Source: Wenyingzhuangia gilva (GTDB taxonomy: Bacteria > Bacteroidota > Bacteroidia > Flavobacteriales > Flavobacteriaceae). From it: a DNA stretch of 64,000 nucleotides. The stretch's first letter is position 1, and each line of letters starts with the position of its first letter. A model generated the notes under the pieces. That model made no database searches. It saw nothing but the letters and a program-made list of their open reading frames with translations, and had not been told where the DNA came from. Shown here in pieces: positions 1-64,000 of the stretch. The stretch covers positions 62,001 to 126,000 of the forward strand of contig NZ_JAUMIT010000003.1 of NCBI RefSeq assembly GCF_030519655.1, given 5' to 3'. Both the position numbers and the translations under genes were made by a program.

Positions 1-296
1 GTTCCTTTTAATAAATCTTTCAAGAGGAATAGTTCATCATAGCTAAGTTTCATTCTAATTTCAGTGCAATCAGCTTGATACACTACCATTTTGTTTTTTA
101 GATCCTTAGAACAGTTACAGTTCTTGTAATGTGATATAATTTCTTCCATCGATTTAATAAAGTTTGATAATTCTTTATGATTAATCATAAAGCTTACACT
201 ACCAATTTCGAGGACTATTATTGATTTCTTCTCTTCATTAAGCAATTCAAAAGTAATGCCTATTATGTTTTCATAAATGGTTTTGATAGATCTCAT
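1..296 (-). CDS. Hypothetical protein, C-terminal part outside the window
   Basis: An uninterrupted reading frame of 98 codons starts with ATG at 296 and runs off the left edge, so the C terminus is missing. The visible protein begins MRSIKTIYEN and is a mixed, mostly soluble sequence with Cys-x-Cys (NCNCSK) near residue 64 and an ELxxFIxxM segment. No membrane segment or signal peptide is seen. A perfect TATATTTG promoter element lies 16 bases upstream of the start on the same strand, which supports it as a real gene with a very short leader. I do not recognise the family and assign no function. Confidence 0.6.
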   Translation of the reverse strand, partial: MRSIKTIYENIIGITFELLNEEKKSIIVLEIGSVSFMINHKELSNFIKSMEEIISHYKNCNCSKDLKNKMVVYQADCTEIRMKLSYDELFLLKDLLKG

Positions 297-311
297 TTTT
301 ATATTTTTGCT

Positions 312-319
312 CAAATATA
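312..319 (-). promoter_or_regulatory. Bacteroidota -7 promoter element (TATATTTG)
   Basis: Read on the minus strand, this is a perfect match to the TAnnTTTG element recognised by the Bacteroidota primary sigma factor. It sits 16 bases before the ATG of the truncated gene at 296. No clear -33 TTG was seen. Confidence 0.45.
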
Positions 320-389
320 ATATTTATTTAGAATTAATAAAAATAAATAATTAAGGCATTAAAAGAAAAAAGACTGGTAAAAAAACAAA

Positions 390-420
390 AGTGCTAGTTT
401 TAAAAATAAAAACTAACACT
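390..420. repeat. Imperfect inverted repeat (hairpin)
   Basis: The arms AGTGCTAGTTTT and AAAACTAACACT flank an AT loop. One position is mismatched on the plus strand but would be a G-U pair on the minus strand. It lies between divergent genes, so ending either neighbour is not an obvious job. It could belong to a leader or a small RNA. Confidence 0.4.
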
Positions 421-580
421 TTGTTTATGGATATCATTAAAATTCTTTTTCATAGCATTTTTAACATCCAATTCATAAAAAAAAGCTCAACCCATAGACT
501 ATAGCTATTTTTTATTTTAAAAAAATAAGATTTTATGTACCTTACGCAACGAAATTACGATTCATTTAAAGAATTGTCAA

Positions 581-602
581 CTGCGTTTTAACGCAGTTTT
601 TT
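581..602 (+). terminator. Terminator-like hairpin just upstream of the LuxR start
   Basis: The stem CTGCGT/ACGCAG with a TTTA loop is followed by six T residues, a textbook intrinsic terminator. It ends only 15 bases before the ATG at 618. No plus-strand gene ends just upstream within the window, so it may act as an attenuator in the LuxR leader rather than as the end of a transcript. Confidence 0.6.
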
Positions 603-617
603 GTTAAGTTAAAGAAA

Positions 618-1349
618 ATGAAAAATCAGAAGTTAGGAGAATATTCAAAAAGGTTGATTACAGACATCCCTTTAGATGACTCTCATAAGTCATATGAGTA
701 TTATAGAAATACATTACCCAATTTTAAAGATCAGGCAGTTTATGTTTATTCTTTTAAAGAAAATAGAATGGTTTATGCTGCTGGTTGGGAAGATGTTTTG
801 GGGTATAAGGATGATGAAATAACCATGATGACCATAGTAAGCATTACAACGCCTAAGTTTTTAAAATTTTCAAGCGAATTGAATGATAAAGCCATGATGT
901 TTCTGAATAAAATAGACAAAGATTTAGAAAAATATAGTTTTACTTTAGAACTTGAGAAGTTTCATAAAAAAGGTCATGTAGTGCCATTATTCTCTAGGGT
1001 TGCTGTTCACAAAGCATGTAATGGAAAAATAGAAGAAATTATTGGAATTTCTCATGTAATAAAAACCTTAAAGTTGGGCGATATTATGCAATATGCTGCT
1101 TATGGTCCTAAAGTAAAAGATTTTGAAGCTGCATTAAATAAAGAATTATTTCAGCACTATGCTATTTCTAGAAAAGAAAAAGAAGCATTGTATTTAGCAG
1201 CTAAAGGTTATGCTTTTAAAGAAATTGCTGATGAATTAAATGTCTCTCAATCTGCTATTGAAAAAAGAATTATTCCTATGTACAAAAGGTTTAATGTAAA
1301 AAGTTTACCTCATTTGGTTAGTTTTGCTTATGAAAATAACATTCTTTAA
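618..1349 (+). CDS. PAS-LuxR family transcriptional regulator
   Basis: This 243-residue protein has a PAS-like fold over roughly residues 35-150 and a LuxR-type helix-turn-helix over about residues 178-240 (SRKEKEALYLAAKGY, KEIADELNVS, SAIEKR). It lacks a signal peptide and membrane segments, so it should be a cytoplasmic DNA-binding protein whose PAS domain senses a ligand or partner. Many Flavobacteriia carry such orphan PAS-LuxR proteins, and the target genes are unknown. It converges with the AAA+ gene at 1351, leaving a one-base gap. A terminator-like hairpin directly before the start suggests regulated transcription of this gene. Confidence 0.8.
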   Translation: MKNQKLGEYSKRLITDIPLDDSHKSYEYYRNTLPNFKDQAVYVYSFKENRMVYAAGWEDVLGYKDDEITMMTIVSITTPKFLKFSSELNDKAMMFLNKIDKDLEKYSFTLELEKFHKKGHVVPLFSRVAVHKACNGKIEEIIGISHVIKTLKLGDIMQYAAYGPKVKDFEAALNKELFQHYAISRKEKEALYLAAKGYAFKEIADELNVSQSAIEKRIIPMYKRFNVKSLPHLVSFAYENNIL

Positions 1350-1350
1350 A

Positions 1351-2352
1351 CTAATCTGATAAATCTACACTGTAAATATCAGTTTTAGCAACACCAATAG
1401 TTTGTAATACCATTCGCCATTCCTCTCTTTGTTTGGTTTCATTGGTTCCCAAAATCCAAATAACATTTTTGTTTTTTAGAATATTTCTGTTATGCGTGTT
1501 TTTTGGAGTAAATCTATCTACATAGCTTAAAAATTCTTTTGGAGTAATTAATTTATTGTGTTTAAGATTGTCGGGGTTAATATCATCTATAATTAAATAA
1601 TCACAACTTTTCCAGTTCCATATTAAATCATTGTTTTCATGATTTTTATAAAACAAACTATATAATTTAGTAGCAGTTATATAAGTACAACTTTGTTTTT
1701 TAAGAGCCAATTCATTGGCAATGGCAACTCCTAAATTTGTTTTTCCCTCGTTCACATTCCCAAAAATAAGTAAATGGTTTCGCTGATTTTGAGGTTTCTT
1801 ATTTACAAAATTTAAAATGATATTTTTTTCTACATCATCTATAGCACCAATCCATTGAGACAATCTAAATTGAAAAGGAAAAAAAGCATATTGCTGATAA
1901 ATTCTAAGGGTATACCAATAAATAAAAGGATAAAATAACAAGAGTAATATTACTATGGTTATAATACCTATCATTTTATCTTCAGTCAATAAATAAGCAG
2001 CTCCTAAAGCCCCTAAGCTAAAATATAAAAGATCTGTAATGGTATCAAAAATTAAATGTTTCCAATCGGGTTTAAAATAACAGTACTTTTGTTTGATAAA
2101 TATGGGGATGGTAAGATTTAACGTTTCAAAGATTATCCAAAATATCATCACATAAATACTATAATATATAGGAGTCTCAAATTTTTTAAAAATAAGACTA
2201 AATACTATGGTAGGGAAAAAGCCTAAACTAAAATGACCAAGTTGATTGGCTAACCATGCATAAGTTAAACTAACACCTCTTTGCGAATCTTTTCCTAATA
2301 AATCAGCAAAGATCAATTGTTCCATAAAAATTTTAGCAGTAACACGTTTCAT
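1351..2352 (-). CDS. Membrane-anchored DnaC/IstB-like AAA+ ATPase
   Basis: The 333-residue protein has two parts. Residues about 40-148 hold four hydrophobic, presumably membrane-spanning segments. Residues about 175-333 form a P-loop ATPase with Walker A GNVNEGKT (198-205), Walker B YLIIDD (252-257) and a sensor-1-like stretch VIWILGTNE near 298-305, resembling the DnaA/DnaC/IstB branch of AAA+ proteins. Those relatives are normally soluble loaders or transposition helpers, and no transposase or replication gene lies nearby. A second possible start (MEQLIF) is at residue 10. The function is unknown. The gene is divergent from the flavodoxin gene and convergent with the LuxR gene. Confidence 0.7.
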   Translation of the reverse strand: MKRVTAKIFMEQLIFADLLGKDSQRGVSLTYAWLANQLGHFSLGFFPTIVFSLIFKKFETPIYYSIYVMIFWIIFETLNLTIPIFIKQKYCYFKPDWKHLIFDTITDLLYFSLGALGAAYLLTEDKMIGIITIVILLLLFYPFIYWYTLRIYQQYAFFPFQFRLSQWIGAIDDVEKNIILNFVNKKPQNQRNHLLIFGNVNEGKTNLGVAIANELALKKQSCTYITATKLYSLFYKNHENNDLIWNWKSCDYLIIDDINPDNLKHNKLITPKEFLSYVDRFTPKNTHNRNILKNKNVIWILGTNETKQREEWRMVLQTIGVAKTDIYSVDLSD

Positions 2353-2391
2353 TTATCTATTTATAAAAAATGATTGATGATCAATTGTTTG

Positions 2392-2399
2392 CAAAATTA
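2392..2399 (-). promoter_or_regulatory. Bacteroidota -7 promoter element (TAATTTTG) for the AAA+ gene
   Basis: The minus-strand sequence TAATTTTG matches TAnnTTTG exactly and lies about 40 bases upstream of the ATPase start. Between them, at 2374-2384, is the odd palindrome TTGATGATCAA, a possible operator. Confidence 0.4.
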
Positions 2400-2453
2400 A
2401 GCTTTGTTTTTAATATAAACTTATTTTTATTTAGAACTGATAAAAATAATTAT

Positions 2454-2461
2454 TACATTTG
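2454..2461 (+). promoter_or_regulatory. Bacteroidota -7 promoter element (TACATTTG) for fldA
   Basis: A perfect TAnnTTTG match sits 26 bases upstream of the flavodoxin ATG. It is back to back with the minus-strand element of the AAA+ gene, giving a compact divergent promoter pair. Confidence 0.5.
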
Positions 2462-2487
2462 AATAACAATTTTAAGAGTAATACATA

Positions 2488-2997
2488 ATGGAAAAGAAAA
2501 TAGGATTGTTTTTTGGATCAGATACAGGAATAACAGAGGAATTAACACATGATATTGTTGAGGCTTTTGACAATATAGTTGTCAAAGAGATTTCAGAAGC
2601 AACTGTAAGTGATTTTCAATTGTATGATACCATTATCCTTGGTTTGTCTACTTGGTATGATGGAGATTTACAAAGTGATTGGGAAGCTTTTTTTGAGGAG
2701 TTTAAAAACATTGATTTTACAGGGAAAAAAGTAGCAATATATGGTTTAGGAGATCAAATTGGATATGCAGAGTATTTTATTGATGGCGTTGGAATTTTGG
2801 CAGAAGTAATTTTACAAAATGGTGGAGAAGTCGTAGCCAAATGGCCTGTTGAGGGATATAGACATACAGAATCAAAAGCTATTATTCCTAATGATGAGGA
2901 ATATTTCTATGGATTGGCCTTGGATAATGATAACGAGTCAAATTTAAATGAAGAAAGAATAAATAGCTGGTTACAGTTGGTAAAAGACGCTATATAA
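2488..2997 (+). CDS. fldA: Flavodoxin, long-chain type
   Basis: This 169-residue protein is the usual length of a long-chain flavodoxin. The N terminus has the FMN phosphate-binding loop (GSDTGITEE, residues 10-18). The loop LSTWYDGDLQSDW near residues 53-65 supplies the aromatic residue that stacks on FMN, and YGLGDQIGY follows near 85-93. It is a soluble one-electron carrier that can replace ferredoxin, typically under iron limitation. It is a single-gene unit with its own TACATTTG promoter element and a strong terminator at 3057-3090. I saw no Fur-type palindrome in its short promoter region. Confidence 0.95.
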   Translation: MEKKIGLFFGSDTGITEELTHDIVEAFDNIVVKEISEATVSDFQLYDTIILGLSTWYDGDLQSDWEAFFEEFKNIDFTGKKVAIYGLGDQIGYAEYFIDGVGILAEVILQNGGEVVAKWPVEGYRHTESKAIIPNDEEYFYGLALDNDNESNLNEERINSWLQLVKDAI

Positions 2998-3056
2998 GAT
3001 AATTTGTTTATTTGTTAATACGTACTTGGTTTGGTCAATCAAGTATCATTTTTTGG

Positions 3057-3090
3057 AAAAACCTATCACTTTTTTAGTGATAGGTTTTTA
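3057..3090. terminator. Bidirectional intrinsic terminator
   Basis: The arms AACCTATCACT and AGTGATAGGTT flank a T-rich loop and are bordered by an A run on the left and a T run on the right. The structure can end both fldA from the left and the permease gene from the right. Confidence 0.85.
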
Positions 3091-3106
3091 TTTTGTGTGA
3101 TTTGAT

Positions 3107-4435
3107 CTATTTTTTTAGACCCAATTTATGTCCTGCCGTGGCATAATATAAAATAATGATATAACAAGGCAATAAAATCCAATATCCTTTTGTTGATGCT
3201 GTAGCTGTTGCCAAAGCATCATTCATTCCTTGTGCTAGATATACTACTTTGTTGCTGTCAACTAATTTTCCATAAAGAGGAGGAATGATAGCTCCACCCG
3301 AAATGGCCATAATTAATAGGGCAGAAGCTGTTTTGGTAAACTTACCTAATCCGTTTAAAGTTAGAGGCCAAACTGCAGGCCATACTAAAGCGTTAGCAAC
3401 TCCTAGAGCAGCAACGAATAAAACAGAAGTGATTCCTGAGGTAAAAACAATACAAAAAGAAAAGATAATTCCTAACAAGGCACTTAATTTTAAAGCGGTA
3501 GTTTGACTAATAATTTTAGGGATTAATATGACTCCTAAAGCGTAAGTAGCTACCATGGCCATTAAGGTAAATGTGGTAAAGAATTTTGCATCAGCAGTTG
3601 GAATTCCTAAAGAAATACCGTAAGCAATAATGGTGTCACCCGCAATAACTTCTACACCTACATACATAAACAAAGTCAACACTCCCAACCATAAATGAGG
3701 AAATTGAAAAATACTCGTTTTGTTAGTTGTTCCATCTTTAGATTCTTCTATAGGTTCCGCTTCTACATTCGGTAAAGGGGCTTTTCTAATTAAAACTCCA
3801 AGAACAAATAATACAATAGCCATCACAATATATGGAGTGACTACACTATCTGCCATGGTATTCAATAATTCTGTTTTTTCAGCAGAAGTAACAGTTGTTA
3901 ATTTTTCCTGTATTTCATCAATTCCAGATAATAATAAAGCTCCAAAAATAATAGATCCCAATGCTCCAGCTACTTTATTGGCAATTCCCATAATAGCAAT
4001 ACGCTTTGCAGCACTATCAATAGGTCCTAAAATAGTAATATATGGGTTTGAGGCTGTTTGAAGCAAAGTCATTCCAGCTCCTTGAATAAAAATTCCAGTT
4101 AAAAACATCCAATAAGTTCTTGCCTCTGCAGCAGGAATAAAAACCAAGGCTCCAATTCCCATCACAAACAAACCCAAAGACATTCCTTTTTTATAACCTA
4201 TTTTATTTAAAATGTAAGAAGCAGGAATAGCCATCACTACAAAAGAAATATAAGAAGCAGAAGCTACCAAAAGTGATTGAGCTGATGTTAGTTCATTAAT
4301 GGCTTTCATAAAAGGGATTAAAGCTCCGTTAATCCAGGTTACAAATCCAAAGATAAAAAATAGTCCTGCTATAATTAAAATAGGAACTAGCGTACTGTTT
4401 TTCTCTTGAACCGTTGAAGCGTTTGTATTAGACAT
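3107..4435 (-). CDS. Sugar permease, FucP/GluP-type major facilitator
   Basis: This 442-residue polytopic membrane protein has about 12 hydrophobic segments and belongs to the fucose-galactose-glucose-N-acetylglucosamine group of the major facilitator superfamily. The family signatures are FGFVTWINGALIPF at the N terminus and TASNPYITILG near residue 127. It probably imports a monosaccharide (GlcNAc, mannose or galactose) freed by the neighbouring glycosidases, using a proton or sodium gradient. It lies downstream of susD on the same strand, separated by a terminator at 4482-4521, so it may be transcribed partly by read-through. The other permease of this window (37804) resembles FucP more closely, which suggests different substrates. 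Confidence 0.85.
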   Translation of the reverse strand: MSNTNASTVQEKNSTLVPILIIAGLFFIFGFVTWINGALIPFMKAINELTSAQSLLVASASYISFVVMAIPASYILNKIGYKKGMSLGLFVMGIGALVFIPAAEARTYWMFLTGIFIQGAGMTLLQTASNPYITILGPIDSAAKRIAIMGIANKVAGALGSIIFGALLLSGIDEIQEKLTTVTSAEKTELLNTMADSVVTPYIVMAIVLFVLGVLIRKAPLPNVEAEPIEESKDGTTNKTSIFQFPHLWLGVLTLFMYVGVEVIAGDTIIAYGISLGIPTADAKFFTTFTLMAMVATYALGVILIPKIISQTTALKLSALLGIIFSFCIVFTSGITSVLFVAALGVANALVWPAVWPLTLNGLGKFTKTASALLIMAISGGAIIPPLYGKLVDSNKVVYLAQGMNDALATATASTKGYWILLPCYIIILYYATAGHKLGLKK

Positions 4436-4481
4436 GTCTATAAAATTTATGAGGTTTTGGATTTTACTTGAAATATAAATA

Positions 4482-4521
4482 AAAGAGGAGAGACTTATTT
4501 AAAAATCTCTCCTCTTTTTTT
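4482..4521 (-). terminator. Intrinsic terminator after susD
   Basis: The arms AGAGGAGAGA (4484-4493) and TCTCTCCTCT (4506-4515) form a hairpin. On the minus strand it is followed by TTTTATTT. It should end the susC-susD transcript and limit read-through into the permease gene. Confidence 0.75.
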
Positions 4522-4560
4522 ATTGAAGTATTGTATAACTTATTAATTAAATTGATGCGA

Positions 4561-6147
4561 TTAATTTTTATCCCACCAAAGTTTAGTTGCACCAGTGTTA
4601 GGACCACCTAATTTATCAATAGCATCATCAACAGCCTCACCATTTGTAGAAATTTCATTGGTAACAAAAAGCACTCTTTTCATCAATCCTTTTCCTACTT
4701 CAAAGTTTTCTGAATTTAATAATGGATAAATAATCTGTTCATCTGTTCTACGTAAATCAGCCCAAGTCTCCCATGATTCTGGGAACAATGCTAAGTATTT
4801 TTGAACAGCAATTTGTGTACGTTGTTCAGATTCTGTGTTAGCCCAAGCTACAGGAACACTAACAGGAGGAGTCTCTAAACCTATGTTAGCATAATCAGGG
4901 TTGTTTGTAATGTCTGGAGCCACAGGAGTAGAAGTTTCTGCAATATAATTAGATATTTTAGAAGCATCGTTAACTCCCCATTGAGATAGAGATAATCTGA
5001 TACCTTCTTCATATAGAGATTGAGCTGTTCCGTTCATATTCCATCCATTTAAAGCAGCTTCAGCTCTATTTAAATAACACTCTGAAGCCATTAAGATTTC
5101 AATAGGTTTTTCTTCACTAAAGTCATTTCCTAATACATCATCGTTAAATTTTGAGAATTGAATTGTACCAAATTGATCTTGTAATCCTCCAGCTGGCATT
5201 CCACGATAAGCTCTTTCAGTTTCGTCTTCTTCTTCTGTTTCAGAGAACCAAATTTCTAATCTAGGATCGTTATATCCTTTTAAAATACTTTCCATTCCAG
5301 CAGTCATCACATATCCCCAACTATTTACAATCATGTTTAAGTTGTTAGGAGTAATATTACTAGTTTTAAATGTAGCACTATAGTCATTACTTTCCATAAC
5401 TCCATTAGCAACTGCTAATTCTGCTTGTGTTTTTGCTTTTGCAGGTTGAACATCAGAAATTCTTAATGCTAATCTAAGTCTTAAGCTATTTCCAAAAGTT
5501 TTCCATTTTTCAACATCTCCATTATAAACTCTGTCAGAAATTGAAAATAACCCAACTGTAGATTCAGATGTATTGCTTAGTACACTATCAGCTTCATCTA
5601 ACAATTTGAAAAAGTCTTCATAAATAGCTTCTTGACTATCATATGCTACTTTTTCTGAATTATTTCCAGCTTCTGTATAAGGAATAGGTCCGTAATGATC
5701 GGTCATTTGATTGTACATAAATACTTTCCATAATTTTAGAACAGCAAGTGCTTCTGCGTTACCTTCACTAGCTTTAAAAGCATTGTTTAAAGCAGGAACG
5801 GCTACCGTATAAAATCTTAACCATCCACGATCAGACCAGCCGCTTAATTCATTTCTATCAGTACTATATCCTGTGTTTAGGTATTGTACAAATTGTGAAG
5901 AAAGAATCCCTGTAGCAATTCCCCAAGTTCCTTGATCATCAACCCCTGGAGAAGAATAAGAACCGTTATGGATACCTGCATATAAGGCTGATGCAAAAGA
6001 AGGCCCAGCTAAAGAAGCATCAAGTTGATCTTCGGTAATAGCGTTTTTGTTCGTATTTAATTCATCAAAATTATCTGTACAACTTGTTGTGTACGCACAG
6101 ACCATTAGTATGGCTGCGATTGATTTTATTTTATTATATTTTTTCAT
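4561..6147 (-). CDS. SusD/RagB-like outer-membrane glycan-binding lipoprotein
   Basis: This 528-residue protein has a lipoprotein signal whose cysteine lies in TTSC near residue 23, followed by the typical SusD opening DNFDELNTN. The body is the helical SusD/RagB fold, with the conserved segment SECYLNRAEAAL near residues 354-365. It should sit on the outer face of the outer membrane as the lid of the SusC channel and bind the target glycan. It follows susC by 17 bases and shares its transcript. In this locus the ligand is inferred to be an N-glycan or glycopeptide, which the sequence alone cannot prove. Confidence 0.93.
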   Translation of the reverse strand: MKKYNKIKSIAAILMVCAYTTSCTDNFDELNTNKNAITEDQLDASLAGPSFASALYAGIHNGSYSSPGVDDQGTWGIATGILSSQFVQYLNTGYSTDRNELSGWSDRGWLRFYTVAVPALNNAFKASEGNAEALAVLKLWKVFMYNQMTDHYGPIPYTEAGNNSEKVAYDSQEAIYEDFFKLLDEADSVLSNTSESTVGLFSISDRVYNGDVEKWKTFGNSLRLRLALRISDVQPAKAKTQAELAVANGVMESNDYSATFKTSNITPNNLNMIVNSWGYVMTAGMESILKGYNDPRLEIWFSETEEEDETERAYRGMPAGGLQDQFGTIQFSKFNDDVLGNDFSEEKPIEILMASECYLNRAEAALNGWNMNGTAQSLYEEGIRLSLSQWGVNDASKISNYIAETSTPVAPDITNNPDYANIGLETPPVSVPVAWANTESEQRTQIAVQKYLALFPESWETWADLRRTDEQIIYPLLNSENFEVGKGLMKRVLFVTNEISTNGEAVDDAIDKLGGPNTGATKLWWDKN

Positions 6148-6164
6148 GATAAGTCCTTTTTTTA

Positions 6165-9100
6165 TTAAAATCCAAATTTTAAGCTAACTCCATAATCTCT
6201 AGTTGAAGGTAAGTTAAATGATTCAACACCTTGTAAGTTACCAGTACCAGCTCCTTGTTCAGGATCAAAGTATTTTGCTTTGTTTAGTATAAAGAATAAG
6301 TTACGTGCTACAAAAGAGATATTTACACTTGAAAATGGAGATTTTTTTAAAACGTTTTTAGGCATTGAGTAACCTAAAATAACTTCTCTTAATCTTATGT
6401 TAGTAGCATCATAAATAAATTGCTCAGCAACTGGAGTTCTTTGTCCGATAGCAGTCCAATATTGTTCTGCTGTTACAGTTTTAGTATTTGCTGTATAGTT
6501 ACCATTACCATTGTCAACAACTCCATCTACTACAAATCCATTTTCTCTTCCTGCTAAAGTGATATCATTAACACCTAAACCTGCTTGTCTAGCTTGTGTG
6601 TAAGAAATAACTTCACCACCAATTCTCATATCTATCAAGAAGCTGAAGTTGAAGTTTTTATAACTAAAGTTATTTTTTAAACCACCTGTCCAGTCTGGGT
6701 TAAAGTTTCCAGCAAGTGTTTCAAAATCACCTTGAGCGATAGGTAAACCAGTGTTTTCGTCTATTAAAACATCTCCATTTTCATTTCTTTCGAATCCTTT
6801 GATGTATAAATCTCCGTATTCACCTCCTTTAACAATTTTACTTCTTAATAATCTTCCAGATCCAAGAACCAATTCATCTCTATTTTCAAAAATTGATTTA
6901 ATTTCTGATTGGTATGAAGCATAGTTAGCAGTAATATCCCAAGCAAAATCTTTTGTTTCAATCGGTGTTGCTGTAAGCACCACTTCTAAACCTTTATTTT
7001 GAATATTCCCTCCGTTCACTACAGCCCTACTTTTTGATGAAGATTGAGGAGTGTTGATGTAGAAAATTTGATTTTTTGTTTGAGAATCAAAATAAGTAAT
7101 ATCTAATCCTAAGCGATTGTGAAAGAACCTAAAATCAGCACCAAATTCTGAAGAACTAGAAATTTCAGGTTTTAAATCAGGATTTGCAGCAGTAGATTGC
7201 CCATAAAGCATACCACCATTTCCTCCTATGTATGATAGCTGAGGACTTGTTTGATATGGGTTTGTATCATTACCAACTTGTGCATAAGAAGCTCTTAGCT
7301 TAACATAGGTAATAGGCTCAGGCATTTCAATCATATCAGATATTACACCAGATAAACCAATAGAAGGGTAAAAGAAAGATCTGTTTTCAGCAGGTAAAGC
7401 AGATGACCAATCATTTCTAGCAGTAGCATCTAAGAATAAGTAATTTTTATATCCAATTTGTGTAAACCCGTAAATAGAATTTACTTGTTTTTCTGACAAT
7501 GAAGAAATAGGTGTTTGGTTTTGAATATTTGATAAAAAGAAACCATTTCTGTTCCCTAAAACTCCTCCAGATGTTAGTGAAGAGCTTTTTTGTTTTAAAA
7601 TATTAGCACCTGCATTTACGTTTACAGAAAAGTCTCCAAATTTTTTATCGTAAGTAGCTAAAACATCTGTATTTAATTCACTAACTGTTTCGTAGAATTC
7701 GCTATATGAACCTTGGTCATTATTAAAACGATTTGTAGCGTACCTATTTCTAAATGTAGTGTTAGTCATTTGGTCTAAACCAGTTCTAAAGTGAAAACTT
7801 AAATCATCGTTTAGCTGATATTTTAAAGAAGCAAATCCGATAAATCTAGTTCTATCATCATCACGATCATCATCACGTAACGCAGACCAATATGGGTTAC
7901 CACCCGCTTGACCAACTTCATCTCTGTAATAATTTACTCTTCTTTGACCTTGCTCATCAAAATATTCATAATCACTATAAGAATCATGAGAAATACTTCT
8001 AGGTAATAAGTATAATGAAGTACCTATAGACTCTTCACCAGTTCTCATTAAATTATCAATGTTTTGTGTAATGTAATTAGCCTTAGTATCTAAAGTAAAT
8101 TTTTCATTAAATTTACTTGTAATTCTCAAGTTAACATTGTTTCTATTCATTTTATTTCCTCCTACAATCCCCTCTGCAAGTGTATTGGTATAAGAAAAAT
8201 AAGCTTGTGTTTTATCAGATCCACTAGTCACAGATACTGTGTTTGCTAAGTTGTATCCTGTTTGGTAAAAATCAGTAATGTTATTTGGTTGTGCAGAATA
8301 ACTAGTCGTAGCAGGTCCTTGATAATTTGGATTGTTAACCAATTGCCATGCTGAAACTTGACTACCATCTAGTTTACCACCCCAGCTACTTTGAGAAGTA
8401 GGATTGTAAACTCCTTGAGCACCTTGTCCATACTCGTTTTGTAAATTTGATAAATCAATTGCAGAAGAAGCCATAAAGTTAGATGAAATAGAAACTTTAG
8501 TCCCTTGAGCTCCAGCACCAGATTTAGTAGTAATAACAATTACACCATTACTTGCTCTTGTACCGTATAAAGCGGCAGCAGAAGGCCCTTTCAAAACTGT
8601 CATAGAGGCAATGTCTTCAGGATTTAAGTTAGAAATACCATCTGGTTGAGAAGTACCTCCTGTATCAATATCTGAGTTTCTGTCTGTGGTACCGTTACTA
8701 ATTGGTACCCCATCTACCACATATAAAGGTTGGTTGTTTCCGTTAAGAGATCTGTTCCCTCTTAAAGTAATTCTAGATGAACTACCAACTCCATTTGATG
8801 TTGTAGAAAAGTTTAAACCAGCTACTTTACCAGATAAAGAGTTGGCAACGTTTAGAGATCTTGCTTCCGACAACTCATCTACACTAACATTTTGAGCAGA
8901 ATAGGTAATCGCTTTTTTCTCTCTTTTAATACCTAAGGCAGTTACAACGACTTCATCTAATTGCTCTGTACTTGGTTTTAAATTAACATTAATAATGTTA
9001 GATCCTGTATAAGGGATTTCTTGAGAGGTATATCCAATATACTTAAATACTAAAACAGCCGATTCATTAGGGATGGTAATACTATAGTTACCATCGAAAT

Positions 9101-9269
9101 CTGAAGCTGTTCCATTTGATGTCCCTTTAACGACGATACTTACGGCTGGAAGGGGCATGTCTAGGTCGCCATCCGTAATTGTTCCTGTTACTGTAGTTTG
9201 TGCACTAGCATTTTGAAAGCTAGTTACGCAAAAAACAAGTAGCACTAATCTAAGTACTTTCTGAATCAT
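6165..9269 (-). CDS. SusC-like TonB-dependent outer-membrane transporter
   Basis: The 1034-residue protein starts with a signal peptide (to about residue 23), then a carboxypeptidase-D regulatory-like domain (TVTGTITDGDLDMPLPAVSI to about residue 95), the plug domain (about 115-250, with NVANSLSGKVAG and ALYGTRASNGVIVITTKSG) and a beta-barrel ending in an aromatic residue (LKFGF). No N-terminal extension for anti-sigma signalling is present. It imports oligosaccharides across the outer membrane with TonB energy and forms a complex with the SusD-like protein encoded just downstream. A copy of the shared PUL element lies at 9352-9379, about 85 bases upstream. Confidence 0.95.
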   Translation of the reverse strand: MIQKVLRLVLLVFCVTSFQNASAQTTVTGTITDGDLDMPLPAVSIVVKGTSNGTASDFDGNYSITIPNESAVLVFKYIGYTSQEIPYTGSNIINVNLKPSTEQLDEVVVTALGIKREKKAITYSAQNVSVDELSEARSLNVANSLSGKVAGLNFSTTSNGVGSSSRITLRGNRSLNGNNQPLYVVDGVPISNGTTDRNSDIDTGGTSQPDGISNLNPEDIASMTVLKGPSAAALYGTRASNGVIVITTKSGAGAQGTKVSISSNFMASSAIDLSNLQNEYGQGAQGVYNPTSQSSWGGKLDGSQVSAWQLVNNPNYQGPATTSYSAQPNNITDFYQTGYNLANTVSVTSGSDKTQAYFSYTNTLAEGIVGGNKMNRNNVNLRITSKFNEKFTLDTKANYITQNIDNLMRTGEESIGTSLYLLPRSISHDSYSDYEYFDEQGQRRVNYYRDEVGQAGGNPYWSALRDDDRDDDRTRFIGFASLKYQLNDDLSFHFRTGLDQMTNTTFRNRYATNRFNNDQGSYSEFYETVSELNTDVLATYDKKFGDFSVNVNAGANILKQKSSSLTSGGVLGNRNGFFLSNIQNQTPISSLSEKQVNSIYGFTQIGYKNYLFLDATARNDWSSALPAENRSFFYPSIGLSGVISDMIEMPEPITYVKLRASYAQVGNDTNPYQTSPQLSYIGGNGGMLYGQSTAANPDLKPEISSSSEFGADFRFFHNRLGLDITYFDSQTKNQIFYINTPQSSSKSRAVVNGGNIQNKGLEVVLTATPIETKDFAWDITANYASYQSEIKSIFENRDELVLGSGRLLRSKIVKGGEYGDLYIKGFERNENGDVLIDENTGLPIAQGDFETLAGNFNPDWTGGLKNNFSYKNFNFSFLIDMRIGGEVISYTQARQAGLGVNDITLAGRENGFVVDGVVDNGNGNYTANTKTVTAEQYWTAIGQRTPVAEQFIYDATNIRLREVILGYSMPKNVLKKSPFSSVNISFVARNLFFILNKAKYFDPEQGAGTGNLQGVESFNLPSTRDYGVSLKFGF

Positions 9270-9691
9270 AATTTAGTCTTTTAGTTAATAAATATGTTTT
9301 TTATGAATTAATTGTATGTTAAATCTATAAATGATTTATTCCTTTTTATTATTATTTCGACCAATGACAGTTCTTAAATGGTGTTGGTACAATTTTAAGC
9401 TTTTTCATGATAAAAAATCGTTTATTTGAAAGTTGTTTAAAATATTTTTTAGCTAGAACTCCTTGATATTAAAGGAGTAAGTGATGTTTGTGTGAGATTG
9501 AAAGAACTGATTTATGCTGTAAAAAAAAGTGTTTAATCGCATGTTTTTTGTTGTGATTTACTCAATATTGTTAGACGAAACACTTGAGTGTTACTTTCAA
9601 ATGTGATTTTTATTTTAATTAAACTTTAAATAATAATTCTTTTCTAAGCTCTAAGTATTTTTTTAAGTATTTAATACTGTAGAGAATTCAT
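9270..9691. other. Long upstream region of susC
   Basis: This gap of about 420 bases holds the susC leader, the shared PUL element at 9352-9379 and a small hairpin AACACT-TG-AGTGTT at 9579-9592. The remaining 300 or so bases between the element and the terminator at 9692 contain no reading frame I would call. Small RNAs are known next to susC genes in Bacteroides, but I see no decisive promoter-terminator pair for one here. Confidence 0.5.
9352..9379 (-). promoter_or_regulatory. Shared PUL element, copy A (upstream of susC)
   Basis: On the minus strand the core reads GTCATTGGTCGAAA, matching the shared core GTTAYTRGTCGAAA at 13 of 14 positions and preceded by a TTTAAG tract as in the other copies. 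It lies about 85-110 bases before the susC start. It is a candidate activator site. Confidence 0.6.
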
Positions 9692-9730
9692 AAAAAAATG
9701 CCAGAGAAAATTTTTTCTCTGGCATTTTTC
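9692..9730 (-). terminator. Intrinsic terminator of the 12-gene glycosidase operon
   Basis: The arms AATGCCAGAGAAAA and TTTTCTCTGGCATT pair perfectly, and A and T runs flank the stem. It lies about 30 bases after the GH3 stop codon on the minus strand and marks the end of the long operon before the susC promoter region. Confidence 0.85.
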
Positions 9731-9760
9731 AACTTCATGATATAAACTATATGCTTTTGT

Positions 9761-12406
9761 TTATTTTGTAACCGTAAAAGTAGTTTTTAATAAATTTATA
9801 GAATTTCCTCCCACCATTACTTCAAAGTCTCCTGGTTCTACAACACGAACCATGTCTCTGTTCCAAATAGATAATTCTTCTGGAGTAAGCGTGAATTGAA
9901 TGTGTTTTGTTTCTCCCTTTTTGATAAAAACTCTTTCAAAACCTTTTAGTGTTTTTTGTGGAGTAGTTACACTGCTGTAAATATCATTAATGTATAATTG
10001 AACTACTTCATCTCCGTCGTAATCACCAGTGTTTTTAACATCAACACCTACAACAACACTTCCATCAGTTTTGATTTTATCTTTACTTAAGGTAAGGTTG
10101 GAATATTCAAAACTAGTATAGCTTAATCCGTAACCAAAAGTGTACAGTGGATTTTCACTCTCACTTACATATCTGTGAATAGCAGATGGTTTTTGATTGT
10201 AATAAATTGGCAATTGTCCAACTGATTTAGGGAAAGTAATTGGATTTTTTCCTCCAGGATTGTAATCCCCAAAAATAACATCCGCTACTGCTTTACCTCC
10301 AGCTTCACCAGGAAACCATCCTTCTAAAATAGCAGGAATGTTTTCATTAATCCAATTTACAGATAATGGACGACCGTTTAACAATACACAAACTACTGGA
10401 GTTCCTGTTTTTTGAATAGCTTCTATTAATTCTTGTTGCATTCCGTGTAAATCTAAAGTAGCAACATCTCTGTTTTCTTCTACCAATTCTCTAGATTCTC
10501 CTAAAACAACAACTGCTACATCTGCTTTTTTAGCAATGTTAATAGCAGGTTGTAAGTTGATTTTTTCTAAGTTCCATCTTAGGTGAGCTCTGGCTCCCCA
10601 ACCACCTTCCCACATTTCTATGCGGACTTTGTATTTTTTACCAGCTTCAATTTTCTTTGGAGTTGTTACAATGCTTGTAGCTCCTTTGGTCCAATTGTCA
10701 ATGACTAATTGATCATCAATCCACATTCTAATTCCATCATCAGAACTTAAACCAATCCATCCATCAAAAGAAGTATCAGATTTGATAAACCCTGTCCAAC
10801 GAATAGAAAAATCATCATCATTAACCCCTACACCAGGATTCCAAGGCCAGTCAAATTGTAATTTATCGTCAATACGAGTTAAGGCTGGTTTACCTTCAAC
10901 ATTTCTATTGTTAAAATATTCTCCTTTTAATCCGTTTTGAGATTCATCAGGGGTAAACAAGTATTTTGATGGAATAATTTGTCCTTTTACAATTAAAGGA
11001 ACTCCTTCTTCATATAAAACTTCAGTATTTTTTCCAGCAACTTCTTTAATTCCTTGTAAAACCGTAGTGGCTACTTTATTCTTTACAGAATATCCACCTA
11101 AACGAGAAGCATCAGCATTAGGACCAATAACCGCAATGGTTTTGATGTCTTTACTTAATGGCAATAAATTATTTTTGTTTTTTAATAAAGTGATAGACTT
11201 ACGTCCTGCTTCTAAAACAATTTCTTGATTTTCTTTTGAATGAAATCTTTCTTTGATTAAGTTTTTAGCAGTGTAAGGATTTTCAAATAATCCTAATAAA
11301 AATTTTAATCTTAAAACACCACCTGCGGCACGATCAATATCTGCCATAGAAAGTTCTCCTTTTTTTACCAAATCAACAATGGTTTCTTGCCAAAATTCAT
11401 TGGTAAAATCATAGAACTGCATATCAACACCAGCAGCCACTGCTTGACGGATACTTTCTCTAGGTGAGTTTGCAGCGTAATGAGTGGTTTGAATATATTT
11501 AATTGCTCCTAAATCAGATACTACAATTCCTTTGAATCCCCATTCTTTTCTTAAAACATCAGTTAACAACCAATGATTGGCAGCACAAGGAATTCCATCT
11601 AATTCAGAATAAGCACACATGGTTCCTAAAGCACCACCTTTGGTAAATACTTTTTCAAATGATGGTAAAAAATCTTGACGAGCAGTACGCTCTCCAACTA
11701 AAACAGGTGATGAATTTCCACCTGCTTCTGGTTGACTATGAACAGCAAAATGTTTAGGTTCTGCAATAATTGATCTGTCTGAAGCTAAAGTATCACCTTG
11801 CATTCCTTTTACCATAGACAATCCAAGTTCTCCTGCTAAGTAAGTGTCTTCACCAAAAGTTTCGGCAACACGTCCCCAACGAGGTTCACGACCAATTCCT
11901 AACACAGGACCTAATCCAAAATGTACCCCATGAGCTCTAGCCTCAGCACCAATAACACCTCCAACTTTTTCCATTAATTGAGTATCCCAAGTAGCTCCTA
12001 AACCTATATTCATAGGAAAAGCAGTACTTCCTTCATCTAAATATCCGTGAAGCATTTCACACATAATTAATGCAGGAATTCCCCATTGGTTACTTTTAAT
12101 CACATTTTTTTGAAGGTCGTTAATCATTTTGGCAGAACGAGGGTAGATGTCGTGAATAGCACCCACACCAAGATTTCCAATTTTATTTTTGGTTTTTGTT
12201 TTAGAGAAATTTTCATCTTCTTTAAAATATTCTCCTTTGTACATATCCATTTGACGTACTTTTTCCTCTAAGCTCATTCTGCTTAATAAGTCTGTTAAAC
12301 GCTCCTCAACAGGAAGTGTAGCATCTTGATACGGATATTTTTTTTGAGCAAATCCTTGGTTTAAAAATCCAAGAAAAACTACTAAAGCAATCGTTATCTT
12401 CTTCAT
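9761..12406 (-). CDS. Glycoside hydrolase family 3 with PA14 insert
   Basis: This 881-residue secreted enzyme has a signal peptide ending near AQ at residue 21. The N-terminal GH3 barrel has KHFAVHS (218-224) and the nucleophile Asp298 in VVSDLGA. The second GH3 domain (from about 400) is interrupted by a PA14 domain at about 490-615, and a fibronectin III-like domain closes the protein. GH3 enzymes remove terminal beta-linked sugars (glucose, xylose, GlcNAc). The specificity cannot be read from sequence. Because GH3 beta-1,2-xylosidases act on plant N-glycans in other bacteria, a role against core xylose is a reasonable hypothesis. It is the last gene of the operon, 13 bases after the GH92 gene. 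Confidence 0.9.
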   Translation of the reverse strand: MKKITIALVVFLGFLNQGFAQKKYPYQDATLPVEERLTDLLSRMSLEEKVRQMDMYKGEYFKEDENFSKTKTKNKIGNLGVGAIHDIYPRSAKMINDLQKNVIKSNQWGIPALIMCEMLHGYLDEGSTAFPMNIGLGATWDTQLMEKVGGVIGAEARAHGVHFGLGPVLGIGREPRWGRVAETFGEDTYLAGELGLSMVKGMQGDTLASDRSIIAEPKHFAVHSQPEAGGNSSPVLVGERTARQDFLPSFEKVFTKGGALGTMCAYSELDGIPCAANHWLLTDVLRKEWGFKGIVVSDLGAIKYIQTTHYAANSPRESIRQAVAAGVDMQFYDFTNEFWQETIVDLVKKGELSMADIDRAAGGVLRLKFLLGLFENPYTAKNLIKERFHSKENQEIVLEAGRKSITLLKNKNNLLPLSKDIKTIAVIGPNADASRLGGYSVKNKVATTVLQGIKEVAGKNTEVLYEEGVPLIVKGQIIPSKYLFTPDESQNGLKGEYFNNRNVEGKPALTRIDDKLQFDWPWNPGVGVNDDDFSIRWTGFIKSDTSFDGWIGLSSDDGIRMWIDDQLVIDNWTKGATSIVTTPKKIEAGKKYKVRIEMWEGGWGARAHLRWNLEKINLQPAINIAKKADVAVVVLGESRELVEENRDVATLDLHGMQQELIEAIQKTGTPVVCVLLNGRPLSVNWINENIPAILEGWFPGEAGGKAVADVIFGDYNPGGKNPITFPKSVGQLPIYYNQKPSAIHRYVSESENPLYTFGYGLSYTSFEYSNLTLSKDKIKTDGSVVVGVDVKNTGDYDGDEVVQLYINDIYSSVTTPQKTLKGFERVFIKKGETKHIQFTLTPEELSIWNRDMVRVVEPGDFEVMVGGNSINLLKTTFTVTK

Positions 12407-12419
12407 TTTGTTTGTTGTT

Positions 12420-14669
12420 TTAATTTTGAATCACGTTTAAAGTGTGTCCATTTACTAACTCGTCGTGTGTAATAAAGTAACCTTTAAATTCTTTTCCGTT
12501 TAATTCAATTTTTTTGATGTTACCGTTATTATTGGTTTCTTTTGTGATGACAATATTTTTATTTTGATAATATTCTGAGTTTAACTCAATTGTAATTTTA
12601 TCGAACATAGGTGTGGTGATGGTGTAATTTGGTTCTCCTGGTGTAATAGGGTAGAAGCCCATCATACTGTAAATTAACCAAGCCGACATTGTTCCTGTAT
12701 CATCATTACCTGGTAAACCATCAGGTGTATTTTTAAAGTATTCTTTGACTAATTTTTGCACTAATTTTTGACTTCTGTGTTCCTCTCCTTTGATGTAGTT
12801 AAACAAGTAAGGGTAGGCGATGTCTGGTTCATTAGCCATATCAAATTGTTTGTCATCAAAAATCTTTTGTAATTGGTTTGTAAAACCTTTTTTACCTCCC
12901 ATTAACTTTATCAACCCCTTGATGTCATGAGGAGTCATAAAGGCATACTGCCAAGCATTTCCTTCAATAAAACCAATGTTTTCTTCAAAATTTGCTCCAG
13001 CATTAGGATCAAATGGTTCGTAAAAAGAACCATCGCTATTTCTAGGATGTAATGATTTTAAATTTTTATCATATAATTTTCTGTAAGAAATGGATCTCTT
13101 TTTAAAACGTTTGTAATCTTTTTGGTGACCTAATTCTTTTGCTAATAATGAAATGGCATAGTCTGAAGCATTATACTCTTGAGTAGTTGATACTGATCCT
13201 TTTTCATCGGTAGTTACATATCCTTTTTCAATATAATTTTTAAGCCCATTACGCAAAGGATTTCCTTTAATGGTATCGGCTCCTTTTAACATAGCAGCAT
13301 AAGCTTTTTTTACATCAAAATCTTTTATTCCTTTTAAGTAAGTATCAGTAATAACAATTCCTGCAGGGTCTCCCACCATGGTAAATGTTTCAGTAGAGTT
13401 TAATTCCCATCTTGGTAGCCAACCGTTTTCATCAGACATGTCAATAATACTTTTAACCATGTTAGATTGTTGTTTTGGATATACCAAAGACATCAATTGA
13501 TGTAAATTTCTGTAAGTATCCCATAAAGAAAATACGGTATAACGAGTTCCATCGGTTTTTCCAATCTTCCCTGTTTTTATTTCAGGATATTCTCCATTAA
13601 AATCATTTAAAGTATTAGGGTGAATTAAGGTGTGGTACAAAGCGGTATAAAAAATGGTTTTATCATCTTCTGAACCTCCTTCAACTTTAATTCTAGAAAG
13701 TAATTGATTCCATTCATTTTTTGTTTCCGTGTAAACGGCATCAAATGTTTTAGTTTGAGTTTCTTTTTCTAAGTTCTCACGAGCGTTTTCTATACTTACA
13801 TATGATACTCCAATTTTAACTTCTACCGTTTGGGGGTTGTTAAAATCATAAGAAAAATAAGTCCCAATACTATCTCCAACAACCATTTTGGTGTTGTTTT
13901 TCATCATACGAGTTTTTCCGTTATAACCCATCCATTGTGCTTCAACACCTTTATAAGTCGCTGGTTTTTTCCAAACGCCAAAATCATCTGCGGGTTTAGA
14001 AAATTTAGCCACAAAATAAACAGGATATGCATCTTCTGGATTGTAATAACAAAAAGAACCAACGCTTCTGACTCCTTCAATTTCTGTAGGAGAAACAATT
14101 TTAACCATAGCACCTTCTTCATTGGTAAGTCCAAGACCAAGGTTTAATAATAGGTTAGATTTTCCTTTAGGAAAAGTAAATTTACTCACCCCAACTCTCT
14201 TAGTTGTGGTAAATTCAGCTTTCACATTATATTTATCAATGGTTGAGCTATAGTACCCGGCTTTTGAAATTTCGTTAGAATAAGTAGAACCATATTTTAA
14301 ATGATTGGTTTCTACTTCTCCTGTAGTTGGCATTAATAAAAGCACTCCTAATTCTGGACACCCAACACCACTTAAATTTACTTGTGAAAATCCAGTTAAA
14401 AAAGTATTCTCGTGTACATAAGGAGTAGATAACCAACCACTATCTTTTTCCAAAGGTAAATTTTTAGGCCCTGCAACGTTAAAAGGACTAATACTGGCCA
14501 TACCTCTTGGGGCAATTGGGCCAGGATAAGTAGCTCCAAAATTGGAAGTACCAATCATAGGATTAACATAGTCTACAGGTTGTTGTGCGTAAAAACTAGA
14601 GCAGCACATAAGTGCTACTCCTATAGAAAAAGATTTTACGGCTGCGCTAGTTTTGTGAATAAAGTACAT
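12420..14669 (-). CDS. GH92 alpha-mannosidase (copy 1)
   Basis: The 749-residue protein has an N-terminal signal peptide (cleavage near YAQQ, residue 30) and the GH92 fold throughout, starting at VDYVNPMIGTSNFGATYPG. The C-terminal catalytic signature is GNDDTGTMSAW, carrying the acidic residues of these calcium-dependent inverting exo-alpha-mannosidases. It differs from the second GH92 of this locus at substrate-facing positions (NEPDIAYPY here, NEPSHHIAY there, and a less conserved N-terminal glycine loop). The two probably cleave different mannose linkages. It starts 4 bases after the GH29 stop, so the two are translationally close. It probably trims alpha-mannose from N-glycan arms in the periplasm. 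Confidence 0.92.
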   Translation of the reverse strand: MYFIHKTSAAVKSFSIGVALMCCSSFYAQQPVDYVNPMIGTSNFGATYPGPIAPRGMASISPFNVAGPKNLPLEKDSGWLSTPYVHENTFLTGFSQVNLSGVGCPELGVLLLMPTTGEVETNHLKYGSTYSNEISKAGYYSSTIDKYNVKAEFTTTKRVGVSKFTFPKGKSNLLLNLGLGLTNEEGAMVKIVSPTEIEGVRSVGSFCYYNPEDAYPVYFVAKFSKPADDFGVWKKPATYKGVEAQWMGYNGKTRMMKNNTKMVVGDSIGTYFSYDFNNPQTVEVKIGVSYVSIENARENLEKETQTKTFDAVYTETKNEWNQLLSRIKVEGGSEDDKTIFYTALYHTLIHPNTLNDFNGEYPEIKTGKIGKTDGTRYTVFSLWDTYRNLHQLMSLVYPKQQSNMVKSIIDMSDENGWLPRWELNSTETFTMVGDPAGIVITDTYLKGIKDFDVKKAYAAMLKGADTIKGNPLRNGLKNYIEKGYVTTDEKGSVSTTQEYNASDYAISLLAKELGHQKDYKRFKKRSISYRKLYDKNLKSLHPRNSDGSFYEPFDPNAGANFEENIGFIEGNAWQYAFMTPHDIKGLIKLMGGKKGFTNQLQKIFDDKQFDMANEPDIAYPYLFNYIKGEEHRSQKLVQKLVKEYFKNTPDGLPGNDDTGTMSAWLIYSMMGFYPITPGEPNYTITTPMFDKITIELNSEYYQNKNIVITKETNNNGNIKKIELNGKEFKGYFITHDELVNGHTLNVIQN

Positions 14670-14673
14670 ATAA

Positions 14674-16158
14674 TTATCTAATTATTTTGTCAATTTTTAA
14701 GGTCCAAGCCTCTTTACAAGGTAAGCTGTTTCTTAGTTTTTCAGGAATGGTAACTTTAAATCCTTCATCTAATTTTTCCCACTTTAACTTGGTTTTAGAA
14801 CCTAACATGGTAATTTTAGTTCCTTTTTTAGGATTGATTGATTTTACAATAATTTCAGACGGAATGGTGTTTTCACCTTCTTTAGCCATGTAAAACAAGA
14901 ACACATTTTCTTTTTTGTTTTGTGTCATACAAATATTGTCTTCTTTAAAAGGAGCAATTGGTTTTGTGTTGTAAATAGCACTTCCATTTACATCTAACCA
15001 AGCACCATAATCAGCCAATAAATCATAAGCACCTTGTTGCCAAGTTCCATCAGGTCCTGGAGCAACATTTAACAATAAATTACCACCTTTGGCAACCACA
15101 TCAATTAACATATGAATTCCTTGTCTACCTGTTAAGTATTTAGCATCTGGCGTATAAGACCATCCACCTCCTGAGGTAATACATGACTCCCAAGGATAAG
15201 GCAAAGTTTTTTCAGGAACTCTGTTTTCTGGTGTTAAGTAGTTTTGATTTTTACCGTGTACAGCTCTGTCAACCACAATTAAACCTGGTTGTTTTTGACG
15301 AGCTTTTACTACCAATTCATCCATTTTAATGTCTTGATCTACCACTCTGTGTTTGATAAATCCGTTTTCAGATTTGTTTTCAAGAAATTTAGCGGTATAT
15401 CCTTGTTTAATTTCTTCTTTAGGTGTTTTGGCAACCCATCCACCATCTAACCATAAAATATCTATGCTTCCGTAATTTGTTAACAATTCTAAAATTTGGT
15501 TATGAGTAAAATCAACATACTTTTGCCACTTTTTAGGATAAGCAGCAGGGTTGTAATTTACATTTCTATCAAAAGGAGGGAAGTAAGGATCCCAGTAGTT
15601 TTCGTTATGCCAGTCTGGTTTAGAGAAATATGCTCCAATCCACATGTCTTCATTTCTAAAAGCACTAAATACTTCTTTAGCAATATTTGCTTTAGGGTTG
15701 GTGCTAAAAGGAACATCTGAATTTGTTACTTTATAATCAGAATATTGGGTGTCAAACATATTAAAACCATCATGGTGTTTGGTGGTAAAAACCATGTATT
15801 TCATTCCAGCATCTTTAGCAGCTTTTGCCCATTTTGTAGGATCGAATTTTGTAGGGTTAAAAGATTTTCTTAAATCTTCATAATCCTTTACGTATTGGTT
15901 ATAGTTATCAGGATTACTTCCTTTTTTGCGTTCACACCATCCGTAATCTTCTGGACAAATAGACCATGATTCTACAATTCCCCACTGGCTATAAGTTCCC
16001 CAGTGCATTAATAGTCCGAATTTTTTATCTTGCCACTGATCTAGTTTTTCTAGTACTAACGGGTCTGTTTCAGGCACATATCTTTCATCTTCATAAATGG
16101 CTTGTGAAAATAATTGAGCCGAAAACAGTAGGGCTAACATTGCTATTGATTTCTTCAT
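14674..16158 (-). CDS. GH29 alpha-L-fucosidase (copy 1)
   Basis: This 494-residue enzyme has a signal peptide ending near residue 19. The GH29 landmarks are FGLLMHWGTYS (47-57), TKHHDGF (126-132) and the nucleophile Asp238 in DILWLDGG. A small beta-sandwich follows from about residue 400. It should hydrolyse terminal or core alpha-L-fucose from glycans in the periplasm. It is shorter than the other fucosidase of this window and has no carbohydrate-binding modules. It is cotranscribed with GH20 upstream (63-base gap) and GH92 downstream (4-base gap). The linkage (alpha-1,2, 1,3, 1,4 or 1,6) cannot be settled from sequence. Confidence 0.93.
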   Translation of the reverse strand: MKKSIAMLALLFSAQLFSQAIYEDERYVPETDPLVLEKLDQWQDKKFGLLMHWGTYSQWGIVESWSICPEDYGWCERKKGSNPDNYNQYVKDYEDLRKSFNPTKFDPTKWAKAAKDAGMKYMVFTTKHHDGFNMFDTQYSDYKVTNSDVPFSTNPKANIAKEVFSAFRNEDMWIGAYFSKPDWHNENYWDPYFPPFDRNVNYNPAAYPKKWQKYVDFTHNQILELLTNYGSIDILWLDGGWVAKTPKEEIKQGYTAKFLENKSENGFIKHRVVDQDIKMDELVVKARQKQPGLIVVDRAVHGKNQNYLTPENRVPEKTLPYPWESCITSGGGWSYTPDAKYLTGRQGIHMLIDVVAKGGNLLLNVAPGPDGTWQQGAYDLLADYGAWLDVNGSAIYNTKPIAPFKEDNICMTQNKKENVFLFYMAKEGENTIPSEIIVKSINPKKGTKITMLGSKTKLKWEKLDEGFKVTIPEKLRNSLPCKEAWTLKIDKIIR

Positions 16159-16221
16159 TGTTTTTCTGTTTTTGATTTAATATATAACTAACTATTTCTT
16201 TTTTATTTTGATTGAGGAATA

Positions 16222-18543
16222 TTAATTTACCAATATTTCGTCAACAAACAACCAAGTGTTTCCTCCTTTGGGAGTTTCTTTAAGGTTGTTGGCAATTACT
16301 TTTACGTATTTAGCTTTTGTTGATTTAAATTCAATATTAAAATTTAACAATTTAACATCAGGATTTGCTTTGTAATCACGAACTGTTCTTCCAACTTCTT
16401 GGTAGTTTTTACCATCATTAGAAATCATTACTTTTACAGCAGTAGGGTAGTAAATTCCAGATCCTTGACTTTCTAAAGTTCCTACAGTTATTTGTGTAAT
16501 TTCTTTTTCATCGCCTAAATCAATCACAGCTTCCATGTCATCTACCAACCAAGCTTGCCATTGTCCATCGTGAAAGTTTTTACTACCTCTAATAATGTTT
16601 ACCAAACTCAGCGGTCCATCACCTGTATAATTACTGTTAAAAGGTTTTTTAAAGGTGATATTACTTCCTACCGCTTTGTGGAATTTAATTGTATCTACAA
16701 ATACTTTACCAACAGGTTGATTGTCTTTAAACAAAGAAGCTTTTAACACAGTTGTGTCATCAACCTGAATAGAATCATTATATTTTATAGCATTATTATG
16801 GATGTCTTGATCACCTAACACATAACGAATGTCTGGATTAGGAAATTCGTTTTGTAAAGTTAAATACACCTTTTTTGTGTTGATATCTACGCTACTTTTT
16901 GCAGTAATTAAATAGGCGCTTTTTGAGTAGTTGATGTTTAAATAATCAAAACGCTTAAATAAAAATGGGATTCTAGCAGAAAAATCTGACCAATTTCTGG
17001 CTTCTTTTGGACTCCATAAAGTTTCTGCCAAAGCAGATAATCTTGGGAATAACATGTACTCTGATAATTCATCAGAGGTTATAAATTCAGACCATAAGTT
17101 AGCTTGACCACCCAACACATGTTTTGCTTCTTCAGGAGTCATTCCTTCTACCACAGGATCAAATTCATAGACTTTATTTAATGGTGTATAGGCATTAAAA
17201 GCTTTTGGCTCTTCGTTTTGTGGTCCTTGATAAAAGTTTAAATAACAGTGAGATTCTGGAGTCATGATTACATCGTGTCCTTGTTCTGCAGCTTCTTTTC
17301 CTCCTTTGGTTCCTCTCCAACTCATTACGGTTGCTTCTGGAGCCAATCCACCTTCTAAAATTTCATCCCATCCTATTAAATTTTTCCCTTTGGAGTTGAT
17401 GAATTTTTCCATTCTTTTTACCATGTAACTTTGTAGCTCTTCAACATTAGCTAAGCCTTCTGATTGAATTCTTTTTTTACAATGAGGACAAGTTTTCCAG
17501 TTGGTTTTTGTGGCTTCATCTCCACCAATATGAATGTATTTTGATGGAAAAATATCCATCACTTCTGTTAAAACATTTTCTAAAAACTCAAAAGTAGTTT
17601 CTTTTCCCGGACAATAAATATCTGTTATTGGCCAAACTCCACCAGAAGGAACAGCAATAGGTTCTGCTTTACAAGAAAGTTCTGGATAAGCAGCAATGGC
17701 TGAACTTACGTGTGCAGGCATTTCTATTTCTGGAATGACTTCTATGTTTTTTGAAGTAGCGTAAGCCACAATTTCTTTTAACTCTTCTTGTGTTAAAAAA
17801 CCACCGTAAGTTCCTTTTTCATTAGGATCATTAATTTCTCTTGAGTTCCAAGCTTTCTCTTCTTGGTCAACTCTCCAAGCTCCAACTTCTGTAAGTTTAG
17901 GATATTTTTTTATTTCAATTCTCCAACCTTGATCATCTACCAAATGTAAATGCAATACATTCATTTTGTGCATTGCCAATCGATCGATGGTTTTTAGAAT
18001 ATAATCCTTTCCAAAAAAGTGACGAGACAAATCTAACATCAATCCTCTGTGTGAAAATCTAGGTTCATCTTTAATTTTTAAAGTAGGAATCACCCATTCT
18101 GTGGTGCTTTGTAATTTAGAGGATTCAATTTCTTCAGGTAGTAATTGACGAAGTGTTTCAATACCATATAAAAATCCTGCATTTTCACTTGCAATAATCT
18201 CAATATGATCTTCAGTAACATTTAATTCATATGCTTCCTTTTTTAAATCATTATTGATTTTAAAAACAATGTAGTTTTCCGTAGGAATATTTGGGGTGGT
18301 AATCAGGTTTAAACCTGCTGCTTTTTTAAATTTATCAATTAAGATCTTTGCAATTTCTTTTTGTTCTTCAGTAACAACATAGAATTGCGTGTTTTTGGAA
18401 AATTTAAAATTTCCTTTTTCTAGTTTTAAGGATACAGGTTTTGGAGTGATGTGAATATCACTTTCTGTAAAAGTTTTAGGCTTTGTACAAGCACTAAAAA
18501 TAACCAATAAAATAAGGGCTAATAATTGTTTGTACTGATTCAT
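16222..18543 (-). CDS. GH20 beta-N-acetylhexosaminidase with C-terminal discoidin domain
   Basis: The 773-residue lipoprotein has its lipobox cysteine at residue 19 (FSAC). A GH20b domain (about 30-150) precedes the barrel, which carries the catalytic pair Asp342-Glu343 in HIGGDEA. After the barrel comes a chitobiase C-terminal-like segment (about 550-610) and an F5/8 type C (discoidin) module ending at the C terminus (residues about 640-770). It removes terminal beta-GlcNAc or GalNAc, here probably the antennal GlcNAc of N-glycans. Only one base separates it from the GH2 gene, so the two are likely translated together. Confidence 0.94.
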   Translation of the reverse strand: MNQYKQLLALILLVIFSACTKPKTFTESDIHITPKPVSLKLEKGNFKFSKNTQFYVVTEEQKEIAKILIDKFKKAAGLNLITTPNIPTENYIVFKINNDLKKEAYELNVTEDHIEIIASENAGFLYGIETLRQLLPEEIESSKLQSTTEWVIPTLKIKDEPRFSHRGLMLDLSRHFFGKDYILKTIDRLAMHKMNVLHLHLVDDQGWRIEIKKYPKLTEVGAWRVDQEEKAWNSREINDPNEKGTYGGFLTQEELKEIVAYATSKNIEVIPEIEMPAHVSSAIAAYPELSCKAEPIAVPSGGVWPITDIYCPGKETTFEFLENVLTEVMDIFPSKYIHIGGDEATKTNWKTCPHCKKRIQSEGLANVEELQSYMVKRMEKFINSKGKNLIGWDEILEGGLAPEATVMSWRGTKGGKEAAEQGHDVIMTPESHCYLNFYQGPQNEEPKAFNAYTPLNKVYEFDPVVEGMTPEEAKHVLGGQANLWSEFITSDELSEYMLFPRLSALAETLWSPKEARNWSDFSARIPFLFKRFDYLNINYSKSAYLITAKSSVDINTKKVYLTLQNEFPNPDIRYVLGDQDIHNNAIKYNDSIQVDDTTVLKASLFKDNQPVGKVFVDTIKFHKAVGSNITFKKPFNSNYTGDGPLSLVNIIRGSKNFHDGQWQAWLVDDMEAVIDLGDEKEITQITVGTLESQGSGIYYPTAVKVMISNDGKNYQEVGRTVRDYKANPDVKLLNFNIEFKSTKAKYVKVIANNLKETPKGGNTWLFVDEILVN

Positions 18544-18544
18544 A

Positions 18545-22718
<4,174 letters not shown>

Positions 22719-22745
22719 GATATTAAGTTTTATGAGTCCTTGTTA

Positions 22746-23834
22746 TTATAAACTCGCTTTTATTTCTTTTATGGTTTTTAAATCTTCTTCGGTTAAAGCA
22801 TTTCCATCAAAGAAAGAAACACCTTTGGCTCCCATTTTTTTAGCTAGTAAAATGGTTTCTTTTAATTCTTCTTGAGAATTCACCCCGGGAATATAAATAC
22901 CTGTATTTAATTTAGTTTTTCTTCCTTTTAAATCTTCAACTCCTTGTTTGGTGGCAAAACCAACCCAATTGGCACCTTCATTATAAAAGTTATGATAAAT
23001 CATTGGGTAGACTTCATCAATATTCCATTTGTCCCAACGTTGACGAACCATATGGTCTGCCATTTCAGGGTAAGGGAATACTGCAGCCGTTAATGTTTTT
23101 CCGTGTTTGTGAGCAATTTCATAAGCATGGTCTACCACGTTTTTAATTTGATTTAAACGAAAGTTTTTCCATTCCATATCAATTTCAGGATGTTCCATTT
23201 TTCTAGGATCTTTTCCAAACTCTTTTATAAATGCATTTACACTAGCATCAGAATAATCAAAGTCATAATCTGGTAATTCTGTGTTTTGTTCTAAGTTGTA
23301 TTTAGGCAATAAACCTACAGGTAAAAACACATCAGGGTAGCGAATGTAATCTAAATGTACACTTTCTATTCCTTCAACTTTTGCCAATTCTTCTAACAAT
23401 CCATATATGTGTTCACGAGCTTCTGGATGACTAGGGGATAACCATTGGTAATAATCTACATAAGGTCTGTCATCAAAACAAGATTTACCATTTCTACTGA
23501 CCATATACCAGTCAGGATGTTTTAAGGCAATAGTATCTCCTGGGCGATTCATAGTCATGATCCAAGCATGAACTTTTAAACCTTGTTGTGTAGCAAGTGG
23601 AACCAATCTTTTTAATAATTCTGGATCTGTATTGGTGTTGATCAATACTTCATCAATACCACCGTCTTTATATTTTTTGAATTCAGCAATATAATCTTCA
23701 TTTGTTTTTGATGGATTTGCAGTGGTCCATACACCAAATTCAAATACATTTTTTTCAACTTTTGATGAATCTTGCTTTTGTTGATTGCAAGCCACAAAAA
23801 ATAATGAGATGATAAGTAATTTAAAATAGTTCAT
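22746..23834 (-). CDS. Putative glycoside hydrolase, GHL10/DUF187-like lipoprotein
   Basis: The 362-residue protein has a lipobox cysteine at residue 16 (FVAC). It reads as a TIM barrel of the family-10-like GHL10 group: VHAWIMT near 88-94, and HLDYIRYPD at residues 160-168, where Asp162 is a candidate catalytic residue, then AAVFPYPE and DEVYPMIYHNF. Relatives are annotated only as putative glycosidases, and I do not know a proven specificity. Its place between GH18 and aspartylglucosaminidase in an N-glycan operon suggests a role on the glycan core or on fucosylated GlcNAc-Asn, but that is inference from position alone. Confidence 0.72.
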   Translation of the reverse strand: MNYFKLLIISLFFVACNQQKQDSSKVEKNVFEFGVWTTANPSKTNEDYIAEFKKYKDGGIDEVLINTNTDPELLKRLVPLATQQGLKVHAWIMTMNRPGDTIALKHPDWYMVSRNGKSCFDDRPYVDYYQWLSPSHPEAREHIYGLLEELAKVEGIESVHLDYIRYPDVFLPVGLLPKYNLEQNTELPDYDFDYSDASVNAFIKEFGKDPRKMEHPEIDMEWKNFRLNQIKNVVDHAYEIAHKHGKTLTAAVFPYPEMADHMVRQRWDKWNIDEVYPMIYHNFYNEGANWVGFATKQGVEDLKGRKTKLNTGIYIPGVNSQEELKETILLAKKMGAKGVSFFDGNALTEEDLKTIKEIKASL

Positions 23835-23861
23835 AATTTATGGGTAGGTATTTGTTAGTTT

Positions 23862-24980
23862 TTAGTGGATGCTTTTGTCTAGTTGATTTAATAGTTCTTG
23901 ATTGTTATCTAAACTATATTCCCAAAACATAGCACCTCCTAATTGATGTTTTTTTATAAAAGCTGCTTTGGTTTCTATTTCTTTAGGGGTTTCCCATGAA
24001 ATAAAAATTCGATCTTGAGCATTCCACAAGTAAGAGGCTTTGGCAGATTCATCATAGAATTCTTGGAATTTACCTGATTTCATTTCTTCTAATATTTTCC
24101 ATCTAGCAACAATGCTATTGGCTGTTTTTGCAGTTTGATACAAACCGTTGTTTTTAGGATTTACTTGTTCCCATCTTCTTCCGTAAAATGGAATTCCCAT
24201 AATTAACTTGTTGGCAGGTACTCCAGCTTTTAAATGTCTTTCAATAGCTTCAAGTCCACTATTTCCTCCATATTTTTCATGTTTAGATGGATATAGGTTG
24301 GCATGGTGTCCTGTTTGATGAAACCATCCGTTGTAATAGTCATAACACATCACATTGATAAAATCAAGATATTGATGTGCTTCTTTTAAATTTGTATTAT
24401 CAATATAAAGTTGATTGGCACCAGAAGCAATGGTTAATAAATAATGGGTGTTATCTACTTTTTCTACTAATTCTAATTGCTTACGTAATTCTTTTAAAAG
24501 CAAAGTAAAATTGTCTTTATCTACAGGTCTAAAAACATTGTCTTCTTCACGTTGACCGGGGAATTCCCAATCGATATCTATTCCATCAAAGCCATAAGAT
24601 TTCATTAAATCTACAGCACTTTTGGCAAATTTAACTCTTGAATCCTGGTAGGCTGCAACATCTGAGAATTGATCAGACCAAACCCAACCACCTATAGAGA
24701 ACAATACTTTTAAATCAGGATTTTGTTTTCTTAAGTTAAGCGTGTGTACAATTTTTAAACTATCTGCAGGCAATTCAAAAGCCACATTTCCATCTACAAT
24801 ATTGGCAAATGCATAGTTGATGTGTGTTAATTTTTTAGCATCAATATTAGCAGGATCAAAATCTTCATAACCTGCTACATAACCAATTACTTTTAAATCT
24901 TGTTTTTCGTCTTGCTTTTTTTGTAAGCTAGAACAAGCAAAAAATAAGCTCGTAATTAATAGGATGTAAATTGATTTCAT
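23862..24980 (-). CDS. GH18 glycosidase lipoprotein (chitinase-like or endo-beta-N-acetylglucosaminidase)
   Basis: This 372-residue lipoprotein (cysteine 16 in FFAC) has a compact GH18 barrel. Key signatures are INYAFAN (55-61), SIGGW (95-99) and the catalytic DGIDIDWE, with Glu139 as proton donor. It has no chitin-binding module. GH18 covers both chitinases and ENGases that cut the GlcNAc-GlcNAc core of N-glycans. The barrel reads more like a chitinase, but aspartylglucosaminidase, GH92 and GH130 in the same operon make cleavage of the chitobiose core the likelier role. That cut leaves one GlcNAc on Asn and keeps the Man-GlcNAc unit intact. Confidence 0.88.
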   Translation of the reverse strand: MKSIYILLITSLFFACSSLQKKQDEKQDLKVIGYVAGYEDFDPANIDAKKLTHINYAFANIVDGNVAFELPADSLKIVHTLNLRKQNPDLKVLFSIGGWVWSDQFSDVAAYQDSRVKFAKSAVDLMKSYGFDGIDIDWEFPGQREEDNVFRPVDKDNFTLLLKELRKQLELVEKVDNTHYLLTIASGANQLYIDNTNLKEAHQYLDFINVMCYDYYNGWFHQTGHHANLYPSKHEKYGGNSGLEAIERHLKAGVPANKLIMGIPFYGRRWEQVNPKNNGLYQTAKTANSIVARWKILEEMKSGKFQEFYDESAKASYLWNAQDRIFISWETPKEIETKAAFIKKHQLGGAMFWEYSLDNNQELLNQLDKSIH

Positions 24981-25036
24981 TTGTGATGTATGATTTAATT
25001 GGTTTGCTATTAAAATTAACTGTTTTTTATTAATTT

Positions 25037-26107
25037 TTATTTTTCAAAAACTTGACCGTTTTCTTTAATGATGTATGTTTTTTTAGAAAAAGGACTAGTC
25101 GTGATGATGTTATATCCGCTAGCGTGATTTTCTAATTGGAAACTTAATTTTTGACCTGCCAAAATTACTTCCTCTTTAAGGATTTTATCCATGGTTTTAG
25201 CCCATGTTTGATGTGTTTTATAGTAGTTTTTTTGAGCTCTGTACAAAGTGTATAATTCCCATTTTACTTTGTCATCTTGTGGTATGGTAAAATTGTCTTT
25301 TTTTCCAACTTCTTTTGATGAAAAATAAACATATCCCCATTTTTCAGGTTCGTGCATGTTAATTACGCCCATTGGAGACCATACCCAATTGTATTCTGGA
25401 AGAAACTTACCGTTGGCATCTTTTTTACGAGTATATTTTCCATTGGTGATATCATGTTGCCAATTGACTCTTGAAAAATTAACCTTCCAAAAATTATCTT
25501 TTGGTACATTTTGATGAAAATAAGAAGCTCGGTATGCTTTCCAAGGAATGGCAATTTCTAAGGTCCATCCTTTGTCGGTATCCTTAGGGTTGTTAAGCGT
25601 TCCATCAATGGTAACGGCTGATTTTAATCCTGTAAGATTCCAATCATTTAGCACCACATTTTGCTCTCTATACGGCTTGTTGATAAACAAATCCCAAGCC
25701 GTATTTAAAGCATTAATTTCTAATTCATAATAATTTTGAGTATCTCCATCTGGATCTATAAAAACTTCAAAATCATTGTTATAAAAAATAATGGTATCAC
25801 GTTGTTTTAAAGTTGCCCAAACGTGAGGTTCCTCCATTTTTGCAAGAATGTAGTAGTATTTATCATCCCATAGCATTTTTACTTTTGTATCATATTTAGG
25901 TTTTTCAATTCCTTCAATATCAATAAAAGCATCAGACCACTCGGCTTTTTTCCAAGCATCTTCATTACCTTGACCGTCTATTACCATTTCTTGAGACGTT
26001 TTGTAGGCAATAAATTGTTTAGGAGTGATTTTGTTTTCCGTTTGGGCACAACTTAATAATGAAGTGCAACCAATGGCTAGGGATAATAATGTAAATCTAC
26101 CTCTCAT
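25037..26107 (-). CDS. CBM9-like carbohydrate-binding lipoprotein
   Basis: The 356-residue protein has a lipoprotein-type signal (LLSCAQ, cysteine 20) and a family 9 carbohydrate-binding-like domain over about residues 35-260. The signatures are VIDGQGNEDAWKKAEW, then KMLWDDKYYYILAKME and NDFEVFIDPDGDTQNYYELEINA. The last 90 residues lack a recognised domain. Related proteins occur as surface or periplasmic accessory proteins in Bacteroidota sugar loci, but the ligand is unknown here. Three bases separate it from the upstream GH130 gene, so the two are probably translated together although one product is cytoplasmic and the other exported. Confidence 0.8.
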   Translation of the reverse strand: MRGRFTLLSLAIGCTSLLSCAQTENKITPKQFIAYKTSQEMVIDGQGNEDAWKKAEWSDAFIDIEGIEKPKYDTKVKMLWDDKYYYILAKMEEPHVWATLKQRDTIIFYNNDFEVFIDPDGDTQNYYELEINALNTAWDLFINKPYREQNVVLNDWNLTGLKSAVTIDGTLNNPKDTDKGWTLEIAIPWKAYRASYFHQNVPKDNFWKVNFSRVNWQHDITNGKYTRKKDANGKFLPEYNWVWSPMGVINMHEPEKWGYVYFSSKEVGKKDNFTIPQDDKVKWELYTLYRAQKNYYKTHQTWAKTMDKILKEEVILAGQKLSFQLENHASGYNIITTSPFSKKTYIIKENGQVFEK

Positions 26108-26110
26108 ATT

Positions 26111-27076
26111 TTATAAACTATTGTTTTTTGTAAATTCAACCACTTCACTTAATTTACCAAATGCCATAGAAACAACAGTGTCTGCAGCTCCGTAATAAAT
26201 GGCTAATTTGTCTTCTTCAACATCATGTAAAGCAGCACAAGGGAATACTACATTTCCTACATCACCAACTTGCTCATACAATTCAGCAGGAGCTAATAAA
26301 TAAGGTTGTGTTCTGTATTTTACTTTGTCTGGTTGATCTGTATCTAATATTGCAGCTCCCATAGAATAACGGAATCCATTACAAGTGTTAATAACCCCAT
26401 GATATAACATCAACCAACCCTCATCTGTTAAAATAGGAATTGGACCCGCACCAATTTTGGTACATTGCCATGCACTATCTTCAAAAGGAGTAGGTTTCAT
26501 CACCAATCTATGTTCTCCCCAGTACTTCATGTCTGGACTGTAGCTAATCCATATATCTCCAAAAGGAGTGTGGCCATTATCACTAGGTCTACTTAACATG
26601 GCATATTTTCCGTTTATTTTTTGAGGAAACAACACACCGTTTCTGTTGAATGGTAAATAAGCATTTTCACATTGAAAAAATTCTTTAAAATCAAAAGTAT
26701 AACCAATACCAATGGTTGGACCATTGTATCCGTTACACCATGTAATCCAATATCTATCTTCTATAAATACCACACGAGGATCATACTTGTAGTCAGATTC
26801 AATCATATCGGTGTTTCCAGCCTGCATTACAATAGGTTCGTGGTTAATGTCCCAATTGATTCCGTCTTTACTAAAACCAGCAAAAATATTCATTTGTACT
26901 GCTTTGTTATCACATCTAAAAACCCCTGCAAATCCATCTCCAAAAGGAACTACAGCACTGTTAAAAATACTGTTTGATGAAGGAATTGCATATCTATCGA
27001 TTATTGGATTGTTAGAATATCTCCAAACAACATCATTGCTGTTTTCTGGTTTTTCTTGCCAAGGAATATTTTTCAT
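26111..27076 (-). CDS. GH130 beta-1,4-mannoside phosphorylase
   Basis: The 321-residue protein lacks a signal peptide, consistent with a cytoplasmic phosphorylase. It shows the GH130 five-bladed propeller pattern, with FAGVFRCDN near 49-57, the conserved YDPRV segment near residue 99-103, and LMLYHGV near 222. Enzymes of this family phosphorolyse beta-mannosides. In N-glycan loci the substrate is Man-beta-1,4-GlcNAc, giving mannose-1-phosphate and GlcNAc. No GH2 beta-mannosidase is seen in the window, so this enzyme probably handles the beta-mannosyl linkage. Its gene follows the sodium symporter, the presumed importer of the disaccharide. Confidence 0.9.
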
Positions 27077-27119
27077 TGTATGTTTCTTTTATTAATTTAT
27101 TTTGTTTTTGTTTATTTTT

Positions 27120-28997
27120 TTAGTCTTTTATTTTTCTTACACCGTCTAGCCAAGTGAACTTTAAAAATATGGTGGTAATTAAGAAAATGGCTAGAGAGAT
27201 AAGTGTTTTTGGATAGTCTCTAATCAGTAGAAAAATTGGAAGAACAATCATACTTGACTGCCAAATAATTCCAACGGTACAGTTCATCATATCTTTTGCA
27301 AAATCTTTGTTTTTCTCAAAACTAGCATCTTCATTTTTTAATTGTGTATAAATTGGTTTCCACCAACCCCATGGTCTTACATTTGTATAAAATGATTTTA
27401 ATACGTTGATATCTGTTGGTTTTGTTAAAAAAGTACCAACAATACAACCAATAATAGAGAATGTAAAAATGATAGGGAATAGGTAAATGGCTTGTAATTC
27501 TGTTAAATCATATAACAAAGTTCCTTCTGCAAAATTTCCTTTGTTTTGATCTAAAACAAATTGACAAGAAGCAACAACTAGTCCTGCTAACATTCCTCCA
27601 AAATATCCCCATCCGTTAAAACGCCACCATACCCATTTTAAAAAGTTTGCAGCTACATAACCACCAAACAATGCACTAGTAATCCAAAGGGTTAATGAGT
27701 TGATGGAGTTGGCAAAGAATCCCATAAAAACTCCTAAACCAACAACTAAAAATGATGCAATATGACTTACTTTGATATAATGTTCACTTGTTGCTTCAGG
27801 CTTAAAATATTTCTTATAAATATCGTTTACTATATAAGCTGGACCAGCATTTACAAAAGCTGAAAAAGTGGACATAAATGCGGCTAATAACCCAGCCAAT
27901 AACAAACCTTTGATTCCGACAGGTACATGAAAATTGATAATAGTAGGTAATATTAACTCTAAATCATTTCCACTTAATAATGGATTGGCATTCATTTGTG
28001 GAGCCAATGTAACCAAGGCAATCACTACAATTCCACCAATTAATAAATATCTAGGAATGAATAAAATTAAGTTCGTAAAACCACTCATGTAAGCTGCTTC
28101 TTTTACTGATTTGGTAGAAAGAATTCTTTGTAAATCGTAACTAGGTGTAGGTCCTGCAACACTAGCAAAAAATCCTTTAAATAGAGACATTCCTACCAAG
28201 GCTCCAAACATTTTGTATCCTTCAGAATCTATCAAATTATTAAATGCACTGTATTTATCGCTCCAATGTGTATCTAATTCCCATCCAAAGAAAATGTTTT
28301 TCCATTCTTCTGAAATGATAGCATTTATTTGAACGTCTGTATAATAAATAAGGGTATAACCAGCTACCAATAAACCCGCAACTACCATAATTCCATATTG
28401 TAATACCTCGGTAGCAACTACAGAAAACATTCCTCCTTTAATGGTATAAATGGTTGTTAAAAGAATGATGATAAGTGCATAGGTTTGTTCTGATTTTAGA
28501 AAAGTACTATCTCCCATAAGAATGGTTAAATCCCATGGTAAAATAACCGTCATAAACTTCCCAATTCCTTCAAAAAAGTAAGCGATGAATCCGATGGCTG
28601 AAACAATGGCAAAAATGGCTACAATAATGTGCGATGCCCTTCCAGATCTATCGTTTCCAAAACGAGTTAAAATCCACTCAGAACCAGTCATCACTTTAGA
28701 TCTTCTTATCCAAATGGCTAAAAACATCATTACAAAAATTTGATTCCAAATGGGCCAAAGCCACATAAACATAAAACTTTTTACACCGTACAAAAACAAA
28801 ATTCCTACCATCCAAGTAGTTCCAGAAATATCAAACATTCCAGATCCATTACTTAGTCCTAAATAATACCATTTGATAGATTTTCCTCCTAGAAAATAAC
28901 TATCTAATCCTTTTGAGGCTTTTTTAGAAATCCATATACCTACACCTACGGTTAATAGGATGTATGATATGATAATTGTTAAATCAATAATGTGCAT
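27120..28997 (-). CDS. Sodium:solute symporter (SSS family), probable Man-GlcNAc importer
   Basis: This 625-residue inner-membrane protein has about 14 hydrophobic segments and the SSS-family pattern: LGGKSIKWYYLGLSNGSGMF near residue 36, GGMFSVVATEVLQYG near 188, and LLLAGLLAAFMSTFSAFVNA near 364. It couples sodium entry to uptake of a sugar. Placement between GH92 and the cytoplasmic phosphorylase GH130 suggests that it carries the disaccharide Man-beta-1,4-GlcNAc left after periplasmic trimming. Substrate assignment is by context only. The C-terminal part beyond the core transporter (about 550-625) holds further hydrophobic segments. Confidence 0.88.
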   Translation of the reverse strand: MHIIDLTIIISYILLTVGVGIWISKKASKGLDSYFLGGKSIKWYYLGLSNGSGMFDISGTTWMVGILFLYGVKSFMFMWLWPIWNQIFVMMFLAIWIRRSKVMTGSEWILTRFGNDRSGRASHIIVAIFAIVSAIGFIAYFFEGIGKFMTVILPWDLTILMGDSTFLKSEQTYALIIILLTTIYTIKGGMFSVVATEVLQYGIMVVAGLLVAGYTLIYYTDVQINAIISEEWKNIFFGWELDTHWSDKYSAFNNLIDSEGYKMFGALVGMSLFKGFFASVAGPTPSYDLQRILSTKSVKEAAYMSGFTNLILFIPRYLLIGGIVVIALVTLAPQMNANPLLSGNDLELILPTIINFHVPVGIKGLLLAGLLAAFMSTFSAFVNAGPAYIVNDIYKKYFKPEATSEHYIKVSHIASFLVVGLGVFMGFFANSINSLTLWITSALFGGYVAANFLKWVWWRFNGWGYFGGMLAGLVVASCQFVLDQNKGNFAEGTLLYDLTELQAIYLFPIIFTFSIIGCIVGTFLTKPTDINVLKSFYTNVRPWGWWKPIYTQLKNEDASFEKNKDFAKDMMNCTVGIIWQSSMIVLPIFLLIRDYPKTLISLAIFLITTIFLKFTWLDGVRKIKD

Positions 28998-29033
28998 GCT
29001 CAGTATAGTTTTATGTTGATTATTTCTTAGATT

Positions 29034-31277
29034 TTACTTGTTAACAGTTCCCCAATTTTTATTAGGTGTAGCTCCCATGACAAATTTTAAGGTTCCACCT
29101 TTCATGATTTGTTGATGAGAAATAGAAGTGTTGTTAAATGCTTGATTGTTTAGTGTTGCAGATTGGATGTAAATATTTTTATCTGAAACATTTTCTGCCT
29201 TAATAACAAAGGTTTTATTATTGGCAAGTTTGATGGTAGATTTTTCAAATATTGGACTTCCAATTTCGTAATCTCCAGAAGCAGGATTCATAGGGTATAA
29301 ACCTATAGAACTAAAAACATACCAAGCAGACATTTGTCCACAATCTTCATTTCCACTTAATCCATTAGGAGTTGTGTTATATTGAGTATCTAAAATATGA
29401 CGAACCCAATATTGTGTTCTCCATGGTTGATTGGCATGATTAAACATGTAAGCAATGTGGTGACTAGGTTCGTTTCCATGTGCATATTGACCAATCAATC
29501 CAGAAATATCAGCAGAAATATTATTACCAGTTATTTCAGAACTTTCGGTAAATAATTGTTCTAATCTTGTGGTGAAAATTTCATCACCACCATGTAATGA
29601 AATAAAGTTGTCTACATTATGAGGGACAAACCAACTGTGTTGCCAAGCATTTCCTTCGGTATAATCTGTCTGTTCTCTGTGATTAGAATGTTTAGGATCA
29701 AAAGGTTCGTTCCATGATTTTCCATCTTTAGATTTTCCTCTCATGAATCCTGTTTTAGCATCAAATAAGTACTCATAAGCTTTAGAACGATTTAAGAAAA
29801 ATTCATAGTCTTCCATTTCTCCTAATTCTTTAGCCATTTGTGCCACACACCAATCATCATAAGCATATTCAAGCGTAATGGTTACAGATTCATCTAACAA
29901 TTCATAAGGAATGTATCCGTACTCTTTATAATAATTTAAACCACGTTCGTCTTGCATCATGGTTGTTTTCATCGCTTCGTAAGCTTTTTCGATATCAAAT
30001 CCTTTGATTCCATTTTTATAAGCATTTACAATAACTGGAATAGAATGATATCCTGTCATGGTATTGGTTTCATTGGCATACAATGTCCATACAGGTAAAA
30101 TTTTATGGGTTTCATAATAGGCCAACATAGAGTTGATAATATCAGAGGTTTTATCTGGGGCTATAATAGACAATAAAGGATTTTCTGCTCTAAAAGTGTC
30201 CCAAAGAGATAAAGTAGAATAGGCTATATAATTATTAGCAGTTTCTATTGCATCATTTTCTTTTCTAAATTGACCATTTTGATCACTAAAAGTTACAGGA
30301 GCCAATTGTGTATGATACATAGCTGTGTAAAAAATAGTTTTAAGAGAATCTATTGGAGTTTCTACTTGTATATTAGACAAAGCGTTTTCCCAAATATTAT
30401 TGGCGTTAGATTTTGTGTTGTCAAAATTTAAATCTGTATCTAAATTTTCTTTGGCATTGTTAATGCTTACTGATGATACGGCTACTTTTACCAACAATTC
30501 ATCACTATCTTCTGTGTTAAAAAATAATTGTGATTTTGTTTTTTCAGCTTTTACAGTCGTTCCATCAACACTTTCTTGATTGGCTACTAAACTATAATGA
30601 GCTATTGGCTTAGAAAATTCTGCAACAAAAAATACTTTTTGATTTTTAGCCCATCCTTTACTAAAACGATAACCACTAATGGTATATTCATTTTCTATGT
30701 TGATTTGTGTATCTAAAGCAGTGTCCCAGTTGATAGCAAAACCTAAATCTAACACGACTGATTGCTCATCATTTTTAGTAAAAGTATATTTATGATAAGC
30801 GGTTCTTAGTGAAGATGTTAACTCAACGTTAATCTTAGGAGTTTCTAAAAAGACTTGATAATATCCAGGCTTAGAAGTCTCGTTGTTATGACTGTATGTA
30901 GATTTATAAGGAATAGAATCTCTGTTTTTGGTGTCAATAGTTAAGTCAACTTTTTTGTTGGAAGGCATCAATAAAATATCTGCCAAGTCTCCAATTCCAG
31001 TTCCACTTAAGTGTAAGTGACTAAAACCAACCATAATAGAATCTGTATAATGATAACCAGAACACCAATCCCAGCTAGAAATTCCATTGTCAGGACTTAC
31101 TTGTAACATACCAAAAGGAACGGTTGCTCCTGGGTAAGTATGTCCGTGACCACCTGTTCCTATAAAAGGATTTACTTCATTTGTAAATGTTTGTTTATTA
31201 GTATTCTTACTAGTTGTGTTATTTTTGCAACTAGTTATAAAAACCAATAATAAAATAGATAATTTAAAGTTCTTCAT
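29034..31277 (-). CDS. GH92 alpha-mannosidase lipoprotein (copy 2), first gene of the operon
   Basis: The 747-residue protein carries a lipobox cysteine at residue 17 (ITSC). The GH92 hallmarks are GTGGHGHTYPGATVPFG near residues 41-57, HGNEPSHHIAY near 616-626 and the catalytic GNEDCGQMSAWY near 660. These match the better-known exo-alpha-mannosidases of this family more closely than copy 1 does. It probably removes alpha-1,2 or alpha-1,3-linked mannose from high-mannose or trimmed N-glycans. It heads the 12-gene operon and is divergent from the LytS/LytTR genes. A diverged copy of the shared PUL element lies 55-83 bases upstream. Confidence 0.94.
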   Translation of the reverse strand: MKNFKLSILLLVFITSCKNNTTSKNTNKQTFTNEVNPFIGTGGHGHTYPGATVPFGMLQVSPDNGISSWDWCSGYHYTDSIMVGFSHLHLSGTGIGDLADILLMPSNKKVDLTIDTKNRDSIPYKSTYSHNNETSKPGYYQVFLETPKINVELTSSLRTAYHKYTFTKNDEQSVVLDLGFAINWDTALDTQINIENEYTISGYRFSKGWAKNQKVFFVAEFSKPIAHYSLVANQESVDGTTVKAEKTKSQLFFNTEDSDELLVKVAVSSVSINNAKENLDTDLNFDNTKSNANNIWENALSNIQVETPIDSLKTIFYTAMYHTQLAPVTFSDQNGQFRKENDAIETANNYIAYSTLSLWDTFRAENPLLSIIAPDKTSDIINSMLAYYETHKILPVWTLYANETNTMTGYHSIPVIVNAYKNGIKGFDIEKAYEAMKTTMMQDERGLNYYKEYGYIPYELLDESVTITLEYAYDDWCVAQMAKELGEMEDYEFFLNRSKAYEYLFDAKTGFMRGKSKDGKSWNEPFDPKHSNHREQTDYTEGNAWQHSWFVPHNVDNFISLHGGDEIFTTRLEQLFTESSEITGNNISADISGLIGQYAHGNEPSHHIAYMFNHANQPWRTQYWVRHILDTQYNTTPNGLSGNEDCGQMSAWYVFSSIGLYPMNPASGDYEIGSPIFEKSTIKLANNKTFVIKAENVSDKNIYIQSATLNNQAFNNTSISHQQIMKGGTLKFVMGATPNKNWGTVNK

Positions 31278-31332
31278 AGTGGTTTAACATTATTTAAGTA
31301 TAAATTTTCATTAATTTTACGTTTTATAAAAG

Positions 31333-31360
31333 TAATTTAGACGGATAACACGTTTACATC
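31333..31360 (-). promoter_or_regulatory. Shared PUL element, copy D (between GH92 and lytS genes)
   Basis: The minus strand reads GTTATCCGTCTAAA, 11 of 14 matches to the shared core and the most diverged of the four copies. It sits in the 123-base divergent region, so a factor bound here could control the long operon, the two-component genes, or both. Confidence 0.4.
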
Positions 31361-31400
31361 CCTAAACACCAAAAAACTCAATTTTTAATCTTTTTATCGA

Positions 31401-32459
31401 ATGAATTCTGACGATATTAAAATATATAGAATATCTTGGTATTACCATGTTATATTCTGGGTCATCTATTTTTTATTTAACACCTTTCGTTGGGGAAGTT
31501 ATTTTGATGATTATTTGTATTCATTAAAAACAAACTTATTGGGTTTTCCCATTCACATGGCCTTGTGTTACCTAAATATTTTTGTATTGATGCCTTTACT
31601 TATTTATAGAAAGAAATACTTTTTATATGTTATTTCTGTTTTATCAGCCATATTTATCATGGTAATGGTTAAGTTTAATTTAACCTATTTTTTAATAAGT
31701 CATAATGTTTGGCCGGAAGGCCCAAAACCTATTGACAGATTATCTCTTAACTACACGATAGATATGATGATAGGGGAGTTGTATGTTGTTGCATTTGTAG
31801 CTGCTATAAAAATAACTTTAGACTTTTTAAAAGAACACAGAAGAGTATCTGATTTAGAAAAAATACAATTACAAACAGAATTGTTGTTTTTAAAAAATCA
31901 GATTTCTCCACATTTCTTTTTTAACACATTAAACAATATTTATTCGATGGCAGTTGTGCAATCTAAAAATACTCCAAGAATAATTTTGAAGCTATCGGAG
32001 TTAATGCGTTATTTGTTATATGAAACAAGAGGAACTAGGCAAACATTAGAAAACGAAATTCTTTGTATTCAAAATTACTTAGATTTAGAAAGGGTTAGGC
32101 ATAGTGAATCTTTAGAGGTTAAGGTGAAAGTTTCTGGTGATATTCAAGACAAAGAAATTGCCCCTATACTGTTGTTAACTTTTGTTGAAAACGCTTTTAA
32201 ACACGGAGCAAATAAAAACATAGGAAAAGTAAAAATTAATATTAAATTTAAAATTGTTGAAGATTTTTTATACTTCTCAATTTCCAATCCATTACCAAGT
32301 GTTACAGAACATAAAGACAATTTAAAACAGTCAAGTGGAATTGGTTTAGAAAATGTTAAAAAAAGGCTAGAATTAGGATATCATAAAAAGGATTATAATT
32401 TAAAACTTAAGAGTAAAGAGAATAAATTTATTGTTAAGCTTAAAATTAAAGTCGGTTAA
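31401..32459 (+). CDS. LytS-type sensor histidine kinase
   Basis: The 352-residue protein has four hydrophobic membrane segments in the first 140 residues, with little room for a periplasmic sensor. A His_kinase domain follows with the phospho-acceptor His171 in QISPHFFFN, then an ATPase domain with the G box GIGLENVKKRLEL near residues 313-325. Such kinases partner LytTR response regulators, one of which follows 60 bases downstream. The genes lie head to head with the N-glycan operon, so this pair is the best local candidate for its regulator. The usual PUL regulator, a hybrid two-component protein with a periplasmic sensor, is absent from the window. Confidence 0.9.
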   Translation: MNSDDIKIYRISWYYHVIFWVIYFLFNTFRWGSYFDDYLYSLKTNLLGFPIHMALCYLNIFVLMPLLIYRKKYFLYVISVLSAIFIMVMVKFNLTYFLISHNVWPEGPKPIDRLSLNYTIDMMIGELYVVAFVAAIKITLDFLKEHRRVSDLEKIQLQTELLFLKNQISPHFFFNTLNNIYSMAVVQSKNTPRIILKLSELMRYLLYETRGTRQTLENEILCIQNYLDLERVRHSESLEVKVKVSGDIQDKEIAPILLLTFVENAFKHGANKNIGKVKINIKFKIVEDFLYFSISNPLPSVTEHKDNLKQSSGIGLENVKKRLELGYHKKDYNLKLKSKENKFIVKLKIKVG

Positions 32460-32519
32460 AGAAATTTTATAACAAAGAACTTTTTTTGTTTGATGGCAGA
32501 AAAGATATTATGGAAGTAT

Positions 32520-33236
32520 ATGAAAATAAAATGTTTAATTATTGATGATGAACCTCTAGCAATTAACATCATAGAGAACTATTTAGAAAAAATAGAAAAC
32601 TTTGAAATTGTTAATACGTTTGGAAATGCAATAGATGGTTTAAACTTTTTAAAAAATAATTCAGTAGATGTTATTTTTTTAGATATCAACATGCCTGTTT
32701 TAGATGGAATAAATTTTATTAAAAGTTTAGAGGAACCTCCCTTACTAGTCATTACAAGTGCTTATGATGAATTTGCTATTGAAACATATGAATTAGATGT
32801 ATTGGATTATTTGGTGAAACCTATTGAGTTTCCAAGGTTTATGAAATCTTTAAATAAGATAGAAAGAAGGTTAGATTCATCAACCAAACCTTCTGGGACA
32901 GAGAGTTCAAAAGAACGATCTTTTCTTTTTGTAAAGATTGATAAAAAGAAAATGAAAAAAATCTTTTTAGATGAAATATTGGTGATAGAAAGTTTAAAAG
33001 ATTACTTAAAAATCAACACAACTTCAGGAAGATATATTGTACATAGTACTTTAACAGATTTTACTAATTTATTGCCTTCAAGAGATTTTATAAGAATACA
33101 TCGATCTTATACTGTAGCCATTGATAAAATTGATGCAGTAGAAGGAAATAGCATAGAAATAGAAGGTTTAAGATATGTAATTGGTAGGTCTTATTTAGAG
33201 GAGGCCAAGCAAAAAATACTGAACTCTTCTATATAA
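32520..33236 (+). CDS. LytTR-family response regulator
   Basis: The protein has a receiver domain (residues 1-115, acidic pair DD at 9-10, phospho-acceptor Asp55 in FLDINMP, Lys in DYLVKPI) and a LytTR DNA-binding domain (about 135-238, with FVKIDKKKMKK, DYLKI and FIRIHRSY). I chose the ATG at 32520 because receiver domains begin MKIKCLIIDDE. Upstream in-frame starts at 32490 (TTG) and 32493 (ATG) would add about ten residues unlike the family. Known LytTR proteins bind direct repeats in promoter DNA. It pairs with the LytS-type kinase upstream and probably regulates the adjacent PUL. Confidence 0.9.
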   Translation: MKIKCLIIDDEPLAINIIENYLEKIENFEIVNTFGNAIDGLNFLKNNSVDVIFLDINMPVLDGINFIKSLEEPPLLVITSAYDEFAIETYELDVLDYLVKPIEFPRFMKSLNKIERRLDSSTKPSGTESSKERSFLFVKIDKKKMKKIFLDEILVIESLKDYLKINTTSGRYIVHSTLTDFTNLLPSRDFIRIHRSYTVAIDKIDAVEGNSIEIEGLRYVIGRSYLEEAKQKILNSSI

Positions 33237-33241
33237 ACAAA

Positions 33242-33275
33242 AAGAAGGTTGCCACTCCTGACAACCTTCAAAAAC
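33242..33275 (-). terminator. Intrinsic terminator between convergent lytTR and nagB genes
   Basis: The arms GAAGGTTG (33244-33251) and CAACCTTC (33262-33269) pair perfectly. On the minus strand the stem is followed by TTTTTGTTT, fitting the end of the nagB-lmbE transcript. It may also stop the regulator transcript less efficiently. Confidence 0.7.
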
Positions 33276-33323
33276 TTAACTTAATAAAACTCAAACTAAT
33301 ACTAAACTAAAAGTATTAATATC

Positions 33324-35237
33324 TTAAAAATGATAGCGCTTAAATGCTTCAATTGCAGCATAATCTGCTAAGCCTAAATCATTGTATTTTTTTGCTGTTT
33401 CTCTATTTCTATCTTCAGCTCTTACCCAAAACTCTCTAGCATCATCTCCTTGAAACATGACTCCATCTTTTTGAGATTGATGATAAAAAATAGCATGACG
33501 TTTTTTTAATACTTGGTCTGGACTCATAGGTACCGCCATTTCAATTTGGTAGGTTTCCCATTCATGCCAAGCTCCACGATATAACCAAACCCAACAGTCG
33601 TTCATAAAACTTTTTGGTTTCAAGACTTTTAAAGCTTCAAACAAACTGTCTAAACATACTTTATGTGTCCCGTGTGGGTCTGCCAAATCTCCAGCGGCAT
33701 AAATTTGATGTGGTTTTATATTTTCTATCAAATCACACATAATTTTAATATCAGCTTCTGATAAATTGTCTTTTTTTACCGTACCTGTTTCGTAAAAAGG
33801 AAGATTTAAAAAATGTACATTTTCATCGGGAACGCCCATGTATCTGGTTGCTCCTAATGATTCACTCCTTCTAATCCATCCTTTTAAGCGTCTAACTTCT
33901 ACAGAGTCAATATCGTTTTTAGATTTGTTTTTTAAGAACTCTATAATGTTTTCTGATTCCGTTGAAGAAGCATTTAAAAAAGTAGAGACTTCTGCAAATT
34001 TTAAAGCTTCTTCGTTTGAAACGGCTATGTTTCCCGAAGTTTGATAAGCAACATGAACTTCATGACCTTGTTCCACCAAACGATTAAAAGTACCTCCCAT
34101 AGAAATCACATCATCATCGGGGTGAGGACTAAAAATAATGACTCTTTTTTTGTCTGGGATAGCACGTTCTGGTCTATTTGTATCATCGGCATTGGGTTTT
34201 CCTCCAGGCCAACCAGTTATAGTGTGCTGTAATTTGTTAAACATTTCTATGTTTAAATCATAAGCGCTTCCCTCTTTTGCAATTAAAGGAGACATTCCGT
34301 GATCGTTATAATCTTTGTCAGTTAATTTTAAAAAAGGCTTTTGGGTCAATTCACATAACCAAATAACCGCTTTGGCTTTTAATTCTTCTGTCCAAATACA
34401 TGATTTTACCAACCAAGGCGTTTGTACTCTTGTCAGTGCTGATGAAGCCTCACTATCTAAAACAAAACTTGTATTGTTATGTTCTTGCAAATAGGTAGCA
34501 GGAACATTTGAGGTGATTTCTCCTTCAATGGCCTTTTTAATTACTTTAGCTTTGCTAATTCCCCATCCTAAAAGCACAATTCTTTTGGCTCTTCTAATGG
34601 TGTCAATTCCCATGGTAATTGCTTTTCTAGGTACATTGTCTATTCCTAAAAAAGAAGAAGCGGCATCTCTACGAGTAACATGGTCTAAAGTAACGTGTCT
34701 TGTTCCAGAATTGATATGTGAACCAGGCTCATTAAATCCAATATGTCCTGTTCTTCCAATTCCTAAAAGTTGAAAATCAATTCCTCCATAAGATTTAATT
34801 TTCATATCATAATCAATACAATATTGTCTAATTTCTTCAAAGCAAACCGTTCCGTCGGGAATGTTAATATTTTCAGGAAGAATATCAATATGATTAAAAA
34901 GATGGTCATGCATAAAGTAATGATAACTTTGAATGTTGTTTTTATCCATAGGATAATATTCATCCAAATTAAAAGTCACTACGTTTTTAAAACTCAAACC
35001 TTCTTCCTTATGTAATCTAACAAGTTCTTCATAAACTTTAATAGGAGATGATCCTGTAGACAACCCAAGTACACATGGTTCGTTTATTTCTTCTTTACGT
35101 TCAATTAAATTTGCTATTTCTTTGGCAACAAGTATTGAAGCTTCCAAAGAGGATTCAAAAATAATATTGTGAATTTTCTCAAAACGAGTTTCTTCAAATT
35201 TTCCAGCTTCCTTATAATGTATTCCTTCTTTATTCAT
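33324..35237 (-). CDS. nagB: Fused glucosamine-6-phosphate deaminase-like and LmbE/PIG-L deacetylase-like protein
   Basis: The 637-residue protein joins two enzyme folds. Residues about 25-290 match glucosamine-6-phosphate deaminase (GLSTGSSP 58-65, LDEYYP 91-96, GIGRTGHIGFNEPGS 159-173). Residues about 365-560 match LmbE/PIG-L zinc deacetylases, with PHPDDD at 371-376 and DPHGTH further on. This two-domain form is characteristic of Bacteroidota. The first domain should convert GlcN-6-P to fructose-6-P and ammonia, and the second could deacetylate GlcNAc-6-P or a related amide. There is no signal peptide. It fits the final use of GlcNAc released by this PUL. It has its own promoter element and a shared PUL element upstream. 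Confidence 0.9.
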   Translation of the reverse strand: MNKEGIHYKEAGKFEETRFEKIHNIIFESSLEASILVAKEIANLIERKEEINEPCVLGLSTGSSPIKVYEELVRLHKEEGLSFKNVVTFNLDEYYPMDKNNIQSYHYFMHDHLFNHIDILPENINIPDGTVCFEEIRQYCIDYDMKIKSYGGIDFQLLGIGRTGHIGFNEPGSHINSGTRHVTLDHVTRRDAASSFLGIDNVPRKAITMGIDTIRRAKRIVLLGWGISKAKVIKKAIEGEITSNVPATYLQEHNNTSFVLDSEASSALTRVQTPWLVKSCIWTEELKAKAVIWLCELTQKPFLKLTDKDYNDHGMSPLIAKEGSAYDLNIEMFNKLQHTITGWPGGKPNADDTNRPERAIPDKKRVIIFSPHPDDDVISMGGTFNRLVEQGHEVHVAYQTSGNIAVSNEEALKFAEVSTFLNASSTESENIIEFLKNKSKNDIDSVEVRRLKGWIRRSESLGATRYMGVPDENVHFLNLPFYETGTVKKDNLSEADIKIMCDLIENIKPHQIYAAGDLADPHGTHKVCLDSLFEALKVLKPKSFMNDCWVWLYRGAWHEWETYQIEMAVPMSPDQVLKKRHAIFYHQSQKDGVMFQGDDAREFWVRAEDRNRETAKKYNDLGLADYAAIEAFKRYHF

Positions 35238-35272
35238 ATTTTGGATTGCTAATTTTTTATACCAAAATTACT

Positions 35273-35280
35273 TACTATGT
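35273..35280 (-). promoter_or_regulatory. Bacteroidota -7 promoter element (TAATTTTG) for nagB
   Basis: A perfect TAnnTTTG match on the minus strand, 36 bases before the nagB start. The shared PUL element (copy C) begins 16 bases upstream of it, the same arrangement as at the GH29 promoter at 37483. Confidence 0.55.
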
Positions 35281-35295
35281 ATCTTTTTTGTGATA

Positions 35296-35322
35296 TAAAT
35301 TCGACTAGTAACCATTTTAAAG
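35296..35322 (-). promoter_or_regulatory. Shared PUL element, copy C (upstream of nagB)
   Basis: The minus strand reads GTTACTAGTCGAAT, matching 13 of 14 core positions, preceded by a TTTAAAA tract one base closer than in copies A and B. It overlaps the place expected for the -33 region of the TAATTTTG promoter, a typical activator position. Confidence 0.65.
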
Positions 35323-35344
35323 CCCTAAAGGAGTGATGTTTAAT

Positions 35345-37450
35345 TTATTTATCTTCTAATACACCAATTTCTCCAATAGCAACACTGTTTGAATTTCCGA
35401 TAGATGCCTTGGCTACAAATTTCAAGTATCTGGCTTTACAGCTTTTAAAGGTTTTTATTTGTTCTATAGGGTTATTTTTGATGTTAGAAAACTCTCCTGC
35501 TGATTGTTTGATCCATTTTGTTTTGTTGATACTTGTATAAAATTCATATTTAGAAATTAAATACAAATTACTTCCTACCTGTTGAGGGAAATAAGTAAAT
35601 CCGTTAATGGTTAATTGACTTCCCATGTCAATGATAATTTCTTGTGGAAGTTTATGTTCATCACTTCCTAATCCCCAAGTAGTTCTTGGGTTTCCATCAA
35701 TAATTTTATCAGCAGTGTTTAAATCACCACTAGTAGCAGTAACAACCTTCCACTTTTCTTTTGATTTTCCATAGTTTGATGCTGTTACAGCACTAAAAAT
35801 ATTTTCTTGAGAATTAAAACTAATGGCTTTTATTTTTACAGCCTCATTGTATATAAATGGTTTTTTGTATAATAAACTATTGATTGTTGGGGTAGAACCA
35901 TCTAGGGTGTAAAATATTTTATTTTTCTTGTTTGTAGTTAAAGTTACCAAGCCGTTTTTGTTACGCGCTATACTTGGTGAATGTACCAAGGTAGGGGCGT
36001 TGTAAGCTTTGATAGCTGAAATTACTAAACATCCTTTAGCATCGGTAATGTTAACTTTAATAGCATTTGCTTTGATACGAGGAAATCTAAGAATTCTTTT
36101 GTATCCAATAGTAGTTTCGTTAGCTATGGTTTTCCATACTCCATTGATATTGGCTTGCACATTAAAAGTTTTAACACGTTGACCTAGTTTTACATATTCT
36201 TGTAAAAGCAATCTGTTGATATCCGTAGGTTGATTAAATTCAAAAGTAATTGAGGCCGATTTAATACTGTCATTGGTAGCCCAATAATTATCTTTTTGAT
36301 TGTTGATTACATTTTCTGCAGCATAAGTATCATCATTACCACGCACATCAGTAGCAGATACTTTACTGTTAACAAGTAATTCAGTTTTAAAATCAGCTTT
36401 AATAATCGCGGCTAATTCTTTTAATCGGGCTTCATCATGTTCATTTACAAGTCCTCTTTTGTCTATAGGAATGTTTAATAAAAGATTGGCATTTCTACCA
36501 ATAGACTCATAATAAATGTCAACCATTTCTTCAATAGGTCTTACTTTGTCATCTTCTACTTCATGATAAAACCATCCAGGTCTTGTAGAAACATCAGCTT
36601 CTCCTGGCACCCATTTTTCACCATCAATATGTCCTTGCATAAATTCGGTATAATGAACTTTTCCAGCCAATTCATCTTTTTGGCGTAGTGGAGCCCAATT
36701 GGTTTTACCAGCTCTTCCTTCTTCATTCCCAATCCATCTTGCTTCTGATGGACCAACTCCCCAAGTAAGCGTATTAGGAGAAAGATCATATATCATTTTA
36801 TAAGTCTCTTCCCAATTGTAATATTCTAAGGTGTTAATTTTTCTCATTTCATTGGCACCACCATAATACCCATCACCTCCATTAGCACCATCAAACCAAA
36901 TTTCAAAAACATCTCCATAATTGGTTAATAGTTCTTTTAGCTGATTTCTAAAATAAGTGATATAACCTGGTTTTCCGTATTCTGGGTGATTTCTATCCCA
37001 TGGAGAAAGATAGATTCCTAATTTTAATCCGTATTCTTTACAAGCTTCAGCCAACTCTTTAACCACATCTCCTTGACCATTTTTCCATGGAGAATTTTTA
37101 ACGGAGCGTTCTGTATAAGCCGATGGCCATAAACAAAAACCATCGTGGTGTTTGGCGGTAATAATAATACCCTTCATTCCTGCTTCTTTTACAATTCTTG
37201 CCCATTGTCTGGTATCTAAAGCAGATGGGTTGAAAAGTTCAGGAGATTCATCACCATATCCCCATTCCTTATTAGTAAAGGTGTTTAATGAAAAATGGGT
37301 AAATGCATAAAACTGCATGTCGTGCCATTTTAACTGTTTCTCAGATGGAATAGGGGTAATTGCTGTTGGAGGAGCAACAGGAGTTTTACAACTACTAAAA
37401 AAAACTAAAGCACTAGCAATAAGAATAGAGGGAATAATATTTTTTATCAT
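35345..37450 (-). CDS. GH29 alpha-L-fucosidase with C-terminal discoidin modules (copy 2)
   Basis: This 701-residue lipoprotein (SSC, cysteine 21) has a GH29 barrel in the first 350 residues, with TAKHHDGFCLWPS (98-110) and the nucleophile Asp187 in FEIWFDGANGG. After the barrel come a discoidin-like module (about 355-480), a chitobiase C-terminal-like segment (YTLDGSTPT near 510) and a second discoidin module (about 565-701). The barrel type resembles the GH29 subgroup that prefers alpha-1,3/1,4-linked, branched fucose. It would remove antennal or alpha-1,3 core fucose. No terminator follows it, so transcription may continue into nagB. Confidence 0.92.
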   Translation of the reverse strand: MIKNIIPSILIASALVFFSSCKTPVAPPTAITPIPSEKQLKWHDMQFYAFTHFSLNTFTNKEWGYGDESPELFNPSALDTRQWARIVKEAGMKGIIITAKHHDGFCLWPSAYTERSVKNSPWKNGQGDVVKELAEACKEYGLKLGIYLSPWDRNHPEYGKPGYITYFRNQLKELLTNYGDVFEIWFDGANGGDGYYGGANEMRKINTLEYYNWEETYKMIYDLSPNTLTWGVGPSEARWIGNEEGRAGKTNWAPLRQKDELAGKVHYTEFMQGHIDGEKWVPGEADVSTRPGWFYHEVEDDKVRPIEEMVDIYYESIGRNANLLLNIPIDKRGLVNEHDEARLKELAAIIKADFKTELLVNSKVSATDVRGNDDTYAAENVINNQKDNYWATNDSIKSASITFEFNQPTDINRLLLQEYVKLGQRVKTFNVQANINGVWKTIANETTIGYKRILRFPRIKANAIKVNITDAKGCLVISAIKAYNAPTLVHSPSIARNKNGLVTLTTNKKNKIFYTLDGSTPTINSLLYKKPFIYNEAVKIKAISFNSQENIFSAVTASNYGKSKEKWKVVTATSGDLNTADKIIDGNPRTTWGLGSDEHKLPQEIIIDMGSQLTINGFTYFPQQVGSNLYLISKYEFYTSINKTKWIKQSAGEFSNIKNNPIEQIKTFKSCKARYLKFVAKASIGNSNSVAIGEIGVLEDK

Positions 37451-37482
37451 GATAAATGTTTTAGCAAGTAATACGCTAATAT

Positions 37483-37490
37483 CAAAATTA
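37483..37490 (-). promoter_or_regulatory. Bacteroidota -7 promoter element (TAATTTTG) for GH29 copy 2
   Basis: A perfect TAnnTTTG match on the minus strand, 33 bases before the start. Copy B of the shared element starts 18 bases upstream of it. Confidence 0.55.
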
Positions 37491-37507
37491 ATAAAGATAA
37501 ATACTTA

Positions 37508-37535
37508 CTATTTCGACTAATAACGGTTTTTAAAG
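37508..37535 (-). promoter_or_regulatory. Shared PUL element, copy B (upstream of GH29 copy 2)
   Basis: On the minus strand this copy reads GTTATTAGTCGAAA, a full match to the core, preceded by TTTAAAAACC. Spacing to the TAATTTTG element is within two bases of that for copy C, which supports a functional promoter architecture rather than chance AT-rich similarity. Confidence 0.65.
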
Positions 37536-37803
37536 TCTATTGGATGTTTTGGTTGTTGGTAAACACAATATTTAGGAATGAAAAAAAGTGCAATATTTTA
37601 TACAAATGACTTTTATTTACTAGTTATTTTAATAGTTTGATATTTTTATATTATCACTTTTGTCAATATTGTAAAAAAAGTTTTTAATAGCTTAATTTGT
37701 ATCCTTTAGATTGTTATTTTTATCCTTCGTCGAAAAAAGAGATATCATGTATTTTATAAAACTTAATTTCATGATTCATAAAAATTAAACTCAAAAAATA
37801 AAT

Positions 37804-39111
37804 ATGCAACAAAATACACCTGTAGTCCCTAAGAAGATGATAATTCCATTTGTTTTAGTAACCTCTTTGTTTGCTTTATGGGGATTTGCCAATGCAGTTA
37901 CCGATCCGATGGTTCAAGCTTTTAAAAAAGTATTAGAGTTATCTAATTCTCAAGCCGCTTGGGTACAGATGGCTTTTTATGGAGGTTATTTTTGTATGGC
38001 TCTACCTGCAGCGATGTTTATGAGGAAATATTCTTATAAAGTTGGAATTTTAATTGGTTTAGGATTGTATGCTGTGGGAGCATTGTTATTTTATCCTGCT
38101 GCGATTACAGAACAGTTTTGGTTCTTTTGTTTGGGATTATATATATTGACTTTTGGTTTGGCATTTTTAGAAACGGCAGCTAATCCTTATGCATTGGCCA
38201 TGGGGGCAAAAGAAACAGCTACTTTACGTTTAAATTTAGCTCAAGCATTTAATCCAGTTGGGTTGATAGCAGGTTTGTTTGTAGCGCAACAATTTGTGTT
38301 GAAGAACTTAAAAAGTGATGATATTGATAATTTTAGCGCTTTGGATGAAGCTTCTAAAATATTAATCAAAACCTCAGATTTGTTAGTGATTAGAAATCCA
38401 TATGTAATTTTAGGATTGGTAATTATTGGTGTTTTTGTATTGTTTGTGGTTAGTAAAATGCCACAATCTAAAGAAGAAGGAGGAATGCCAAGTATTGGAG
38501 ATACATTTGCCTCTTTGGCTCAAAACAAAAAATATGTTTTAGGAGTGTTGGCTCAAATTTTATATGTGGGTGCTCAAATTATGAGCTGGACGTATATTTA
38601 TCAATATGCTGAAGGTATTGGAGTTGATAGTGTAACGGCAGGTTATTATCAAATGGTTGCTTTTGTGCTTTTTACGTTAGGTAGAGCTGTGGGGACTTAC
38701 ATGTTGCGTTTTATTAGCTCAGGAAAATTACTCATGATTTTTGCTATTCTTGCTATGGGAGCTGTTGTGGGAACTATGTTTATGAATGATGTATACGGAT
38801 TGTACTGTTTGGTGATGATTTCGTTCTTTATGTCGCTGATGTTTCCAACGATTTATGGAATTGCTTTAGGTGATTTAACTGAAGAAGAATCTAAAGTAGG
38901 TTCCGCTGGATTGATCATGGCGATTGTAGGAGGAGCTTTGATGCCAAAATTACAAGGGATGATTATTGACCTAGGAGGAAATGGAGTAGCAGATACCAAA
39001 ATAATAGGAGTCTCTGAAGTAAGGTTCTCTTTTATATTACCACTATTATGTTTTGTTTACATTACTTGGTATGGATTAAGAGTGAATAAAAAATATGAAC
39101 TTGCTGATTGA
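37804..39111 (+). CDS. fucP: L-fucose:H+ symporter-like permease
   Basis: The 435-residue inner-membrane protein has 12 hydrophobic segments and is close to FucP. It opens with TSLFALWGFANAVTDPM near residues 19-35, contains FLETAANPYA near residue 121, and has the long loop between helices 6 and 7. It should take up L-fucose by proton symport. Two alpha-fucosidases in the same locus supply the substrate. Fucose isomerase, kinase and aldolase genes are not in the window. It is a separate plus-strand unit facing away from GH29, with an intrinsic terminator at 39147-39181. Confidence 0.85.
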   Translation: MQQNTPVVPKKMIIPFVLVTSLFALWGFANAVTDPMVQAFKKVLELSNSQAAWVQMAFYGGYFCMALPAAMFMRKYSYKVGILIGLGLYAVGALLFYPAAITEQFWFFCLGLYILTFGLAFLETAANPYALAMGAKETATLRLNLAQAFNPVGLIAGLFVAQQFVLKNLKSDDIDNFSALDEASKILIKTSDLLVIRNPYVILGLVIIGVFVLFVVSKMPQSKEEGGMPSIGDTFASLAQNKKYVLGVLAQILYVGAQIMSWTYIYQYAEGIGVDSVTAGYYQMVAFVLFTLGRAVGTYMLRFISSGKLLMIFAILAMGAVVGTMFMNDVYGLYCLVMISFFMSLMFPTIYGIALGDLTEEESKVGSAGLIMAIVGGALMPKLQGMIIDLGGNGVADTKIIGVSEVRFSFILPLLCFVYITWYGLRVNKKYELAD

Positions 39112-39146
39112 TAAACAGAAGTTTTAAACTGTTATATAGTTTATTT

Positions 39147-39181
39147 AAAAACCTATTGCGTTTGCGTGATAGGTTTTTTTA
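39147..39181 (+). terminator. Intrinsic terminator after fucP
   Basis: The outer arms AAAACCTAT and ATAGGTTTT enclose a G/C-containing middle and are followed by a run of seven T on the plus strand, about 36 bases after the fucP stop. Confidence 0.75.
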
Positions 39182-39222
39182 TGATTAATAATTTTAATAA
39201 AAAAAGCAGAAGGGTATTAAAA

Positions 39223-39257
39223 CGAAAAGCCTATCAAATAAATGATAGGCTTTTGTT
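39223..39257 (-). terminator. Intrinsic terminator after the cold shock gene
   Basis: The arms AAAAGCCTATCA and TGATAGGCTTTT pair perfectly around a six-base AT loop. On the minus strand the stem runs into TTTTCGTTTT. It lies 25 bases after the cold shock gene stop. Confidence 0.8.
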
Positions 39258-39281
39258 AAACTTTATAGTAAAGGAATCAAA

Positions 39282-39473
39282 TTAGATAACTTGTACGTTT
39301 ACTGCGTTTAATCCTTTACGTCCTTCTTCAACATCAAAAGAAACTTTGTCACCCTCAGCGATTTCATCTGTTAAACCGTTAATGTGAACAAACACATCTC
39401 TTCCTCCATCGTCTGGAGTAATAAATCCAAATCCTTTTGAATCGTTGAAAAACTTTACTGTACCGTTACTCAT
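39282..39473 (-). CDS. cspA: Cold shock protein
   Basis: This 63-residue single-domain protein is a full-length bacterial cold shock protein with both nucleic-acid-binding motifs, GFGFITP (RNP1) and DVFVHI (RNP2). It acts as a single-stranded RNA/DNA chaperone in the cytoplasm. It is transcribed alone with its own terminator. Its leader of roughly 100 bases is AT-rich, as is common for thermoregulated csp messages, but I cannot show a cold-responsive fold. The gene symbol is generic for the family. Confidence 0.95.
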
Positions 39474-39580
39474 AATAATAAATTGTATATTTTAAAGCCG
39501 CAAGGTAGTCTATTTAAGCGATTAAATACTATAAACTTACTTTTATTTTAAAATATAATTATTTGGTTATCAATAGTTTA

Positions 39581-40717
39581 TTAAGAAAGTCTTGATTTAT
39601 AATCCTCGTAACTAAACTTACGTAGTGTTTTTAAGGTGTTATCTAAGGTCCAAATACAAAGGTCAGGATGTTTTACGCCATTAAACATAGTTGTTTTTAC
39701 CATGGTGTAATGAATCATATCTTTAAAAATAATAGTATCTCCTATATGTAATTCATTTTCAAAGGCATAATTTTCCATAAAATCACCTGCCAAACAGCTA
39801 GTTCCCCCTAATCGATATACATTTTTGCTGTTTTCATCAGGATCTGAAGCTCCTACAATTTTAGGTCTATAAGGCATTTCTAAGGTATCAGGCATATGTG
39901 CTGTAAAAGATACATCTAACATAGCTGTTTTTACCCCACGACTTTCTACAATATCTAATACTGTAGAAGTTAAGACTCCTGTTTCCCATGCAAAAGCGCT
40001 TCCTGGTTCTAATAAAATATGAATGTTGTACTTTTCTTTAAAAGCTTTTAACAGGTTGATTAAATGTTTGGTATCATATCCTTTACGAGTCATTAAATGA
40101 CCACCTCCCATATTAATCCACTTAATTTGATGTAAATATTCACCAAATCTTTTTTCTAATGCGATTAATGTTCTCCCTAAACTATACGAATCCGATTCAC
40201 ATAACACGTGAAAATGCAAACCTTCTACACCTTCAGGTAAAGTTTCTGGCATGAAATCCTTTAAGACACCTAATCTTGATTTAGGAGAACTAGGATTGTA
40301 TAAATCGATTTCTACATCACTTTGCTCAGGATTAATTCTAATTCCACAAGAAATTTTATGACCTGCTGTTAAAGTTTGAGGATAATATTTGTTGAATTGA
40401 GCTACGGAGTTGAACACAATATGAGAACTATAGCTCATTAATTCCTCAAATTCATCAGGAACATAAGCAGCAGCATAGGTATGTGCTTTGGTTTTCATTT
40501 CTTCAAAACACAAACGAGCCTCATATAAAGAGCTAGCTGTTGCTCCTTTTATATATTCGCGAACAATAGGGAAAGCTCCCCACATGGCAAAACCTTTAAA
40601 AGCCAGAATAATTTCTATACCTGCTTGGTCTTGCACATTTTTAATTAAACTTAAATTGTCTCTTAACAATTTTTCTTCTAGCACAAATGCAGTAGAGGGT
40701 ATTTTGCTGTAATCCAT
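39581..40717 (-). CDS. nspC: Carboxynorspermidine/carboxyspermidine decarboxylase
   Basis: The 378-residue protein belongs to the alanine-racemase-fold PLP decarboxylases. Lys41 in AFKGFAMW is the expected PLP lysine, with HVLCESDS near 170, GGGH near 209 and CLAGDFMENY near 310-319. It decarboxylates carboxynorspermidine or carboxyspermidine in the polyamine route that starts from aspartate semialdehyde. The upstream gene encodes the matching dehydrogenase. A hairpin followed by a U run lies just before its start (40727-40771) and may tune its expression relative to the upstream gene. Confidence 0.92.
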   Translation of the reverse strand: MDYSKIPSTAFVLEEKLLRDNLSLIKNVQDQAGIEIILAFKGFAMWGAFPIVREYIKGATASSLYEARLCFEEMKTKAHTYAAAYVPDEFEELMSYSSHIVFNSVAQFNKYYPQTLTAGHKISCGIRINPEQSDVEIDLYNPSSPKSRLGVLKDFMPETLPEGVEGLHFHVLCESDSYSLGRTLIALEKRFGEYLHQIKWINMGGGHLMTRKGYDTKHLINLLKAFKEKYNIHILLEPGSAFAWETGVLTSTVLDIVESRGVKTAMLDVSFTAHMPDTLEMPYRPKIVGASDPDENSKNVYRLGGTSCLAGDFMENYAFENELHIGDTIIFKDMIHYTMVKTTMFNGVKHPDLCIWTLDNTLKTLRKFSYEDYKSRLS

Positions 40718-40726
40718 GATGGAGAA

Positions 40727-40771
40727 TTAAAAAGGTAGTAAGCAATTCTTAAAAAGAAATACCTACTACCT
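40727..40771 (-). terminator. Hairpin with U run in the nspC leader (terminator or attenuator)
   Basis: On the minus strand the arms AGGTAGTA and TACTACCT are followed by TTTTT. Inside the loop TTCTT and AAGAA can form an inner stem. It ends about 10 bases before the nspC start, between the two polyamine genes. A partial terminator or attenuator is possible. Confidence 0.45.
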
Positions 40772-40823
40772 ATATTTTGTAAACAGGCTACTTAGTTAAA
40801 CAACCAAGTTTTGTTTAGTTGTA

Positions 40824-42023
40824 TTAATATTTCATTTCCAAATCACCATTGATCTCTTCTTGCCAAGGCAAACCGTATTGACCAATTAGTTCCATAAAAG
40901 GATCTGGGTTGAATTCTTCAACGTTGTAAACTCCAGGTTTTTTCCATTTTCCTGTTAAGAACATCATTGCTCCTAACATGGCAGGTACTCCTGTAGTGTA
41001 TGATACTCCTTGAGACGATACATCATCAAAAGCATCTTGGTGTTTACAGTTGTTCCAAACGTAATACGTTTTTTCTTTACCGTCTTTAATTCCTTTAATT
41101 CTACATCCAATAGAAGTCTCTCCTGTATAACCATCAGCCAATTCTTCTGGTTTAGGTAAGGTTTCTTTTAAAAACTGTAATGGAACAATTTCTACTCCTT
41201 TGTACATAATAGGCTCAATACTAGCCATACCGATGTTTTGAATGACACGTAAATGTGTTAAATATTCATCACCAAAAGTCATCCAGAAACGAGCACGTTT
41301 TAAGGTTGGAAAGTTTTTAACCAATGATTCTAATTCCTCATGATAAATAACATAAGAATTTTTAGGACCAATGTTTGGATAATTTAAGGCTTGCTTAATT
41401 TCGTGTGGTTCCGTTTCTACCCATTGACCATTTTCCCAGTAACGTCCTTTTTGAATCACTTCACGGATGTTGATTTCTGGGTTAAAGTTGGTGGCAAAAG
41501 CTTTACCATGATCACCTGCGTTACAATCTACTATATCTAAATAGTGAATTTCATCAAAGTGATGTTTGGCAGCATAAGCAGTATAAATACTAGTTACACC
41601 AGGATCAAAACCACAACCTAAAATAGCTGTCAATCCTTTTTCTTTAAATTTATCTTGATAAGCCCATTGCCAGCTATATTCAAATTTAGCTTCGTCTTTA
41701 GGCTCATAGTTAGCAGTATCTAAATAGTTTACACCTGTTTCTAAACAAGCATCCATAATAGTTAAATCCTGATATGGCAATGCAACGTTAATTACCAATT
41801 CTGGTTTAAACTCATTAAATAAAGCAACCAATTCTGGTACGCTATCAGCATCCACTTGTGCAGTTTGAATATTTCTATCCTTAATTAAAGCAGCAATCGC
41901 ATCACACTTAGATTTTGTTCTGCTTGCTAACATAATTTCAGAAAAAACTTCGGGAGAAGCAGCACACTTTTGTGCAACAACGCTACCAACTCCACCAGCA
42001 CCAATGATTAAAACTCTAGACAT
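40824..42023 (-). CDS. Carboxynorspermidine/carboxyspermidine synthase (saccharopine dehydrogenase family)
   Basis: With the ATG at 42023 the protein has 399 residues and begins SRVLIIGAGGVGSVVAQKCA, a Rossmann NAD(P)-binding motif at the very N terminus as in the family. An upstream in-frame ATG at 42077 would add 18 residues without homology. It catalyses reductive condensation of aspartate semialdehyde with a diamine to give the carboxy-polyamine that NspC decarboxylates. It precedes nspC by about 106 bases on the same strand. Whether the diamine is putrescine or diaminopropane cannot be told from sequence. Confidence 0.9.
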   Translation of the reverse strand: MSRVLIIGAGGVGSVVAQKCAASPEVFSEIMLASRTKSKCDAIAALIKDRNIQTAQVDADSVPELVALFNEFKPELVINVALPYQDLTIMDACLETGVNYLDTANYEPKDEAKFEYSWQWAYQDKFKEKGLTAILGCGFDPGVTSIYTAYAAKHHFDEIHYLDIVDCNAGDHGKAFATNFNPEINIREVIQKGRYWENGQWVETEPHEIKQALNYPNIGPKNSYVIYHEELESLVKNFPTLKRARFWMTFGDEYLTHLRVIQNIGMASIEPIMYKGVEIVPLQFLKETLPKPEELADGYTGETSIGCRIKGIKDGKEKTYYVWNNCKHQDAFDDVSSQGVSYTTGVPAMLGAMMFLTGKWKKPGVYNVEEFNPDPFMELIGQYGLPWQEEINGDLEMKY

Positions 42024-42148
42024 TTTTAATGTTGTTAAATGATTTATAAATTTCGGCAAATGTAATTTTTTTTTCAAACTACGCTTAAAAATAGTCGTTT
42101 TTTTTGACGAAAAAAAACTTATCTAGAGGATTGATATTCAATCACTAA

Positions 42149-43432
42149 TTACTTCAGTTGAATAGATAGTTTTTTATTCCCTTTTTCATAGGTGTAGACG
42201 GTATAATTACATACATAAAAAGCAATGTATTTAGCAATAAAAACACCAAATAATAAAGGAATAAAAAGAGCAAAACCATTGTTTACAATATTGCATGTTA
42301 AGAACAATGCTGTTAAAGGAGCATGTATGGCAGCGCTTAACATAGTAGCAGCTCCAATCAATGCAAAATTTAAGACAATTAACTCTGTATTAAAAAAGTG
42401 GTTGCAAAACAATGCGATAAATATTCCTAAAATAGCTCCTGTTACAATACTTGGTGCAAAAACACCACCATCGCCACCAGCACCTAAAGTTAATGAAGCA
42501 ACCAATGGTTTTAAAAAAACAATCAATATAATTGATAACATAAAACCAATAGAAATGGTTTTGTAATCTGTAGTTGATAATAATTCGGGAATGGCATGGT
42601 AACTATCTCCATACAAAGCAGGGAAAATAAAAATAGCAGTACCTACCAATAATGCTCCTGTATTTACACGTATAAAGTTGTTTTTTATTTTGGCAAAGGC
42701 AGATTTGATGAAAATAACACTTTTGGTAAAAAACACGGCAAATAAACCCGCTAAAATACTCAATAAAATCATGTAGGGAATGGCTTGGTAATTCCATTTA
42801 AAAACCTCAAAATCAAATAACTTATTATTGTCAAAAAAATAAATAAACGTTTGAGCGATGCTAATAGAAATAGCACAACTTAAAAAGATGGTTTTGGTTA
42901 CTTTTCGTGAAATGACTTCTATGGCAAATAAAAGTCCGGCAATGGGACTCCCAAACAATGTGGTAACTCCTGCAGCAACTCCTGCACAAATTAATTCGGT
43001 TTTATAAGCGTTGGCAACTTTATCTTTTTTGTAAACAGAACTCCCTATGGCTGCTGTGGCTACTACAGTAGAAACCTCTACACCTGTAGATCCTCCAAAA
43101 ACGACGGTTAAAAATCCATTAATATAATGTGATGGAATTTTATAAAAAGGAAGCTCGTCTTTTCGGTTTTCAAGCGTATTAAAAATCTCTTTGATTCCTT
43201 TATTTTGTTTTCCCTTGAATAGATATTTTCTTGTAAAGTAAATGATGGTAATTCCTACAGAGGGAAGGAAGAAGTACAACATAGGTAAATGGTGTACCTT
43301 TTCTAATAGTGATTCTTCAAAAAAAGCAGTACTATTTTTTAAAGAGAAGCCTAATAGTGTTGCTAAAATTCCTATCCATATCGTACTTAATATTAGATTA
43401 AAATATCCTTTTCTGATGATTTCTTTTCTCAT
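42149..43432 (-). CDS. ClC-family chloride channel with unusual selectivity motifs
   Basis: This 427-residue membrane protein has the ClC fold with GGVFAPS near residue 326 and AAIHAPLTA near 366. The usual GSGIP is replaced by NKGIK (77-81) and GREGP by GVEVS (117-121), although the gating glutamate (Glu119) remains. At the internal proton-glutamate position of the E. coli exchanger (Glu203) it has Val173 (FAIEV), as in channel-type animal ClC proteins. This suggests a passive or differently coupled anion pathway. There is no C-terminal CBS domain. It is a single gene, with no fluoride-related neighbour. Confidence 0.85.
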   Translation of the reverse strand: MRKEIIRKGYFNLILSTIWIGILATLLGFSLKNSTAFFEESLLEKVHHLPMLYFFLPSVGITIIYFTRKYLFKGKQNKGIKEIFNTLENRKDELPFYKIPSHYINGFLTVVFGGSTGVEVSTVVATAAIGSSVYKKDKVANAYKTELICAGVAAGVTTLFGSPIAGLLFAIEVISRKVTKTIFLSCAISISIAQTFIYFFDNNKLFDFEVFKWNYQAIPYMILLSILAGLFAVFFTKSVIFIKSAFAKIKNNFIRVNTGALLVGTAIFIFPALYGDSYHAIPELLSTTDYKTISIGFMLSIILIVFLKPLVASLTLGAGGDGGVFAPSIVTGAILGIFIALFCNHFFNTELIVLNFALIGAATMLSAAIHAPLTALFLTCNIVNNGFALFIPLLFGVFIAKYIAFYVCNYTVYTYEKGNKKLSIQLK

Positions 43433-43596
43433 GATAAAGATGATTCTTTTAAGGATGCAAAGGTATGAGATTTAAAAATGTTTAGGTTGTCTTAAAGATA
43501 GTTTAGGACAAATGTTCATTGAATTTTTTTAATGTTTACATTTTTTACTAATGTAAAAAGGGGGTGGAATAGATAATTATTTTTCCAACAAAATTC

Positions 43597-44619
43597 CTAT
43601 CTATGTATCCTATGGTTATTTAACCAACGTTGATAAGCAGCTGCATTTCTGTTATGCTGACTTAAATTCTTAGCAAAATTATGAGTTCCTAATTTTTCAG
43701 GACTTGCGCAAAAATAATAATAAGAATGTCTTTCTGCGTTTAAAACAGCATCAATAGCATCAATATCTGGCATGGCAATAGCTGACGGAGGAATACTTCT
43801 GTTATTGTAAGTGTTGTAAGGAGAAATAATATCTAAATCTTTTTTCAAGACTCTTTTGATCACGGTATCTCTTCCGTATTTTTCTTTTAATGCATATATA
43901 ATAGTTGGGTCTGCTTGTAAAGGCATTCCAACTCTAACTCTATTTAAATAAACGCCCGCTACTTTTGATCTTTCAGGTTTGTATGAAGTTTCTTTATGAA
44001 CAATAGAAGCTAAAGAAATAATTTCGTTTTGACTTAGGTTTAATTGTTTAGCTTTGGCAATTCTATTTGCATTCCAAAACCTTTTGTAAGCTTGTAATAA
44101 CTTATCTCTTAGTAGGTTTGGGCTTATGGTCCAATAACAATCATAAGTATAAGGCATACACATGTTTAGAACTGTTTTGTGCGTAAATCCCTCTTGTTTT
44201 AAAAAATCAATATCTGTTAAACTATTTAAAATACTGATTGAATCTGCCTCAACTTGTTGAGCCAACCTTCCTGCTAAATCTTCAATGTAATTTTGATTGT
44301 TAAAAGTAACTTTGATAGGAGTTTGCTTTCCGATTCGCAATAAATTGATGATGCCATTAGCACTCATACCTTCTTTTAGAACATACATTCCAGGTTTAAT
44401 GTGTTTGTAGTTTTTTAAAGAAGCTACTGTTTTAATATCGCTAATATCATTGCAAATAGTATCTAAAGTAATAAGAACCTGTGTTAATGAATCTGTTGAT
44501 TTTATGTAGATTTTAGTGTCTTTTTTTATTTGTGCACCATAAATAATACTATAGAAATAAATTCCTATAACGGTAATTGCTAGGCTAAATATTCCTAGGC
44601 TATAATATGTTTTTTTCAT
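43597..44619 (-). CDS. mltG: Endolytic murein transglycosylase MltG
   Basis: This 340-residue protein has one N-terminal membrane anchor (residues 8-28), a LysM-like region and the YceG/MltG catalytic domain. The catalytic glutamate is expected at Glu210 in ASIVHKETS, followed by KVAGVYLNRVRVGMPLQADPT-type residues. The usual residue four positions earlier in this motif is His here, a change outside the conserved KET. MltG cleaves nascent glycan strands at the inner membrane. The start overlaps the end of the acetyltransferase gene by 20 bases, and the set dapF-GNAT-mltG forms one operon. Confidence 0.92.
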   Translation of the reverse strand: MKKTYYSLGIFSLAITVIGIYFYSIIYGAQIKKDTKIYIKSTDSLTQVLITLDTICNDISDIKTVASLKNYKHIKPGMYVLKEGMSANGIINLLRIGKQTPIKVTFNNQNYIEDLAGRLAQQVEADSISILNSLTDIDFLKQEGFTHKTVLNMCMPYTYDCYWTISPNLLRDKLLQAYKRFWNANRIAKAKQLNLSQNEIISLASIVHKETSYKPERSKVAGVYLNRVRVGMPLQADPTIIYALKEKYGRDTVIKRVLKKDLDIISPYNTYNNRSIPPSAIAMPDIDAIDAVLNAERHSYYYFCASPEKLGTHNFAKNLSQHNRNAAAYQRWLNNHRIHR

Positions 44620-45148
44620 GTAAAATTGAAGGGTGAATTAACTGATAAAAAGCGACATCTTTAAAATCTCCATCACTAAAAATCCAGTCTTTACGAATAC
44701 CAACCAATTGGTATCCTAATTTTTCAAATAATTGAATGCTTTTTTTGTTGTCTGTTGTAATGTTTGCGTACAACTGTCTAAGGTTTAAAAAAGAAAATGC
44801 GTATTTATTTAAGAGTTTTATAGCTTCAGTAGCATAGCCTTTTTGTTGATGATTTTGATCAATTAAAACCCCAACCCCTGCTCTTAAGTGCTGTGGACTA
44901 AAATCGAATAAATCAATCATTCCTACAATTTGATGTTTTTTATCTTCAATAGCAAAACGCAATTGCTTGGCTTCATAAATATCTAAATGAGCATTTTCTA
45001 AATATTGCTTTAGTATATAACGAGAATACGGTGTTTGAGTATTGCTTACTTCCCAATAAGCTTCATTATTTTCTATGTTGTATAGAAATTCTAAATCTGT
45101 TGGCTCAAGAGCACGTAATCTGATGTTTTTACCTGTTAGCTTTCCCAT
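44600..45148 (-). CDS. GNAT family N-acetyltransferase (RimJ/RimL type)
   Basis: From the ATG at 45148 the protein has 182 residues and starts GKLTGKNIRLRALEPTDLE, the common opening of RimL-like acetyltransferases. The acetyl-CoA motif is DQNHQQKGYATEA near residue 95-107, and ITTDNKKSIQLFEKLGYQ follows. An upstream in-frame ATG at 45175 adds nine residues of poor family fit. It overlaps dapF by about 20 bases at its start and mltG by 20 bases at its end, so all three are translationally linked. The substrate is unknown and could be a protein N terminus or a small molecule. Confidence 0.85.
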   Translation of the reverse strand: MGKLTGKNIRLRALEPTDLEFLYNIENNEAYWEVSNTQTPYSRYILKQYLENAHLDIYEAKQLRFAIEDKKHQIVGMIDLFDFSPQHLRAGVGVLIDQNHQQKGYATEAIKLLNKYAFSFLNLRQLYANITTDNKKSIQLFEKLGYQLVGIRKDWIFSDGDFKDVAFYQLIHPSILHEKNIL

Positions 45149-45926
45149 GATATTTGATATTTCCGTTGAATACAAATGTAGCTGGTCCTTTTAGGAACAC
45201 ATTTTTGTAGCCATTTTCAGTAGGTTCAAAAGAGACTTCTAGTTCACCACCTTCAACTTTTAAAGGAATTTTGGTACTAGTAGTTTGTTTTTGTTCGTAC
45301 ATAGCAATGGCTACCGCTGTTACTCCAGTACCACAGGCAAGTGTCTCATCTTCAACGCCTCGCTCGTAGGTTCTTACTCTAAATTTATCATTATTTAATG
45401 ACTCTACAAAATTTACATTGGTTCCTTCTTCAAAATAAGGAGCTCCATATCTAATTTTTGCACCATTTGTTTTTACATCATATCCCCCAATATTATGAAC
45501 TATTTGTACATGATGAGGAGATCCTGTGTTTAAAAAGCAGTGATTGTCATAAACTTCAACTTTGTTCACATCAATCATTTGTAAATTGGTAATTCCGTTT
45601 TCGTAGCTAGCATAATGCAAACCATCAATGGCATCAAAAGTCGTTTCTTTTTTAAAAACACCAAGTTTGTGAGCAAAAGCCACCAAACAACGTCCACCAT
45701 TACCACACATAGTACTTTCAGATCCATCGGCGTTATAATATACCATGGTAAAGTCGTATTGATCAGAAGGATTTAACAACATCAGTCCATCAGCTCCAAC
45801 TCCAAAACGTCTGTTACATAAAAAGTGAACCAAGTCAGTGTTTTCTCTAGGGAAACTAAGATCTCTATTGTCAATAATAACAAAATCATTTCCTGTTCCT
45901 TGGTATTTATAAAAAGTAATATCCAT
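45129..45926 (-). CDS. dapF: Diaminopimelate epimerase
   Basis: From ATG 45926 the protein has 265 residues and begins MDITFYKYQGTGNDFV, the standard DapF start. The longer frame from 45974 adds 16 residues not found in the family. The two catalytic cysteines are in TMCGNGGRC and ETLACGTG. It interconverts LL- and meso-diaminopimelate for lysine and peptidoglycan synthesis in the cytoplasm. The gene starts a three-gene operon with a GNAT acetyltransferase and mltG, and dapA lies 2 kb away on the other strand. Confidence 0.95.
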   Translation of the reverse strand: MDITFYKYQGTGNDFVIIDNRDLSFPRENTDLVHFLCNRRFGVGADGLMLLNPSDQYDFTMVYYNADGSESTMCGNGGRCLVAFAHKLGVFKKETTFDAIDGLHYASYENGITNLQMIDVNKVEVYDNHCFLNTGSPHHVQIVHNIGGYDVKTNGAKIRYGAPYFEEGTNVNFVESLNNDKFRVRTYERGVEDETLACGTGVTAVAIAMYEQKQTTSTKIPLKVEGGELEVSFEPTENGYKNVFLKGPATFVFNGNIKYHGKANR

Positions 45927-46046
45927 TTCTAAAATTTTAATCACACAAAAATACAAAGAAAAAAAGGAGGGCACATAAAACTCAGAATAGATTGAACAGA
46001 TTTTTGTGTTTCGTTTAAATAGGTTGTATTTTTAAAAGAAAAAAAG

Positions 46047-46391
46047 ATGAAACAAATAGTTCAATTATTAGTGAATGCTTTAGCTGTAGTATTAATTGCA
46101 AATTTATTGCCAGGTGTTGCGGTAGCAAGTTTGGGAACGGCTGTGTGGGTGGCGTTAATTTTAAGTATTTTAAACTTATTGGTAAAGCCAATTTTAATTG
46201 TATTGACTTTGCCGATAACAGTATTGACTTTAGGATTGTTTCTGTTAATTATCAATGCGATTATTATTAGTATGGCTGATGCTTTAATTTCAGGTTTTAC
46301 AGTCAATGGAATTGGAATAGCTATTTTATTTAGTTTGCTGTTATCTATTTTGGAATCAGTGTTGTCTGCTGTATTTGGACTGAAAGATTGA
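46047..46391 (+). CDS. YvlD-like small membrane protein (phage holin 4 superfamily)
   Basis: The 114-residue protein is almost entirely hydrophobic with about four membrane helices (segments near 5-25, 28-50, 53-75 and 86-110). It matches the widespread chromosomal family named after phage holins (YvlD-like). No lysis genes or phage genes are near, so a holin function is unlikely. Its role in these bacteria is unknown. It is divergent from dapF and precedes the htrA gene by 78 bases. Confidence 0.85.
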   Translation: MKQIVQLLVNALAVVLIANLLPGVAVASLGTAVWVALILSILNLLVKPILIVLTLPITVLTLGLFLLIINAIIISMADALISGFTVNGIGIAILFSLLLSILESVLSAVFGLKD

Positions 46392-46469
46392 CAGTGTAAA
46401 AAGATAGTAATATTCTATTGGCATAGTTTTTGGAATTTTGATTAATGTATCATAAAAAATATAGAAATC

Positions 46470-47846
46470 ATGAAACAAAATATTAAGTTATTTGTAGTTG
46501 CTCTTTTAGGAGGTTTTATTTCATTAACCCTATATAATCGTTTTATAACGCCAGAAAGGCAACAAGCAAATCAAACCGAAACTATTAATAATTTTCCGGT
46601 TTACACCAATAACTCAAAATTAGTAGCTGCTGAAAATTCAGTAGACTTTACCACAGCTGCAGAAGCAACTGTTAATGCAGTAGTACACGTAACGAATACT
46701 TCGGTAGGTGTTCAACAATATCCTTTTTCTCAATTGTTTTTTGGGCAAAGTTATGGTAGAGAGTATAAAAGAGTAGGAACCGGAAGTGGTGTATTAATTT
46801 CTCCTGATGGATACATTATTACAAACAACCACGTAATTGACAATGCTACAGATTTAGAAATTGTTTTAAATAACAAAAAAAGATACAAAGCAGAATTGAT
46901 TGGAACTGATAAAGCAACAGACATCGCTTTGTTAAAGATAGATGCTGAAGAGTTACCTTACATTACTTTTGGAGATTCAGATGCTACTAAAATTGGAGAA
47001 TGGGCTTTGGCAGTAGGAAATCCATATAATTTAACTTCTACAGTAACGGCAGGAATCATCAGTGCTAAAGGAAGAGATTTAGAAGGTGATGGTAGAATTG
47101 AATCTTATATTCAGACCGATGCAGCTGTAAATCCTGGAAATAGTGGGGGAGCTTTGGTAAATACAAGAGGAGAATTGATAGGAATTAACACGGCAATTTC
47201 ATCTCAAACAGGTTCTTTTGTAGGATATTCTTTTGCAGTTCCTTCTAATATTGCCAAAAGAGTGGTAGAAGATTTAATGGAAAATGGAACGGTTAAAAGA
47301 GCTGTTTTAGGAATTTCTACTGAGTTGAAAAAAGATGTTAATGGTGTTTATATATCAGAGGTTTCTGAAAATACAGGAGCTAAGAAAGCAGGTTTGCAAT
47401 CTGGAGATATCATCACAAAAATAGATAATGTAGTTATTCATAAGTTTGCTGATTTGGTTGGACAACTAACAGCAAAAAGACCTGGGGATGAAGTTTTGGT
47501 AACAGTTAATAGAGATGGGATTACTAAAGACTTTAAAGTAAAACTATCTGAAATTAATGACATGACTACCGAAGCTTTTGGAATTCAGTTTGGTGGATTG
47601 TCTGATGCCTACAAGAAAAAGTTGGATATTGATAATGGATTGGTGGTAAAAGAAATCAATAATAATTATTTGCAAAAAATTGGAATTAAACCTGGATATG
47701 TGATTTTGTCAATTAACAATTACAAAATCAATAATCTGTCAGATATTGAAAAAATAAAATCTCAAGTTGATAGTGAAGAAGATATTCATAAATTAACGGT
47801 TGTAAATTTAAATAAAGATAAAGAAACCATCATTATACGTTGGTAA
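46470..47846 (+). CDS. degP: HtrA/Deg-family periplasmic serine protease
   Basis: This 458-residue protein has an N-terminal signal or anchor, a trypsin-like domain with the triad His in NNHVID, Asp in ATDIALLKI and Ser in GNSGGALVN, and two PDZ domains (about 270-360 and 375-458). It degrades or refolds misfolded envelope proteins. The leader lacks a clear TAnnTTTG element, which would fit control by an alternative sigma factor, but no consensus is convincing. A weak hairpin with a T run follows the stop. Confidence 0.93.
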   Translation: MKQNIKLFVVALLGGFISLTLYNRFITPERQQANQTETINNFPVYTNNSKLVAAENSVDFTTAAEATVNAVVHVTNTSVGVQQYPFSQLFFGQSYGREYKRVGTGSGVLISPDGYIITNNHVIDNATDLEIVLNNKKRYKAELIGTDKATDIALLKIDAEELPYITFGDSDATKIGEWALAVGNPYNLTSTVTAGIISAKGRDLEGDGRIESYIQTDAAVNPGNSGGALVNTRGELIGINTAISSQTGSFVGYSFAVPSNIAKRVVEDLMENGTVKRAVLGISTELKKDVNGVYISEVSENTGAKKAGLQSGDIITKIDNVVIHKFADLVGQLTAKRPGDEVLVTVNRDGITKDFKVKLSEINDMTTEAFGIQFGGLSDAYKKKLDIDNGLVVKEINNNYLQKIGIKPGYVILSINNYKINNLSDIEKIKSQVDSEEDIHKLTVVNLNKDKETIIIRW

Positions 47847-47851
47847 ACCTA

Positions 47852-47887
47852 AGTATTTATACTGCTAAAAAAAATACTCATTTTTTA
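47852..47887 (+). terminator. Probable terminator after degP
   Basis: The arms AGTATTT and AAATACT, separated by a 13-base loop, are followed by CATTTTTTATTT. The stem is short and AT-rich, so termination may be weak. Confidence 0.45.
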
Positions 47888-47957
47888 TTTATGTTAAATT
47901 ATTATAGCCAATTGTGTAAGTCTTTTTATTTGTGTGGATTTTATGTAAATAAAATAG

Positions 47958-47965
47958 TAAATTTG
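47958..47965 (+). promoter_or_regulatory. Bacteroidota -7 promoter element (TAAATTTG) for the dapA cluster
   Basis: A perfect TAnnTTTG match lies 26 bases before the dapA start. A TTTG at 47929-47932 could serve as the -33 box, but its spacing is a few bases longer than usual. Confidence 0.5.
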
Positions 47966-47991
47966 CAGGCTAGCATAATTAAAAGTAAAAG

Positions 47992-48876
47992 ATGAGTATT
48001 TTTTTGGGTACAGGTGTTGCGTTGGTAACTCCTTTTGATCAAGATGGGAATGTGGATGTTCAGGCTTTAGAGAAGTTGGTAGAATTCCAGATAGATAATG
48101 CTGTAGAATACTTGGTAGTTCTTGGGACTACTGCAGAGGTAGCAACTTTGACTAACGAAGAGAAAGAATTGGTTAAAGCTACCATCATAAATACAAATGC
48201 TGGAAGATTACCAATCGTTTTAGGAATAGGAGGAAATAACACACGTGCGGTTATAGAAGATATTAAGAATACTAATTTTGACGGTATCAGTGCTATTTTA
48301 TCCGTATCACCATATTATAACAAACCAACTCAAGAAGGAATTTATCAACATTATAAAGCCATTGCTGAAGTTTGTCCTGTGGATATTATTTTGTATAATG
48401 TACCAGGAAGAACAGCTTCTAATGTAGCTCCAAAAACTGTAGCGAGATTGGCTGAAATTCCAAATATCATTGGAATTAAAGAAGCTAAAGGAGATATGGA
48501 TCAAGCTTTAAAATTAATTAAGTTGGTTCCTAGTGATTTTTTAGTAATTTCAGGAGATGATATGATTGCTTTACCAATAGTATTAGCAGGTGGAGCTGGA
48601 GTAATATCTGTAATTGGACAAGCGTTTCCAAGTGAATTTAGTCATATGGTTCGTTTAGGGTTGTTAGACAAAGCAAGAAAGTCTTTTGCAACACAATATA
48701 GAATACAAGAAAGTATAGGGTTGATTTTTTCTGAGGGAAACCCAGTAGGAGTAAAAGCCTTGTTAGAAATATTAGGACATTGTAACAGTAGTGTAAGATT
48801 GCCTTTGGTAAAAGCTACTGATAAGTTACAAGGTGAATTGAAGCAATTTGTAGAGTCATTTTACGTTGCTTCGTAA
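47992..48876 (+). CDS. dapA: 4-hydroxy-tetrahydrodipicolinate synthase
   Basis: This 294-residue cytoplasmic aldolase has the catalytic Schiff-base lysine in GIKEAKGD, the tyrosine in YNVPGRT and the TTAE loop near residue 46. It condenses pyruvate with aspartate semialdehyde, the first committed step to diaminopimelate and lysine. It heads a tightly spaced run of six genes (dapA, bamD, rpoZ, coaBC, DUF4835, recN), the arrangement common in Flavobacteriia, with its own TAAATTTG promoter. Confidence 0.96.
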
Positions 48877-48888
48877 TAAAATCAATTT

Positions 48889-49698
48889 ATGTTAAGAAGT
48901 GTAAAGTTAAGTTTAGTTTTAGGGGTTGTTCTATTAGCATCGTGTGGTAAATACAATAAAGTGTTAAATAAGGGTACTTCTGAAGAACGATATATAATGG
49001 CTAATGATTTATATAAAGAAGAATCATATCAAAAAGCAAATCGTTTGTTTGAGCTTATTTTACCATCTTATGAAAGTAAACCACAAAAAGAAGTGGTAGT
49101 GTTTCGTTTAGCTGATGGATATTTTAAGGAAAAAGATTATACCACTGCCATATATTATTACGAAAAATTTATCAGAAATTTTCCTAAAAGTACCGAGTTA
49201 GAAACAGCACAATATCAAATTGCTGAAAGTTATTTTAATTTGTCTCCAAAATATAGTATTGATCAAACAGATACTAAAAAGGCTATGGAAGCTTTTCAAA
49301 ATTTTATAGACAATAATCCAGACTCTGATAAAATTGCAGATGCAAACAAAAGAATTAATGAGTTAAGTTATAAGTTAGAAACTAAAGCTTTTGAAATTGC
49401 AAAACAGTATTATAAAATAGGAATTTATAGTTCTGCAATGGTCGCTTTTGATAATGTGATATTAGATTACTTAGGAACATCCTATAAAGAAGAAGCAATG
49501 TTTTATAAGTTTAAATCTGCTTATGAATTAGGAATTAATAGTATTTACTATAAAAAAGAAGCTAGGATTAATGATGCTATAAAAGTTTATACAAGATATA
49601 AAAAAGCATACCCTAACTCAGAATATATAAAAGAAGCTGATGATTTATACAATAAATTATTAAAAGAAAGTCAGCCAAAACAAGAACAAAATAGTTAA
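48889..49698 (+). CDS. bamD: Outer-membrane assembly lipoprotein BamD
   Basis: The 269-residue lipoprotein has its cysteine in LLASCGK (residue 19), and the mature part is a series of tetratricopeptide-like helical repeats (for example ANDLYKEESYQKANRLFEL-type and FKEKDYTTAIYYYEKFIR-type helices). It is the essential periplasmic partner of BamA for beta-barrel insertion, relevant here because SusC proteins depend on it. It follows dapA by 12 bases and precedes rpoZ by 18 bases. Confidence 0.93.
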   Translation: MLRSVKLSLVLGVVLLASCGKYNKVLNKGTSEERYIMANDLYKEESYQKANRLFELILPSYESKPQKEVVVFRLADGYFKEKDYTTAIYYYEKFIRNFPKSTELETAQYQIAESYFNLSPKYSIDQTDTKKAMEAFQNFIDNNPDSDKIADANKRINELSYKLETKAFEIAKQYYKIGIYSSAMVAFDNVILDYLGTSYKEEAMFYKFKSAYELGINSIYYKKEARINDAIKVYTRYKKAYPNSEYIKEADDLYNKLLKESQPKQEQNS

Positions 49699-49716
49699 GA
49701 TAATTATATAAAAATC

Positions 49717-50037
49717 ATGGATTACAAAAAAACAGAAGCTCCTTTGTCTACAATTACTTATGACAAATCGAAAGTAGAAGCGCCAACGCAAAACATTTAC
49801 GAGGCGATTTCAATTATATCTCAAAGGGCTACTCAAATTGGTAGTGATTTAAAAAAGGAGTTGGTAGATAAATTAGAAGAATTTGCTACATACAACGACA
49901 GTTTAGAAGAGGTTTTTGAAAACAAAGAACAAATTGAAGTTTCTAAATTTTATGAAAAATTACCTAAAGCTCATGCCATTGCAGTAGAGGAGTGGTTAGA
50001 AGGGAAAATTTATCACAGAAGACCAGAACAAGACTAA
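49717..50037 (+). CDS. rpoZ: DNA-directed RNA polymerase omega subunit, Bacteroidota type
   Basis: The 106-residue protein has the Bacteroidota omega (RPB6-like) pattern: TQNIYEAISIISQRATQI near residue 25, then KKELVDKLEEFA. It is longer than enterobacterial omega and diverged at the C terminus. It stabilises the beta-prime subunit. It sits between bamD and coaBC, as it usually does in this phylum, and ends 6 bases before coaBC. Confidence 0.9.
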   Translation: MDYKKTEAPLSTITYDKSKVEAPTQNIYEAISIISQRATQIGSDLKKELVDKLEEFATYNDSLEEVFENKEQIEVSKFYEKLPKAHAIAVEEWLEGKIYHRRPEQD

Positions 50038-50043
50038 ATTTCT

Positions 50044-51255
50044 ATGAGTATATTAAGTGGGAAAAAAGTTTTATTGGGTGTTAGCGCGGGTATTGCAGCA
50101 TATAAAACGGCTCATTTAGTAAGACAATTTATCAAAGCAGGTGCAGAAGTACAAGTTGTACAAACACCTGCTTCTAAAGAATTTGTTACACCGCTAACAC
50201 TTTCTACCTTATCTAAAAATCCTGTACATTCTACTTTTTATAATGAAGAAGAGGAGAATGCTATATGGAATAATCATGTAGATTTAGGACTTTGGGCAGA
50301 CCTCATGCTTATTGCTCCAGCTACAGCAAATACTTTGGCTAAAATGACCAATGGTGTTTGTGACAATTTACTATTAGCTACTTATTTATCAGCCAAGTGT
50401 CCTGTGTATTTTGCACCAGCGATGGATTTAGATATGTATCAACATCCATCAACTAAAACAAGTATTGAAAAATTAACTTCTTTTGGAAATATTTGTATTC
50501 CTGCCACTAGTGGAGAGTTAGCAAGTGGCCTGATAGGTGAAGGAAGGTTGGCAGAACCTGAAGATATTGTTGCTTTTATAGAAAAAGACATTCGTTCTAA
50601 ATTACCATTAAAAGGTAAAAAAATATTGATTACCGCTGGTCCAACATACGAAGCTATAGATCCTGTTCGTTTTATAGGAAATCATTCTTCAGGTAAAATG
50701 GGCTTTGAAATTGCAAAATGTGCAGCTAATTTAGGGGCAGAAGTCATTTTGGTTAGTGGTCCTTCAAGTCAAAAAATAACACATTCCTTTGTGAAAAGAA
50801 TTGATGTGGTGAGTGCAGAAGACATGTACATCGCTTGTCATAATTATTTTAAAGACATGGATGTGGCAATTTTGTCTGCAGCAGTTGCAGACTACAAACC
50901 AGCGAATGTAGCCAACCAAAAAATTAAAAAGAAGGATGCTAGTTTGCATATTGAACTAGCTCCAACCAAAGATATTTTAGCTTCTTTAGGAGCTATTAAA
51001 GAGCAACAATTGTTGGTAGGTTTTGCTTTAGAAACCAATAACGAAGAAGAAAATGCAAAAGGAAAGATTGAGCGTAAAAACTTAGATTTAATTGTATTAA
51101 ATTCGTTAAGAGATAAAGGAGCTGGTTTTGCTACAGATACCAATAAAATTACTATTATTGATAAAGATTTTAATTTACAAAAATTTGAAATGAAATCTAA
51201 AGCAGCAGTTGCTCAAGATATTTTAACAGTTATTACTCAAAAGTTACATGTATAA
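50044..51255 (+). CDS. coaBC: Bifunctional phosphopantothenoylcysteine decarboxylase/phosphopantothenate-cysteine ligase
   Basis: The 403-residue protein has an N-terminal flavin-dependent CoaC domain (to about residue 180, GVSAGIAAYK, APATANTLAKM and PAMDLDMY) and a C-terminal CoaB domain (from about 190, TAGPTYEAIDPVRFIGNHSSGKMG). It makes 4-phosphopantetheine in coenzyme A synthesis. The stop codon overlaps the start of the DUF4835 gene by 8 bases, indicating coupled translation. Confidence 0.95.
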   Translation: MSILSGKKVLLGVSAGIAAYKTAHLVRQFIKAGAEVQVVQTPASKEFVTPLTLSTLSKNPVHSTFYNEEEENAIWNNHVDLGLWADLMLIAPATANTLAKMTNGVCDNLLLATYLSAKCPVYFAPAMDLDMYQHPSTKTSIEKLTSFGNICIPATSGELASGLIGEGRLAEPEDIVAFIEKDIRSKLPLKGKKILITAGPTYEAIDPVRFIGNHSSGKMGFEIAKCAANLGAEVILVSGPSSQKITHSFVKRIDVVSAEDMYIACHNYFKDMDVAILSAAVADYKPANVANQKIKKKDASLHIELAPTKDILASLGAIKEQQLLVGFALETNNEEENAKGKIERKNLDLIVLNSLRDKGAGFATDTNKITIIDKDFNLQKFEMKSKAAVAQDILTVITQKLHV

Positions 51256-52144
51256 ACAATTATTTTTCTATTTTTTTCTATTTGTTTTTACTTTGGTAAA
51301 AGCACAGGAATTAAATTGTAATGTAACGGTTAATGCGGATCAAATTCAGGTTTCTAACAATCAGATTTTTAAAACTTTAGAAAATTCGTTAACAGAATTT
51401 ATGAATCAAACGCAGTGGACAAATATTGCGTTTAAAGATCATGAAAAAATTAAATGTGGAATCACAATTTTGTTGACTGAACAAAAATCAACAAACTCTT
51501 TTGTAGGAACGCTTCAGGTACAAGCATCTAGACCTGTTTTTAATTCAGCTTATTACAGTCCTCTTTTAAATTATAAAGACAATAGTTTTTCTTTTCAGTA
51601 TACAGAATTTCAACCTATAAACTATAATCCAAACGGATTTGAATCTAATTTGGTTTCTGTAATGTCTTATTATGCATATCTTATTTTAGGAATGTATGTA
51701 GATACTTTTAGTTTAGAAGGAGGAACCCCTTATTTAAATAATGCCTTAACTATAGCAAATCAGTCTCAACAATCTGGTTATTTGGGATGGGAAAATAGCA
51801 AAGGAAATATTACTCGTTTTACTCTAATAGACCAAATGTTGGCTACGGTTAACGAACCTTACAGAAAATTGGAGTATCAATATCATTTTGATATTATGGA
51901 TGTTTTTGAGAGAAATCAAAAGTCAGCAGCTTCAAGAATGGTTCAGCTATTACTACCTTTAGAAAAAATGTACGATGAGAATCCTAATAGTTTTATGATT
52001 CGTATTTTTATGGATGCCAAAGCAGATGAAATTGTCAACATATTTAAAGACAATTCCTCTGTAGATACTTCAGAATTGGTATCTGTACTAAAAAGAGTTT
52101 CCTCTAACAACTCTAAAAAGTGGAGACAAATAGATTCTTTATAA
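51248..52144 (+). CDS. DUF4835 family exported protein
   Basis: This 298-residue protein has a signal peptide (KLFF-type hydrophobic stretch, cleavage after VKAQ near residue 20) and a mature part typical of the Bacteroidota family DUF4835, beginning ELNCNVTVN. No catalytic motif is visible. The function is unknown. The family is almost always encoded between coaBC and recN, as here, overlapping coaBC by 8 bases. The conserved place suggests a general envelope role, but that is inference. Confidence 0.88.
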   Translation: MYKQLFFYFFLFVFTLVKAQELNCNVTVNADQIQVSNNQIFKTLENSLTEFMNQTQWTNIAFKDHEKIKCGITILLTEQKSTNSFVGTLQVQASRPVFNSAYYSPLLNYKDNSFSFQYTEFQPINYNPNGFESNLVSVMSYYAYLILGMYVDTFSLEGGTPYLNNALTIANQSQQSGYLGWENSKGNITRFTLIDQMLATVNEPYRKLEYQYHFDIMDVFERNQKSAASRMVQLLLPLEKMYDENPNSFMIRIFMDAKADEIVNIFKDNSSVDTSELVSVLKRVSSNNSKKWRQIDSL

Positions 52145-52160
52145 ACTTTAATTCACATTT

Positions 52161-53819
52161 ATGTTAGTTTCACTATCTGTTCAAAATTATGCTTTGATCA
52201 AGAGATTACAAATAGATTTTACCCAAGGTTATTCTGTTATTACTGGAGAAACAGGTGCTGGTAAATCTATTCTTTTAGGAGCCTTAGGATTGGTTCTTGG
52301 AAATAGAGCCGACTTAACGAATTTAAAAGATAAAGACAAAAAATGTGTAATTGAAGCTGAGTTTCAAATCGGTTCTTACCAAATAGAGCAAGTATTTGAG
52401 GAGTTAGAGTTAGATTACGAGCCTTTAACTATTATTAGAAGAGAGTTGTTGCCTAACGGAAAATCTAGAGCTTTTGTAAATGACACGCCTGTAAATTTAA
52501 AAGCATTGCAAGAACTTAAAGAATATTTGTTAGATATTCATTCTCAACATAATACTCGATCTTTATCAGATAAAAACTATCAGTTTTATGTGGTAGATGC
52601 TTTGGCTGGAAATTTAGAACTTTTAAAAACTTATCAAGCTGAACATAAAAAATACAAGAAATCGGTAAAAGAATTGGCTCTATTAAAAGCCAATCAACAA
52701 GAAGCTCAACAACAATACGAATACAATTTGCATTTGTTTAAAGAGTTACAAAATGCCAAATTAAAAGAAGTTGATGAAATTGAAACTTTAGAAGCTGAAA
52801 TAGAAAAACTATCTCATGCAGAGGACATCAAAACTTATTTGTTTGAGAGTTTGCAAGTTTCCACCGAAGAACAAATAGGGGTGCAAACCTTGTTAAATCA
52901 ATTACAAGTAGCTTTGTCTAAAATAGCTCCTTTTGATACTGCTTATTCATCTATGTATGAAAGAGCAAAAAGTTTAAAAATTGAATTAGATGATTTGGTT
53001 TTTGAATTAGAAAAACATGCGGAAAATGTTGAAGCCAATCCTGAAGAATTAGAAACATTAAATGACAGATTAAGTTTATTGTTTGATTTACAAAAGAAAC
53101 ATTTTGTGACTTCTTTAGCGGAATTAATTGAAGTTAGAGAAAGTTTAGATAAAAAAGTAGGAGAAGTTGAAGATGCAGCTGATTTGTTAGCATCTGCAGA
53201 AAAGAAAGTAAAGTCTCAAAAAGCAGTTACTTTAAAAATTGCCCAAGAAATTTCTGACAAGAGAAAGAAAGTGGTGGGTGATTTTAAATTGGAATTAGAA
53301 ACTGTTTTGGCCAAGTTGAGCATGGAAAATGCACAATTTGTAGTTGATATCCAACCTGTAAAAGAATTTACAGAGTTTGGAATTGATGATGTATCTTTTT
53401 TATTATCATCAAACAAAGGATCTGATTTTGGTTTGTTAAAAAAAGTGGCATCAGGAGGAGAGCTTTCCAGGATTATGTTGGGAATCAAAATGATTTTATC
53501 AAAATTTGTGAGTTTACCTACTATTTTATTTGACGAAATAGATACTGGAGTTTCTGGTGATGTGGCAACTAAAATTGCGGATGTTATGAATACGATGGGA
53601 CAAAATATGCAAGTTATAACCATTACACATTTACCACAAGTTGCTTCTAAAGCACAAACACATTATAAGGTGTTTAAGAAAGTTGAAGGAGAAGAAACGG
53701 TGAGTTATTTAACTCAACTTGCCAAAAATGAAAGAATAGAAGAGATTGCAGAAATGCTAGGCGGAAAGGAAAAATCTAAATCAGCCATAGAACATGCAAC
53801 ACAATTGCTAAGTATTTAA
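52161..53819 (+). CDS. recN: DNA repair protein RecN
   Basis: The 552-residue SMC-like ATPase has Walker A GETGAGKS (31-38) at the N terminus, a coiled-coil middle (about 155-370), the signature ASGGELSRIMLG near 425 and Walker B PTILFDEIDTGVSG near 455. It acts in double-strand break repair as a cohesin-like protein. It is the last gene of the dapA cluster, and a short region of direct repeats follows before fabI. Confidence 0.95.
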   Translation: MLVSLSVQNYALIKRLQIDFTQGYSVITGETGAGKSILLGALGLVLGNRADLTNLKDKDKKCVIEAEFQIGSYQIEQVFEELELDYEPLTIIRRELLPNGKSRAFVNDTPVNLKALQELKEYLLDIHSQHNTRSLSDKNYQFYVVDALAGNLELLKTYQAEHKKYKKSVKELALLKANQQEAQQQYEYNLHLFKELQNAKLKEVDEIETLEAEIEKLSHAEDIKTYLFESLQVSTEEQIGVQTLLNQLQVALSKIAPFDTAYSSMYERAKSLKIELDDLVFELEKHAENVEANPEELETLNDRLSLLFDLQKKHFVTSLAELIEVRESLDKKVGEVEDAADLLASAEKKVKSQKAVTLKIAQEISDKRKKVVGDFKLELETVLAKLSMENAQFVVDIQPVKEFTEFGIDDVSFLLSSNKGSDFGLLKKVASGGELSRIMLGIKMILSKFVSLPTILFDEIDTGVSGDVATKIADVMNTMGQNMQVITITHLPQVASKAQTHYKVFKKVEGEETVSYLTQLAKNERIEEIAEMLGGKEKSKSAIEHATQLLSI

Positions 53820-53850
53820 TCGGAAAAACTTATATTTGCCAAAAAGTATT

Positions 53851-53948
53851 TGGTAGCTGGTATCAGGTAGTTGGTATCTAGTATTGAGTGAAATGAATGA
53901 ATAATTAATCAATCACCATTAACTACTAACCATTAACAATTAACCATT
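53851..53948. repeat. Short degenerate direct repeats between recN and fabI
   Basis: Two groups are seen: GGTAGCTGGTATC-like units repeated with variation at 53851-53882, and AACCATT/ACCATTAAC-like units repeated at 53912-53948. They could arise by slippage. The second group lies in the fabI leader. No terminator is evident between recN and fabI. Confidence 0.55.
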
Positions 53949-53956
53949 ATTTACAT

Positions 53957-54772
53957 ATGTACAATTTATTAAAAGGTAAAAGAGGAATCATTTTTGGAGC
54001 TTTGGACTCTAATTCAATTGCTTGGAAAGTTGCAGAATCTGCACATGCAGAAGGAGCAACTTTTGTTTTAACAAATGCCCCAATAGCAATGCGTATGGGA
54101 GAAATTAACGAATTAGCTGAAAAGACAGGTTCTGAAATTATTCCAGCGGATGTTACTAAGTTAGAAGACATCGAAAACTTAATTGAGAAATCAGTTGAGA
54201 TTTTAGGAGGTAAAATTGATTTCGTTTTACACTCTATTGGAATGTCTGTAAACGTTCGTAAAAAAATTCACTATACAGATAATAACTACGATTTTACACA
54301 TAAAGGTTTTGATATTTCTGCATTGTCTTTCCATAAAGTAATGCAAGTTTTATACAAAAAAGATGCGATGGCAGAGTGGGGATCTATTGTTGCTTTAACA
54401 TATATGGCAGCTCAAAGAGTATTTCCAGATTATAATGACATGGCTGATAATAAAGCTTATTTAGAGTCTATCGCTCGTTCATTTGGATATTTCTTTGGTA
54501 GAGATCACAAAGTACGTGTAAACACAATTTCTCAATCTCCTACAGCTACAACTGCAGGTAACGGAGTAAAAGGATTCTCTGGATTTATTAACTATGCTGA
54601 GAAAATGTCTCCATTAGGAAATGCTACAGCTCAAGAATGTGCAGATTATACCATTACATTATTTTCTGACTTGACAAGAAAAGTAACTTTACAAAACTTA
54701 TTCCACGATGGAGGATTCTCTAACATGGGAGTTTCTAATGAGATTATGGCTGCTTTTGAAGATCAAGAGTAG
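53957..54772 (+). CDS. fabI: Enoyl-[acyl-carrier-protein] reductase (NADH), FabI type
   Basis: This 271-residue short-chain dehydrogenase has the FabI-specific N terminus KRGIIFGALDSNSIAW, the HSIG motif, Tyr in LTYMAAQRV and the catalytic Tyr-x6-Lys in YNDMADNK. It completes each fatty acid elongation cycle and is the usual target of triclosan-like inhibitors. It is a single gene with a strong terminator 20 bases after the stop. Confidence 0.96.
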   Translation: MYNLLKGKRGIIFGALDSNSIAWKVAESAHAEGATFVLTNAPIAMRMGEINELAEKTGSEIIPADVTKLEDIENLIEKSVEILGGKIDFVLHSIGMSVNVRKKIHYTDNNYDFTHKGFDISALSFHKVMQVLYKKDAMAEWGSIVALTYMAAQRVFPDYNDMADNKAYLESIARSFGYFFGRDHKVRVNTISQSPTATTAGNGVKGFSGFINYAEKMSPLGNATAQECADYTITLFSDLTRKVTLQNLFHDGGFSNMGVSNEIMAAFEDQE

Positions 54773-54791
54773 TTTACTTAAAATATTAAAT

Positions 54792-54826
54792 AAAAAAAGC
54801 CTTCACAAACGTGAAGGCTTTTTTTA
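54792..54826 (+). terminator. Intrinsic terminator after fabI
   Basis: The arms AAAAGCCTTCAC and GTGAAGGCTTTT flank the loop AAAC, with seven A before and seven T after. It is symmetrical enough to serve the converging PepSY-type gene too. Confidence 0.9.
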
Positions 54827-54847
54827 TACTGTATATAGTAATTGGTT

Positions 54848-55348
54848 CTAAATAAACAATAAAGCCAAAGTCAATAGAATTCCACCTAAAGTAAACCACA
54901 TCCCTTTTTTAAAAATAGCTGTTTTGGGCATAAACATCCAAAAAGAAGAAATGGAAAAGAATAACAAAGAAACTCCAAAAAATACATTTAACCAATACAA
55001 CGGATCGTTAGAAGTTGCCTTGTGTAATTTGGTCATTTGTTTCATTACATAAGGTAGATCTTTAGTGGTGTAATTGGCGATTCCTGTTTGTTTGTTATAT
55101 TGTCCATTTTCAAAAAAGACAATGTTGTTTTCTTCTTTTAAAATTTTAAAGTGCTTTTGTCTTAAACTTTTACCTAATTCTTTATTGGGGATATTTTCTC
55201 CAATATTACGTTCAATAACTGTTTCTTTTTTTAAGAAATCGGTGTTTCTAAAAACCAAAACGATTCCACTTAGAGCATAAACACTCATAATTCCAATTAA
55301 GAAAAATCCTAAATATCGATGGATGATTCTCATGTATTTGTTTGTCAT
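54848..55348 (-). CDS. PepSY-associated membrane protein
   Basis: The 166-residue protein has an N-terminal membrane helix after RIIHRYLG (residues about 10-30), an extracytoplasmic stretch, then LHKATSNDPLYWLNVFFG and two C-terminal helices (118-138 and 147-166). The RxxHRYLG and LHK pattern is that of PepSY-associated transmembrane proteins, which are often linked to iron or flavin reduction systems. It is about half the usual length of the larger PepSY proteins. No iron-related neighbour is present, so no role is assigned. Confidence 0.75.
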   Translation of the reverse strand: MTNKYMRIIHRYLGFFLIGIMSVYALSGIVLVFRNTDFLKKETVIERNIGENIPNKELGKSLRQKHFKILKEENNIVFFENGQYNKQTGIANYTTKDLPYVMKQMTKLHKATSNDPLYWLNVFFGVSLLFFSISSFWMFMPKTAIFKKGMWFTLGGILLTLALLFI

Positions 55349-55457
55349 TACTTATATTTTTTGATGTTAGACTTGAGTCAGTAACAAAAGTTTAATAATT
55401 GTTTTTATATTATGATTTAAAGTTTCATTTTATATTTAAATCAATTTTATGGGAAAA

Positions 55458-55491
55458 TAAAAATACCTTCACAACAGCGAAGGTATTTTTT
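55458..55491 (-). terminator. Intrinsic terminator after trxB
   Basis: The arms AAATACCTTC and GAAGGTATTT form the stem. On the minus strand it runs into TTTTTATTTT, about 35 bases after the trxB stop. Confidence 0.8.
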
Positions 55492-55522
55492 ATAATATTA
55501 TAGTTTTATATAGCTATATAAA

Positions 55523-56470
55523 CTATTCTAAGTTTCCTAAATAACGTTCAGCATCTAAAGCAGCCATACAACCTGTACCAGCAGCAGTAACTGCTTGTCT
55601 GTATTCATGATCTTGTACATCACCTGCAGCAAAAACTCCAGGTTTGTTAGTTTTGGTAGATTTTCCTTTGGTAACCAAGTATCCTGTTTCATCCATGTCT
55701 AACTGACCTTTAAAAATATCAGTATTTGGCGTATGACCAATAGCAATAAAAACACCAGTAACTACAATTTCATGTTTGTTACCTGTTTGATTATTTACCA
55801 CACGAACTCCTTCTACTACATTATCTCCTAAAACTTCATCTAATTCAGTGTTGTATAAAACTTCAATGTTTTCAGTCTTTTCTACTCTATGAATCATGGC
55901 TTTAGAAGCTCGCATATAATCCTTACGAACCAACATGGTTACTTTGTTACAAATATTTGCCAAGTAAGTAGCTTCTTCAGCAGCCGTATCTCCAGCTCCA
56001 ACTACAATTACATCTTGTTTTCTGTAAAAGAATCCATCACAAGTAGCACAAGCAGAAACTCCACCACCTTTTAAACGTTCTTCACTTTCTAAACCTAGAT
56101 ATTTTGCAGTTGCTCCTGTGGTAATAATAACAGTATTAGCTTCAATTTGTTTGGTACCATCAATAGTTACTTTGTGAATTCCACCAACTTCATTGCTAAA
56201 ATCAACAGCAGTCGCCATTCCAAAACGAACTTCTGTTCCAAAACGCTCTGCTTGATTTTTTAAGTCTTCCATCATTGCAGTACCATCTGTACCATTTGGA
56301 TATCCTGGAAAATTGTCAACTTCTGTAGTAGTAGTCAACTGTCCACCCATTTGCATTCCCGTATACATTACAGGTTTTAAGTCTGCTCTTGAAGCATATA
56401 TAGCAGCAGTATAACCTGCAGGACCTGATCCAATAATCAAGCATTTAATTCTTTCAATAGTATCTGACAT
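55523..56470 (-). CDS. trxB: Thioredoxin reductase
   Basis: This 315-residue flavoprotein has the FAD-binding GSGPAGYTAA (13-22), the redox-active CATCDG and the NADPH-binding GAGDTAAEEA, and the C-terminal AAGDVQD motif completes the FAD site. It transfers electrons from NADPH to thioredoxin in the cytoplasm. It is a single gene with its own terminator. No thioredoxin gene is adjacent. Confidence 0.96.
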   Translation of the reverse strand: MSDTIERIKCLIIGSGPAGYTAAIYASRADLKPVMYTGMQMGGQLTTTTEVDNFPGYPNGTDGTAMMEDLKNQAERFGTEVRFGMATAVDFSNEVGGIHKVTIDGTKQIEANTVIITTGATAKYLGLESEERLKGGGVSACATCDGFFYRKQDVIVVGAGDTAAEEATYLANICNKVTMLVRKDYMRASKAMIHRVEKTENIEVLYNTELDEVLGDNVVEGVRVVNNQTGNKHEIVVTGVFIAIGHTPNTDIFKGQLDMDETGYLVTKGKSTKTNKPGVFAAGDVQDHEYRQAVTAAGTGCMAALDAERYLGNLE

Positions 56471-56701
56471 TTTCTAATATTTTTTAGAATTTATGAGTCG
56501 CTAAAATAATTTTTTTTTACACTTTTAGAGATGAATGTTTATAACTTTTAACAATCTATCTATTGATTTTTCTAATAGCATTTTAATGGAAAAGAAAAGC
56601 CATGTTTATTCGTTTTCTATATCCATAAATAATTCTATTTTTACGCTACTGTTAAATAAAGGTTAAACAGTATTAAATTTCCTAAGCTAGTTTATAACTA
56701 T

Positions 56702-57454
56702 ATGTTAGATACCACTAAAAACTATGATTTAATCATTGTGATTCCTTCTTACAATGAGTCTAAATCTTTACGAGAAAAAAAGTTTCTCTCTTTTTTACAA
56801 AATAAAAAAGAAGTGGCTATTTGTTTTGTAAATGATGGTTCTACAGACAATACTTTAGAAATCTTAAAAGAGTTAGAAAGTAAGTCGGAGAATCAAATTG
56901 TGGTTTTTGATTGTGTTGAAAATCAGGGTAAAGCAGGAGCTACTAAAATGGGGATGAACTATTGTGCTGAACATTTTAATTTTGATAAAATAGCTTATTT
57001 GGATGCTGATTTGGCTACTCCTCTTAAAGAATGCTACAGAATTAGTAGAAAGTTAGATGGTAAATTGACTTTTGTTTTTGGTTCTAGAATTAAAAAATTA
57101 GGATCAAGAATAGAAAGAAGTTCTTTTCGATTTTTTACAGGAAGAATTATCGCCACCTTTATTTCTAATATTTTAAAATTAGGGGTGTATGATACGCAAT
57201 GTGGAATTAAAGTATTTACCAAAGAGCTAAGTAAAGAGGTTTTTAGCAAACCGTTTTTATCAAAATGGCTTTTTGACGTGGAAATTTTCTTTAGAATTAT
57301 TCAGTTTTATACAAGGGAAATTGCCATTGTAAAAATGAAAGAAATCCCATTAAGAAAATGGGTAGACAAAGGAGATTCTAAGGTTAAAATGAGCTACTTC
57401 TTTAAGTTATGGTTAGATTTGCTAAAAATTAACCAAGCTTATAAAAAACTATAA
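56702..57454 (+). CDS. GT2 glycosyltransferase (polyprenyl-phosphate sugar synthase-like)
   Basis: The 250-residue protein is a GT-A family 2 enzyme: IVIPSYNES (12-20), VNDGSTDNT (near 44-52) and the metal-binding DADLA (near 101-105). It resembles dolichyl/undecaprenyl-phosphate glucosyl- or mannosyltransferases but lacks C-terminal membrane helices. It probably charges a polyprenyl phosphate with a sugar. The next gene, 5 bases downstream, encodes an ArnT-like membrane transferase that would use such a donor, so the two likely act in succession. The final acceptor is unknown. Confidence 0.88.
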   Translation: MLDTTKNYDLIIVIPSYNESKSLREKKFLSFLQNKKEVAICFVNDGSTDNTLEILKELESKSENQIVVFDCVENQGKAGATKMGMNYCAEHFNFDKIAYLDADLATPLKECYRISRKLDGKLTFVFGSRIKKLGSRIERSSFRFFTGRIIATFISNILKLGVYDTQCGIKVFTKELSKEVFSKPFLSKWLFDVEIFFRIIQFYTREIAIVKMKEIPLRKWVDKGDSKVKMSYFFKLWLDLLKINQAYKKL

Positions 57455-57459
57455 AATTC

Positions 57460-58869
57460 ATGTTGGCAAATATTAAAAAGTATGCTCTAGAAATTACGGT
57501 GTTTTTTCTTGCAGGACTTCGTTTATTAGTAAGTGCATGGCTTCCATTATTAGACAAAACAGAAGCAAGATATGCCGAAATCGCCAGAATTATGTACGAT
57601 ACTGGGAATTGGGTAACTCCACAAATAGATTACGGAGTGCCTTTTTGGGCAAAACCACCAATGTCCACCTGGCTCTCCGCTTTTAGTTATCAAATATTTG
57701 GGGTGAATGAGTTTGCTGCTCGTTTTCCATCTTTTTTACTTCAAGTTTCTTTAATTATTTTTGTAGCCAAAGCTTTAGACTTTACCAAAAAACAAATCTA
57801 TTGGTTTGCTTTAATTTTGTTTACCATTCCAGAATATTATATTCATTGTGGTGTGGTATCTACAGATTCTTCTTTGTTGGTGGGAATTACTTTTGTGATG
57901 ATTGGTTTTTGGAATTCTTTAAAAGACAATTACAATCAACGAGCATGGAAATTTGTTGCATGGGTAGGAGTTTCCATTGGAATGTTGGCAAAAGGACCTA
58001 TTGTTTTGGTCTTAACTGTACCCCCAATTTTTATATGGTCTTGTTTGTATAAAGGTCAATTAGTAACGTTTTTTAAGAAAGCATTATGGTTACCAGGAAT
58101 GATTTTAGCCACTATAACTTCTTTTGCTTGGTACTATTGGGCAGAAGTTAGAACGCCTGGTTTTATTGATTACTTTTTTGTTGGGGAACATTACAAACGT
58201 TTTTTTGAATCAGGATGGCAAGGAGATAAATATGGTTTTGCTAAGCAGCAACCGATGGGAATGATTTGGGTGTTTTTATTGCTTTTTTCTATCCCATGGA
58301 TTCAATTTGTAATTGCCAAAGCAATTAAGAAAAGAGAGGAGATAATTAAAAATAAGTGGGTTACTTATTTATGGTTTTGGATGTTATGGACTCCATTATT
58401 CTTTACTGTTTCTAAAAGTTTAATTCACACTTACACCTTACCAAGCATGATTCCTTTAGGATTGTTGGTGATGCATTATTTTAAAAGTTATCAAAAACAA
58501 AAAGCTTGGTTTGTTGGCGCTATGGTGGTTCCTGTGTTGGTTTTTATAGGATTTATAGGAATGAATACTTTTTATACCGATACCAATTGGCAAAATACAG
58601 ATAAGCATTTATTAAAAGAAATGACTCATAAAGAGGTGACAGATGTGTTTGCATGGGAGTTTAAATCTTATTCTTCTCAATTTTATACTTCGGGTAAAAT
58701 AAAAGTAATTGATACTGCTGAAGAGTTAGGGGAGTTGATGAAAGATGAAAATCCTTTTTATATTTTATCAAGAAACTCACATTATAAAAATATGCCAGAA
58801 GTTTTTAAAGAACAATTAACTTTGATTGGGACTAATAAAAAATCTCAATTATTTATATACAATCCATAA
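57460..58869 (+). CDS. ArnT-like (GT39/GT83) polyprenyl-phosphate-dependent glycosyltransferase
   Basis: The 469-residue integral membrane protein has about ten hydrophobic segments and the ArnT/PMT motifs near the N terminus: DKTEARYAEIA (residues 31-41) and WAKPPMSTW (near 67-75). A C-terminal soluble part (about 380-469) is exported. ArnT-like enzymes move a sugar from undecaprenyl phosphate to lipid A or another envelope acceptor. The upstream GT2 presumably makes the donor. A strong terminator follows. Confidence 0.88.
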   Translation: MLANIKKYALEITVFFLAGLRLLVSAWLPLLDKTEARYAEIARIMYDTGNWVTPQIDYGVPFWAKPPMSTWLSAFSYQIFGVNEFAARFPSFLLQVSLIIFVAKALDFTKKQIYWFALILFTIPEYYIHCGVVSTDSSLLVGITFVMIGFWNSLKDNYNQRAWKFVAWVGVSIGMLAKGPIVLVLTVPPIFIWSCLYKGQLVTFFKKALWLPGMILATITSFAWYYWAEVRTPGFIDYFFVGEHYKRFFESGWQGDKYGFAKQQPMGMIWVFLLLFSIPWIQFVIAKAIKKREEIIKNKWVTYLWFWMLWTPLFFTVSKSLIHTYTLPSMIPLGLLVMHYFKSYQKQKAWFVGAMVVPVLVFIGFIGMNTFYTDTNWQNTDKHLLKEMTHKEVTDVFAWEFKSYSSQFYTSGKIKVIDTAEELGELMKDENPFYILSRNSHYKNMPEVFKEQLTLIGTNKKSQLFIYNP

Positions 58870-58870
58870 T

Positions 58871-58906
58871 AAAAAAACCTGTTACAAATAGTAACAGGTT
58901 TTTTTG
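58871..58906. terminator. Bidirectional intrinsic terminator
   Basis: The arms AAAACCTGTTAC and GTAACAGGTTTT around AAATA are flanked by A and T runs. It sits between the converging ArnT-like and transglutaminase-like genes and can serve both. Confidence 0.9.
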
Positions 58907-58929
58907 TTATAAGACTTAGTGATTATATT

Positions 58930-59847
58930 TTACAAAGCTTTTTTATTGATTATATTATAAGCGGATATGTGATTTAAAGAGGCTGATTTGTCTTGAATAA
59001 ATTCTTGACAAACAACATCAACAGAGTATTTTGTAGTGTTTTTACCTACACTAAAAATAATTCCTTTTAAAGAAGCACAATCGTTATAGTCTTTTCCGTG
59101 GGCAATTTTTATATGATTAAAATCAGCCATCATATTGTTTGTAGGGTCAAAACCTACCCAACCAACATTAGGAACAAAACATTCTACCCAAGAGTGAATT
59201 TCGGAGGCTCCAAAATAAGTGTTGTCTTGATTTAAGAATCCAGAAACATATCTTGTAGGGATGTTGTGTTGTCTTGCTATGGCACAAAATAAATGTGCAA
59301 AATCTTTAGCAACTCCTTTGTTGTTTGTAATAAGATCTTTTAATTCTGTTCTGTTATTAGTAACTCCAATAGTGTAGTATAGAAATATAAAAACCCATTT
59401 GTTCAAAGCTTTTAAGTTTTCAAAAGTTGTTTTCTGATCATCAAATAAAAAGATATTTTTTTTATCGGATGGTAACGTGGTTAAAATGGTGTCTTTTAAA
59501 AAAGAATGATATTCAATTTTAAAAGGATCACTATTAATTTCTATAATATCTTTGCTGTAAAGATTAGAGTCTTGACTTTGAACTTCAACTTGATTTTTTA
59601 TTAAAGAAAATTCGGCTTCAAAAATAATATCAGTAATTTGATTTTTAGGTGTAACTCTAAAAGTTTTAAATCCATAACCATTTACAGATTTACTTACTAA
59701 GGTATTGTAAGAGTCTCTAAAATTAGAGGTTTCTAAAAACTGAGAGTCATTGTTTTTAGGTTCTATTAAAAATTGCCACAAAGCATTATTCACGGGGTTT
59801 TCGTATGTATTGTGGGTAGCATACTTTATTTTATAATGATATTGCAT
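58930..59847 (-). CDS. Transglutaminase-like protein lacking the catalytic cysteine
   Basis: This 305-residue protein has the N-terminal bacterial transglutaminase-associated domain (1-100) and a transglutaminase-like core. The family pattern GVCxDFAH appears as GVAKDFAH, so Ala180 replaces the expected catalytic Cys (codon GCT at 59308-59310, minus strand). The partner residues remain: His218 in EIHSW and Asp234 in GFDPTN. Cys188 lies two helical turns away and is not the usual nucleophile. It is probably inactive as a classical thiol enzyme or works otherwise. It is the last gene of the ATP-grasp/alpha-E operon, 75 bases after the alpha-E gene. Confidence 0.85.
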   Translation of the reverse strand: MQYHYKIKYATHNTYENPVNNALWQFLIEPKNNDSQFLETSNFRDSYNTLVSKSVNGYGFKTFRVTPKNQITDIIFEAEFSLIKNQVEVQSQDSNLYSKDIIEINSDPFKIEYHSFLKDTILTTLPSDKKNIFLFDDQKTTFENLKALNKWVFIFLYYTIGVTNNRTELKDLITNNKGVAKDFAHLFCAIARQHNIPTRYVSGFLNQDNTYFGASEIHSWVECFVPNVGWVGFDPTNNMMADFNHIKIAHGKDYNDCASLKGIIFSVGKNTTKYSVDVVCQEFIQDKSASLNHISAYNIINKKAL

Positions 59848-59922
59848 GATATATTGTTGTTATATGTGTAATATGCAAATATAACACATATAACATATTT
59901 AATCTATAAACATTAGTTGTTT

Positions 59923-60855
59923 TTAATGCTTAAATAACTCATCTTCAATGCTTATACAAATTTCATCTAATTCACTAATAATTTCTTGAATAAACTTATC
60001 AAAACCAATTTCAATTTCGTTAATGCGTTTATAGTGATATTTTGCTCTTAGTTTCCCAATTAAAAATGCAGAAGCTAAACTGTGATGATTTTTATTTAAA
60101 TAATCAATATGACATTTGGCATTATTTAAGCAACTCATAACAGATTTTGGACACTCAGGGTTTAAGATTAAAAAGTCTAAAGTGTTTTTGCTTGTAGGTG
60201 CTTTTTTATAGTGACGTTTCATCATATCAAAAGACTGGATACATCTTAATAAAATAGTCCACTCATATGACGTAGCAAAATCTGTTTCATTTTGTACGCT
60301 AAGTGCATCTTTGTATTTGGTATCTATAATCCTAATTACATCCGTTGCTCTCTCTAAATTAATTCCCAAATGAATGATGGCATAAGTATCGTCATGCATC
60401 ATGGTTGTAACAATATTAGATTTAATTTGAGCTACAGCTTTGGATACATACATTGTAAATTCGTCTAATCCTCTTTCGGTAAAATATTCAATAGAGTAAT
60501 TATTAATATAATGATGTAATTTGTTAATAGATTCAAACAATTCAGTAGAAATCATATCTCTGGCACTAGAGGCATTATCTCTAGCCATTCTAAAATAACT
60601 TTTTATAGAAAAAATCTTTTCATCATTTAGAGCTGCATCAAAAAGAACTTTTTTCTCAAATAGTACCGTTTCTTTTTCAGGATCATCATCCACCATTCTA
60701 ACAATAGAATTTAAAACAAATTGTCTTGATTGAGAGGTTTCATTTGGTGCATCGAAAGAAGAAAAATAGTTCACATTTAAATATCTTGCAATGTGTTCAG
60801 TTCTTTCAAGGTATCTCCCCATCCAGAATAAATTGTTGGCTACTCTTGCTAACAT
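59923..60855 (-). CDS. Alpha-E domain protein (DUF403)
   Basis: The 310-residue all-helical protein starts MLARVANNLFWMGRYLERTEH, the signature of the alpha-E family, with repeated acidic and arginine residues through the helices. It has no signal peptide. The family is nearly always encoded beside a circularly permuted ATP-grasp and a transglutaminase-like protein, in a system proposed to make and process a peptide or amide-linked modification. The biochemical role of alpha-E is not established. It lies 4 bases downstream of the ATP-grasp gene. Confidence 0.9.
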   Translation of the reverse strand: MLARVANNLFWMGRYLERTEHIARYLNVNYFSSFDAPNETSQSRQFVLNSIVRMVDDDPEKETVLFEKKVLFDAALNDEKIFSIKSYFRMARDNASSARDMISTELFESINKLHHYINNYSIEYFTERGLDEFTMYVSKAVAQIKSNIVTTMMHDDTYAIIHLGINLERATDVIRIIDTKYKDALSVQNETDFATSYEWTILLRCIQSFDMMKRHYKKAPTSKNTLDFLILNPECPKSVMSCLNNAKCHIDYLNKNHHSLASAFLIGKLRAKYHYKRINEIEIGFDKFIQEIISELDEICISIEDELFKH

Positions 60856-60859
60856 ATAT

Positions 60860-62323
60860 CTATCTTTTTAAAACCCAAGTATCCTTAGATCCACCACCTT
60901 GTGATGAGTTTACAATTAAATTTCCTTCTTTTAAAGCCACACGTGTAAGTCCACCTTTTAGTACAAATTCTTTATCTTTTCCTAAAAGTGTAAAGGTTCT
61001 TAAATCTACATGTCTAGGTTCAAAACATTGTTTTTCATCTATAAAAGTAGCGTGTGTAGATAATGCCATAATAGGTTGTGCAATATATTTTCTAGGGGTT
61101 TCTTTAATCACCGCTTTTACTTTTTCTATTTCTTCTTTGGTTAGTTTGTTACCAATTGAAATTCCATAACCACCCGATTCATCAACAGGTTTTATAACCA
61201 ATTTATCAATATTATCTAACACGTATGCTAGCTCTTTTGGTCTGCTACAGTGGTAGGTATGAACATTGTTTAAAATAGGTTCTTCATTTAAGTAATACTT
61301 AATAATTTGAGGCATGTAAGTGTAAATGGCTTTGTCATCTGCTACTCCAGTTCCAGGAGCATTTACTAAAGTTACATTTCCTTTTTTATAGGCAGCAAAC
61401 AATCCAGGAACTCCAAGAACTGAATCTGGGTTAAACTCTAATGGATCAATAAAGGCATCATCAATACGTCTGTAAATAACATCAATTTTAACAGGTCCGT
61501 AAATGGTTTTCATGTACACAAAATCTTTTTCAATAAAAAGATCTCTACCTTCTACCAATTCTATTCCCATAGATTTGGCCAAAAAGGAATGTTCGTAATA
61601 TGCAGAGTTGTAAATACCTGGGGTAATTACTACACAAGTAGGTATATCCACTCCAGCAGGTTTTACGGACTGCATAATTTCTAATAAGTTTTCGGAATAA
61701 TTTGCTACAGGACAAGTAGGGTAGTTGTTAAACACCCCAAACATAGCTCTTTTAAGCGCAACCCTGTTACTAACTACATAACTAACTCCTGATGGACAAC
61801 GAATATTGTCTTCTAGTACATAATACTCACCATCGGAATGTTTAATGATATCAGTTCCAGAAATATGGTTATAGATTCCTCCAGGAGGCTCTAAACCATT
61901 CATTTGATCTAAATAGTTTTCAGAACTACTAATCAATTCAATAGGAACGATTCCATCTTTAATAATCTGTTTTTTGTGATATACATCATACAAAAATAAA
62001 TTCAAAGCCTTACTTCTTTGTAACGCTCCAGATTCAATATGATCCCACTCGTCAGCAGTAATTATCTTAGGAAATAAATCAAATGGAAAGACTTTTTCTA
62101 CAGTGGTTTTATCATAAACCTGAAAGGTAATTCCTTGGTTTAAGAATGATAACTTTGCTTTCTCATTTAATAATTTAAAGTCATCAACTTTATATTCATT
62201 AAACAACTTAAATAGTTCGTCATAAGTATTTCGAATTTCTTTGTCATTCTTAAAAATTTCATCATAAAAAATTGGATTGGTTTTATATGATGAAAATATG
62301 GGCAGTGTTTTTTTAGATTCCAT
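60860..62323 (-). CDS. Circularly permuted ATP-grasp protein (CP_ATPgrasp, DUF404/407)
   Basis: This 487-residue cytoplasmic protein has the DUF404/407 arrangement: WDHIESGALQRSKALNLFL near residues 113-131, LEDNIRCPSGVSYV near 172-185, VDVIYRRIDD near 273, the ATP-grasp lysine segment LVIKPVDESGGYG near 373-385 and VDLRTFTL near 442. ATP-grasp enzymes join carboxylates to amines by acyl phosphates, and this family is predicted to form peptide-like bonds. It heads the three-gene operon. A perfect inverted repeat at 62383-62398 lies about 60 bases upstream. Confidence 0.9.
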   Translation of the reverse strand: MESKKTLPIFSSYKTNPIFYDEIFKNDKEIRNTYDELFKLFNEYKVDDFKLLNEKAKLSFLNQGITFQVYDKTTVEKVFPFDLFPKIITADEWDHIESGALQRSKALNLFLYDVYHKKQIIKDGIVPIELISSSENYLDQMNGLEPPGGIYNHISGTDIIKHSDGEYYVLEDNIRCPSGVSYVVSNRVALKRAMFGVFNNYPTCPVANYSENLLEIMQSVKPAGVDIPTCVVITPGIYNSAYYEHSFLAKSMGIELVEGRDLFIEKDFVYMKTIYGPVKIDVIYRRIDDAFIDPLEFNPDSVLGVPGLFAAYKKGNVTLVNAPGTGVADDKAIYTYMPQIIKYYLNEEPILNNVHTYHCSRPKELAYVLDNIDKLVIKPVDESGGYGISIGNKLTKEEIEKVKAVIKETPRKYIAQPIMALSTHATFIDEKQCFEPRHVDLRTFTLLGKDKEFVLKGGLTRVALKEGNLIVNSSQGGGSKDTWVLKR

Positions 62324-62382
62324 ACCTATTTGATTTATATAATAAAGAACGCATTTTTATATTTTATTTGTGAGATTTTATG

Positions 62383-62398
62383 ACAGTTTTTAAACTGT
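62383..62398. promoter_or_regulatory. Perfect inverted repeat upstream of the ATP-grasp operon
   Basis: ACAGTTT and AAACTGT are separated by TT, and a nearby TGTCAGTTTGA repeats part of the arm. Its place 60-75 bases before the start fits a dimeric regulator site, but the regulator is unknown. Confidence 0.4.
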
Positions 62399-62806
62399 GA
62401 TATGTCAGTTTGATCTTTATGTGTTGCTAAAACATTGATTTTGTATTGGTTAAGTTGTGTTGTGTTTTTGTTAATTTATTGATAAGAATATATAAATTTT
62501 TAAAATAGTTGTAATCACTCTAAAGGGAGGTTCAATCTTTTAAAATCAATCATATTTTAACTATTTTTTTAGTTCTCAAAAAGAGGTGCTTTTTCCTTTT
62601 TTAATGACCAATCTCTGTAACCTAATAAACCATAGAAATGTTTACAATATCATTTCTATAGACAATAGTTTGATTATAAATATTTGATTGATCACCCATA
62701 GCATTTTTTTAAAGTTACAATTTATTCTAGTTGAAAATTAAATTTATTCTTAAGTTTTTTTGATATTGATAATCTTATTGATTTTTAGTCAATTTAACAT
62801 TTAAAT

Positions 62807-62820
62807 ATGATACATATCAT
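62807..62820. promoter_or_regulatory. FNR/CRP-like palindrome upstream of pckA
   Basis: ATGATACATATCAT is a perfect palindrome apart from its central CA and contains TGATnnnnATCA, the core of FNR/CRP-family sites. It lies about 67 bases before the pckA start, a normal activator position. The binding protein is not known. Confidence 0.45.
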
Positions 62821-62887
62821 GTTGTTAACCAATATAATAACAGACCTTTATAGTGGTTAAATAATTAACAACTAAAAAATAATTGAT

Positions 62888-64000
62888 ATGGAATTTAATT
62901 TAAAACAATACGGAATTGAAGTAACTGAAATTTACAGAAACAGTAATGTGCCTGTTTTGTATGAATTAGGATTAAGACTTGAAAAAGGAACTGCTATTTC
63001 AGACACTGGGGCTTTGTTGGTTTATTCTGGAAAAAAAACAGGAAGAAGCCCTAAAGACAAAAGGATTGTAAAACACCCTGCATCAGAAAAAAATATTGAT
63101 TGGGGAAAAATCAACATAGATTTAGACGAACATACTTACATGGTAAATCATGAAAGAGCTATTGATTATTTAAATATTAAAGAACATTTATACGTAGTGG
63201 ATGCTTATGCAGGTTGGGATCCGAATTACAGAATTAAAGTAAGAGTTATTTGTACAAGGGCCTACCATGCATTGTTTATGCAAAATATGTTAATTATGCC
63301 TACCCAACAAGAGTTGGCTGACTTTGGTGAACCAGATTACGTTATTTTTAATGCAGGAGGATTTAAAGCCAACAGTTATACGACTAAAATGACCTCTAAA
63401 ACAAGTATTGACTTAAACTTAGAGCGTAAAGAAATAGTGATTCTAGGGACAGAGTATGCAGGTGAAATGAAAAAAGGAATTTTTTCTGTTATGAATTATT
63501 TAATGCCGTTACAAGATGTAATGTCTATGCACTGTTCTGCAAATGTTGGTGAAAAAGAAGATGTAACTATTTTGTTTGGACTTTCAGGTACAGGAAAAAC
63601 CACTTTAAGTGCAGATCCTAAACGTAAATTAATTGGAGATGATGAGCATTGTTGGACAAACGAAGGAACTTTTAACATTGAAGGTGGATGTTATGCTAAA
63701 GCTGTTGATTTAAGTCAAGAAAAAGAACCAGACATTTTTGGAGCGATTAAATTTGGAACTGTTTTAGAAAATGTAGGATATTCTGAAGAAACCAGAACAG
63801 TAGATTATTCAGATATTTCTATAACCGAAAACACAAGAGCATCTTACCCAATAAATTATATCAACAATGCCAAAATACCATGTGTTGCCGGACATCCTAA
63901 AAATATTATCTTTTTAACTTGTGATGCTTTTGGGGTTTTACCTCCTGTAAGTAAATTAACTCCAGAACAAGCAAGTTATCATTTTATATCAGGATATACG
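62888..64000 (+). CDS. pckA: Phosphoenolpyruvate carboxykinase (ATP), C-terminal part outside the window
   Basis: The frame starts at ATG 62888 and stays open to the right edge for 371 codons, about two thirds of the usual 530-540 residues. Recognisable parts are [13 protein letters not shown] near residue 47, the P-loop GLSGTGKTT near 230 and GDDEHCW, the kinase-2 and metal-binding segment. It converts oxaloacetate and ATP to phosphoenolpyruvate for gluconeogenesis. A FNR/CRP-like palindrome upstream suggests regulation by energy or redox state. Confidence 0.95.

Follow-up and report, generated by a model that had tools for sequence, protein, structure and literature searches.

The PUL and its recurrent element

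The window considered here, a stretch of 64,000 nucleotides of the flavobacterium Wenyingzhuangia gilva (contig NZ_JAUMIT010000003.1, positions 62,001 to 126,000), holds a PUL in which SusC/SusD proteins accompany GH92, GH18, GH20, GH130, GH29, GH2 and asparaginase-like enzymes, a set whose role in N-glycan use is established for these families. Its genes fall into four presumed transcription units and a probable fifth one (Table 1), the longest of which, unit 2, encodes GH92, an SSF symporter, GH130, CBM9, GH18, GHL10, an asparaginase-like protein, GH2, GH20, GH29, GH92 and GH3. Within the locus lie the genes of a membrane sensor histidine kinase (HK) and a LytTR response regulator (RR). Most orthologues of the regulator align from residues 7-12, so that translation may begin at an internal ATG, for example at 32520. 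Among the best 60 of 223 matching sequences of solved structures, the matches covered the receiver domain.

As the original prediction proposed, four copies of a core element lie before susC, GH92, nagB-lmbE and GH29, all of them on the minus strand, and their mismatches to GTTAYTRGTCGAAA (1, 3, 1 and 0, respectively) agree with the counts given there. The partial match announced before fucP near 37730 was also found.

Table 1. Presumed transcription units, regulatory genes and predicted operator and promoter elements, in window coordinates (distances are to the start codon; fractions are orthologous upstream regions with a core match; ranks are those of the other-genera matrix)
Feature	Sequence	Coordinates	Strand	Remarks
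Presumed unit 1: susC, susD, MFS transporter		3107..9269	-	gene order
susC putative -7 box	TAGATTTA	9320..9327	-	+41 of susC core
susC operator, core half-site	GTCATTGGTCGAAA	9355..9368	-	85 nt 5' of susC; rank 3; 7/7 SusC regions
susC operator, upstream half-site, degenerate	TACCAACACC	9380..9389	-	register from site alignment
Presumed unit 2		9761..31277	-	close spacing; no core before 48/48 starts of five of its genes
GH92 putative -7 box	AAAATTTA	31301..31308	-	+41 of GH92 core; weak match to TAnnTTTG
GH92 operator, core half-site, class B variant	GTTATCCGTCTAAA	31336..31349	-	58 nt 5' of GH92; rank 1; 12/12 GH92b regions
GH92 operator, upstream half-site	GGTGTTTAGG	31361..31370	-	
Membrane sensor histidine kinase (PF06580)		31401..32459	+	proposed partner of regulator
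LytTR response regulator (PF00072 + PF04397)		32490..33236	+	proposed reader of operators
Presumed unit 3: NagB-LmbE (Glucosamine_iso + PIG-L) fusion		33324..35237	-	
nagB-lmbE -7 box	TAATTTTG	35263..35270	-	+42 of nagB-lmbE core
nagB-lmbE operator, core half-site	GTTACTAGTCGAAT	35299..35312	-	61 nt 5' of start; rank 2; 6/7 regions
nagB-lmbE operator, upstream half-site	CTCCTTTAGG	35324..35333	-	
Presumed unit 4: GH29 copy 2		35345..37450	-	
GH29 box	TAATTTTG	37483..37490	-	+34 of GH29 core, 7 bp off conserved register; GATATTAG at +41
GH29 copy 2 operator, core half-site	GTTATTAGTCGAAA	37511..37524	-	60 nt 5' of start; rank 4; 4/5 regions
GH29 operator, upstream half-site, degenerate	ATCCAATAGA	37536..37545	-	
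fucP upstream half-site, well matched	ATCCTTTAGA	37701..37710	+	
fucP operator core, probable, weak	ATCCTTCGTCGAAA	37722..37735	+	68 nt 5' of fucP; rank 5, score within shuffle range
Probable fifth unit: fucP-like MFS transporter		37804..39111	+	

A two-part direct repeat ahead of the predicted promoter

The true shape of the element is a two-part direct repeat with a period of 21 bp, GTYSTTTAGC-N11-GTYRTTNGTCKAAA. Its upstream half is clear before nagB and GH92, and degenerate before susC and GH29; it is this half-site, at -21 to -12, that forms the conserved part preceding the core, and not the TTTAA-rich tract originally described. Across 78 sites (91 collected, minus eight that were weak or without gene context and five near-copies from W. 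marina), the best self-similarity of the column profile is found at a direct offset of -21 (score -7.8; mean -21.4, SD 3.3). The core columns of this profile are inflated because the sites were chosen with a core regular expression; the offset of 21, the -7 box and the upstream half played no part in the choice. An inverted repeat (ACCAAC...GTTGGT at susC) was also considered and set aside, since inverted self-similarity peaks at -11.0 (offset -24), below the direct maximum, and by eye the other sites do not have the arms seen at susC. A by-eye trial of the published LytTR half-site consensus gave a poor fit to the sites.

The -7 box starts preferentially at +41/42 from the core. The mean box match reaches 3.69 of 6 at +41, the highest value in 300 shuffles being 2.59 (78 sites), and good boxes (5 or 6 of 6) are present at no more than 15 of the 78 sites at +41 and 16 at +42. 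In the window, the nagB and susC boxes fit this register, and the perfect GH29 box lies at +34. The original prediction had set a perfect promoter element 15-17 bases from its 28-base element at the nagB-lmbE and GH29 copies, which holds for GH29 (TAATTTTG at 17 bases) and fails for nagB, where the same box lies at 25.

S. mutans HdrR and BrsR, two regulators with operators of comparable layout, are not known to depend on a kinase like the one encoded in the window. The 10-nt halves and 11-nt spacer described above fall within the dimensions of published LytTR sites, two repeats of 9-11 nt lying 11-13 nt apart (PMC4847170), and the place of the element just upstream of the predicted core promoters recalls the tendency of sites in LytTR regulatory systems to sit roughly 10 bp ahead of -35 (PMC6193735). 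The operators of E. coli YpdB at yhjX and of HdrR and BrsR share this layout, with two half-sites of some 10 nt in direct orientation, a spacer close to 11 nt and a position immediately 5' of the core promoter; YpdA/YpdB is also a kinase-regulator pair of the same LytS/LytTR type (PMC4847170, PMC6193735). In contrast with those operators, the present ones differ in sequence, combine a weak upstream with a strong downstream half and precede a Bacteroidota promoter of the TAnnTTTG type; several PUL operons are predicted targets here, whereas YpdB has one known target. A period of 21 bp is by itself no proof of LytTR, because the HTCS (AraC-type) operators of Bacteroides, too, are widely spaced direct repeats, with a period of about 20-21 bp (16+5, 12+9 and 14+6; PMC3878776), so that this feature does not discriminate between the two families.

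Conservation and co-inheritance with the regulator

The core alone proved too degenerate to count as evidence. With up to three mismatches it occurs 30 times in the window against 24.6 expected, a number reached by 16 of 100 shuffles and not significant, and with up to two mismatches 105 times in the whole genome against 157 for the reversed pattern, with no enrichment. Stricter matches behave differently: nine in the genome have 0-1 mismatch, five of them inside open frames of 315-718 codons and four intergenic, before susC, nagB-lmbE, GH29 and an unlinked esterase-like gene, which is not the crowd of unrelated promoters that would have counted against a regulon-specific element. A matrix built from 73 sites of other genera (the 91 minus the eight weak or context-less ones and all of those from the window genome and W. 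marina) ranks GH92, nagB-lmbE, susC and GH29 first to fourth in the window (33.6, 29.9, 29.7 and 20.2), with fucP fifth at 10.1 and the sixth match at 6.2; 12 dinucleotide shuffles scored 12.5 at best. At a low cut-off, a core matrix of 19 columns was not clean, giving 56 matches in the first loci (34 reversed, 20-51 column-permuted) and 72 in the second (43 reversed, 21-54 column-permuted). Of 199 family genomes, 60 contain the exact core GTYRTTDGTCGAAA; how far it is linked to the regulator was judged by eye only, ahead of the bipartite pattern.

Conservation in orthologous loci, called for by the original prediction, was borne out: the core match is kept before the same genes, other genera included (SusC 7/7, GH92b 12/12, NagB-LmbE 6/7 and GH29b 4/5 regions, counting the window). 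SusC regions entered this count only at a blast score of 250 bits, which places the weaker SusC matches of genomes G121 and G173 outside it. Before fucP the regular expression found a core match in one of five loci (G159), and before GH3, GH92a, SSF, GH20 and GH130 none at 48 of 48 starts in the same loci. No core match precedes the HK gene in its own direction (0/12), and autoregulation of the HK-RR pair through this element was discarded for that reason. In 72 further loci found via the regulator, every one has a site (125 matches, against 0 with the reversed matrix), which stands at the GH92 position in 70. Flavobacterium johnsoniae, a laboratory organism with a relative of the HK-RR pair, bears sites both on the side of its HK gene and 3' to the regulator gene.

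Among 397 family genomes, the bipartite pattern has 124 matches, against 33 for the reversed control (table summed by eye). Of these, 92 come from the 62 genomes that encode an orthologous LytTR regulator, and 68 lie within 60 kb of it, where 0.16 would be expected; by genome, a match occurs in 48 of the 62 with the regulator clade and in 28 of the other 335 (Fisher P 2e-29, a value that ignores shared ancestry). The clade was cut at E <= 1e-81, a threshold set once the results of the regulator search were known, and below which the lysine-type regulators of G348 and G160 fall. Within the genus, the core is absent from all five congeners without the regulator and occurs twice in the one that has it; G200, a congener without the regulator, has two bipartite matches with one mismatch.

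Regulator and PUL are confounded, since 61 of the 62 clade genomes also carry a relative of the CBM9 protein of the PUL, and co-inheritance could thus follow the PUL. The main case separating them is G108, where the HK-RR pair has different neighbours and yet a site lies before both flanking operons; the CBM9 relative of that genome is about 125 kb away. The GH92 site persists in eight PUL loci that lack a neighbouring HK-RR, and in seven of these genomes the clade regulator was not found at the cut-off, only a paralogue of about 50% identity elsewhere. Likewise, G030 keeps a class A-like site before susC with the paralogue and without the clade regulator. Given these retained sites, factors other than the local regulator may read the element as well.

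Candidate readers of the element

The most probable explanation, to which we give a probability of roughly 0.84, is that the element serves the HK/LytTR pair at 31401-33236 as the operator for activating the N-glycan PUL. The earlier proposal of one regulon-specific factor, most simply the local LytTR protein, gains support from the co-inheritance, from G108, and from the repeat of 21 bp that a paralogous pair has beside it. According to this model, two regulator molecules would bind head to tail on two half-sites of 10 bases set 21 bp, or two helical turns, apart, the upstream half GTYSTTTAGC being weak and the downstream half GTYRTTNGTCKAAA strong. The downstream half would sit just upstream of a sigma-A promoter, and with a -7 box most often beginning at +41/42 its centre would lie about 46 bp upstream of the presumed transcription start, the position of an activator, rather than a repressor, that contacts RNA polymerase. 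The membrane kinase would sense a signal, and the phosphorylated regulator would then switch on susCD-MFS, the long operon from GH92 to GH3, nagB-lmbE, GH29, probably fucP, and the unlinked esterase-like gene.

A different regulator encoded elsewhere and travelling with the PUL, be it an AraC-type HTCS, a SusR-like protein or the LuxR-type protein at 618-1349, is an unlikely reader. PMC3878776 names HTCS, SusR-like and ECF-sigma systems as proposed regulators of Bacteroides PULs, and the HTCS_Man operators of the mannan PULs of Bacteroides thetaiotaomicron described there are, like ours, PUL-specific direct repeats with a 21-bp period and a related substrate class; such a factor would also suit the loci that keep a site without an adjacent HK-RR, and the linkage to the regulator is a linkage to the PUL as well. 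Against it, sites lie beside the HK-RR even where the neighbour genes differ, as in G108, and a related repeat accompanies the paralogous HK-RR. Moreover, the HTCS_Man operators are attributed to hybrid two-component systems of the AraC type whose sensor domain is periplasmic, whereas in the window kinase and LytTR regulator are separate proteins, and a Pfam scan of 39 of its 51 ORFs of at least 100 aa detected neither an AraC nor an HTCS domain. That the element is a conserved 5' leader RNA is very improbable: it does lie on the coding strand, with 58-85 nt between the core and the start codon, but it stands upstream of the preferred -7 box position, so that transcripts from that promoter would not include it, and its conservation pattern is that of a direct repeat. 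Still harder to believe is a general promoter element (the upstream part of sigma-A promoters) or a chance AT-rich similarity; the core at 2-3 mismatches is indeed no commoner than chance in window and genome, but strict matches cluster near one regulator, the matrix trained on other genera ranks the four copies first, and the reversed matrix finds nothing in 72 loci.

The paralogous HK-LytTR pair bears on how many readers there may be. It consists of the same gene pair (about 50% regulator identity) and, like the local pair, has a direct repeat with a period of 21 bp and a shared GTYRTT part in the intergenic region with a divergent gene; unlike the local one, its repeat has a different sequence, with a downstream half mostly ending in TATATAA or GTATAAA instead of GTCKAAA, and its regulator lacks an extra lysine in the LytTR domain. 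The offset statistic of the paralogue covers the nine of 13 regions with an anchor of at least 11/13 (G030, G148, G297 and G333 left out). A single branch, supported at 100/100, divides the 29 regulators with the extra lysine, the kind found beside the sites, from the 22 that lack it. The paralogue was not found in the window genome at the cut-off used.

As an addition to the HK/LytTR explanation, it is conceivable, if rather doubtful, that the two paralogous regulators share sites, those of class B (GTCTAAA) before GH92 being read by both. In sequence, class B is intermediate between class A (GTCGAAA) and the paralogue sites (GTATAAA, TATATAA), and the paralogue operator of G143, GTTGTTTGTCTAAA, comes near the class B core. 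Of 45 genomes that have a CBM9 relative and no clade regulator, 19 were examined, together with G333; the paralogue is present in the genomes of all eight loci with a GH92 site and no adjacent HK-RR, and of one of three loci with GH92 and no site, although these 11 loci are few and not independent. The window genome, where the paralogue did not appear, speaks against sharing, and the class A-like site of G030, with the paralogue only, breaks a rule limited to class B. Possible too, and held slightly less tentatively, is that a duplicated HK-LytTR pair gave rise to the N-glycan regulator and to a sister often beside NagB/MFS/SusC genes, their operators diverging from a near-perfect 21-bp repeat (TATATAA/GTATAAA end) to an asymmetric one (GTCKAAA end) alongside the one-residue lysine insertion, with class B before the GH92 core operon readable by either. 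If so, the sister regulator could take over N-glycan use in genomes that have lost the local pair.

No paper on LytTR with flavobacterial or N-glycan PULs was found in a literature search outside which most subscription literature lay. The element offers a sequence-resolved putative operator, a predicted regulon and a preferred promoter geometry for a LytTR two-component system, and a simple scan could predict such regulons and open a route to asking what the kinase senses. Two sister regulators with visibly different operators also provide material for studying LytTR specificity. Relatives of the HK/LytTR pair occur in many flavobacteria, Flavobacterium johnsoniae among them.

The operator candidate and its setting

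On sequence grounds, the element formed by the 14-base core and its upstream half-site is a real, conserved and predictive operator, and a candidate for binding. Most likely, the membrane kinase would phosphorylate the LytTR regulator, which would bind the two half-sites head to tail and activate four or five local units together with at least one distant unit; the position of the sites suggests activation and not repression. The mechanism is of an ordinary kind; for its setting, LytTR operators in such a polysaccharide utilization locus (PUL), we found no description in the literature searched, in part among the titles listed.

In the W. gilva genome (3.35 Mb, 33 contigs), the genes at 3107-39111 look, from their Pfam domains, like an N-glycan utilization locus (see the table). 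No AraC, HTCS or SusR domain occurs in the 39 of 51 window ORFs of at least 100 aa that were scanned. Three segments of the kinase exceed the hydropathy cut-off, from which the true helix number may differ. TTG at 32490 is the first codon of the regulator ORF, but because most orthologues align only from residues 7-12, translation may in fact begin with the ATG at 32520. Adjoining the susC end, the stretch 618-2352 encodes two proteins: a regulator of LuxR type, which matches PAS weakly, and one that has a DnaA-like ATPase domain.

Features of the apparent N-glycan locus, putative promoter boxes and the unlinked site
Feature	Position	Strand or orientation	Sequence	Basis
MFS-SusD-SusC	susC end of locus 3107-39111			Pfam
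Long gene run, GH92 to GH3	31277 (GH92) to 9761 (GH3)	minus		Pfam
Histidine kinase/LytTR pair	31401-33236	divergent from GH92 run		Pfam
NagB-LmbE fusion, second GH29, FucP-like transporter	rest of locus 3107-39111			Pfam
Putative -7 box, nagB-lmbE	+42 of core		TAATTTTG	
Putative -7 box, susC	+41 of core		TAGATTTA	
Putative -7 box, GH92	+41 of core		AAAATTTA	
Putative -7 box, GH29	+34 of core		TAATTTTG	
Unlinked site	G000:C1:137444-137457 (locus L002)		TTTAGC-N11-GTTATTTGTCGAA, exact in both halves	

Bipartite architecture and promoter geometry

The core lies where the original prediction had placed it, with 1, 3, 1 and 0 mismatches before susC, GH92, nagB-lmbE and GH29, respectively. Taken alone it is weak: the window holds 30 matches at up to three mismatches against 24.6 expected, and the genome 105 at up to two against 157 for the reversed pattern. 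At 0-1 mismatch there are nine matches genome-wide, five within open frames of 315-718 codons and four intergenic. Of the intergenic four, three are those of GH29, nagB-lmbE and susC; the fourth, which is unlinked, stands 77 nt ahead of an alpha/beta-hydrolase gene (esterase-like, secreted-looking) that is divergent from a GH2 gene. This unlinked site is kept in W. marina (G202:C2, L113), whose regulator is 92% identical to that of the window.

Loci of 28 genomes yielded 91 sites, of which 78 were kept (49 with the class A core variant and 29 with class B). Their upstream half shows G at -21, Y at -19, S at -18 and TTTAGC at -17 to -12, followed by the core, and the best self-similarity of the column profile is a direct repeat of offset 21. 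Downstream, matches to TAnnTTTG, given as the sigma-A -7 box of Flavobacterium in PMC9723704, peak with a start at +41/42 (mean 3.69 of 6; none of 300 shuffles exceeds 2.59), boxes with five or six matches standing at +41 in 15 and at +42 in 16 of the 78 sites. The distance of 15-17 bases to the promoter element, proposed for two units, holds for GH29 (17) and fails for nagB (25).

When the window was scanned with a matrix of 41 columns, built from 73 sites of other genera, the four predicted sites took ranks 1-4 (33.6, 29.9, 29.7 and 20.2). The fucP site, 68 nt ahead of its gene and with a well-matched upstream half in register, came fifth at 10.1, a score that shuffled sequence also reaches (up to 12.5 in 12 shuffles); the match after it scored 6.2. 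Further loci were taken from 80 in named genomes, 72 being used as eight were already in the training set. Sites scoring at least 15 occurred in all 72, with 125 matches against none for the reversed matrix, in a set picked by regulator similarity and rich in Flavobacterium species, so that its lineages are not independent. A site beyond the kinase and pointing away from it, the place of GH92 in the window, was found in 70 of the 72 loci, and one past the 3′ end of the regulator in 51.

Conservation and linkage to the LytTR regulator

Comparison of orthologous upstream regions, drawn from loci, each at most 40 kb long, that surround the regulators of ten other genera and W. marina (the one of G133 ends at a contig end), bore out the expected conservation: counting the window itself, the core precedes SusC in 7/7, GH92b (the GH92 gene facing the kinase) in 12/12, NagB-LmbE in 6/7 and GH29b in 4/5 cases. 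The NagB-LmbE exception (G173) is a gene only 63% alike, and the GH29b exception (G159) has a one-mismatch form, spotted by eye. The core was found before FucP in 1/5 regions, before the kinase in 0/12 and before GH3, GH92a (the other GH92 of the run), SSF, GH20 and GH130 in 0/48 starts; in one extra entry, from the truncated contig of G133, GH92a had been wrongly matched to GH92b. Throughout these 12 loci, GH92b is preceded by the variant GTC-T-AA (class B) and the other genes carry GTC-G-AA (class A). An SSF symporter adjoins GH92b in most of these loci and may be a partner. The 40-kb locus of W. marina has no match for nagB-lmbE; between its regulator and GH29 (L081/L082, joined-locus ~30983) an orphan operator is kept.

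A search of 397 family genomes for the bipartite pattern, with up to one mismatch allowed and no reference to the regulator, gave 124 matches in 76 genomes (reversed control 33, summed by eye). The 62 genomes with a clade regulator (a match to the window's regulator at E <= 1e-81) hold 92 of these matches (1.48 each) and the other 335 hold 32 (0.096 each, control ~0.083); at least one match occurs in 48/62 against 28/335. Moreover, 68 matches are no more than 60 kb away from the regulator, where 0.16 would be expected. Twenty-three clade genomes have none within that distance, among them the window genome, whose own sites in the locus do not fit the strict pattern. Within Wenyingzhuangia, the exact core occurs in none of five congeners without the regulator and twice in W. 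marina; one congener without it (G200) has two one-mismatch bipartite matches.

This association could follow the PUL instead of the regulator, as all clade genomes but one (61 of 62) have, in addition, a relative of the CBM9 protein of the PUL; 45 genomes carry such a relative without the clade regulator. The two are in part separated by G108, where the clade pair (L138:4074-19220) lies between a lactonase/ThuA/SBF/CBM9_2 run and SusC/SusD/FG-GAP-UnbV genes (six ORFs scanned), in what looks like a locus different from the window type. Sites flank the pair on both sides, a CBM9 relative is ~125 kb off, and blast found no window-type hydrolase in these 40 kb.

Sister regulators and loci without an adjacent pair

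Of 51 regulators, 29 have one additional lysine within the LytTR domain (it is residue 152 of the query regulator P0001) and 22 do not, the split falling on one branch with 100/100 support, and the lysine-bearing ones are the kind found beside operator sites. Two of them (G348, G160) are ~50% identical to the query yet have the lysine and sites close by. For the no-lysine paralogue, a SusC-like or NagB-LmbE gene is divergent from the kinase in 13 of 19 cases with fetched surroundings. The paralogous pair (L209-L216, L218-L221) is often beside a SusC, NagB-LmbE or MFS gene, and most of those intergenic regions have another direct repeat, TGTTGTCTRTG-N10-TGTCGTTTATATAA, whose best offset is again 21 in the 9 of 13 regions that have a good anchor (5.4 of 7 bases against 4.0 at the next offset). 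That two sister regulators each lie beside their own 21-bp repeat argues that such repeats are what these regulators would read.

From the 45 CBM9-bearing genomes without the clade regulator, 19 loci were fetched, and G333, with its clade regulator on another contig, made 20. In eight of these, N-glycan core operons (L183-L189, L191), a class B site precedes GH92 and no kinase-regulator pair is adjacent; in three, GH92 has no site, in G030 the only site is that before susC, and in eight this GH92 arrangement is missing. The no-lysine paralogue is present in all eight site-keeping genomes and G030, and in one of the three without a site; either some sites are read by it, or the search overlooked a divergent clade member. 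In one of the eight loci that lack the GH92 arrangement, L192 (G222), a core-like match, GTTACTGGTCGATG, lies at ~9784 in the flipped locus, near a CBM9 relative and without GH92.
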